From Membranipora membranacea (lineage: Eukaryota > Bryozoa > Gymnolaemata > Cheilostomatida > Membraniporidae): a stretch of DNA of 64,000 nucleotides. The stretch spans positions 16,879,501 to 16,943,500 of the forward strand of contig OU612070.1 in assembly GCA_914767715.1 (NCBI GenBank), written 5' to 3'. Made by a program: the position numbers and the translations under genes. This document shows, piece by piece, positions 1-64,000 of the stretch (position 1 is its first letter; every line of letters begins with the position of its first letter). The notes under the pieces were generated by a model. It did no database searches. It worked only from the letters and a program-made list of their open reading frames with translations, and was not told where the DNA came from.

Positions 1-970
1 TTACAATGAGAGTATTTTGATTTTCAGCATTTGGTTCAGTTATTTTTTGTTGGTACAGCTCTATTTATCCTAAATGTCAATGTAGGGAATTCTACAGCAA
101 TTTGGGAAGATAATTCTTAAAAACGATTCCTTGTTCGTTGCTGACAAAAATTGTAGTGACCGACTTAAAAAATTTATCATCCAACTGTCCGACCCCACCA
201 TTAGAGAACACATAACCACAGACTGGAACAAGGAACTGCTAAGAGAAAGTACAGCTCGTCTCCCGAACAGAAACATTGCCATGTTAAAGGGAGTTCCTAC
301 ATCAATATCCAATGAAGAACTCTTGAATCAGATTTAAGAAATTTTTGGCAAAGTCTCATCAATCTACCAACTACAGACAGCGGCAAAAAACTGACTACGC
401 ACGGTAAAAGTGACATTCAATAATCATAATCAATTGGAGAGAGCACTTCGTGACAATGTCACTCTCCACGGTCAAAATCTAATACTCCATGCAGAAAAAC
501 TGAACATAAACAATGGCTAACTCAACCCAGCAACAAACTAGAAACATCTTTGAATACAACTTAGAACTCTACAACTGACTTTGGGATAACATCTCATCAC
601 TAGCCAATGCTACCAGAACCTCTGGACATAACACACTCAGCCTTCTTCACCACAATGCTAAGTCTTTAACGAACAAACTTTATTTTTATGAAAATCCAAA
701 TTTATCAAATTCAATTGACATTTTCTCTATTTCAGAAACATGGTTGAAACCTGAAATTCCACACTCCATTGTAGGCCTTCCTGGCTTTAATAATATCAGG
801 TGTGACAGAAAATCGACCACAAAATCGGATGGCGGTTGGGCAGCTCTCTATATAAATAATGTTTTAAAGTTTAACACTACCCAACAACCTCAATCTAAAC
901 TGGGAGAATTATGTGACTCTGTTTGGGTCAACATCAAAACTCAACAAGATGAAGGTATCTTGATTGTAGC
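1..970 (+). mobile_element. CR1/L2-like LINE remnant, 5' part (ORF1-like and endonuclease)
   Basis: Decayed non-LTR retrotransposon. A short ORF1-like frame lies at 131-334. From about 640 the frame reads like an apurinic endonuclease domain: LLHHNAKSLTNKL at the N-terminus, ISETWLKPEIP with the catalytic-type glutamate, then GGWAALYI, the usual GGVALYI-type strand. The frame is cut at 970 by a hAT insertion and resumes at 1876 with SIYLPPDADK and LVDFNIN (the GDFN box). Stops and frameshifts interrupt it and no reverse transcriptase domain follows, so it is a dead fragment. The linker read at 2390-2510 matches the - strand LINE at 14.0-14.2 kb, so both belong to one family. Confidence 0.75.
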
Positions 971-1867
971 CATGGGCGTCAGAAGGGGTGCTCAGGGTGC
1001 TCAAGTGAGCACCCCTTGGGAGGTTTAAAATTTATTTTTTTTAACAATTGGAGTTGTTTATCCTTGTCAGTGTAAGAGAAACTCCTTGTAGCCAATAACT
1101 GGGCCAATCATTTTGCCCTGTTGTTGTTGTTGCCCAATCAACAAAAATTCTTAATATTTCATCTGATCAATTATTCACACTCTCCTGTTGTTAGCAGGCA
1201 CACTGCCTGTCACAACATGTGAGTGTGAAAGGTCATTCAGCACGCTGAGGAGGCTAAATAACTATCTCAGGCAAACACAGACATCCCAAAGGCTCGATTC
1301 TCTGGCCCTCATTAACTTCCACTGCTCTGATGAGGTAGACATGGGCCAGGTAATCGATTCCTTTTCCAGGCTACACAGCAGAAAACTGGAGCTGGGTACG
1401 ATTGTACCATTCTGCAAATGTCAATGACTAATAATCAATCAAAATAGGGCTTAATAAATAATGGTCTTGCAGGTGCAAGAATGCTGTATGTATTTACTGG
1501 TAGTTCACTAAGTACTCTTTGGTCTGTTTTTAATCCAACCATTATTTAAATTTGTTCACGAATAAACTATCTAACTAGGCTACTACCAGGGAACTCAGTG
1601 TTTTCTCTTATCGCTAGAACTTTCAATCGGGGCCCGGGCAAGAGGCTGTTGCTGTTAAATATTTTTGGTATCATGCTTGGTGTTGCTCATCCATAAAAGT
1701 TGGCTGGTATGTACCAGAATGTCTCTTTTTGGGTCTCGAATTTCAAAAAATTTCCGCCGGTGGGAGGGCGCCTGGGCGCCCCTCCCGCAACCTCCCCGCT
1801 TACACATGCCACTGACTACTCCACAGCTAAAAGGAGCACCCCTTGGTAAATCCTTCTGACACCCATG
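971..1867 (+). mobile_element. hAT DNA transposon, internally deleted, with 8-bp target duplication
   Basis: The 897-bp element sits between two copies of ATTGTAGC (963-970 and 1868-1875), the 8-bp duplication typical of hAT. Its ends are inverted: CATGGGCGTCAGAAGG on the left, and the right end reads CCTTCTGACACCCATG. It carries only the last part of a hAT transposase plus a GC-rich hairpin near 1762-1789. It interrupts the endonuclease frame of the LINE; removing it and one duplication restores that frame. Confidence 0.92.
1180..1427 (+). pseudogene. hAT transposase C-terminal dimerisation domain (fragment)
   Basis: The reading contains CECERSFSTLRRLNNYLR followed by RLDSLALINFHCSDE. This is the family signature of the hAT C-terminal dimerisation region (C/S-E-R-x-FS-x-LRRLKxYLR ... 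RLNGLALLNIH). A possible splice acceptor (gttag) precedes it near 1194, so it was probably the last exon of a hAT transposase. No zinc finger or catalytic core remains inside the element, so it cannot encode an active enzyme. It ends with a stop at 1425-1427. Confidence 0.8.
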
Positions 1868-1875
1868 ATTGTAGC

Positions 1876-2880
1876 ATCCATCTATCTTCCACCTGACGCT
1901 GATAAAATGAAATTTATCTCATTATTGAGTGATATTTTACATTAAAAACAGTTCATTCAACAAAAGGTTGTGTTATTAGTGGATTTCAACATAAATTGGA
2001 ACTCTAACTCTAGAGAAAAACAGGAAATACAACAGAGTCTCATTTCTACAGGCCTTTATCAAGTGAGAACAGGGTCATCATTTGTAAGATACCATGGCAA
2101 CGAAAGCCTCATCTTTCACAACAATATAAATTGTGATCTAAACGTCAAAGCTTCCAAAATCTCAACATGTGAGCGTTCAACTTCAGAGCACAATGCCACA
2201 TTTTTAATGCTTGACAGGATAAAACCTTTCAAGCCAAAACGGAAACTTATCAAAACCAGAAATTTCAAGAAATTTAACCCCTTGTTATTCTTTAAAGAAT
2301 GTGCACTATTCCCTTTTCAGCAAATAGCCGCCAACCCCCATCTTTCAATCAATGAACGAGCTGAAATGATTGATCAATCAATAATAAACATTGTAGACAA
2401 ACACGCGTCAAAAAAAACTATGCGACTACGCAACAAGAAAAACCAATGGATCATTTCAGATATACTGCGCCTGATTTCACTCAAAAACAAATTTTACAAA
2501 TAAGTATTCAAACGTCTAAATCTCCAACTGACAGCCAAGTCAAGCGTTACAAAAAATTCAGGAACTTTGTTACCAACCAAATTCGTACAGCGAAGAAAAA
2601 CAACATTAGCAAATCATTATCAGCAAACAAAAAAGTTTTGCCTAGAATACAGAAGTGTGGGACATACGGATGAAAAAGATAAAAAGCCAAAAATAAAGCA
2701 TCAAAGCATATTCTTCGTCTGGTGCAAAAGTCCATTAAACACCAACTCTCCCTTAGAAGTGAATGTTCAGTAACAAAACCCTCCTTAAGGACACATTTTG
2801 GCAAAACAGCTCTCTCAAATCTGCTGCATAATTTCAGACTGAAACGCAAAATGGCTAATAATTTTGGTGATAATCATGGC
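1876..2880 (+). mobile_element. CR1/L2-like LINE remnant, continuation after hAT insertion
   Basis: Continues the LINE broken at 970: end of the endonuclease (LVDFNINWNSN near 1977), then the linker before the reverse transcriptase (SIINIVDKHASKK, QWIISDILRLISLKNKFYK near 2380-2503). The frame breaks around 2500 and the similarity fades before the reverse transcriptase. The element is truncated near 2880. Confidence 0.7.
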
Positions 2881-3074
2881 AAGTGAATCTGTTAATCCCA
2901 AGCTTACAAGCAAGAGAATTAAACGTTATATTGATGTAAAACCTTTCACAAATTGAATGTCTCTGATTATATGTCAATGTCAGTACCAGTAAAACTGGAT
3001 AGATGGATAATTAAGTTTTCAAAATGTTGATTGCATTTTTGGAAATTTCTCTTTCAATGAATAATAATTTAATA

Positions 3075-3420
3075 CCCTATAGGAGTTTAATTTAGCTAGA
3101 GTTTTATTTCGCTATCTGGACCTGGTACTAAATTTCACTAGTACTAAATTTCGCTAGTAGGCTTACTAGTGAAAAGGAAAAAAAGTTGTCCAAGCTGGGA
3201 TTTGAACCCAGGGCATAAACCCCCTCCTGATTGCAAGGCAGACACTTAGACCACTACACCATGCTAACTTGCATGCTCTGTAAGGTGTATTCCTGTATAA
3301 TTCTACATTGTTTATGAAACTATGGTGAGTGAGTTTAATTTAAGATACACTAAATTTCGCAACCTAGGCAACAACGGAAAAGCGAATCCTAAATGCTGCG
3401 AAAACTAAACTCCTATAGGG
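3075..3420. mobile_element. MITE, CCCTATAGGAGTTTA ends, TA target, tRNA-like core (copy 1)
   Basis: Inverted ends CCCTATAGGAGTTTA and TAAACTCCTATAGGG are each flanked by TA (3073-3074, 3421-3422), as for Tc1/mariner-type non-autonomous elements. The interior has the repeated phrase ACTAAATTTCGC and a - strand tRNA-like segment. A second copy with the same ends and interior lies at 25072-25393. No coding capacity. Confidence 0.85.
3186..3275 (-). repeat. tRNA-like sequence inside MITE (tRNA-derived, probably not functional)
   Basis: Read on the - strand it has an A-box-like stretch (ATGGTGTAGTGGTCTAAG), an anticodon-like loop around TTGCAAT, and a perfect T arm CTGGG-TTCAAAT-CCCAG (B box). 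The acceptor strands GTTAGCA and CTTGGAC pair poorly and the anticodon stem has a mismatch. I therefore call a tRNA-derived module, not a working gene; the anticodon would be TGC or GCA depending on register. Confidence 0.6.
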
Positions 3421-3422
3421 TA

Positions 3423-4096
3423 ATAATAAATAATAATAATATAAGTTGTGTGCCAGTGCATATACACGATATGCAACCCTAGAAAACAGAGATATGATAG
3501 GACAAACTTCAGAGGAGGAAGCCACAAGAAGACATTATCAAATTCAGAAATCTATAAACCCAAAACATACTTGGACATAAACATAAGCTGTAACTCAATG
3601 CTGCACTTCTATAATTCCAACCTGATGTTCGGTTCATAGTGAGCATGGCCTGCTCCTGTTAACATTCTGAGTGTGTTGCCATCGAGAAAACATAAAATCA
3701 TCAGGGCTGCGCACCACAAAAATGATTGCTATAAGTTTAAATCTTTACCAGTCGAGCAACTCAATTTTAGTCCGTAAGATAAGGTGAGGTAATGTCATTT
3801 GATTTGAAGACAATGGTATTATACCTATTGGGAGGTGATGCAAAAAGTCAAATGTTATTTCAAAGTAACTAATGAGCTCAATCTAAAGGATTATAGTTTA
3901 TTTCCTATTTTGAAAATTCTGGCATCAATGTTCCTCTGACATAAAAAAGCGTCTCCTACCTCATTTCGTAATGAAATTAAATTTAATAGGCCCATTCTCA
4001 TTCAGATGCTATCTAGGGTATACTTACACAGATTCCACAGTATCCTCAGGAATCTTCAACTTGTACTGTTGGCATAAAAATAAAAATTTAACTTAC
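3423..4096. other. No recognisable feature
   Basis: AT-rich stretch with only short open frames. I found no splice-supported exon, repeat pair or RNA signature. In particular, no exon-2-like sequence is found downstream (leftward) of the orphan exon at 4097-4198. Confidence 0.5.
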
Positions 4097-4198
4097 CTCC
4101 TTCGGCAGGAAAGGAGCTGGGGAACCAACCGCAACACAGGTAAAATAGTAACAGGTATAACAAATAAAACATTGCAGAAGTTGAAGTTTGTTGGTCAT
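4097..4198 (-). CDS. Orphan intact first exon of an SLC18B1-like transporter
   Basis: Reads ATG on the - strand at 4198 and gives 34 codons: MTNKLQLLQCFICYTC, then a segment ending PAPFLPKE. The splice donor is GAG|GTAAGT. Length, frame and ending match exon 1 of gene 1 (9828-9929) and gene 2 (58700-58801). It would form the start of transmembrane helix 1. No exon 2 is visible between here and the left edge, where LINE and MITE sequence lies, so it is either the stub of a lost gene copy or spliced to exons outside the window. Exon identity is strong; function is unknown. Confidence 0.7.
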
Positions 4199-4779
4199 CC
4201 TCTTGGCGCTCCTTCTTTGGTACGAATAGATTGTGTAATTAAGAAAAGTATATGTTAATACAGATGTCTTGCTTTAACCACATTGCATCCAAGACTGCTG
4301 GGTAACTGCAAGAGCTCAGGATTTGCTTTATTCATGATTTATTCTCTTCATAATGCACCCAGCAGAAACATCATTCCTATCAAATCCTATTCCTATCATG
4401 CATCAAGTAAACACCATTCCTATCACAAGCATAAATATCATCCTAAGCCACTCTTATTGTCAAGCCAGAAATTCAAATTCAATTCTATAAATCTTTCGTA
4501 ATTAAATCTCCATCACATATGCCAGTAAATTAACAGCATCCTACCCATGTGATTGACCTCATTTTGAACAAGAGGAGGTATAACATTTTTAAAGTCCATC
4601 AAGTGTTTATGATTATGCTGGTGTGTAAATGTTTGCCTGAAGAGTTATTTGCCAATTATTTTAGAATTATCTGTCATCCATTTTTACTACATTAGGTAAA
4701 TTCACGTCCTTGGTATCTATATTAAATAATCAATAAATAATCAATGGAAATCCCATTTTCATAGGGAAATCAACTTAAC

Positions 4780-4888
4780 CTCCTTCGCAAAAAGGGAGCT
4801 GGGGATCCAACGGCAACACAGGTAAAATAATAACAGGTATAACAACAAAAAAAACACTGGAGAGAAGAAGTTGATTCTTATTGACCAT
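4780..4888 (-). pseudogene. Decayed copy of SLC18B1-like exon 1
   Basis: Clearly related to the exon at 4097-4198 and about 690 bp from it in the same orientation. It is 109 bp instead of 102 because of a T-run expansion and insertions, which shifts the frame. The donor has changed to GAG|GTTAAG. Not usable as a coding exon. Confidence 0.7.
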
Positions 4889-5288
4889 CATCTTGGTGTC
4901 TGATCCATCAACTCTGCTGAACTGTTGGTTGCCAAATCAGCATTATTGGTTATATTTTTTTGAGCTAGGATGAAATTGTTAAGGTATAATAATATTCTAT
5001 ATCAGTGCAAAAAGTTATGTTAGGTATGTTAAACTAATTGCGAGCTGTTTTGATATTATGTGGTATAGCATAAGCAGTACGTTGCTTTAGTTTAATTCCT
5101 TGAAGGTCACTGCTAGTTTCAAATGCATAATTGTAATTAAATTCTCTGATTGATAGCAATAAATCATTCCACCCCTACTTTGAATTCATTTGTTCAAGAT
5201 CGATATTGTGAGTTCATAGGGCAAATATAAATAATAAAAAAGGAAAATTGTGCAAAATAACAATAAGTTTATTTCAATTATTTTAGCA
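4889..5288. other. No recognisable feature
   Basis: AT-rich sequence without a supported exon or repeat family. Confidence 0.45.
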
Positions 5289-5289
5289 A

Positions 5290-5351
5290 GGATCATAGTG
5301 GATCATAGCGGTCAGGGGGAGGCAACAAATCACTATGATCCACCATGATCC
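5290..5351. repeat. Imperfect inverted repeat built on GGATCATAGTG
   Basis: The arm at 5290-5310 (two tandem GGATCATAG-like words) is complemented by 5331-5351 with two mismatches, around a 20-bp GC-richer centre. It would form a 21-bp stem. Confidence 0.7.
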
Positions 5352-5856
5352 GAGTTTTCAAACATTGCTGCAGTTTTACTGCAGTTACGTTCACAGGCTG
5401 TTTTATTTCATATGCCCTAATGACTTTGAAGCCTGAGACCTTTAAAACCATGCCAAAATGGCCTAGTAGGACTGTCACTTTAATATAAATAATCACTGAG
5501 AGGTGGCAACTTAGTTTGATCTAGCTAAGGCTCAAAATCTGCATGGAAATGTAGTGAAATTGATGATTTTCTGATCTAACAGTGGTTAACTATATTTATT
5601 TTATATTCGTTGCTACATTCTCATTATCTGGTGCCACAATCACCGTATTTTAAGCTTGATCTAGATCTGAGTTGGCCCCTCTCAGTTCGCCTTAGAAAAC
5701 TGCTTCTCTTTCTATGGTCAGAGCTCGAACTGAGACAGGAGACACTGAGATTTCGGCTTGGTCACTCACGCTGATGGCTGAGCAAGCAACAGATTGAATT
5801 GAAAAGTGCAAGCTCCGCTTTCACACTGAGCACAGTGTCATCAGTGTTTTACATTG

Positions 5857-6395
5857 ATATATATATATATATATTATAGATTCAAATCTGTGCTTTTAAG
5901 TGTCATCTGTGTGTATTTGGCCCCAACTAAGTGTCACTCAAAAATAAGGAGTCATTTTATATGACCCACAAAAAAATCATGTCTTAAATCCTCTTAAATA
6001 ATCATGTTGGGCATCCTTAACCGAATAATAATTAATGGTAGATAAAATAGCCTGACATGGTCGGACAACTCCAATGCAAAGATATGCCCTACACACTGAT
6101 AGCCACTATATATATATATATATACATATATGAATCACTCATTGTCCAGGGTTTTCATGGGTACAATAGTGGGGTGGGATATATAATATATGACACTTTA
6201 TCGCACAAATGTGTGTATATATATATATATACTTTCATTGGCAACCAAAGTCATCTCATTGGAAATGTTTTGCACTCATTGCCAGAAAAAAAAGCCATTA
6301 AAACAAAAAAGAAACAGAAAGGAAATAATATCATCAATGATGTTGGTCTAGTTGATAATATATAATCTATATTTATATATATATATATATAGATG
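5857..6395. repeat. Cluster of (TA)n microsatellites
   Basis: Four runs of alternating TA lie near 5857-5874, 6109-6124, 6216-6231 and 6376-6393, separated by unique AT-rich DNA. No exon was found in the surrounding stretch 5353-7140. Confidence 0.8.
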
Positions 6396-7919
6396 ATACA
6401 TAAAGTTGATCAGGCATCAAACTAGGTTATAAGCTACTTCAAAGGTCCCATGGAATCATGGGGATATTCACAATTGGAGATGCTGTTATATCTGTAAAAT
6501 AGCATTTGTGGTTTCCTAAATGTAACCACGTTGACATTTTGATTAGATGAGATAATGCTAGGCAACCATTCCCTTTTAATCAAAGATCAGGTGCCTAGCG
6601 GCAACAGGATCAGTGGCGTTGCAAACTATTGTTTGTGCCTTAAAGATGTAATTGTCTAAAAATTTCGATGTATGTCGTAAATATGTTTTTTTAAAACAAT
6701 TTTGAATGTATTGGTAAAACAGAAAACTTGTTTGGATCTTAATTATATTAATGGTTTCACTCAAGCAAACTTCCATATTGTAAGAGTATGGGGGATAGAG
6801 TCGGAAGGAATGATGGCTGCTGTACAAAAGGTAGTAAGTCCTAAGTTGTGTTGTGCCAATAATTATGGCACAATGATTGCCATAAGCCTGAAACGGGTTC
6901 TCATAGCATGTGATTGAATATGAGGGTAATGAGAACTATTAAATACCCAATAGGTGAGAATTGTTTCAAAATAGTCCTAAAATGTTAAGGCTGCCAGTAG
7001 GTTGAGTTGAGTTTTACAATATTTTTTTAAGAATGTTTTGCCTGCAAATGCTATTTATCTTATGCTTCTGTGAACTTCAAATTGCAGTGAGTCGTAGCAG
7101 CATCACAGACAGCAAAAGCCTAGAAAACAGATAAACTGTTACCTCTCAATAATTACTTGTGGGTACTCAGTTCCCACCAGTTCCCACTCACTTCTAATAC
7201 TGTTGCTACCTGTTCAGGTGCACTCAATAGGGAGTCGCAAGTACCTAACTCTCATATCTTTCATATCTCTTTCTCATGTTTATCAAATTGTCTTTTTTTA
7301 AACGAATGAAAGTATTTTGTTGGCATTTATATTTTGCCATTTGGTACCTCACACCTTATTGCGCCTGTGATAGGAGTAAATATTAGATTAGAGGGAATAA
7401 TATTATGCACATGCATGAGTTTCACGTGTAGCTAAAATGTGTTGTGTGCCGGTATTCATTGTTACTGATATTCATGGTTTAGTTCCTTAAACAACAGGTG
7501 ATTGAGGTAGTTATTTTAGATCAAGGTGTTTCAATTTTTCTACCGCTATGATATGTAAAGTACACAGAACTAAAGTTCCTACCCTATATTTGTCAATAAA
7601 ATTGATATCAAAATAACATATAATAATAAATAGTGATATAATTTGACAACACGAAATTGACTCTGGAATAATATTTCTCAAGGACAAAATGGTATGATAA
7701 TGAGACGAAATTGGATTTGATGTTAGAAGAAATTGACCATGTTTTATAACTGATTGCTGTGCGTCTGGGAGATAAGGCAGGTTTCTTTAAGAGTTTCATT
7801 TCATATGAGATTAAATATAAGATGAGCTAGGGTCTGGTTGAATTTATGCTTGCCTTGAGGAAATGGCAAGCTTCAATCTTCGATGCTTTCCTGATGATGG
7901 CTGAGCAAAGAGGTAAAAT

Positions 7920-8145
7920 AAGTGGGTACTCTCTGGGTTGAAAATCGTTTTGAGAATTTTTTGCAATATCTAGATCATTATGCATGATGAATTATACATA
8001 AATATGGATATGTTATAGTATGATTGACAACTTGACACTGTTTTTTGAGCAGAATTCAGTGGGAACTGTGTTATAAAGGTTCCCCCTCTATATTTTTTTG
8101 CGGGAACTAAGTTCCCACCAGTTTCCACTCACTCAGAACACTGGG
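7920..8145 (-). mobile_element. Short non-autonomous element in unit A (same family as 9036-9289)
   Basis: The block ending ACTCAGAACACTGGG is the reverse complement of the element in unit B. The corresponding place in unit B (near 8985) lacks it, so it is an insertion with a shortened left end. A further fragment of the family (CAGTTCCCACCAGTTCCC) lies near 7160-7195. Confidence 0.65.
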
Positions 8146-9035
8146 TATTCAATATATCAATTTATTTTTCATAAAGACCAGGTGTGACAGAGACAGATTC
8201 CAGTTTATTTTTAAAACAAAACTGATGAGGTAGCTGACACAGATCTGAGGGATAAGTTTTGTTTGATTTTGGTGATTTCCTCCAGAGAATCGCTAAGATA
8301 TTCATCTGATTCGGTTAGCTGAATTCTCTAGCTGTATTATTGGAGCAGGAAATGTTGATAACTTGCTTTATGATATGATCAGTGCTGGTACAACTCAAGG
8401 AATGTGGCACTGAAAATTAAACTTCAATTTGTCAAAAAAATACTTTCCAATGGGAAGGTGATAATAGGAAATCAAAGAACGCAATGCGTGACTCGGCCAA
8501 GCTTAGTTTGTGATCAGGGTATGATAATAAAAATTCATTGGACATATTCAACACCGAGAGCTTAAATTTTGCCTGGTCACTCACCTAAAAAACTAATCAA
8601 ACTCAAATAAAAATAGCATCAGGCTTTGATATGTAAATTACACAGAACTAAAGTTCCTACCCTATATTTATCAATGAAATTGATATCAAAATAACATATA
8701 ATAATATAATGGTACAATTAGATAACAAGAAATAGACCCTGGAATAATATTTCACAAGGACTTAATGGTATGATAATGGGACGACCTTGGATTTGAAACA
8801 TTGATCCATGTCGGAAGAAATTGAAAGTTTTATAACTGATTTCTGTGCGTCTGGGTGATTAGGTAGGTTGCTTTTAGAGTTTCATTTCATATGAGATTTT
8901 ATGTCAAATAATGTAGGGACCGATTAGAATCTATTTGTGCGATGAGGGACAGGCAAACCTCAATTTTTGATGCTGGTAAAATAAGATACATCAATATTCA
9001 ATATATCAATTTATTTTTCATGAAGATCAGGTGTG

Positions 9036-9289
9036 CCCAGTGTTCTGAGTGAGTGGGAACTGGTGGGGGGGGGGGGGGGGGGTGGGACATTTAGACCACA
9101 GTTCCCACTGGAGCTGTTCTAAAAACAGTGTCAAGTTGTCTCTTTTGACCAGATATCAATCATACTATACATATCCATATTTCTGCATAATTTGATCTAG
9201 ATATTGCAAAAAATTCTCTAAACAATTTTCAAGAGAAGAGTTTGAGAGTAGAGTACCAACAAAGAAAAAAGTCCACTTTGACCACTGGG
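9036..9289 (+). mobile_element. Short non-autonomous element in unit B, CCCAGTG ends, TGTG duplication
   Basis: Starts CCCAGTGTTCTGAG and ends CACTGGG, flanked by TGTG at 9032-9035 and 9290-9293. Unit A of the tandem duplication has the uninterrupted site (AGGTGTGACAGAG near 8182), a natural empty site. A run of about 20 G lies inside (from 9064). Superfamily not determined. Confidence 0.75.
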
Positions 9290-9827
9290 TGTGACAGAGA
9301 CAGATTCCAGTTTATTTTTAAAACAAAACTGATGAGGTAGCTGACACAGATCAGATGGTTTTGTTTGCTTTTGGTTATTTCCTCCAGAATATCGCTATCA
9401 TCTGATTCGGTCGGCTAAATTTTCTAGTTGTATTATGGGAGCAGGAAATGTTGATAACTTACTCTATGATACGATCAGTGGCGGTGCAACTCCAGGAATG
9501 TGGCATCGAGAATTAAACTTCAATTTAATTTGATTTGTCAGAAAAGTACTTCCAATAGGAAGGTGATAATAGGAAATCAAAGAACGCAATGCATGACTCG
9601 GAAAAGTTTAGTTAGTGATCAGGGTATGATCTACTTGTTGTGATAATACAAACTCGTTGGACATATTCAAAACCCGAGAGCTTAACTTTTGCCTGGTCAC
9701 TCACCTCAAAAATAATCAAACTCAAATCAAAATAGCATCAATCACCATGGTTACCACATGCTGATAGCTTAAATTAACTCATTCCTGGAGTTACATGATC
9801 TAAATCGTTTTGTCAATCATTACGACG

Positions 9828-24129
<14,302 letters not shown>

Positions 24130-24456
24130 ATAATATAGTCAATTTAATCATAATTTTATTTAATTCACTTATTACTTGCTACCAAACCATATTTTGAATT
24201 GATTAAAATATCTTGCCTCATCTAAACCACTATATTATCCTAGGTAAAGATTGTCGCTTTTATTATTGTCCAACCAAATCTGGACCCAAAAGCATGTCTT
24301 TCACAAAATGTGGTGATAAAATCATCGTTAAATATCTTGACGTAATAGCATCTCATACATTCATGATTCTCTCAGAAAACAACCAAATCAGAGTTATCAA
24401 TAGAAAATAGTTAACTAGTGGGATAATATTTCACTATTCAGTTACAAGACAAATCA

Positions 24457-24475
24457 AATAAAGATGCCTAATAAA
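24457..24475 (+). terminator. Polyadenylation signals of gene 1
   Basis: Two AATAAA hexamers at 24457-24462 and 24470-24475, about 330 bp after the stop codon of gene 1. Confidence 0.6.
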
Positions 24476-24693
24476 GTTATAAAAGAAGAAGAAGAATAAT
24501 TTTGACGTTCTAAGGTTTTTCACCACCATCATTTCCAGAATTTAAAGCTAATAAGTGTTAGCTTGAAATACTGAACATGTATTGAATTATACCAGATATG
24601 TTTTATGTCTTCTAAGCACAAAATGATTGCTTTAGTGACCACCATGGGTCAATCTTTGATGTATCTGCGATAATTAACATCCTCCCTTTTGTA

Positions 24694-24807
24694 GGAGATA
24701 ATGAGGAGTTTCAAAGCTTGGGAAACACAGTCACAGTATTCCAAGCTGAAATTGCCGCTGTCTCAAATGCTCGTACCAACTTCAACACTTCAACAAACAC
24801 CTTTTAA
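24694..24807 (+). pseudogene. Retroelement RNase H fragment
   Basis: 37 codons reading EEFQSLGNTVTVFQAEIAAV then SNARTNF. TVFQAEIAAV matches the second RNase H block of LINE and LTR retroelements (xVFQAExxAI), where the glutamate is catalytic. Too short to place in a family; no neighbouring reverse transcriptase in frame. Confidence 0.45.
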
Positions 24808-25071
24808 CAATATGCCTTTTAAATTACGTTCAATAACGGAATATTAATCATTCAAATGTAATTTTTCTAATTACCTTTTTTTACCATTTTGTTTGATATT
24901 TATTTTTTCCCTTTTTTCTCGACGGCTGATATTGTAAAATATTCTCATCGAATGAAAGTTATGCCAATAAAGTTAAAAAACCATTTAGAATGCCTGAATT
25001 CTGCCATCTATATTTATTGTCAGGCTGTAAATGCATGAGCACATAAATCACACATTCCCACTTCCAAATTA

Positions 25072-25393
25072 CCCTATAGGAGTTTAATTTAGCTAGAGTT
25101 TAATTTAATATCTGGACCTGGTACTAAATTTCACTAGTACTAAATTTCGCTAGTAGGCTTACTAGTGAAAATTAAAAAAAAATGTCCAAGCTGTGATTCA
25201 AACCCAGGGCATAAATCTCCATCTGATTGCAAGGCAGACACCGCATGCATAGGTAAGGTGTATTCCTGTATAATTGTACATTGTTTATGAAACTATGGTG
25301 AGTGAGTTTAATTTAAGATACACTAAAGTTCGCAACCTAGGCAACAACGCGAAAAGCGAATCCTAAATGTCCGAAAACTAAACTCCTATAGGG
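25072..25393. mobile_element. MITE, CCCTATAGGAGTTTA ends, tRNA-like core (copy 2)
   Basis: Same inverted ends and interior as 3075-3420, flanked by TA (25070-25071 and 25394-25395). The tRNA-like core is shortened: the B-box side (GTGATTCAAACCCAG, - strand T arm) remains but the A-box side is deleted. The two copies share most of their length, so the tRNA-like piece was present when the family spread. Confidence 0.85.
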
Positions 25394-25395
25394 TA

Positions 25396-26356
25396 GTCTA
25401 CGAATGCCGAAACAAGTTAACATTGTTTGAGTATAGTAATAAGGTCAATGTCATCTGGTTCCAGAACACATAGGCATTTATCCCATGGCAATTAACAAGC
25501 TGATTTACTGGCGACATCTGGATGTTTCTGAACCAGCACTCCCCATAACCCAGTTCACTCAGTTGTTACTGCGCACAGCTATTCAAGCTCACCTGTAAAA
25601 ACTCCAGCTAACAGATGAAATAAACTGCCCTAAATTTGATCAAGACAAAGATGCATCACTTCATTCTGTAACCTCACCACGATTATACAATTAGGCAAGG
25701 CAGCCTACCTTTAGGTCATACTATCCTAAAGCGGCAGCCAAGCCAACCTGTATCACAGATTCCGATTTGCTCCGATCCATTTGTATTTAGGGGCTTTCTG
25801 ATCATAGATGCTAGGTAGAAATTATCCTAAGTTTGAGTTCTATTGGTCCTTGAGTCCTGAACCTAAGTTGGTTCAAATCATCCTGATCGCCCCCTTCTCA
25901 GAGACAAGGCAAGACAAATAATGTATATATGAAAGAAAGAATGATAAGTCGGGATGCCAAAGCGTCCTGTTAAAAATGGTCTCATGTCAAGCTCTTCTCA
26001 AACCTCATTAGTGGTTTCCACATTAAAATTTATACATAGTGAAAATATCCGTGATATAGGCTTTTGTTGGCTATGGCGCTGCTATGACTCACTGCCATTA
26101 AATAATTGCCCTTCACAGGAGCATATAAAATATTTAGCATTTGCATTCAAAACATGCTAATAAATGATTGTCAACCGACGATAAATGTATATTTATGGAA
26201 GAGAGAATTCTAGGCCTGGACGTTCAAGAATCTGTTATAGATTCTTTAATTTCTATTGCATCGCATCGCATTCCACATTAAAATTGTGGTCTGTGCAATA
26301 GCTATGAATGATGGTTGAATTAAACCAATTTTTGCCCAGATTAAAAATATCTTCCT
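25396..26356. other. No recognisable feature
   Basis: No exon, repeat or RNA signature could be supported here. Confidence 0.45.
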
Positions 26357-27132
26357 AATGAATTGATCATTTTTGCTTTTAAGCTTTTCTCTATTGCTGA
26401 TCAGAGTCCTAGAACAAAATCTTGCAGGTAAATAATCAAAAGAAATATTATTCCAAAACGAGCATTCTGCGCATGCTCAGCTCTGGGCATGAGCTGATCT
26501 CTGCAAAATTGAGTCTCGGAATTCCGAAGCCATCTGATTGGCTACCTGCTCTGGTGACATACTCCCCTAAGCGTGCGGATTTGTTATTAATAGTTATCCT
26601 CTCTTGTCATTATTAGCTGATTTTGATTGACAGTTTATGCAGGGGATATCCCATTTCCCCTTTCCAAAGTTGCAATCAGAACCCAAAATAAACTCATTGT
26701 TCTTACACATGCGCAGATTCATGTCACGCATGATGCATACTTAGCCTTACGACACCTGCTTTGTGGTAATGATAGCCTAGTTTATCAGTGATCTACATGC
26801 CCAGTCAGATCACGAGAGTCAGTATGCAAAACGAGAGTAGATGACTCTGAATTGTTTAATCAACAGTTAAAACCATTGATATGAATTAATGGATATGCGG
26901 TAAAACACACAATATGGCCGATTGTGGAGAGGTAACATCAGTATATTGGATCTAGCTATAATTCTGCCTCTCTCGGCAGGACGGGTGTGGGGCATCAAAT
27001 AGAAACACAGGTTAAGTATTAATAGGGATAGGATATCAAGAACTTGAGAATCTGGTGCTTTGTAGGCATCTTCCTGCTAAGTTATAAAACTGTTACTATG
27101 GGACAAATGACCTTTTAAAAAATAGCAATGAA
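26357..27132. repeat. Segmental duplication block L (matches 60684-61455)
   Basis: About 775 bp matches 60684-61455 in the same orientation with only scattered substitutions and small indels. It includes a decayed exon 1. The match stops exactly where the EnSpm element begins and continues in the other copy with sequence found right of the element. Confidence 0.9.
26968..27069 (-). pseudogene. Decayed SLC18B1-like exon 1
   Basis: 102 bp from an ATG at 27069, starting MPTKHQILKF as in gene 2, but with in-frame stops and the donor changed to GAG|AGG. It belongs to the duplicated block and has a twin at 61295-61396. Confidence 0.75.
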
Positions 27133-27260
27133 CTGTGCAAAATCAGTTCCTATTCAGAGCTTATTCCAAGCGGGATAATGATTGTATAAATAGATGAAGT
27201 TATACCTACATTGTATAATTGTAATATTCTACGTGCAAATTATACCGACATTGTATAATT
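27133..27260 (+). repeat. Left terminal inverted repeat and subterminal repeats of EnSpm element
   Basis: The TIR at 27133-27156 is followed by TATACC-TACATTGTATAATT (27201-27220) and TATACCGACATTGTATAATT (27241-27260). Similar TATACC-TACATTGAATAATT occurs at 51014-51033 near the right end. Such subterminal repeats are transposase-binding sites in CACTA elements. The left end lacks the first two bases (CA) seen at the right end. Confidence 0.8.
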
Positions 27261-27494
27261 TCATGCATAATTGAAAGCAATTGATAGTTGCCTCCCCTTT
27301 GATAATCCACACTCATTGCAAAACAGTAGCATTATAACACAAGCAAACAGAGTGAATAGTTGGATAGCCAAACAGGCAAGGACTAAGTACTAAGCTTCAT
27401 TACCAAGAACAGTCAATTGATACACGATTACAAATTGCACTCAGTTCACCCGTTCAGTAGAAATTAGACAGTGCTATTGACGCCTGTAATACTG

Positions 27495-30400
27495 ATGGCA
27501 GAGAACAATTTCGAGCACGAAAATTTGCGAAGATGCCCGGTACTTAATGGCTGTGGCGGGATGTTGTGTAAGACAACATATTACAGGCATCAAAGAAAAA
27601 GAAACTGCCGCCCAAAGAGGCCTAGAGAAGAGGATCTAAATGCTGAGGAGAATAACCAGAGGTTAGTAAATATGTGTAATATGTTATATAAAGTAACATA
27701 TAATGCCCGACCGAAATTAATGAAAGCGAGTGAGAGATTTGTCATTCGGTGGAGAAAATACACACTGATCATTACTCTCCCAACTAAACAGCACTGGTCC
27801 AAAGACAAGGTCATCACTATCCCATAATGCCCATCCCCCTAGCCGATGTGATGACTTAAGTTGATAGATGTGGGTTGCTACTACAAACCTGTTTTACAAG
27901 CCTGCTTCTGTAATATTTATATCAAATTCAGGGAAAAAGTACAGGAAGGTGTTGATATATTTTGGGTAAGCTTGTATATCTCATACAAGCTATAAGGATC
28001 CCCAGTATTATATGTGTTCAGCAGTATTGGTGCCAAGTGGCCAGTAGCATTCTGCAATGCCAACCTGACCAATGTTATTTATTTATAGACGACACACTCC
28101 ACCTGAACTACTGGTGATGCTGCAGAGAATATTTATAGCAGGTTTTCTAAGCCTCCAGAGTAAATGCAACATTTCAGATAGAACATTGATGGCTATCGTC
28201 AAGTTTCTTCTTGTGTTTCTCAGTCTCATGGCGGAAGTTCTGGCCTTAGAGATTCTTCGAGACTTTGTGAGACTGATACCACGCAGCCATGAAACACTAT
28301 GCACAAAACTTTCATTAAGTCGCAATGACTTCCAAGAGTATGCAACATGTCTAGAGTGTCACTCATTGTACAGGAAAATAGATGTTACCAGTGGAAGGGT
28401 GGAACTCTGCTCATTTATACGCTGGCCGCAGCATCCCCATCTTCAAAGAAGACAACAATGTAAAGTCAAACTTCACACTGGCCGCATAAATAAACCTTTC
28501 AAAGTGAAAGGCACCTATTGTTATCGCCCTGTCTCAAAATACCTTCAAGAATTTGTCTTACAAAACAATTTCTTAGAAAAATGCAATGCATGGCGGGATA
28601 GAGAGGTCAGAGAGAACTACATGGCTGACATTTATGATGGTTCAGTGTGGCAGTCAGAGTTAACAGGCTACTTATCCTCACGAAGCAACCTGTACGGGAT
28701 GGTAAATATAGACTGGTTCCAGCCTTATAAACACACCCAGCACTCCATAGGCGCAATATATATGGTTATCCTGAATCTCCCTCGTTCAGAACGCTTTAAA
28801 GAGGAAAATATTATGTTGATAGGGATACTTCCAGGACCATCTGAACCACACCTGACCATTAACTCCTATTTGTCTTCAATTGTCACAGACCTCAGCAACC
28901 TAGATCGCGGCATACTAATGGTAGACAGCACTGAAACAAGACACAGTATTTATCGCTTTCGTTTGCTTTGCTGTTCCTCAGACTTGCCAGCTACAAGAAA
29001 ACTTGGTGGATTTCTTTCCTTCATGGCAAACCACGGTGAGATTTTATAAACAATATTTGTAAAACTCGAAGTCTCGTTGTGAGAGGTTTAACGTATAACC
29101 TGATAGGCGAAGAGCAGGGATGCCCAAACCAGGTCCCGTTGGTTAAATGTGGCCCATTACTAAATTTTAAGTGACCCCCTTTGCCCTCGCTTGGTGCTAG
29201 TGCCTCTTGATTGATTCATGCATGGCGTGAATGTATTTCTGATAAGTCATTGCACTGTGCTACAGCCAAAAATACAGTATGGTCTTTATTCTGACAAAAC
29301 TGGAATTGCTTACTTCTGACTAGAGAACAGAACTAGAGTACATCAGTACATCAGAACACCAAATATTGGTTCCACTGTTCAAATACAGTTTTGCCCCTGA
29401 ATGGAGTGATCCTCCAAAATTTTACAAGCTCTCCCTCTTATTCTCTAAATTGCTATTATTCCACATGAATGACAATTAGCAGCAGTGTCGTATTTCCTTA
29501 TTCAGAACATGAACTTGTGATTATTAGTCTGTGTGCAAATATTAGAACTTCCAACACATCAAACTAGCCCTTAGGAAAAATTTTTCTTCTAGCGCTAACA
29601 ATAATAACCAACCCAAACTACATTTGGCCCATGAGAAAAAGTTTGGGCAGCGCTGGATTAGAGTGTCTCCAAAATATCTGATCTTTCATCTCCCCAAAAT
29701 AAAAGCAGAAGAAATCAAAGCTTGGATATTAATCATTGCACTGAGTGACATTCTTTAGCAGATGTAAAGTTAGTGAAGTTAACCTCATGGGGGGGGGGGG
29801 GGCTACAATAATTGGGTTTATGTTAGAACAAAATTTGTATAGTTTATTGTTGTAAGTTAATCCCATCAATAATTGGGATGTCACGTATGTCTTGTAACAT
29901 TGCTGCATTAAAATTTGCAACATGTTTGTATATTGGTAACCAAGCTTCATTTTCCCCTAAAAAAGATTTCTTTCTTGTCTTAGGTTGCAGTAAGTGCCTC
30001 AAACAGTTTCCGCGTATTCCAACAGCAAGTGGTGGTCAAAAACCCGACTATTCTGGATTCGATAGAAATCATTGGATTCCACGTAATGGTGCTGATCATA
30101 AGCGAGCAGCTAAAGCCACAAAATCAGCCAAAACAGATGCCGATCGCCAAAATCTCGAGTCAACTGGTGCTCGCTGGACTGAGCTGTACAATCTTGAATA
30201 CTTCTGCCCGATAACAAATCACCTGATTGACCCTATGCACTGCCTATATCTGGGGATTGCCAAGACCATGACCAAATATTACTTGAAATCAGAGATCATT
30301 GATAAGAATAGTGTACAAGAAATACAGCGAATGATGGATGAAATACGCGTTCCTCAGACGGTCGGCAGAATACCACGGAAAATCGCTAGTGGCTTTGCGA

Positions 30401-33400
30401 GTTTTACTGCAGACCAATGGAAGAATTGGACTTTAATTTACAGCTCCACTGTTTTGAAACCACTGATTGGCAACCGCCACTACCAAGTATGGATGATGTT
30501 TGTGAATGCTGTCCGTATGCTCACAAAGAAGGTGGTTTGCAAGACTGACCTCAGGATGGCAGATCAACCTCCAGGGTAATAAGGTAACTGGTTCGGAATT
30601 GCCCTCTCACGTTAAAACCTTCCAAAATGAAGAGTTGCCCTCTCTCTTCGAATTTTCACAGGCTTTGATATGATTGGCCCATTACATCTTACTTTTTTCT
30701 TATTGGCCTGTTCAATAACTTCATACTGATTACAATATCTGTGTTGGGAACACTGAGTTAGTTATCGATATTGCAAGTAGTCAACTTTCTGAACAGCAGT
30801 CAGACTCAGTGGCACCAATCAGTTACTTCACAGACACATGAGACCACGATGAAGAGATGATGAGCCAACTCAGCTTCACAAGAAGAAGAAGAATGAAATT
30901 AGAACAGCTGTGAATGGACTTGATTGAATCAATTTGTTGTAGCTCTCAGGTAAATAAATGTTATTTAGTATTTATATTTGGTACACTTCTCTTCTACTAC
31001 TCAGTTGTGAGTGAAAAATGAGTAGACTAACTAAGAAGTCTAGCTAGTAACTGTTAGTTACTATCACTACTAGTAGCTTTCTGTAGTTTGCCAATGGTAC
31101 CAGTCCAATGTACAGTGCAGTGTAATACCAAGCAAGGAGAAGGACTCCTAAGAGTTGTAAGAGGGGAGGGGGAAGGCTCATACAAGTGCAAGGAGTTTAC
31201 TCCTTACTCCTCGCTTTGTTGTTTGTTGGTGGTGGCATGTTTAGGTGGGCAACTCTCGTGCAACTAATTGTCTAGAACTGTTATTGCTAATCTACTATGG
31301 CTACATGTAGGCCTACATACTTTACATTGTAAGGAAATGCCCCCTCTCTTTACTACAACTACAGCCTATGTAGGCTGGGTCTTGAATTTGTATAAAGTGT
31401 GTGCATAGGCTTTGCCTCGGCGCAACTGACGGATCATTATTGCTTCATGTCAACCATTCCCAACTGTCTGAGACTGGTGGGGTCACCCTTAAATACAAAC
31501 AGCAAAACTATATACATATTAGTATACACTTTATTTACTGATCAAGCATGCGCATATAAGACCAAGTGGTACATCATCTAGCTTAGTAGGCGAGACCTGC
31601 TTTTAGCTTCGTTCGAGAATTGGCCACTAATCAATTGAACTATGCTCACTCTTGTGTGAACTATTTGCGAACAAATTTATCTAAGGAGCGAGGATATTGA
31701 GCATTTAAGTTGTAATGATCTTTCGGTTTACAAAGCACAGCTCATGCTAATTGAAATATTCCCTGGTCTATAATGTAATAAAGAATATACCAACCCCGAG
31801 CACCAGAGGAAGGAAACCAGTGCAGACCTTGCCTTTTGCCAATGGTATTGAATTCAAATGATTTGTTGGCTGTACAGAGTCTCAACTGCGTCACAGTGGT
31901 CATTTCATTATAATAAGCAGTGATCGGGGAGGGGGGCGGATTGCATATGATATTACATGTGTGGGCTCTTTGAGTTGCAAGCATGTACTTCGCCTTAATT
32001 CAAGGTCAACCACTGACAACTATTGGTTATAGTGGTCTGTAGTTGGAGAGTAGAGAAATTGGTTACTGAGAGAAACTAGACCATTGCCAGCTTGCACACA
32101 ATTGCAAAAGTTTCCCAAATGTAAATCTTCATCAATAGAATGGTGTATTCAAGTATTGTAGAAGTACTAGCTCTCTAGAGTATAACGCTGGATAAATTAT
32201 TCGTCTTGATAATTTGGGAAAAAAGTAGATAGGCCTAGATACAAGAAATGACTCCTTTTGATTGCAGATTTTTTTGTATTTTAGTCTACATTGTAAAGCA
32301 ACACAGACCGCAGAATAGTACTGAGAACAGTACAATGAAGAAGAGAGTGTTTGGGTGGTTTATAGCAGATGTGATACAACTCGTAGTATCAATAGTCGTT
32401 CAGCTTACTCAATTCAAACAGGTAAGCAGACAATCAAATTTTCATTTTCGGTTGTAAAATTTGATTAAGTTGCAGCAGGGAACTGACCCAGAAAGGCTTG
32501 AGATGGCTGGGGTTATAAGCATCGATATCTCCACTGTTACACTTGCATAGAGCATCGTTAGTAATATAATGATATAAATGTCAGGTGATATGTGTAGGCT
32601 AACTGATGATAATTGCGTCGGTGTAATCGTTGAAGTATCATGGCATAAATTTGGTAAAAACTGCTTGAACACTGGCAGGCCTCAGCAAGAAATTTTCATT
32701 GAAGCCGGCCAGTTAGTGTAATTAGGAGTTCAGTGACTATCGAAGTTGTGCTCTTTTTTTCATGGAGGGAACAACTCATTCCAACTCGCAACATCAAGTC
32801 ACCTCTTCCCTATAATCCACCCTCCTTGCCACAGCTCATTATCTTGAATGATCATTTTAGTTACAAATTTGCTGGCGTTATGTGCTGATCAAACCTATAG
32901 ATCGAGTGTTTCCATTCCAAGACACCAGATATAAAATTTCACAAACTTCTTCACCAACGGCTGGCAAATCTGTTTCCATCATAGGGATTGTAGATTTAAC
33001 CAGGTCTTTAAGTGTTGTGTTATTTGTAATTTGGCAACATGCTAGAATCAGGCTCTCAATGCAGAGAAAATTGAAGGGTCCAGGGATGAACCTTGTAGCA
33101 GCAAAGCCTTGTTATAAGACTGCAAATAATTTGAATGCAAATAATGTACTTAGGACATAGGAATGTATTATATTCATACTTTATCACATCATCAACTAAA
33201 TATTTGTTGCAGAGAACACAGGAGAAAGACTGATTCAGTATGGCATGATAATGGCAGAGTTACGCATCAGAACCTTTGGTGGTTTGAATTCTGTCCTGAG
33301 AAATCTTGATGTACCGAGTGAGTGTCTGAGTGTCAAATAGTTACATTATTATGATTCATGATGGGTCATGATATACTCTTCGCTACCCTGACGCAGTGAT

Positions 33401-36400
33401 CATTTGTATTTAATTGTCCAAATCAAGGATACCATCGCAGTGATCATTTGTATTTGATTGTCCAAATCAAGGATACCATCGGTAGCCTAATTGGTAACCA
33501 TATCTCATACTCATTGAAAGACCCCCCTCCCTCCCTTCACCTGCTATCTACCTTATCAACCTAATTAGTGGTTAACTAATTAGATTGATAAGGTAGATTG
33601 CAGGTGAAGGAAGGGGGGGGGGTGAATGAAATGATAATGAAATCTGTCTCTTAAAGTATTGTCAATTGTTCGATTGTGGTTATCATGGGGCATTTAACTT
33701 CCCAACATATGTTGGTGTGTGGGTAATTCTAGGTCACAGGCCCTAAAAAAAATTAAACAGCATAAAACTTGTTTCTAATTTATAGTCAACTAAACGTATA
33801 GCCTTGGGAGTAAGTATTAGCTAAAGTTTAGTTTAGCTAGTCTTGAGATGACTTAATGTAAGCAAGCATTAAATTTTGGCTAATGAAGGTTGAAGTCCAT
33901 AAAAAGAAAAAAAGGGTGGGCGTATGTTTGCTACTCTTGAAGTTAGCTTTTTCAAGCCTGCGATACTTTACTAAAGCAATTTATCACTATCGCATCACTC
34001 GAAATTATTGCCCACTTGGTCTTTCAATTAGACAAAATCACTCCCAAATCGCTCGCTCAGAATGAAAATAGTTCAATCATTGACTGAACGATTTGAAAGT
34101 GAGACCCCTAGCAGGTATTGCTCACTCACCTGGTGAGCGATCAGATTGTGATTTTGGTTTTTAAGTGTTGTGCTATTTGTAATTTGTTAAAATGTTAGAA
34201 TCCGGCTCCAAATGCAATTATCTCAGTGCCCTAACTTCATATCTAGATAGGGTGAAAGAAAGAGGGCTTACACGGTTTTCATCAGTAATAATACATCTGG
34301 TAAAAAAATCCAAAACTAAGAATTGCGAAAAAAATTCATACTCAGCCATTCATATTTGTTGAGCCGACCTCAGCTGTTTCAGGGGAAACAATTGGTCCAT
34401 AGTCAATATGTTATATAATATGTGCCGAAATGTGAGTTGCTGGCAGTCAATGTAACATTGTGTATACCCTAAGAGAGTTAAGTATTTGCAGCAGGGAAAA
34501 TTCACAAATAGCTACATTTAAAGCAAGCTCACATTTGCTCTCATTTCTTCATATGGACTCCCTACTCCGCTAGAGGAGTAATTTACTGCAAATCATCTTT
34601 AGACAACTATCCTGAATATTATGTAAGATCAAGTTTATCGTCCTATTGTATTTAGAGTGATATATGAATATCTCAAAAAACTCAATGTTCACACCCGTGT
34701 ATATATATATAATATGTAGTTTTAGATCAGAAGATGATTTGATGGTATTCAGTATTTAATTGCCAGAAGATTAAACCGTGAGTTACTTCAATACCATTGG
34801 ACCCCACTTTCAATGATGGGATTACTCTAGTGGAGTAATGTTAGTTCAATAGGAAAAGTCTGCATTTCGAGAAAATGGCTTGAAGTAATAAAATTATGGC
34901 TAGCCAACATTTTCTCAACTCCGTCACTTGACATTAACTTCCAGTGGGTGACCTCACGTTCAAAGTTTTCAGATACTCGGGTTTTAATGAGCTCATTGGA
35001 TGGTTGTGACAGGGTTGTCACATCCAATTCTTGAGAAAGGCACCCAAGTGCCTTCGGAGTTCACCTCTATTACAAAAACTAAGTGCAGACAACCATTGCA
35101 GTACTAACAGTCTGCTGAATAACAATAAAAAAAGCATGGCTGTAAATGCTGTTGGCAAATTCCCACATGATTATAATATAAGTTGTATGTCAATTAAAAT
35201 ATTTTCACCCCTGCATTTCCGGTTGCTTCAATCCTAGTAAAATCCAAGTAAAACGATGTTGTCTTGTGTTGATGGCTGGAGGGGGAGCAGCTCCAAATAT
35301 ATGCAAATTAGATTAAAATTTTTCTTGAGGTAGAGAATGTTTTACTTTTTGTCACCATGCTCAGTAAATAACCTAACAAAGAGTCAAGTAGATGTCGAGC
35401 ACATAGTGCTTGCTTTCCGATCTAGTCAATGCAATGTCACAGTGTATGTTATGTCATTATCCCTATCGTTTTATCCAATTTTTCTACATTTGGATTCGCT
35501 TCTGGTGTCACCAGTAAAATGGGAGGAACTTGAAATGTAGGCATTTATCACAGAACTTGTAATGGTTCTGGATCAAAGAAAGAAGAAATATGTCTTCATC
35601 CAACCAACTTAACATTATTGATCGCCAACCACCCAACCAACGCTACTCCATATTGAAAAGTTTCCCCACTCCTGATTGCTAAAATGAATTATTCTGAGCC
35701 ATGATTTTTGCGTCATATTGTGTACTCTGATCTATACTTCAACAGTGCCTCTGTTAGAAGGGAATTAGGGGGGGGGGGGGGGTTAATGTATGACACCTGA
35801 AGCTTTTGAACAAACCATCGGAGTGAGCATTTGCTAATGTTGTTTCACCTTGGGCCTGACACTGAGCTTATATATATTATATCTGCTTTCGCTTTGCATA
35901 CTTTTGTCTTTTATGATAGTATGGTACTTCAAAAAGTGCTGTTTTGATGTGGCCGCATGGGCCTACATACATCTCAATTCGGAGTTTAGTGGACAGTCAT
36001 AGCTTCATCATATTCTATAGACGGCATACAATAGATAGCTGTCAGGAGGTCATTTCTCACAGATATACTCATATATGGTGTCCCAAACTCCGCACATAAT
36101 TTTTTTCTACAACAATCTTACCGTTTTTTTTTACTTCACATCATGAATTAATTTCTACATACAAGATTATTTTTTACAGTTTTACTATTTGGAGGAGTGA
36201 ACGTAGAATGGGGACAGTGACTCAGAAGATATACGACAGAGCATCATACTCAGCAGTTTTCTCACACCTTGTCACCCACCACCAATAACTCCAGCTTCAA
36301 AGAAGCACACTCTGCTGATGCTCTCTTTGTTACACTTGGAACTGAAGTTGTGAAGACACCAGGGACAAATACCCCCCCCCCCCCACCCAAGGTATGTATG

Positions 36401-39400
36401 GGCTTGAATGATCACCGATGCTTATCTATCAATATTTTGGGAGTCACCAGCAAAATTATTAATCCTCTGTTTCATGATTGTTGCTACATCACTTAGACGC
36501 GTATTATATATAGTTTTTTTTGGTGATGGGTTGCGGTAAATATCGAATATACCAAATATAAGCAAATTGAGGATACTTTAGCCAGCGACACGTTGACACC
36601 CTCCCCCTAATTTAGCCACAATCGCTCTGAAAGTATGACACGGTGATTGATATACATTTTTCTTCTTTTCAGACTATAATTGAGACTCATGGTGGTATAG
36701 AGCGGACACCAGTCATGACACATCAAATATGCACCATAAGCACCTCCTCCGATAGTGAACTGTCACAAAAGTCACACTCTTATATCTGCGCAGCACTATG
36801 TTGTCACTGCACACTGTTGAATCAATAGATCAAAAAGTAGTGCCACATAAACTTTCCCCATATGATAATTGTTTGGGATGGGCACATACTCTCATTTTAT
36901 CAAAGTTTCAAGCTGTTCAGTGTTCACATTTGTATTGATATATCAATTGACTTTAGGGCATTTCTTGCGCCTAATGGTATTTTATAATCCTGTTGACAAT
37001 CGCAGGAGGCCTTCTAGGGTTGTTGATTGTGAATGCCAATGTTTTGTGGGTTAACATATGCAAGAATAACATCTAAAATTTTTAGTATTTTTACTGATTC
37101 AATTTTTTTTGGACAGTTTATTGTTCTCACCTCGTCGATTATTCATAATTTTTCATTCCAATGCTTTGCATCCTATTCAGGTATCAGTGAACTTTAGTTC
37201 AATGCAGGTATTCCTACTGTGGATTAACATGTATATCAGTTATATTTAAGAGTACAATGAGTACGATTTGTTTTTTAAAATAAACAGCTTTCAACTCATT
37301 TCCTAAACATGATCAAAAGGTTCATCACTCGACAAATAGGCTGAGCACTAGGTTCATGTTGATGCACTGATCTTACATCTTGTCATATATCATTACATGA
37401 TACATTCGGTTGTCGGTTGTCACTGAACTGTGTGGGTGAGTCCGGTTGAGGTTGGTGAGAGGGTCGGTCTACCTCTGTATGTCCGAAACAAGAAGTGTCA
37501 TTTGTATAGCGCACACATACATATTGAGGTTTGATCACAGCAATGAACTCCCTCTTCATTGATCACAGAATGGTTTCTCAGGCATTGTGTTTAGCAATGG
37601 CAGGCAAATTTACAAGTCGGTTTATCCCTGTGTTAAGCTTCTTATGGCTCATAGAGGGTTGCAGTTAGGTGGGAATCGGTGCTGCTAGTACACATTTTTT
37701 GGCTAGTGAGGTCCAAGACTACTATCCTGGTTAGTAGTTAGTACAAGGCAGTTTAATAATTTTTAGAAATTAGTACAAAGCAGCTTACCAAGATAGAGGA
37801 TTATAGTACGATGGCACTGCTTGCATAAACTTTGCTAATATTGAACCCTCCTTGCTATAATCATCACCATGGTAGTATCATTGCTCGTAAAGAGTTAGTT
37901 ATTTTTTATTTCTCATCTAAACAAAATTCCCTGGGTACAAATTATGATTCTGTAAGACCGGTGTGAGAGTATTTGTGTTCAGATATATACAAAATAAGTC
38001 TAGTTGTACACTTTTTTGTGTGTTTCAACACCTCATCAATCATTTCAGTTATTGCTGGGTGGTTAAAAGTTATATAGATAGATCAGGAATCTTGTTTAGA
38101 AGAAGTTTATTTAAACTTTCCTTCTACACCCTCTTTGTTGGATGAAGATGTTCTGGGCATGGAGCGCAAGCTCTGAATTTTATGGAATGTGGGTAGAGAG
38201 AAGCAAGGGTAAATCAAACCAAGGAGTAACAGCTTCCCCTGTTACTTCTTGATCAAACAGACCTATAGTTCAATGGCACAATAGAACTCGTTTGTACGGA
38301 ATGTCTCATGGTCACTGTAAATTCTAAATATATCAATGCAGGCGATAATATTAAGCTGATAGCTTTGAAAGATTATCTGCTACAAGACTGTCCAGGCAAT
38401 TATTTATCGCTCTAAATCTTAACTGATGTAATGGCCCTACAAGCCCCTAATCTGGCAACCCAGCGTCCTGTCTAAGCTACCGGTCTCATATATAACAGAA
38501 TAAATATCAGTGTGGGTATTCCTTTGGCAGGAATTTGTTGAAATGATTGGAACAAGGAGTAAAAGTACTCCTTGATTGGAACTCCAGACTATAGCTGCAT
38601 TGTGGAAATCCTGTATTTGGTAGACCACATGGAACTGATGCATCGATGTCGTTTTGCCCGATACTAGCCACATCACTCAATTACATGCAATTGATTTGAA
38701 ATTAAATGCTAAAAAAATTAAACTTTTTTAGTTGAAAATTGTATTAATCTGGAGTAGGTTGGTGAAATCAGTCTTGATATTCATTGATAAACCTTTAGGT
38801 TGAAAGAACTTTCAACATACCAAACTTTTCAATGCATGCATTCAGTGGCTACAATGTACAGTTCAATCTGCCTGATCACTTTCAATGGGATTAGCTTATT
38901 GAATTGAACAAGATTCTCAGTGTCTATTTGCCAATTACCTTTTACTTGACATCAACATCTTAGCCAAGCAGCTGAGTTCAAGCATAATTGGATGTATTGT
39001 TGTTATCCAAGTTGTTTACCCATGAAGTCATAATCAAGATAAGCCAGTCAGAATGTTAATTTTGTTGACATTGGCATTCATAGGCAACCTGCACAGAACT
39101 TAAAAGGTACCAGTAGATTTAAAAATGGTTAACCCTTTGGGTAAACACACAGATTATCGTAATGAGCTAGCAGCAGATTATCAAGAGCTGAGCCAGATAC
39201 AACCACTGTATGTTGTATCGGGCTCAGCTCTTGTAGTTGACCAAGTAGCAGAGGAAAATCAATGAAACACCGGATAATAAGGGCGCAAGAAATTTTTTTG
39301 CAAAGCAATCTCATTTTTGGCATAGTTACGCTGTACTATGATGAGCTTGGAAGCAGAGTTTGGTGAAATAATTTGATGAAAATATACAAATGGAATTTGG

Positions 39401-42400
39401 TCAACCATCTAGTATTTTTCATAAAAGGTTAAAACTTCCCGCCCCCTCACTCTTCTGTCAAAGAATGATCATGATTGTACTTTCACCAAAACAACCATCA
39501 TTGTAAACATGTACATTCGCAAAATTAAAAACTCACCGCATTCATTATCAGCGGCAAAAGACAGGAAGTTAAGTCAGCTTACGATGACATCCTGTCTCTC
39601 TAATTCCACAAGTGTGTCATGATGACTTGTTACAAGTGCAATGGAATGTGTGTGTAGGATTAACTACCAGCGACAATTAATTCGATAATTAAAAATTTTC
39701 ACAAGGAATATTGAGGTAATTAAGTCATTATGCCTGTTAAAGGCTAACCTCCCTGCTTGTGGCACACAAGCTGACAGCTTAAAATGTATTACTGTAAACG
39801 TTGTTGTCTTGTCACTAGCCTAACATTTAAATACTATCTGTACTAGTGCCAACACCTGCTAGGGAACTACCATCCAAGAGTGAGAGAGAAAAATGCCACA
39901 ATTGCTTCCTGTACACCATATAACTGAGATGGCTGGGAATGATAAAGTTTAACATCAAGAGCTCCTTTGTAGACAGGTAATGAATGTATACCAGGTTTAC
40001 AATAGATTTACCTTTGCCTCATTTTACCCACATACCATAGCATTCAGAGCTAAATCCTTGCTCAGAGCCATTCAATATCTCAAAAATCCCAAGGAGCGTA
40101 GATTAAGACTATGCCAATAATGAGTATTAATACTGCATGCTTTGACACCAAGTATGTTTTCTAGCCAGGGGCGTATATTCTAAAAAATTTCACTCACTGA
40201 CTTTTTAGAGATGAGCATAATGATCGGGCACAGCCCGATCCACACGCCGTAGGCGTGGCGGGGAGGGGCGCTTAAGCGCCCTCCCACCACGGAAATTTTT
40301 GCATATCGGTAGCAAAATAGTGCAAGCAGAGAGGTATTTCAATCGCTCACTGAGCTGTTGGGTACTTTCAGAAAACAACTCAATAGCATTAGAAGATTAC
40401 GGTAAAAATGCTCCAGTTATAAAGCACCCATTTGAAAAAAAACTGACCCCGAAGGGATTCGAACCCACAACAATCTTATTAACAGTGATTATTAGGCAGA
40501 CGCTCTACACACTGAGCTAATATGAGTGCTAATATACGCCACTGTTTCTAGCATCAGTCAGCATATTTTCGGTAGTTCTGTGGAGAATATGGCCTCATTC
40601 GCATATCACTTTTCTCCACTTAGGCATGTAGGGCGATTAATAGTAGATCCTCGCTCAACTGGTGAGCGATGTTGTACTTTTTTATTAGTAGCAAAGTTTT
40701 GTGATCATTCTGCTAGCATAATTTAGCTGATGTATTCTAGTTATGCAGTTGCTGCCTACATTCTCAGATTGCACAAGATATAGCTTAGGGTAGGCCTACA
40801 GTACAACACAGAAGAGTTGAACATAGGTATTTTGTCGGCTCATCATACTCAATACTAAGAGTTGTGCTTACAAAAATTGTGAGGAGGACAATTCGAATGG
40901 AATGCTTTCATTGTAGCAGCTAACTTGCCTGGTCATCTAAATACAAACTCATTGAATACAATGTCAATCCAATTATATAATATTGACTAGAACTGGGCTA
41001 GAACTGTAAAGGATTATACTATAACAATACAATAGCAATAATGAATGTAGTTTATTTGGCAGGCAGGGTTAATTATACAATAATGTTGCTGGTTGGGTAA
41101 TGATATATGGGGCATGAAACTCAGTGTATGTCCTGAAAATCTGAGGTCTTTAGCTCAATAATTGCTTTTTATGCCAGCTACAAAAGAAGCTTTCTCTAAA
41201 GCATCACAAATCAGTAAAATAATGTGTAGGCACATTTTCTTTTTAGCAGCAGCATGGCTTCGAATGGTCTGACACCACAAATTTTTATATCATTGGATTG
41301 CTCATCTTCTGAGGAACGCAGTGGTTACTTTCTTTAGTAAACAAGGAAAATATCTATTAACATATCGAAAGCTTTATGGAAAACAGTTAAAAAATGATAT
41401 AAATTGCTGCCCTGCTGCCGGCTTATGTATGCAATTATTCCACTTTCATGGGGGCAAAGAAATTCACAGTTTGTGAGTGTGTCCTGAAAATCTGAGGTCT
41501 GTAGCTCAATAATCGCTTATGCCAGCTACAAAAGAAGCTTTCTCTAAAGCATCACAAATCAGTAAAATAATGTGTAGGCACATTTTCTTTTGAGCAGCAG
41601 CATGGCTTCGAATGGTCTGACACCACAAATTTTTATATCATTGGATTGCTCATCTTCTGAGGAACACAGTGGTTATTTTCTTTAGTAAACAAGGAAAATA
41701 TCTACCAACATATCGAAAGCTTGATGGAAAACAGTTAAAAAATTATATTAATTGCTGCCCTGCTGCCGGCTTATGTATAAAATTATTCCACTTTCATGGG
41801 GGGCAAAGAAATACACAGTTTGTGAGTGTGTCCTGAAAATCTGAGGTCTGTAGCTCAATATTTTCTTATGCCAGCTACAAAAGAAGCTTTTTCTAAAGCA
41901 TCACAAATCGGTAAAACAATGTGTAGCCAAATTATCTTTTGAGCAGCAGCATAACTTCTAAAGGTCTGACAGCACAAATTTTTATATCATTGGATTCCTC
42001 ATCTCCCGAGGAACATAGTGTTAATTTTTTAGTAAAAAAGAAAACATCTTCCAACATTTCGAGAGCTTTAGTGAAAACAGTTTGAAAATGATAAAATTGC
42101 TGCCCTGCTGCCGGCATATGTATGCAACTACTCCATTTTCATGGCGGGCATTTTTTGAGTATGATCTGAATATCTGAGGTCTGTAGCTCGACAGCTTATT
42201 TTGTTTGCAACAAAAATGGCTTCCTCTTTACAATCATTATGATTTATAGCCATATTGAGAGTATAAAAAATTTGGCACCAACTGGAACCCAGAGCTCTGC
42301 GTTGACGAAATAGAGAATTATCCACTGAGCTACACAGACATGTTGTATCAAAATAATAGTGTCTGCCTTAAATTTAGTGGAGCATGAATTCTGTATTACA

Positions 42401-44078
42401 ATAATTACATTACATTACTGATGATGAATACACACACAATCAGCATATTTGTGCACAGCTAAATCATCGCAAATCAATGAAATAATGTAGAAGCACATTT
42501 TCTTTTGAGCAGCAGCATGGCTTCAAATGGTCTGACACCACAAATTTTTATATCATTGGATTGCTCATCTTCTGAGGAACATAGTGGTTATTTTCTTTAG
42601 TAAACAAGGAAAATATCTACCAACATATCGAAAGCTTTACGGAAAACGGTTAAAAAATGATATAAATTGCTGCCCTGCTGCCGGCTTATGTATGCAATTA
42701 TTCCACTTTCATGGGGGGCAAAGAAATACACAGTTTGTGAGTGTGTCCTGAAAATTTGAGGTCTGTAGCTTGATAACTTTTTATGCCAGCCACAAAAGAA
42801 GTTTTTCGCTTTATAATTTATATGAATTTTGGCCTTTTCGAGATGTGGAGATAACTCGGGTTCACAAAATTACCTTATATGCCCTGAGACTACTCGTCAC
42901 ATTCTGCACCGAAGTTGAAAATCTCTGTGGAAAGGAGTTCATCAAACCAAACTTCCATATGGCCTGCCATCTCGCAAAAGTAATGGAGGAGTACGGCCCA
43001 GTCTATTCATTTTGGTGCTACAGCTTTGAGAGGTAATCCCCTGTAATTAATCAATCAAAGTAGTAGCCTAAAAATGTATCAAGATTCCCATATATATAAA
43101 TACGCCAAAGTTTCAGACTAGAAAGTTCATAATTTAAGAGCAATGAGAAAGACAATTATCTAAGTGATAACTGAGTAGAGTGCTTGAAATTGTGCAATCA
43201 ACCAGCATGAAATTCCTGATAACATGAGTGAAAAGGTTTAATTTTGTTAACATTTTATTATACTATACTTTAGGTACAACGGAATGCTCGGGGATTTTGC
43301 AGTGAATTCTCATGACATATCAACACAAATGATGAGGAGATTTCTTGCAAACAGAGAGTTGTGCAGCATTCTGTGGCCTCCAATAACCACTCAAGACATA
43401 ATGGATTCGCTTGCCAATAATGAAGTGCGAGGCACCATATCAACAGTCGGAAATGATATCACTGCGCATGCTTGCATTGCATTAAGTGACAGTTTTTGTG
43501 GCAGTCAGTTCTCACTTGATCAGGTATCACTAACCCAGATATACTTAGGGTTCAGTTCAAGCCAGTTTTTTAACCTGGATAAGCTAAATTTCTTTTTGTC
43601 AATGTATCAGACAATATTTCCAATTCCCTACAATCTGCCAAACTTACACAGGAAATTTGACACTGTCCGCTCTGTTGTATACATGGGTGAGCAGTTTCAG
43701 CCTGATCAGGAAACCAGAGTAAACTGCAACATAATTCGTGCACGCTGGCTGAAGGCAGATTATTCTGGTATTATTGACCCAAAAGAAAAACTAGCAAGGG
43801 CTGGCGCAGTGCGTGAGATTATTGTCACAAACCATTCAATGGCAGACGGTACAACTGGATCAGTCATATGGTTGAAGGTTGACTGGTTCAATATGCACGA
43901 TACTCCCTATGTGATGGGTAGCCATACACAGATATACCACAGGACTTATTTCTTTGAAGGTAAACATAGCTATGTACCTATTCAGCGTGTAATTTCTAAA
44001 TGTGCACTGAGGAAGATAAACTACCAGAATATAGAGGTTTTCTTGGTGATCCCTCTAGCTGGGCAATGGGGGCTATGA
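27495..44078 (+). CDS. EnSpm/CACTA transposase (5 exons, 884 aa)
   Basis: Exons: 27495-27661, 28089-29035, 29984-30575, 42889-43032, 43274-44078. Phases agree at every junction and no internal stop occurs. Start chosen at the ATG giving MAENNFEHENLRRC. An N-terminal zinc-finger-like cluster has C14, C20, C25, H32 and C38. CLECHSLY (C143, C146) precedes the catalytic region. IDWFQPYK has a candidate catalytic D264; LPGPSEPHLTINSYL near 303-317 and LIDPMHCLYLGIAKT (D454) are hallmark motifs of this transposase family; PVYSFWCYSFERYNGML near 606-622 is another. It cuts and joins the element ends. Intron 3 is 12.3 kb and carries other candidate exons, a hAT element and a tandem array. The least certain junction is the exon 3 donor (GG|GTAATA) with the exon 4 acceptor. 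An open frame throughout suggests recent activity; expression is unknown. Confidence 0.85.
29115..29655. mobile_element. Non-autonomous hAT element in transposase intron 2
   Basis: Left end CAGGGATGCCCAAACC and right end AGTTTGGGCAGCGCTG are inverted, the classic hAT end type, with CATTTGGCCCATGAG near the right end. Flanks GCGAAGAG and GATTAGAG agree at five of eight positions, so the 8-bp duplication has probably decayed. No coding sequence. Confidence 0.7.
30576..32330. other. Start of transposase intron 3; dispersed repeat only
   Basis: No supported exon. Near 30761-30800 there is a 40-bp word starting TTATCGATATTGC that recurs at 54619-54658 in gene 2 intron 8. Confidence 0.5.
32335..32421 (+). 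CDS. Candidate first exon of unidentified gene inside EnSpm intron
   Basis: An ATG opens 29 codons, MKKRVFGWFIADVIQLVVSI and on to QLTQFKQ, ending at a good donor CAG|GTAAGC. The hydrophobic middle could be a signal anchor or short membrane segment. It is not similar to any family I recognise. The next plausible exon (33213-33317) does not fit its phase directly, so an intervening exon would be needed. Confidence 0.35.
33213..33317 (+). CDS. Candidate internal exon of unidentified gene inside EnSpm intron
   Basis: Acceptor ttgttgcag, then an open frame reading ENTGERLIQYGMIMAELRIR and TFGGLNSVLRNLDVP, then donor A|GTGAGT. A second frame is also open for 31 codons. Not recognised; could be cargo of the transposon, an alternative transposon transcript, or chance. 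Confidence 0.35.
33391..33479. repeat. 44-bp tandem duplication
   Basis: CGCAGTGATCATTTGTATTT followed by the same 24-bp continuation occurs twice, back to back, with one difference. Confidence 0.85.
33523..33622. repeat. Long hairpin, arms about 46 bp, loop 7
   Basis: Left arm 33523-33568, right arm 33576-33622, loop TGGTTAA. The inner 34 bp pair with two mismatches (CTTCACCTGC ... CTAATTAG) and the outer parts are a C-rich run opposite a G run. Confidence 0.85.
33625..36200. other. Transposase intron 3, no supported feature
   Basis: Contains a 14-G run at about 35769-35782 and short open frames without splice support. Nothing else could be assigned. Confidence 0.45.
36206..36828 (+). CDS. 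Candidate two-exon 3' part of unidentified gene in EnSpm intron
   Basis: Exon 36206 or 36225 to 36391 contains the frame SPTTNNSSFKEAHSADALFV ... PGTNTPPPPPK with donor AAG|GTATGT. It joins in phase to 36673-36828 (acceptor ttcttttcag), reading TIIETHGGIERTPVMTHQIC and ending ICAALCCHCTLLNQ before TAG. The first exon has a competing open frame (DSDSEDIRQSIILSSF) and a run of 13 C, so the frame is uncertain. No family recognised. Confidence 0.3.
36830..39180. other. Transposase intron 3, short palindrome only
   Basis: A perfect 22-bp palindromic hairpin CAAGGAGTA-AAAG-TACTCCTTG lies at 38553-38574. No exon supported. Confidence 0.45.
39182..39233. repeat. Compact hairpin, 22-bp arms, 8-nt loop
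   Basis: CAAGAGCTGAGCC-A-GATACAAC pairs with GTTGTATC-G-GGCTCAGCTCTTG, one mismatch, loop CACTGTAT. Shape and size approach a small RNA precursor, but the stem is at the short end for a miRNA. Confidence 0.75.
40166..40544. mobile_element. Non-autonomous hAT element with TTTCTAGC duplication and tRNA-like core
   Basis: 379 bp between two copies of TTTCTAGC (40158-40165 and 40545-40552). Ends CAGGGGCGTATATT and AATATACGCCACTG are inverted. It contains a GC-rich hairpin (40260-40285, GGGAGGGGCGC-TTAA-GCGCCCTCCC) and a - strand tRNA-like sequence at 40441-40528. Lies in transposase intron 3. Confidence 0.92.
40441..40528 (-). repeat. tRNA-like sequence inside hAT element
   Basis: Read on the - strand: A box TAGCTCAGTGTGTAGAGCG, then after about 35 nt B box GGGTTCGAATCCC. 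The anticodon stem does not pair and the variable part is long, so a tRNA-derived module, not a tRNA gene. Confidence 0.65.
41122..42790. repeat. About 350-bp tandem array, 4-5 units
   Basis: The marker CCTGAAAATCTGAGGTCT recurs at 41132, 41483 and 41832, with a variant near 42165 and again at 42747. Each unit contains CATGGCTTCGAATGGTCTG or close variants and TGCTGCCCTGCTGCCGGC. The third and fourth units are diverged, and 42180-42470 holds extra DNA with a degenerate tRNA-like piece (- strand, 42255-42345, A box TAGCTCAGTGGATAATTC). The array ends about 100 bp before exon 4 of the transposase. Confidence 0.85.
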
Positions 44079-44312
44079 ATTTTCTAATCATACTTTTACA
44101 TTTTTACTGGTTAAATGCCTTAAATACTGTTGTATGACTTGATCATACCAATACATTCATCATAATATTTTGTGATATGAATTTCATAAATCTTGCATAT
44201 CATTTTTATCACTGCCAGTAAAATAGCTTTCACTGCGTGTTTATACTTAGTTTGAAATCTCTGAATCCCTAATAACAAGTATTTATAATCTTTGCTTATA
44301 GCGCTAAGATCA

Positions 44313-44318
44313 AATAAA
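44313..44318 (+). terminator. Polyadenylation signal of EnSpm transposase
   Basis: AATAAA 235 bp after the transposase stop codon. Confidence 0.5.
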
Positions 44319-44319
44319 T

Positions 44320-45820
44320 GCCGTCATCATGATTCATCATGAGTGAAATCTATACCATGAAATCTAATTGAACCCCATGTCTATCATAAATATGTAATGA
44401 CAAAGGCATCTGATCGCAGAAGATCATCTTTCAAACTGCGAAAACAGAATGAGCTTTATGACTTGTCAATTTAAATTACATAATCAATTTCCTTTCACAA
44501 ATACATTTGTTTACTTTGTGGTATCATGCCCTCTAGAACTAATTCAATATTAATTTGTGAGAAGTGAAACCTGCCTGAGCTGGCGCACTAGTATATTTTC
44601 ATTCAATTTACTGTCAAAGCGTCTTCATCAAAGAGTGTAACTGCACTGCACAGTGTGTTTAGTATCTTTGGCTCAGCGGAAGCAATAGAAACAGTCTGCC
44701 TCACGGAATGAACAAATATTTGCGCTGTTTGTCTTTGAGCAGGAAAACTATAACATATTGGCTCTGCTCCAGAAAAAAAGCATACACTGCATCAAGCCAG
44801 AGCAAATTTACTAAAATATCAGCCATTGGCTATGGCTCAAAACTTTCTGTGATATGCCTGACACCTTGACCTGATGTGTAATATTGTGGTCAACAAACAC
44901 AGTCTGAATATTCTAAGCATTGATGTTAGAACTTTACTTCTCCCTTTTGGCTTGAGTCTATTTCCATTTACAGTTCTCATCCGCTTGAACGGAAGCATTC
45001 AAGTAGCAAAATCAATAACAAAATGTTAATCCACAGTCCTGTTTGATTCTGCCTAGATGTGGGTAAATACTCAGCATATTCTCTCCAAGTATGAATAGAA
45101 CTTTTCGCAGCGGCTTATTTCTCAGTCTCTGATTCATTTCATGGCTAGACTCTGGATATTATGATGGTCTAGACAATCATATGTATTTATGTATGAATGT
45201 ATGTATGTATGTATGTAAGTATTTATGTTCCTCCTAAAATCAGCAGTGGGTTATACTGGAGTGAAGCGCTAATAGCAATAATATTGCGTAGAATATCATT
45301 GGATGTTTTTTAAGTAATCAAACTATAGCTTGGCAGTTTTTTCCAGGAAGCAAATTTTTTGATCATTGTATCCACATATATTTTGCAATCAGCAAAGTTA
45401 TACATGTTTGCAACTCTAATTGCCAGACTTTGAGTTGCTCGTATGCAAGTTTTATTGTGAATGATTTATAATGTATCTGAAAAAAATATTTTGGGGACTT
45501 AGATTAAAAAAATATCGAGTTATAAAACATCTGACATAGAAATATGTAAGAAGTGACAGAATGTTCCACGATGGTGCTCGTCCTAATCATGAGGAAATAA
45601 AACAAGACTATTCATCACAAAGCATTACGATGGCGCACTTACAAATTATAACAAAGGAGATAGACCCTATAAATCTTTATATATATACATACACACAAGA
45701 ATTTTGGGTACTTAATAACTATTTTTTGTTTAAAATAAAATATTATCACCATCATGATGCGCAAAGATATCTTGCTTCTCTGATCAATCAATATTGATGT
45801 GTTAGATTTGACGCCTCATT
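44320..45820. other. Spacer between convergent transposon genes; TATG microsatellite
   Basis: No supported exon. A (TATG)n-like tract lies at 45181-45230. Confidence 0.5.
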
Positions 45821-47686
45821 TTAATTATTAGTTACATGCTCAGTTAGTCTCCGTCTGGGTTTACGATATTTGATATGGATATCGAGGTCTATCATCGCTT
45901 GACTTATCTCAGGGAGTCTACCGGGTGGAGGTTTAGCGATTAAGCCACCCTCGTTGTCAGATTCATAGTCAGAAATTCCGGTTGAGGTCATGTTATCCAT
46001 AATGTCTCTGTGTAGGTTGTGATCACGGCTTGCTTTACGCCGTGCTTCAAAAACACTGTGACGTAGTGCAACGCGTCGATTATAATTTATAAATGATGCA
46101 TTTTCTTTTTTGCCCTCCTTTCTCTTCTCATTTGTGTATCTAGAGTGGAGGGCATTGTTCAATTCTCTGTCACTGAAGGACGGGTTTGCCTCCTTAATTG
46201 TTTTCATCAAATTTTTCTTTATGCCTTGATTGGCAGCACTTGTAAATCCTTCTGTTATGACGAACTTCTCACTTCTATCGAGTGAATTGTAAAGTAGCTT
46301 TACAATTTTTGACAGTTGGCCGCTGATGTTTTGAGTTGACAGTTGACTCTTAGTTTGTCGTGATTTAAAATCTTCTATCGTTACCATAGCCTTTTTTAGT
46401 TCATCCTCTAGGTCCTTAATCTTTTGTGTTTTGAAACTTAGCTCGTCGGTGAGCGTTTTAATGATCATAACAAACTCTTGGGTGTTGGCCTGAGTCTCAC
46501 TGCTCCGTGAATCATGGACAACCTCTGAAAATTAAAACTGGCCATTACTTGCTGCAATTTAAGTGGTATAATTTGAAGGAGATAGCTCAAAGTAAAGGTG
46601 TGGCTACATGTCACGATGTAATCACAGGCCGATGGCATGTCTAGACATGCTAGGCCGATCTCACACTGCTACACAGGCCTATGAGTTAGTACTCGATGGT
46701 TTAGTGAGTTATAGTGGGGTAATAAATCAGGTGCCTATATTGACCAATTAACTCCCTCAGTTCAATCGATTGACCAATGATATTTAATGGGCGTGTTAAC
46801 AAATGACCGGATATGTCATATTAAATCCGGGTCTTTGTCACTTAGAATCTTCACCAAATAAAATTTCATTCCTCTGTAAAATTGATTTTCCTATGCTATA
46901 CTATGGATGTCATGTCAGGACAGCTTCCATTTCCAAGTGATACAGCTATTACCTTCCATATTTTCACTACAGCACCACTCCTATCTTTGTAGTTATGGTC
47001 TTTTTTATCATAAATAGGAGGATGTGATTTAACTACAGATATTATCAACTCCTCCATTTTTGATAGCCTGTCACAATTTGATAGATGACGTGTTTAACCG
47101 CGTAATTATTTAAGCAAGCAATCAACAACCAATCAGCATAGAGGATCGTCTAGATCACTCGGGCAAAAGACCAACAAGTTGGATGTCCACTTAACACGAG
47201 TAATCACTCGTGCAGATCCACCGATTAACCACTCGTGACCCCAAATCGATGTAAAAATCGTGACATGTAGCCACACCTTAAGCCATTGATGAAATTCAAT
47301 AAAGATTTAATTGGTATTTATTTGGTTAACAGCAGCCAGTCAGGATGTAACATATTTAAATTGATTTCTAGTTAATTATCTTCAGAATAGATGCAAAAGA
47401 GATTGGATGTCAGTTTTGTTTCCAGGTGTATAGTTATAGCTAAATGTTTACAAAAATTGTTGTATGGCCTATTTACCAGCTATCAGTAGAGAGAATCTAT
47501 GATGAAATATTGAAATAAATCCTAAATGATATCTTGCCTACCTTCAAAAGATGAAGATGCTGCTTGTGGATTGGATAGGTGTGACGTTTCAACATTGCTC
47601 GTTGAAAAAATTTCCTCATTTCCTGATGAACTCAAAAAGTCAGCGATCATTGAAGCATCAGCAATATCTATTCGGTCTCCACTCAT
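45821..47686 (-). CDS. Second EnSpm protein, coiled-coil and basic (TnpA-like), 2 exons
   Basis: Exons 47686-47542 and 46524-45821 (- strand) join in phase 1 (donor AAG|GTAGGC, acceptor ttttcag) to give 282 residues. The start gives MSGDRIDIADASMIADFLSS, an acidic, serine-rich N-terminus. A heptad-like coiled coil follows (TLTDELSFKTQKIKDLEDEL). A helical region with FSDRELNNALHSRYTNEKRK is next, loosely recalling BEN-type or other DNA-binding helices, and the C-terminus is basic (KYRKPRRRLTEHV). It converges on the transposase gene, inside the same element. Plant CACTA elements carry a separate DNA-binding protein besides the transposase, so this role is inferred from position and composition, not from recognised homology. 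The intron houses another inverted-repeat element. Confidence 0.7.
46595..47279. mobile_element. 685-bp element with 23-bp inverted repeats (AAGGTGTGGCTACATG)
   Basis: 46595-46617 is perfectly complemented by 47257-47279. The element lies wholly in the intron of the TnpA-like gene. No coding sequence and no clear target duplication (flanks GTA and AAG), so the superfamily is open. Confidence 0.75.
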
Positions 47687-48208
47687 GATGTCTGTTTGCA
47701 GAAGTTGTGTTAGAAAGTGAATGATCTTGCAGATTTTCTCTGATTTATTGAAAATTGATAAGTCAAATTTCCCTCTCCAATTGAAAAGCCTGCCAGGATT
47801 GGACAGCACCCCATAAAAATATTCAATGCGATTCGCTCAAATATTTTAGATGTACCATCAATGGTACTACTATTATTGAAATATTGTTAGCAGATTAGCC
47901 AATAAAAGAGGGGGACCAGGCTATCAGCGCAACATTGGTCATTTAGTGAAACCTTATCTTCCGCATAGGATGCAGTCATCTAGAATTAAGCCTCTGTTAC
48001 CAAAATTCATCTGTGGACTTCATGACAAGGAGACAGAGGATAGAACTCATGTTTATAGTAACAAAGCACAACAGAAGAGGTAGAGACTACATTAGCACAG
48101 CTTCAAGACGTGATCAGTGTGAACCGAAAACTTTGTATAAGTCTTGAACATCATTACAATCACATTTGTAAGGGATGTATTAATTTTTGTTTTCTTTGAT
48201 CACAGTAT

Positions 48209-48441
48209 GTTTATTGTAACTTCTTCTTTCTGGGCAGACAATGAGCAGGGGAAATATCAAGTGTGGCTTGTCTTTTTTGTTTGCGTATTTGAATCGATTT
48301 AAAGTCCTCTGGTCTAGGCGGACAGTGAATCAACATGTATTCGAGAATTTTACTCGGAACTGATACAGAACCAGTATAGACCTTGAAATCCACCACAGCA
48401 CTGTCCCTGTTTGGCCAACGTTGTTGAAACCAAAAACACAC
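48209..48441 (-). CDS. Unidentified last exon on minus strand, PAS overlapping stop
   Basis: Open from 48441 down to a TAA at 48211-48213. The end reads SVSVPSKILEYMLIHCPPRP and then a basic tail (IQIRKQKRQATLDI ... CLPRKKKLQ). The acceptor could be ggccaaacag near 48405. AATAAA overlaps the stop codon (CAATAAAC), so the transcript would have almost no 3' UTR. Lies in the EnSpm element; no family recognised. Confidence 0.4.
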
Positions 48442-48481
48442 ATATATTTTATTTTAATATGTCAACTTATTTGTGTTTCAG

Positions 48482-49851
48482 ATCTTGGCAGTTAGGCTGT
48501 AAGAGAGAGATCATTCTGAATTTGGCTTTGAGGTACTTGATTTACTTTGGCCCTAAAAAAGATACAGGATACCTGCAAGAAAAGGAGTAAGTAAGTAAGA
48601 AGTAATATTTCTGTCCCGCTGTAACCAATGAGTTGCCAAGTTGCTGTAACATAACTCTTCGAATGACTAGGAATTAGTCAATATTTGATGCACAAGACCA
48701 ATATCAGGCTTGTACAGTATTGATTGTGTGGATCAAATTAACGAGGTTTTCAAGGCTCTCCATCTTGTTTTTTTTGGGTTCATTCTCGCTGTGGAATGTC
48801 TCTGCAACTGTATGGGGCTAAGTAACAGAGAACTATTGCTCATGACCCTCTGAACGGAAGATTAGCTCAGTATTGATTGATTCGGCAAATTATTTCTGAT
48901 AGGATAATGTATGGAATTTGCATGAGTTCAATATAAATTGCCCTAACAATAGAAAAAAATTCAAAACCAGTACGCATGGTAGTGTAAATTGGCCTTTGAG
49001 TTCTGTTTATTGTGATTGTGATATGGGCTAAGTTAAAGAACATTTGTCCCTGGTTGCTAGTGGCCCTAGCGTGATGTTGTTTGTGGAAATTATTTTCGCT
49101 ATCAGATTGGCCATTTCCTAGAAAAGGTTCCATGGATAATGTTAATCTTAAATTCACAGCATGTTGCTGAATCAATAGAGCTTATGTTTAACTATTTACA
49201 GGTGATATGCTGTTAAAAAGTGAAAGGCAGAGGTGTCTAATGGCTTCTGATGCGCATCATCATATCGAGTTGCCATCGGTCAGCGAGATTTACAAGTCTC
49301 ATGTGAGTATTACAGCTGAATATCATCACTGAAATATTTCAGTCTACCTGAAATTAAAGATGATTTACTAGTTTCCATTGCAAAACATGTATTTGGACAG
49401 GAATATTTCAGGCGCATTCAGTGCAATTCACTACGTTTATATGGGTATTTTAAGCTCATGCTAGATCAAACTGAGTGGCCATCTCTTGGTTTGCGTCTAT
49501 AAACTGCTTTCATGCCTAGTGTCTGAGATTTGCCTGGACGTTCAAAACCAATTGCCCCAGGCCTCCGTAATGAAGTAATGCAAGGCTTTGAATTGAACCA
49601 CTCATAAATTCAGTTGACCTTGTACAAGTTCTTGATGATAACTGATAGCCCAGCGTTCTCACTGAGATCAAGCTAATAGGCAGCTCCATGGCTCAAATAG
49701 TTATAGGAGGATTTGTAGCATAACTTAATTTTAATCTGATTTTTTGCAGGTTAAGATAAAGATAAAAGTGGGATTTAAAAGCTCTGGACACAGAGGACGC
49801 ATAAATATGTCAAACGAAAGGATCAAGTACATGCTCCTCTTCTACCTGTAA
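48482..49851 (+). CDS. Unidentified + strand gene near right end of EnSpm element (candidate exons)
   Basis: Three splice-bounded open segments. 48482-48586: acceptor tttgtgtttcag, frame SWQLGCKREIILNLALRYLI, donor GTAAGT. 49202-49302: acceptor tatttacag, frame DMLLKSERQRCLMASDAHHH and IELPSVSEIYKSH, donor CAT|GTGAGT. 49750-49851: acceptor tttttgcag, frame VKIKIKVGFKSSGHRGRINM and on to a TAA. The last two join in phase 0; the first does not fit directly, so an exon is missing or it belongs elsewhere. AATAAA at 50033-50038 would end the transcript. Small, basic C-terminus; not recognised. Confidence 0.45.
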
Positions 49852-50950
49852 CGCCATATCTTCATCCAAACCTGCTATCGTCAGACTGATTCACGCTCTA
49901 GTCATTGCCAACGTTCCAATGGACCCGATCAACTCAATTAATTACAAGAAGGAACATGGCAGTTGGATCCTATCGTTGTTGATCATTACCAGTTAACGCA
50001 GGATCACAATATTATGTGTATGAAAATGAGTCAATAAAGGGAGATGCATGATTATTGATTCTATCCAATCCAGTGAGTTTCGGCTATCTGTTTAGTCTGA
50101 ACCTCCCAGACTTTTGCCCCCCCCCCCGCCCTCCCGACGACGAAGCCCGACGACGACTGTTTGATCACAATTTTAATTTTCTATAGACGATTACAAAAAC
50201 ACTTTTGTTTTATTTTATTCTCACCTATCTTGTATATAGCTTCCGCTAGATGAGATAGCTATGATTGATTGTTCGCCGTAGACCTGATGTCTTGTCGTTA
50301 CCTTTTTGTCACTTTGCTTGGTTGACATACCGTGTTACAGCTAATATACCCATTTTACTAGCATGCGCTCCAATTATCAATTTTTAGCCTGACAAGCTTA
50401 TGCTACTGGCGTTTATGGTATCAATTTTACGAATCTGTGACTTGTATTGAGTTCTGCTGTGTTACGCTGATATAATGATCTTTATCTTTTCTAAGACCTC
50501 TCCGCAAACCATGAGTAATAATCTCTGTAAAATTCAATTTCTTGTTCTTCATATGCCCCCCACCCCCCCACCTCCCCCAAAGCGAGACTGAGCGACTACC
50601 TATGCTAAGTTTAGGTGATTTTTACTATGCTATACTCAAACAATTAGTGTCACCCCGTGGTGATGACTTCTTGCTCATGTTTTCGCAAGTTGCATAAACT
50701 ATCAATACATACATACAACTCACCTCACCACATACCGGGATTGACTCACATGCATCTCAACTCTGTTAAGTGAATAGAGTTTCGTATCACAGACCCAAAA
50801 CTCGTGGTTGGGACCCATGTGAGATGATAGTGTCGCTTATTCACTATGCAGTAGAGCGATGCATAGGCACAGGAGGGGATTGCAGGCGGGTAGGCATTAT
50901 TATTGCATGGACAGATGAAATTATCAGCAGAGTTATCGTGACACGGGAAA
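49852..50950. other. Spacer near right end of EnSpm element
   Basis: C-rich runs near 50117-50130 and 50555-50578. No supported exon. Confidence 0.45.
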
Positions 50951-51009
50951 AAGGGGACAACTCCACAAAATTATTGACTTAATTATTCAATTCATTGAAT
51001 AAGTTGTCT

Positions 51010-51162
51010 ACTTATACCATACATTGAATAATTATAGTTGCATAATTTTCCCAGGAATGTGGCATAATCATTGTATAAAGTGGAATAATGATGGTATAAA
51101 CATGATTATTCAAACTTATGCCTAGTGTATAATCATTGAATAGGAACTGATTTTGCACAGTG
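51010..51162 (-). repeat. Right terminal inverted repeat and subterminal repeats of EnSpm element
   Basis: TIR at 51137-51160 plus TG, giving the outermost sequence CACTGTGC read inward. Several TTGAATAAT/TTGTATAA words in both orientations lie at 50985-51136. Confidence 0.85.
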
Positions 51163-53710
51163 GAAACAGCATAACACCATTACTATACACTATTTTATTT
51201 GGCAGGCAATATCATCCTGGATGGATGTTTTCCATGACGTGCCAAAGAAATGACGGCAAAGTTGGGCGATAAAAGAAAAGAAAAAATGATAATGTCTGGT
51301 GTTTGGAGAATTGATTGGTGAACCATTTTATAATGTCTTCACAAGAAGGCAGAGACTAAAGGTTGTAAAATATATGGTGAGAAGAACCATATAAAAAAAA
51401 AGATGATTCATGGTTAAAGATTTCACATGAACATGAGCTGAATTCGATAGTTTAAAGAACATAGATTCATTGATAATTTCCCATTACCCTGTTGAATTGA
51501 TTCTTAAGGAGAAAGCATATATATATCTATAGTGATGTACTGGGCGCAATATATTATCGTTATTAATATAAGTTATTCAAATTTCAGAGGTTACATGATG
51601 GAAAAGGTCCATAAATCACTTTCATCGACAAAACTTCAAGTTTGTTTGGGTGACAAATGCCTCAACATTGAAACACATATCCAAGACATCAAGCCACTTT
51701 AAGAAAATGTTTACAGCTTTGTTTATAATTGGAATGATATAATTCGAAAAAAAACTAATCAAAAATGTCCAACATTTTCCCAGCATGATCTGCCAAACTA
51801 CCAAATAAGTCAAATCATTGAGCTTGACTTCTCAGGAGTCAGGAATGGTCTTATCTTTGAGGTCCAAGTTAAATTCCCGGTGCCAGCAATCATTTCTGAT
51901 TTGGTACTGGCACACCATTCGTCCTAGCCAGGTCCTTGCAGAAAGGGACTAAAAATACCGGAGGTCCACTGTGTGTTTGCACACTCCACACGCAGTAAAA
52001 AGTACCCCTCTGCCACCTTAGCATAAAGAGAAGCTGACTTTCTGGTGGGTATGGGTAGGCAAAGGGTGTGGCATGAGTATAATGGGTCCAAGAACATTTA
52101 CCAAAGCTCATGTCTGAGGCTCAAAAAATCATTCGTTTGTGTTGCAAAGAATACTGGAGTACAGTGATTGTTGGTGCCTTTGTGTGTCTTCGCATGGAAG
52201 TAATTTTTCGTTTTCACCAGACTGGGCAGTATTTGCACATTCAGAGTCATGTGTCTTTGTAGGACTGATACAGCACCTAAATTTCTCGGTTACTTTAATT
52301 GTCGCAACTATAGCTACAAAGACTGCACTAGTGATGCTATACATTGTCATTGTCATACTCCATCCAAGATACTCAGCTTCTATCGCAGATACTGTCATAC
52401 CTACAAGTGTTCTGTTGAAAGAATAAAAACAACGATAATCTGCAAATGATCCTCTACAGAGTCTGTCTGAAATAAAACTCTATAAAACTCTAATCATTTG
52501 TTTCATACCAAAATCTATCAAAGGCTCCAGGATTGTGATATAAGAGGATTTCTCCTCTCTCTGAGACTAATAAATTCTGACTGACCAAATCTGTATTTCT
52601 ATGTGGTATGTCACAAAGAAGTTTGTTAATATCATCATAAGAGGCTAACTATTAATTACAGTTGAAATGTGAATCCACTTTAAATTGGTACAGGGTTACA
52701 TCAATCTACATACTCCTAATAACAACCACACTCACCCTAAAGAATAGAAACCCTGCCAGAATCCTGTTAAAAGTCCTCTCATTTCTACCTCATCGAACTC
52801 CTCAGTAAAATTATGACTTCTGAAATTAATATACATATTTAATATTAATATACATATACATTTATTTATATATATTTTGTACATATGTAGCTTTTTTTTG
52901 ACCGTGGAACGATTTAGATGCGGAGACATTCAAAATTACCATTATAGGTATTCTGGTATAAGAAAATGGAGAGAGCGTCAAAAGTATATAAAGGTTTGCC
53001 GCATAGAAATATAGTGATAGGACAATTACAGTTTAAGGTATCATTGCACAATTGCAGTCTTTGGTTCACATGAGCATATGAGGACGGCATGATGTACATT
53101 AAGTTTGAATCCGGCATGATGTACATTAAGTTTGAATCAATCTTCTTTGATTAAATTTTATTCTCCTGGTTTTATCCAGCACTGGCCAAGTATGCCATAA
53201 CATAAAAACAACAGTACATAAATCAAATCATCCACCTGCTTTCAAAGGTATTATATCATTTCATTTCCACACTATAGCATCGATTGCAATTTTTGATTGC
53301 CCTTGCTTCCTAACATCCCAATGGTATACATCATATCGTATCAAGTTATTCCTGCCAATTTATTTACTACTGGTTCAAGCATGGCCTAAGCAATGAGCGA
53401 GTTAAGAATTCATTGGCCTAAACTCAACCCTCCTGCAGTATTGGATAAAAAACCCTTATCTTTGTTTATACTAATATAAATCGGGTTGTTTTGTACTCAC
53501 TTCAGTTGGAATATTATATCCTGAGCAGGAGTGTAAAGTAAGCAGTTAGATATGCCCATCAGACAAAGACACACCAGAAGCAGAGGTAAACCATGAGGGC
53601 TGTGAACAGATGAATCACAGTTTACCGAGCATTCCGACAATGAGAAAAGAACGAAATAGAACGGAATTTTTATTCAATGTTCATCAAAACACAAGCCAAA
53701 AACCTCAACT
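51163..53710. repeat. Segmental duplication block R (matches 61453-64000)
   Basis: Over 2.5 kb matches 61453-64000 in the same orientation with few differences. It covers the region 3' of gene 2 and its exons 11, 10 and 9. The 27-bp tandem repeat in intron 9 (53083-53136) is present in both copies. Confidence 0.92.
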
Positions 53711-56700
53711 CAGGGAGTTACAGAGAGGGAGTGGAAACGAAATGTAGCCTGTGACTTAACAAGGCTGTTTCCAAGGGTTGTACTAATATGGTCCCTCCAT
53801 TAAAATTCATTTAAGTCCTCAGTCTTTTTATATGTCTGTCTCCAGTTGAAAATTATTAAAATATTTGAGATGTTTACTCAATGGTATATTCAGACACCCA
53901 GAGATAATATATCATGATGTAAATCACCACAAGTGTAGATGAGACATAGCTAGTAATATAGTAACCACTTTTGCAGGGTATTGAATTATAATTCCAATGC
54001 AATTGTTTGATGGGGGATAGAGAGGCTGAAAATAAATCATTCATTCACCATTTAAAAACCATGTGAGGAACTTAGACCAGATAAAAGTAGTGAAAGTACT
54101 TAAATAAGCCCTTTCTAACACCTAAGTGACAATGGGAGGCATAACATACCACGTTTGACTGATGAATACCGCCATTGATTACCAAATTATGAGGCAAATT
54201 TATGGCCATGTCTGCAGCTGAACTTTCCCTTCCCATATGAGTAGCAGAGGGCTTTGGAGTCCCAGGTAAAACTAGACTATAGTTTGAAACATGGACTATA
54301 CTTGAGTGCAATCTATATCTCTCTGCTACTAAGTTTAGTTTCTTTTAAAGAGGTTCAAACCCTTTAGGAAATTTGTGGTAGAGCCCATCTTTATAAATGG
54401 GATTTCACAACTATACCCTTGCTGATTGGACAGTTCATAAAAATTATTACAACAACTCAAGTTGTACTTCTTTTGGCAGGAAGTCACTCTCTGCAGTCTC
54501 TGCTCTGATTGGCTGTGGTCATAAAAAAGCTTTGCTGATAAAGAGAGGACAATTACCAGTGGAGACAAACAACAATTTGAAATGAGAGGCTGTTTCCATT
54601 CCTTTTCAAACTCCTTGGTTATCGATATTGCTAGTAGTCAACTTTCTGAACAGCAGTCTTTCTGAACAGAGTTTTCAAACTCCTTGCTCAACTTGTATAT
54701 TGGTAGCATGCCTCGTTTGATTGAATTAGAATTAATAATACAGCGGACTTACCTGCCTTGGAAGATTAGAGTAGATAATGGACCAGCAAATAGAAAGAGT
54801 ATCACATTGAGGAATAAACCTAACCCCATAACCACCAGACTGTCAACACAATACTGTTAGAAACAACAAAATAATAAATAAGTTACTATGATAATTTGAG
54901 CATGTGCCGACTGACGAGGATTAGCATGGAGCCGCACAAATAGAACACCATTTTTATTATTAGCTGCTCTTAGCCTGAATTCAAGCAAATTGGTATAAAT
55001 GATGCTTACCAAAGAAAGATCTATGTAAGGTATTTGTATGATTAACTAATAGTGCAGTTCAGTGTATTCTACTTACTGGTTGACCAATCACTTTACCAGC
55101 TATAGGAGTAATCAGGGCATATGTAGATGATAGTAAGAGGAATACTAAGGCACTCTGCTCCTCTCTTAGCCCATACTATAACAGAGAACAATTTTTGGGG
55201 GCTCTGAGTCTACTCTTTCCTGATTGAGTGGGCACTATTAATTTACTTCCGGGACAAATGAGCTGTATCTGTGAACAATGGCTTGGGATGATGGGTCAGA
55301 AAAACTCCTCTGGTTGGTTTCAGCTTGAGACTGACCATTTTCCACTTGATGCTGGCACTCAAAGCAGGAATCACTCAAATACCTGGACACAAGCGCTGTT
55401 ACAGAACAAAGTATCTATATCAAAGAGCTCCGTTCTAATTTATTGTATGGAAGCAACTCTGACCCTGATCATATAATGGGTTTGTTAATTTATAACCATC
55501 AGTCAAGTTATGACCTGAAAATAAACTTACTGTTTTGCTTAGTTCAGGCTCTAGGATGGGATCGAATCCATACCATTTGGCTGCAGAGAATGATGCTGCA
55601 GCATAAGAAATTAGGATCCTAGGCTTGCTCAATATTTCCAGATATGGCAAAGACTTTTTTCTTCTACAATCAGACTTCTCAAGACCTATGAGGATTTGAT
55701 AGAATAAATGATATAGAAATATCAATATCATATAATTATATCAACAGATTCAACCATTCCATTGTAAAACCAAAACACCTATGCTATATAAAGGTTTTTT
55801 TGGGAATCGAATCATTGAAGAGAATAAGCAGAAGTTTTGAATTTTAGAGGTTCAAAGATTAAAAGGTGCCTATCTATTTATGACCAAATGATGAGATACT
55901 TAAGGCATTTGATTGATGTTGAAAGGTTGATTAATCACCACATCACAGAGTAAGGATATACAGAGATGACACTTCAATGATAGTTATAGTGCCTGTGGTT
56001 TTTGATTCACTGGGGGAAAATTGTGCACAGCTGGATGCCGAAAACTCATTATCTCTATATTTTATGTTATAATGTCATTTTTCTTGCAGACATCTCTACC
56101 TTTGATGGGCAATAATTCATTCTTTATTTATCCTAAAGACTGATTTCCAACTTTGTTGGAATGTCCAACCTTCAAGCTATACACCATATTGTTGTCATTT
56201 TTGCTACGATACATAGGCTATGAGCTATCTGTGTTTGTAAAATGAGTTTTATTATATAGATTTACGTGGCTGGCAAAATATGCAGTAGAACTACAGTTAC
56301 CTGTTGTTGTAGGGATGAGTAGGATAGTAGCAGCAGCTGTAATTACCAGTAACCCTCCGATGGAAGCAAACACTGCCCAAAACCCACCAATCTGAGGAGT
56401 ATAATATTGTTTCAGCTAATGACAGTGATATGAGGATGAATAAGAATATTCCATCCAGTTTTGAATCTTAGCAATTGATATTGGTGTTTAAAATTATTTA
56501 CTTATAGTCAGCAAAAATGCAAATATTCATTGCCTGGGGATAATCCAACATCGATAGTTCACCATTAAATCAATCATGAATGCTCATCCAGTGGTTCTGT
56601 GACCCACAACTCCTACTTCACCAACCGCTGATTGCGCCATCTCACCATCCCATAAGAAGAATGGGTTAACTAGCAGGCCGCCATTTATACAGTATCAATT

Positions 56701-58801
56701 AATTATTTATTATTTATAAGCGATTATAATGTGCAATCACCTCAGCACATCAACTGCTCAACCTCAGATATCCCAGCACCAATTCAGTATCAGATTTACT
56801 TACCATAAAGAATCCGCTTCCTATTGCCGGTCCACTCATGATACCAACCCCTCCAACTGATGCAGCTATACTCTGAAACAAGAGAAGAAATAACACAACC
56901 AGTTATTAAGTGTCCAGACCAACAGTATACGGTTATCAATTGCTCAAAATTTTAACTTGTCGCACCAGGCGGGTACTTAGCCTTACTAGGCTGTTACCAG
57001 TAACCAGTCATGTGCCGCAGGTTTTGCCTCCTCGGGTCAGAAGTCTTGCGACCTCATGATCAGCAGACCTCAGCGTTAGCACTAGGCCCCCAGACTTATT
57101 TGCTTTCAAAGAAAATGCCAACCATAATTTTTCTTTTCGTTAACTTCAAAGAGCAAGCGAAACCCATTTCGGTTTAGGTAATGTTTAATAACTCTGTGAA
57201 AGCTAGTAACTGTGTAGTTGGGTTTAGGGTATGAAATCAAATTGCTTAATGATGTTGATTGGGAGATCCCCTTAGCAAAAGGTGTATTTACTGAATTGGT
57301 AGAGTCTTACGAGAAGAAGTGTGGTGTGTTCTGGCATAATGATCATGAGCATGAGCTGGCTTGAAGCCAGCGAAGCGGCGTTCCCAAGTCCTAGCAGACC
57401 AAGCAAAGCAAATGCAATGGATGTATAGACTCCCGTGTGGCTTGCTGGTATGAACTGTATGCATCCAAAAGCTGCAGTTGTGATTCCAATGCAGAATGTG
57501 CCCAGTACCATTGTATTCTTTGTTCCAATAATGTTAATCTACAAAATTACTAGGATAATAAGACAACCTCTCCTATATTTTACTTCTTTATGTGGCCCAT
57601 TATGTGGTCAATATTATCTTAATATATTCAATGTCATAGATTGAATTGAGCTGGAGTTCATCAATAGCTTTTTATGAATATATATGTGCGCTTCGTTTAT
57701 ATTCCATATTCTATAAAGATTTCTATTAAGAATCAGCTTGAAAACGAATACAGAGTGTAACAAAACTCACAACTTTCACTATGAACGGGCTCCCAACCAT
57801 CATCAGCAAACCACGACACCCCATCATCATACCGGTAACTGTACCATCAACAGCATGTCTTTCATTCTAGATCATTTACAATACATGCTGCTTTCATATC
57901 AAATTCTATATTTTTCCAAATACAGGTACAATTACTTACACACTTACTGTTTACTTCCACCTAGGGCACACTTACTGTTTCAGAACAACAGAATATTGAG
58001 CTGCACCAATAGACTTAATAATAAACCTAGACAGGACGCCATATACAGCTGAAGTGAGACACTTAATTGTGGGAAATGTAACGTCATTGGAAGGTGTAGT
58101 AGCATTGGAGTTATCATTGATTTACTGTCCAGATTTTGAGTTTGAGAATTGCTTTGCAATCAGCAGCATCAGCAATTTTTTGTCCTAAAATTGTATCAAA
58201 CTGTTCACAACAAGCTGCTTAATCTAGTGTAATTTTCAAAATCAAAATCTGATCAAAATTGATCGAGTTATAAACAAAAAATCTGGTATATGAGCTGCAA
58301 GTCAATGATAAAGCCCCACAATTAAATGCCTCAGTGCCTCAATGCTAATGCTCCATATAGTGTCCTGTCGAGGTTTATAATTAAGTCTATGGCTGCACCT
58401 AAAGAGGGTTTAAAAGTGCTCAAAAATCTTCATACTGAAGAGGTATACACCAGAGGGTGCTGGGGCCTGGAACAATCCACCTTGAAAGCTCCCCGACCGA
58501 TGGGATTCGAACCCACAACTCTTGCGGCACTAATCGCCTGGCAGTGAATAGCAAGCCCGCTAACCGATTGCACCAAGCACTATCTTGACATCTCACCAAC
58601 CCCAAACTGATCCTCGAAAGTATAATAGATCCAGTCTTCAAAATAATTTGAAGTTGTTACTTTCAGTATGTCTGAGTGTATAAATTTAACCTGACTCACC
58701 TCTTTTGGTAGGAAAGGCGCCGGGCATCCAATAGAAACACAACAAAAATAGTAACATAGATAGCAGATGAAGCATTTGAGAACCTGTTGTTTGGTAGGCA
58801 T
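52129..58801 (-). CDS. SLC18B1-like MFS transporter, gene 2 (11 exons)
   Basis: Exons on the - strand: 58801-58700, 57866-57771, 57538-57311, 56872-56804, 56391-56301, 55685-55531, 55175-55077, 54853-54753, 53599-53501, 52819-52736, 52411-52129. All junctions are GT-AG, phases match gene 1 exactly, and the product is 468 residues. Exon lengths equal gene 1 except exon 5 (+3) and the tail. Marks: MPTKQQVLKCFICYLCYY, GCPAPFLPKE, antiporter motif C GVGIMSGPAIGSGFF, WYGFDPILEPELSKT, REEQSALVFLLLSSTYALIT, SHNFTEEFDEVEMRG. The motif A loop is altered (PFIVKV then INIIGTKN, losing the glycine and the RxGR-like basic residues of gene 1). Predicted 12-helix membrane transporter; polyamine transport is inferred from family. 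It lies just right of the EnSpm insertion and is transcribed towards it. Confidence 0.9.
54380..54660. repeat. Dispersed repeat in gene 2 intron 8
   Basis: 54619-54658 (TTATCGATATTGC...) matches 30761-30800 within the EnSpm element nearly perfectly. The upstream limits of the repeat are unclear. Confidence 0.5.
57003..57095 (-). repeat. Possible degenerate tRNA-derived SINE in intron 3
   Basis: The - strand read has CCTAGTGCTAACGC (A-box-like) and AGACTTCTGACCC (B-box-like) at tRNA spacing. Weak match. Confidence 0.3.
58494..58586 (-). repeat. tRNA-derived SINE in intron 1 of gene 2
   Basis: On the - strand: A box GGTGCAATCGGTTAGCGG and B box GGGTTCGAATCCC, with a long middle and a poorly paired acceptor. 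The + strand frame GFEPTT read through it is the usual artefact of such elements. Confidence 0.65.
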
Positions 58802-60683
58802 CTTCTCACTGCTTGTTTATTAACCAAGTTGTGTCTGGGAGAAAATGAATTATCGGTATTATTTCAAAATATTCTAAAACTAATAAGTGCTCTGTTGACA
58901 ATGACTAGCAATCAAGCTTGGTACCGATAAAATGAAGATCATATGATTAATGTGTAGCACATGTCTCATGCTTGAGAATAGGTTCAACCTTTGATAATAA
59001 CAATTAATTGAAATTGGAATGCCTCACTATGGGGCTTGCAGCAAATAGTCTGAGGATTAAGACCGATGGTAATCCTGATTAGTTAAGTTTTCCCGATGTT
59101 GAAACTATCCAGGCCGACCTAATAAAAATGTAGTCAGATCATCTCTGCCAACATGCATGTTGTCTTGACCAAAGATGATCAGCTACCTTAAAACTCTTCA
59201 CCTTGCTTTCACCTCACAGTGTATTAAAGCCAAGAAAAAATAGAAAACACTTTAGCTGCAATCTCAGATGTTTGCAATTAAACAGGTTAGATAAATTCTA
59301 TTTAAATTTGATGTATTATTTCAATCACAAGATAGTATGTTACAGATTAGTGTGTTCATGTACTTTTGAGATTTTTTTTTATTACCAATGGAGGCTAGTC
59401 AATCTATTTTGTGGTTTGGAATTTTCCATTGAACTTGAACTTAATTTGCAAATTAAAGAGATCATAAATCTTAGATAATCTCACAATATAGACCATTTTA
59501 TAGAGTCCTGCCTGATGTGAAACACACTGGTACCCTAACTAAGTCAAGTTGAATAAACTTCACTGATTTTGTTTATGGTTTATTTATTAAGTATTAATTT
59601 TACTAGCTATGATAATCCATACAGATAAACTAACCTGGTTGTAGCGATAAGTGTATTATTGAGTTTGTGTGGAGTGTACAGACAGTTGGATGACTAGTGG
59701 TTTTACTATTGCCATTGCCGGGGTAAGACTGAAAAATTGAATGGAACAAATTGTAAAAAAAAAGTAATGTGCTTTGAAAAACCTTGTGAGACAATTTTGA
59801 TATAGGATGAAAAACAAAGCATAAAATAAAGATCTGTAGATCTGTGTGATAGATATAAATATAATAATGTAGCAGGTTATTGGATCAGAATCAAATGCTA
59901 ACTTGCCTTAAAATAAAAATCATCATCATCATGATCAAAAGTGCTCAGATGATTTAATAAAAAAAAACAAAGCATAAAGCAGCCATGAGAAACAAGTGTA
60001 CCCCAGTCAGTGTGCCAACGCCAGATGAGTTATGTCTCTCCACTAGGTTACTAATTTATAGTCAAAACTATATCCTTTGAACACAACAAGTAAAGCGGCA
60101 CCATATCATAGTTGTACACAATACCCATGGGATACCAGCAGAACCAAAGCCACACATAATAAAAGCGCTGTAACTGGCCCCGTATACGTAAGGAGAAGTG
60201 GCTTTCAACACAGCAGATCAGATTGACAATTAACACTTGCTGGAATCTAACTGTTCCTTTATTAATCGTCGGATTTGAGCAAACTTTGATGTTGCGTGTA
60301 CAAACTGTAAATAATGACAATAGTTGATAATAATGGATAATATGTGTTATGCAATTAATTGTGAGGTACATCAAATGCTGAGTATAATAAGTATAGAGGT
60401 TTGAACATCAAATATGATAAAGGATTAATATCTGTCGCGGAGATGAAGACAAACCTCTGTAGTCTCTTGTATACGCTGTCAGTAGTATTCTTTGGTAGCT
60501 TGTTTGATATGACAAACGGATAGATAAAATGACAGAGATCTGTGTCAAGTGAGCACTGTTTAGTAAACTGAATTCTAGATGAGTAAGTCAGTGCTTTTTA
60601 TATGGTGGTTGTTGTTACTGTACCAGGATTATTAAATCATCAAAAATAATAGAAAAGGTAAAAATAGGGCTTGATAGTGTCAC
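58802..60683. other. Upstream region of gene 2, no recognisable feature
   Basis: Presumably holds the promoter of gene 2. I see no exon with splice support and no repeat shared with the region upstream of gene 1. Confidence 0.45.
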
Positions 60684-61455
60684 AATGAATTGATCATTTT
60701 TGCTTTTAAGCTTTTCTCTATTGCTGATCAGAGTCCTAGAACAAAATCTTGCAGGTAAATAATCAAAAGAAATATTATTCCAAAACGAGCATTCTGCGCA
60801 TGCTCAGCTCTGGGCATGAGCTGATCTCTGCAAAATTGAGTCTCGGAATTCCCAAGCCATCTGATTGGCTACCTGCTCTGGTGACATACTCCCCAAAGCG
60901 TGCAGATTTGTTATTAATAGTTATCCTCTCTTGTCATTATTAGCTGATTTTGATTGACAGTTTATGCAGGGGATATCCCATTTCCCCTTTCCAAAGTTGC
61001 AATCAGAACCCAAAATAAACTCATTGTTCTTGCACATGCGCAGATTCAAGTCACGCATGATGCATACTTAGCCTTACGACACCTGCTTTGTGGTAATGAT
61101 AGCCTAGTTTATCAGTGATCTACATGCCCAGTCAGATCACGAGAGTCAGTATTCAAAACGAGAATAGATGACTCTGAATTGTTTAATCAACAGTTAAAAC
61201 CATTGATATGAATTAATGGATCTGCGGTAAAACACACAATATGGCCGATTGTGGAGAGGTAACATCAGTATATTGGGTCTAGCTATAATTCTGCCTCTCT
61301 CGGCAGGACTGGTGTGGGGCATCAAATAGAAACACAGGTTAAGTATTAATAGAGATAGGATATCAAGAACTTGAGAATCTGGTGCTTGATAGGCATCTTC
61401 CTGCTAAGTTATAAAACTGTTACTGGGACAAATGACCTTTTCAAATAGCAATGAA
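60684..61455. repeat. Segmental duplication block L' (matches 26357-27132)
   Basis: Continues without a break into the copy of block R at 61453-64000. The junction AATGAAACTGCAAAACACC (61451-61469) is the empty site of the EnSpm element. Confidence 0.92.
61295..61396 (-). pseudogene. Decayed SLC18B1-like exon 1 (twin of 26968-27069)
   Basis: 102 bp with the same stops and lost donor as its twin, so the decay preceded the duplication. Confidence 0.75.
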
Positions 61456-62414
61456 ACTGCAAAACACCATTACTATACACTATTTTCTTTGGCAGGCAAT
61501 ATCATACTGGATGGATGTTTTCCATGACATGCCAAAGAAATGACGGCAAAGTTGGGTGAAAAAAGAAAAGAAAAAAATAATAATATCTGGTGTTTGGAGA
61601 ATTGATTGGTAAACCATTTTATAATGTCTTCACAAGAAGGCAGAGACTAAAGGTTGTAAAATATATGGTGAGAAAAACCATAGCAAAAAAAAGATGATTC
61701 ATGGTTAAAGATTTCACATGAACATGAGCTGAATTCGATAGTTTAAAGAACATAGATTCATTGATAATTTCCCATTACCCTGTTGAATTGATTCTAAAAG
61801 AGAAAGCATATATATATATATATATATCTATAGTGATGTACTGGGCGCAATAAATGGTTATTCAAATGTCAGAGGTTACATGATGGAAGTGGTCCATAAA
61901 TCACTTCCATCAACAAAACTTCAAGTTTATTTGGGTGACAAATGCCTCAACATTGAAACACATATCCAAGACATCAAGCCACTTTAAGAAAAGGTTTACA
62001 GCTTTGTTTATAATTGGAATGATATAATTCGAAAAAAAACTAATTAAAAAATGTCCAACATTTTCCCAGCATGATCTGCCAAACTATCAAATAAGTCAAA
62101 TTATTGAGCTTGACTTCTCAGGAGTCAGGAATGATCTTATCTTTGAGGTCCAAGTTAAATTCCCGGTGCCAGCAGACATTTCTGATTTGGTACTGGCACA
62201 CCATTCGTCCTAGCCAGGTCCTTGCAGAAAGGGACTAAAAATACCGGAGGTCCACTGTGTGTTTGCACACTCCACACGCAGTAAAAAGTACCCCTCTGCC
62301 ACTTCAGCGTAAAGAGAAGCTGGATTTCTGGTGGGCATGGGTAGCTAAAGGGTGCAGCATGAGTATAATGGGTCCAAGAACATTTACCAAAGCTCATGCC
62401 TGAGGCTCAAAAAA

Positions 62415-64000
62415 TCATTCGTGTGTGTTGCAAAGAATACTGGAGTACAGTGATTGTTGGTGCCTTTGTATCTCTTCGCATGGAAGTAATTTTTCGTTTT
62501 CACCAGACTGGGCAGTATTTGCACATTCAGAGTCACGTGTCTTTGTAGGACTGATACAGCACCTAAATTTCTCGGTAACTTTAATTGTCGCAACTATAGC
62601 TACAAAGACTGCACTAGTGATGCTATACATTGTCATTGTCATACTCCATCCAAGATACTCAGCTTCTATCGCAGATACTGTCATACCTACAAGTGTTCTG
62701 TTGAAAGAATAAAAACAACGATAATCTGCAAATGATCCTCTACAGAGTCTGTCTGAAATAAAACTCTATAAAACTCTAATCATTTGTTTCATACCAAAAT
62801 CTATCAAAGGCTCCAGGATTGTGATATAAGAGGATTTCTCCTCTCTCTGAGACTAATAAATTCTGACTGACCAAATCTGTATTTCTATGCGGAATGTCAC
62901 AAGGAAAATTGTTAATACCAGCATAAGAGGCTAACTATTAATTACAGTTGAATTTTGAATCCACTTTAAATTGGTACAGGGTTACATCAATCTACATACT
63001 CCTAATAACAACCACACTCACCCTAAAGAATAGAAACCCTGCCAGAATCCTGTTAAAAGTCCTCTCATTTCTACCTCATCGAACTCCTCAGTAAAATTAT
63101 GACTTCTGAAATTAATATACATATTATATACACATTTACATTTATTTATATATATTTTGTACATATGTAGATCTTTTTTTGACCGTGGAACGATTTAGAT
63201 GCGGAGACATTCAAAATTACCATTATAGGTATTCTGGTATAAGAAAATGGAGAGAGCGTAAAAAGTATATAAAGGTTTGCCGCATAGAAATATAGTGATA
63301 GGACAATTACAGTTTAAGGTATCATTGCACAATTACAGTCTTTGGTTCACATGAGCATATGAGGACGGCATGATGTACATTAAGTTTGAATCCGGCATGA
63401 TGTACATTAAGTTTGAATCAATCTTCTTTGATTAAATTTTATTCTCCTGGTTTTATCCAGCACTGGCCAAGTATGCGATAACATAAAAACAACAGTACAT
63501 AAATCAAATCATCCACCTGCTTTCAAAGGTATCATATCATTTCATTTCCACACTATAGCATCAATTGCAATTTTTGATTGCCCTTGCTTCCTAACATCCC
63601 AATGGTATACATCATATCGTATCAAGTTATTCCTGCCAATTTATTTACTACTGGTTCAAGCATGGCCTAAGCAATGAGCGAGTTAAGAATTCATTGGCCT
63701 AAACTCAACCCTCCTGCAGTATTTGAAAAAAAACCGTTATCTTTGTTTATACTAATATAAATCGGGTTATTTTGTACTCACTTCAGTTGGAATATTATAT
63801 CCTGAGCAGGAGTGTAAAGTAAGCAGTTAGATATGCCCATCAGACATAGACACACCAGAAGCAGAGGTAAACCATGAGGGCTGTGAACAGATGAATATCA
63901 GTTTACCGAGCATTCCGACAATGAGAAAAGAACGAAATAGAACGGAATTTTTATTCAATGTTCATCAAAACACAAGCCAAATACCTCAACTCAGGGAGTT
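62415..64000 (-). CDS. SLC18B1-like MFS transporter, gene 3, 3' exons (partial at window edge)
   Basis: Exons 63880-63782 (exon 9), 63105-63022 (exon 10) and 62697-62415 (exon 11 with stop). Splice sites and phases are identical to gene 2. The visible protein differs from gene 2 only by a few tail residues (KTRDSE for KTHDSE, CEEIQ for CEDTQ, CNTHE for CNTNE), all conservative in the flexible C-terminus. No frame damage is seen. The upstream exons lie beyond the right edge, so whether the whole gene is intact cannot be told. Confidence 0.85.

Follow-up and report, generated by a model that had tools for sequence, protein, structure and literature searches.

Does the 24-kb stretch between the inverted repeats at positions 27133 and 51162 of this window represent one large autonomous transposon with a giant intron and passenger genes, or a smaller element that other elements have enlarged? 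The window is the whole stretch of Membranipora membranacea DNA that was analysed (64,000 nucleotides; C6:16879501-16943500), and the genome in which we searched for related copies comprises 339 Mb in 18 contigs. Very probably, the copy at 27133-51162 is a defective member of a young CACTA/EnSpm family, swollen from about 11 to 24 kb by two nested mobile elements. Full-length members of the family measure about 11 kb and have CACTG ends and a target duplication of 3 bp; they contain a tnp2 gene of four predicted exons and, on the opposite strand, a predicted two-exon gene for a protein of 282 aa. The features of the window copy are collected in Table 1.

Table 1. Features of the window copy and its surroundings (window positions; C2 and C8 are the sister copies on those contigs)
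Feature	Position	Strand	Basis
Left target-site duplication copy, GAA, 3 bp	27130..27132		Comparison with empty paralogous site
Left terminal inverted repeat, without the family's terminal CA	27133..27156	+	End comparison; sister copies start CACTGTGC
Transposase exon 1	27495..27661	+	Spliced model; aligned with relatives
Transposase exon 2, tnp2 domain	28089..29035	+	PF02992
Transposase exon 3, first part, broken off at 30568	29984..30568	+	Continuous in C2 and C8
Nested 12.3-kb mobile element, ends CTCCAGGG...CCCTGAG, AC duplication 30567-30568 / 42889-42890	30569..42888	+	Absent from C2 and C8
Tandem repeats of ~348-bp units inside the nested element	41102..42843	+	Repeat analysis
Transposase exon 3, rest; 42889-42890 is the duplicated AC	42889..43032	+	Sister copies C2 and C8
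Last transposase exon	43274..44078	+	Spliced model; alignment of relatives
Second gene, exon 2	45821..46524	-	Spliced frame; amino acids unchanged among three copies
PIF/Harbinger-like miniature element with a putative MADF remnant and a TAA duplication, intronic in the second gene	46596..47278	-	Perfect inverted ends; absent from C2 and C8
Second gene, exon 1 (whole protein 282 aa)	47542..47686	-	Spliced frame; genome copies
Right terminal inverted repeat, CACTGTGCAAAATCAGTTCCTATTCA reading inwards	51137..51162	-	End comparison
Right GAA duplication copy	51163..51165		Comparison with empty paralogous site
Paralogous host segment that lacks the element; its empty site lies near 61452	60684..64000		97.3% and 95.9% identity to the flanks

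Ends, Target Site, and Genomic Neighborhood

Comparison within the window shows that the inverted ends at 27133 and 51162 match exactly over 24 bp, in agreement with the original prediction. The stretch is a real insertion: elsewhere in the window lies a paralogous, empty site, and comparison with it reveals the 3-bp GAA duplication that had also been proposed. The segment carrying this empty site aligns with the left flank at 97.3% identity (26357-27142 vs. 60684-61464) and with the right flank at 95.9% (51163-53719 vs. 61453-64000). Excision as the source of the empty site was rejected, as GAA is present there once and no footprint was seen.

Several hallmarks of CACTA/EnSpm elements are found at the ends. 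Inverted ends starting CAC(T) are present in the family, with CACTGTGC opening the left end of the C2 and C8 sister copies, the left end of all 13 distinct short loci described below, and the right end of the window copy; the left end of the window copy lacks the first CA that both sisters have. Target duplications are short throughout, being GAA in the window, AGA and AAT around the C2 and C8 copies, respectively, and likewise 3 bp at 13/13 of the short loci. The predicted subterminal repeats are present at both ends, with a modest signal: all three occurrences of the motif ATAATCATTGTATA (up to one mismatch) in the window fall within the terminal 200 bp of one end or the other, and the two ends have nine 8-mers in common, a number that 1.2% of random pairs attain. 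A shorter motif, TTGTATAAT, had no end specificity in a window scan at one mismatch.

The paralogous similarity runs past the window to about 70305, and the sequence favors local duplication of a segment with an MFS transporter gene in it (PF07690 on joined exon pieces). That a second haplotype was misassembled here is less likely, given that the similarity stops near 70305 and that no counterpart of 58973-60683 is present in the 9 kb past the window. The insertion lies between two diverged, oppositely oriented MFS transporter genes, at 9.8-24.1 kb (+) and 52.1-58.9 kb (-), and the gene at 52-59 kb is the one locally duplicated past 60684. An isolated MFS first exon (26967-27073 and 61294-61400, minus strand), with stops in both duplicates, lies 57 bp from the insertion site. 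Other features of the window include a 542-aa open reverse-transcriptase frame at 21942-23570 (-) (RVT_1, 117 bits), which appears to be a LINE-like remnant, a C-terminal piece of a hAT transposase at 1167-1424 (+) (Dimer_Tnp_hAT, 24.8 bits), and a perfect TTGA repeat of about 35 copies at 21460-21598. An Rfam scan of the window gave no match.

Sister Copies and Miniature Derivatives

Genome searches with the terminal sequences gave 42 matches for the left 401 bp (best 40 of 110 candidates scored) and 49 for the right 401 bp (best 40 of 107 candidates scored). Two other copies with both full ends were found, at C2:9554265-9565226 (10.96 kb) and C8:20784195-20795250 (11.06 kb). The original prediction expected the two ends to recur together at a similar spacing; they do co-occur in these two full copies, but about 11.0 kb apart, not 24 kb. 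Both sisters are collinear with the window copy, and both lack window positions 30569-42888 (12.3 kb) and 46596-47278 (0.7 kb). With these two inserts set aside, the window copy is 99.24% identical to C2 (10,949 columns) and 98.88% identical to C8 (11,003 columns). The original suggestion of recent activity is right as regards a young family. The unusually large size that had been supposed is not supported; the extra 13 kb consists of the two nested mobile elements.

Twenty end-bearing loci were examined: two repeat others, five are one-ended, and the remaining 13 are distinct two-ended loci, all of them short (266-268 bp in 12 and 471 bp in one). The family has miniature derivatives of about 267 bp with perfect 3-bp duplications. 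Further partial family matches are located at C7:28486497-28490867 and C5:27887323.

The Transposase Gene and Its Interruption

The transposase coding frames match tnp2 (PF02992) at 54.6 bits against a cut-off of 28.6 in a Pfam scan, with matches to DUF1258 and DUF4218 below cut-off. A protein search with the spliced model returned 338 homologs at E ≤0.001, and among the 120 of these that were listed, the closest comes from Branchiostoma floridae and is 37% identical across 94% of the query. Both results sustain the earlier assignment to an EnSpm/CACTA insertion with a CACTA-type transposase. In an alignment of 40 of the 120 listed relatives, D264, D354, D454, and E614 are invariant in 40/40, and we read them as putative catalytic residues of the DDE type.

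The transposase was originally described as a five-exon frame of 884 residues. The frames are indeed present (882 residues in our model), but the five-exon gene with a 12.3-kb intron is not confirmed. The apparent intron is an insertion inside an exon, because window position 30568 continues directly at 42889 in both sister copies, where exon 3 is continuous and the gene has four exons. It might be argued that the nested element now acts as an intron and that a slightly altered transposase is still produced: a splice from 30531 to 42851, skirting the insert, is in frame and restores an open frame of 882 aa, and the window frame is otherwise free of stops, unlike those of C2 and C8. However, the splice sites are weak, with a donor (GTGGTTTG) scoring only 6.2 and an acceptor that falls below the score threshold in the scanned stretch and lacks a pyrimidine tract. 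In addition, the residues beside the break are replaced by unrelated ones, and one extra residue column appears relative to the relatives. We consider such splicing very unlikely. On the preferred reading, a defective copy with nested insertions, the window copy is probably immobile by itself because the nested element cuts its transposase gene in two.

None of the three copies has an intact transposase: the insert splits it in the window copy, deletions upset the frame of C2, and C8 has two premature stops. The view of 27133-51162 as an autonomous element is not supported. A genome search with exon 2, in which all 43 of 43 candidates were scored, found three places at 97-100% and others at ≤57%; an intact transposase of this family was found neither there nor in the end searches (best 40 of 110 and best 40 of 107 candidates). 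Amino-acid changes in the transposase among the three copies number about 11.5, against 36 expected from the non-coding rate, and comparisons of synonymous with non-synonymous changes give P values of 0.039, 0.00013, and 0.066 for the three pairs, a signal that is weak in single pairs. These comparisons, of three copies with few changes, suggest that the transposase gene and the second-protein gene discussed later were probably under selection until recently.

The Nested Elements

The stretch 30569-42888 is a separate mobile element, not an intron. Its first 1000 bp recur at 96-100% identity at the best 40 of 253 candidate places scored, window included, and its left end, CTCCAGGG, falls at the identical base in the window and in the 11 other loci retrieved (12/12), whose 12 flanks differ. 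Genome-wide, 111 occurrences of the 23-bp left end were counted with up to two mismatches allowed, vs. 0 for the reversed pattern. A second copy extends from a left end at C6:18121185 to a right end near C6:18108234, where it stops exactly at CCCTGAG, and measures about 13 kb from these coordinates. It is flanked by a TT duplication and the window copy by AC, that is, by 2 bp in both of the two copies seen at both ends. A further copy at C8:26272519, of which only the left part was seen, would be about 14 kb if it reaches its right end. A six-frame Pfam scan of the nested element found no tnp2 transposase, the mark of CACTA-related elements, and no other domain except for a RUN match below cut-off.

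Some copies of this nested family carry about 480 bp extra near insert position 1031. The window insert contains a 103-bp foldback at 33521-33623, with 49-nt arms that are 92% complementary. A further nested element bounded by a 47-nt inverted pair (38169-38215 / 40005-40051) was considered and rejected, as no duplication was seen in its flanks.

The smaller insert is of another kind. PIF/Harbinger elements are marked by inverted ends with a 3-bp TWA target duplication and by a Harbinger transposase or Myb/MADF protein, and 46596-47278 resembles their miniature elements in having perfect inverted ends (23 bp) and a TAA duplication. It also holds a putative MADF remnant (19.4 bits, below the cut-off of 22), and no transposase was seen there. 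On these sequence features it is taken as a PIF/Harbinger-like miniature element. A 96% match to 46595-47239 is found at C2:9575025-9575667.

The Search for Cargo Genes and the Origin of the 24-kb Length

Six-frame Pfam scans, with stops read as X, covered 30540-42850 and 44080-51162, and the frames of the two genes were scanned in 27133-30539 and 42851-44079. No credible cargo domain emerged from the six-frame scans, and the passenger genes that had been suggested give way to nested elements as the source of the extra length. The one match, to the RUN domain, was rejected as cargo: at E 0.00095 it reached 19.7 bits, short of the cut-off of 22, and it lies in a tandemly repeated frame of which no single stretch passes. 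Apart from the exons of the transposase and the second protein, the longest frames are ≤104 aa, vs. a mean longest frame of 135 aa in 100 simulated sequences, which puts the further splice-bounded frames of the original prediction at chance level.

A single autonomous CACTA element of 24 kb, whose five transposase exons span a 12.3-kb intron and which might carry cargo, could draw on the exact ends and duplication, on the in-frame splice across 12.3 kb, and on the alignment of the resulting 882 aa with relatives over 94% of the query. Yet the 11-kb sisters run uninterrupted through the place of the insert, the 12.3 kb is part of a separate family with 111 left ends, and the scans are devoid of credible cargo domains; this reading is even less probable than an insert spliced out as an intron. 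Least probable of all, to the point of being hardly credible, is that the 24-kb form is ancestral and that identical stretches of 12.3 kb and 0.7 kb were lost separately in C2 and C8: although the order of events is unobtainable from three copies alone, the limits of both stretches coincide exactly with those of independent mobile families, the AC target is single in C2 and C8, and the uninterrupted exon is the coding state. Enlargement of an 11-kb element is the preferred reading, and the nested elements would have inserted after the window copy parted from its sisters.

The Antisense Second Protein

The antisense protein of 282 residues noticed in the original prediction was recovered as a two-exon frame, with 0 amino-acid changes among the three copies over about 660 non-synonymous sites, vs. 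11.7 predicted from non-coding divergence (P 8e-6, assuming independent changes). Its frame has 236 codons, against a maximum of 205 when the element was simulated 100 times, and it is unbroken in the window and C2, while C8 lacks 13 bp near the end. The codon-usage score of the second gene, 0.055, separates it weakly from 36 intron frames (mean -0.092, SD 0.059, maximum 0.058). Taken from these sequence comparisons, the protein looks real.

Checked against protein databases, the 282-residue protein has no relative at E 10 among 5.8 billion proteins (571 candidates scored; the search needs shared 5-residue words, and distant relatives may exist), and it has no Pfam domain match. Its predicted structure consists of long helices at low confidence (pLDDT 62), and its sequence contains basic stretches. 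Together with its position in the element, these features suggest that the second protein may aid transposition by binding the ends, like TnpA of plants. Diverged relatives of the protein cluster at C5:18.87-19.30 Mb, with 53-68% identity in the longer matches, and stops are present in 3/3 of the relatives read there.

Comparison With Known Elements and Implications

The Spm/En elements of plants have CACTA-type ends, a tnp2 transposase, subterminal repeats, and a second protein, all of which the bryozoan family has in common with plant CACTA elements such as Spm/En and soybean Tgmt*. The second protein of Spm is spliced from the same transcript, whereas that of the bryozoan family is encoded on the opposite strand. 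The window copy is ordinary in kind, a new member of CACTA/EnSpm. The family would move by cut-and-paste via its DDE transposase, assisted by the helical, partly basic second protein through end binding. For the window copy itself, any further movement would depend on transposase from another source, and the missing terminal CA at its left end may block even this movement in trans.

Large size has been described in other CACTA elements, including Tgmt* at 20.5 kb (accessible part of PMC2613891); unlike that of large plant CACTA elements, the size of the window copy is due to nested foreign elements. Among animals, SmTRC1 of Schistosoma is a CACTA-related element of 4.5 kb and, like the bryozoan family, a tnp2 (Transposase_21) element, but the accessible text of PMC1636069 gives it ends starting CCC and a 2-bp duplication, in contrast to CACTG ends and a 3-bp duplication here. 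The enlarged En/Spm families of Chondrus crispus are likewise large CACTA elements, of 16-20 kb with 4-5 ORFs as far as the available portion of PMC6431247 describes them; their extra ORFs contrast with the extra length of the window copy, which consists of nested elements without recognized coding. In the part of PMC4158355 available, the authors identified no transposons in CACTA transposase introns.

Overall, what looks like passenger genes and a giant intron can prove to be insertions nested in a transposon, and comparison with its sister copies elsewhere in the genome decides the matter. The family clearly exemplifies a young CACTA lineage that has miniature copies but for which the searches found no intact transposase, and the nested family, non-coding at 12-14 kb, is unusually large for a non-autonomous element. 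We would give about even chances to two further readings: that the 282-aa protein is a lineage-specific TnpA analog needed by an animal-type CACTA family, and that the insert is one of a family of giant non-coding DNA transposons mobilized in trans, which has about 111 left ends and whose copies, where their size could be gauged, are very similar and 12-14 kb long. The conserved antisense second protein offers a test case for whether such elements require a TnpA-like partner.
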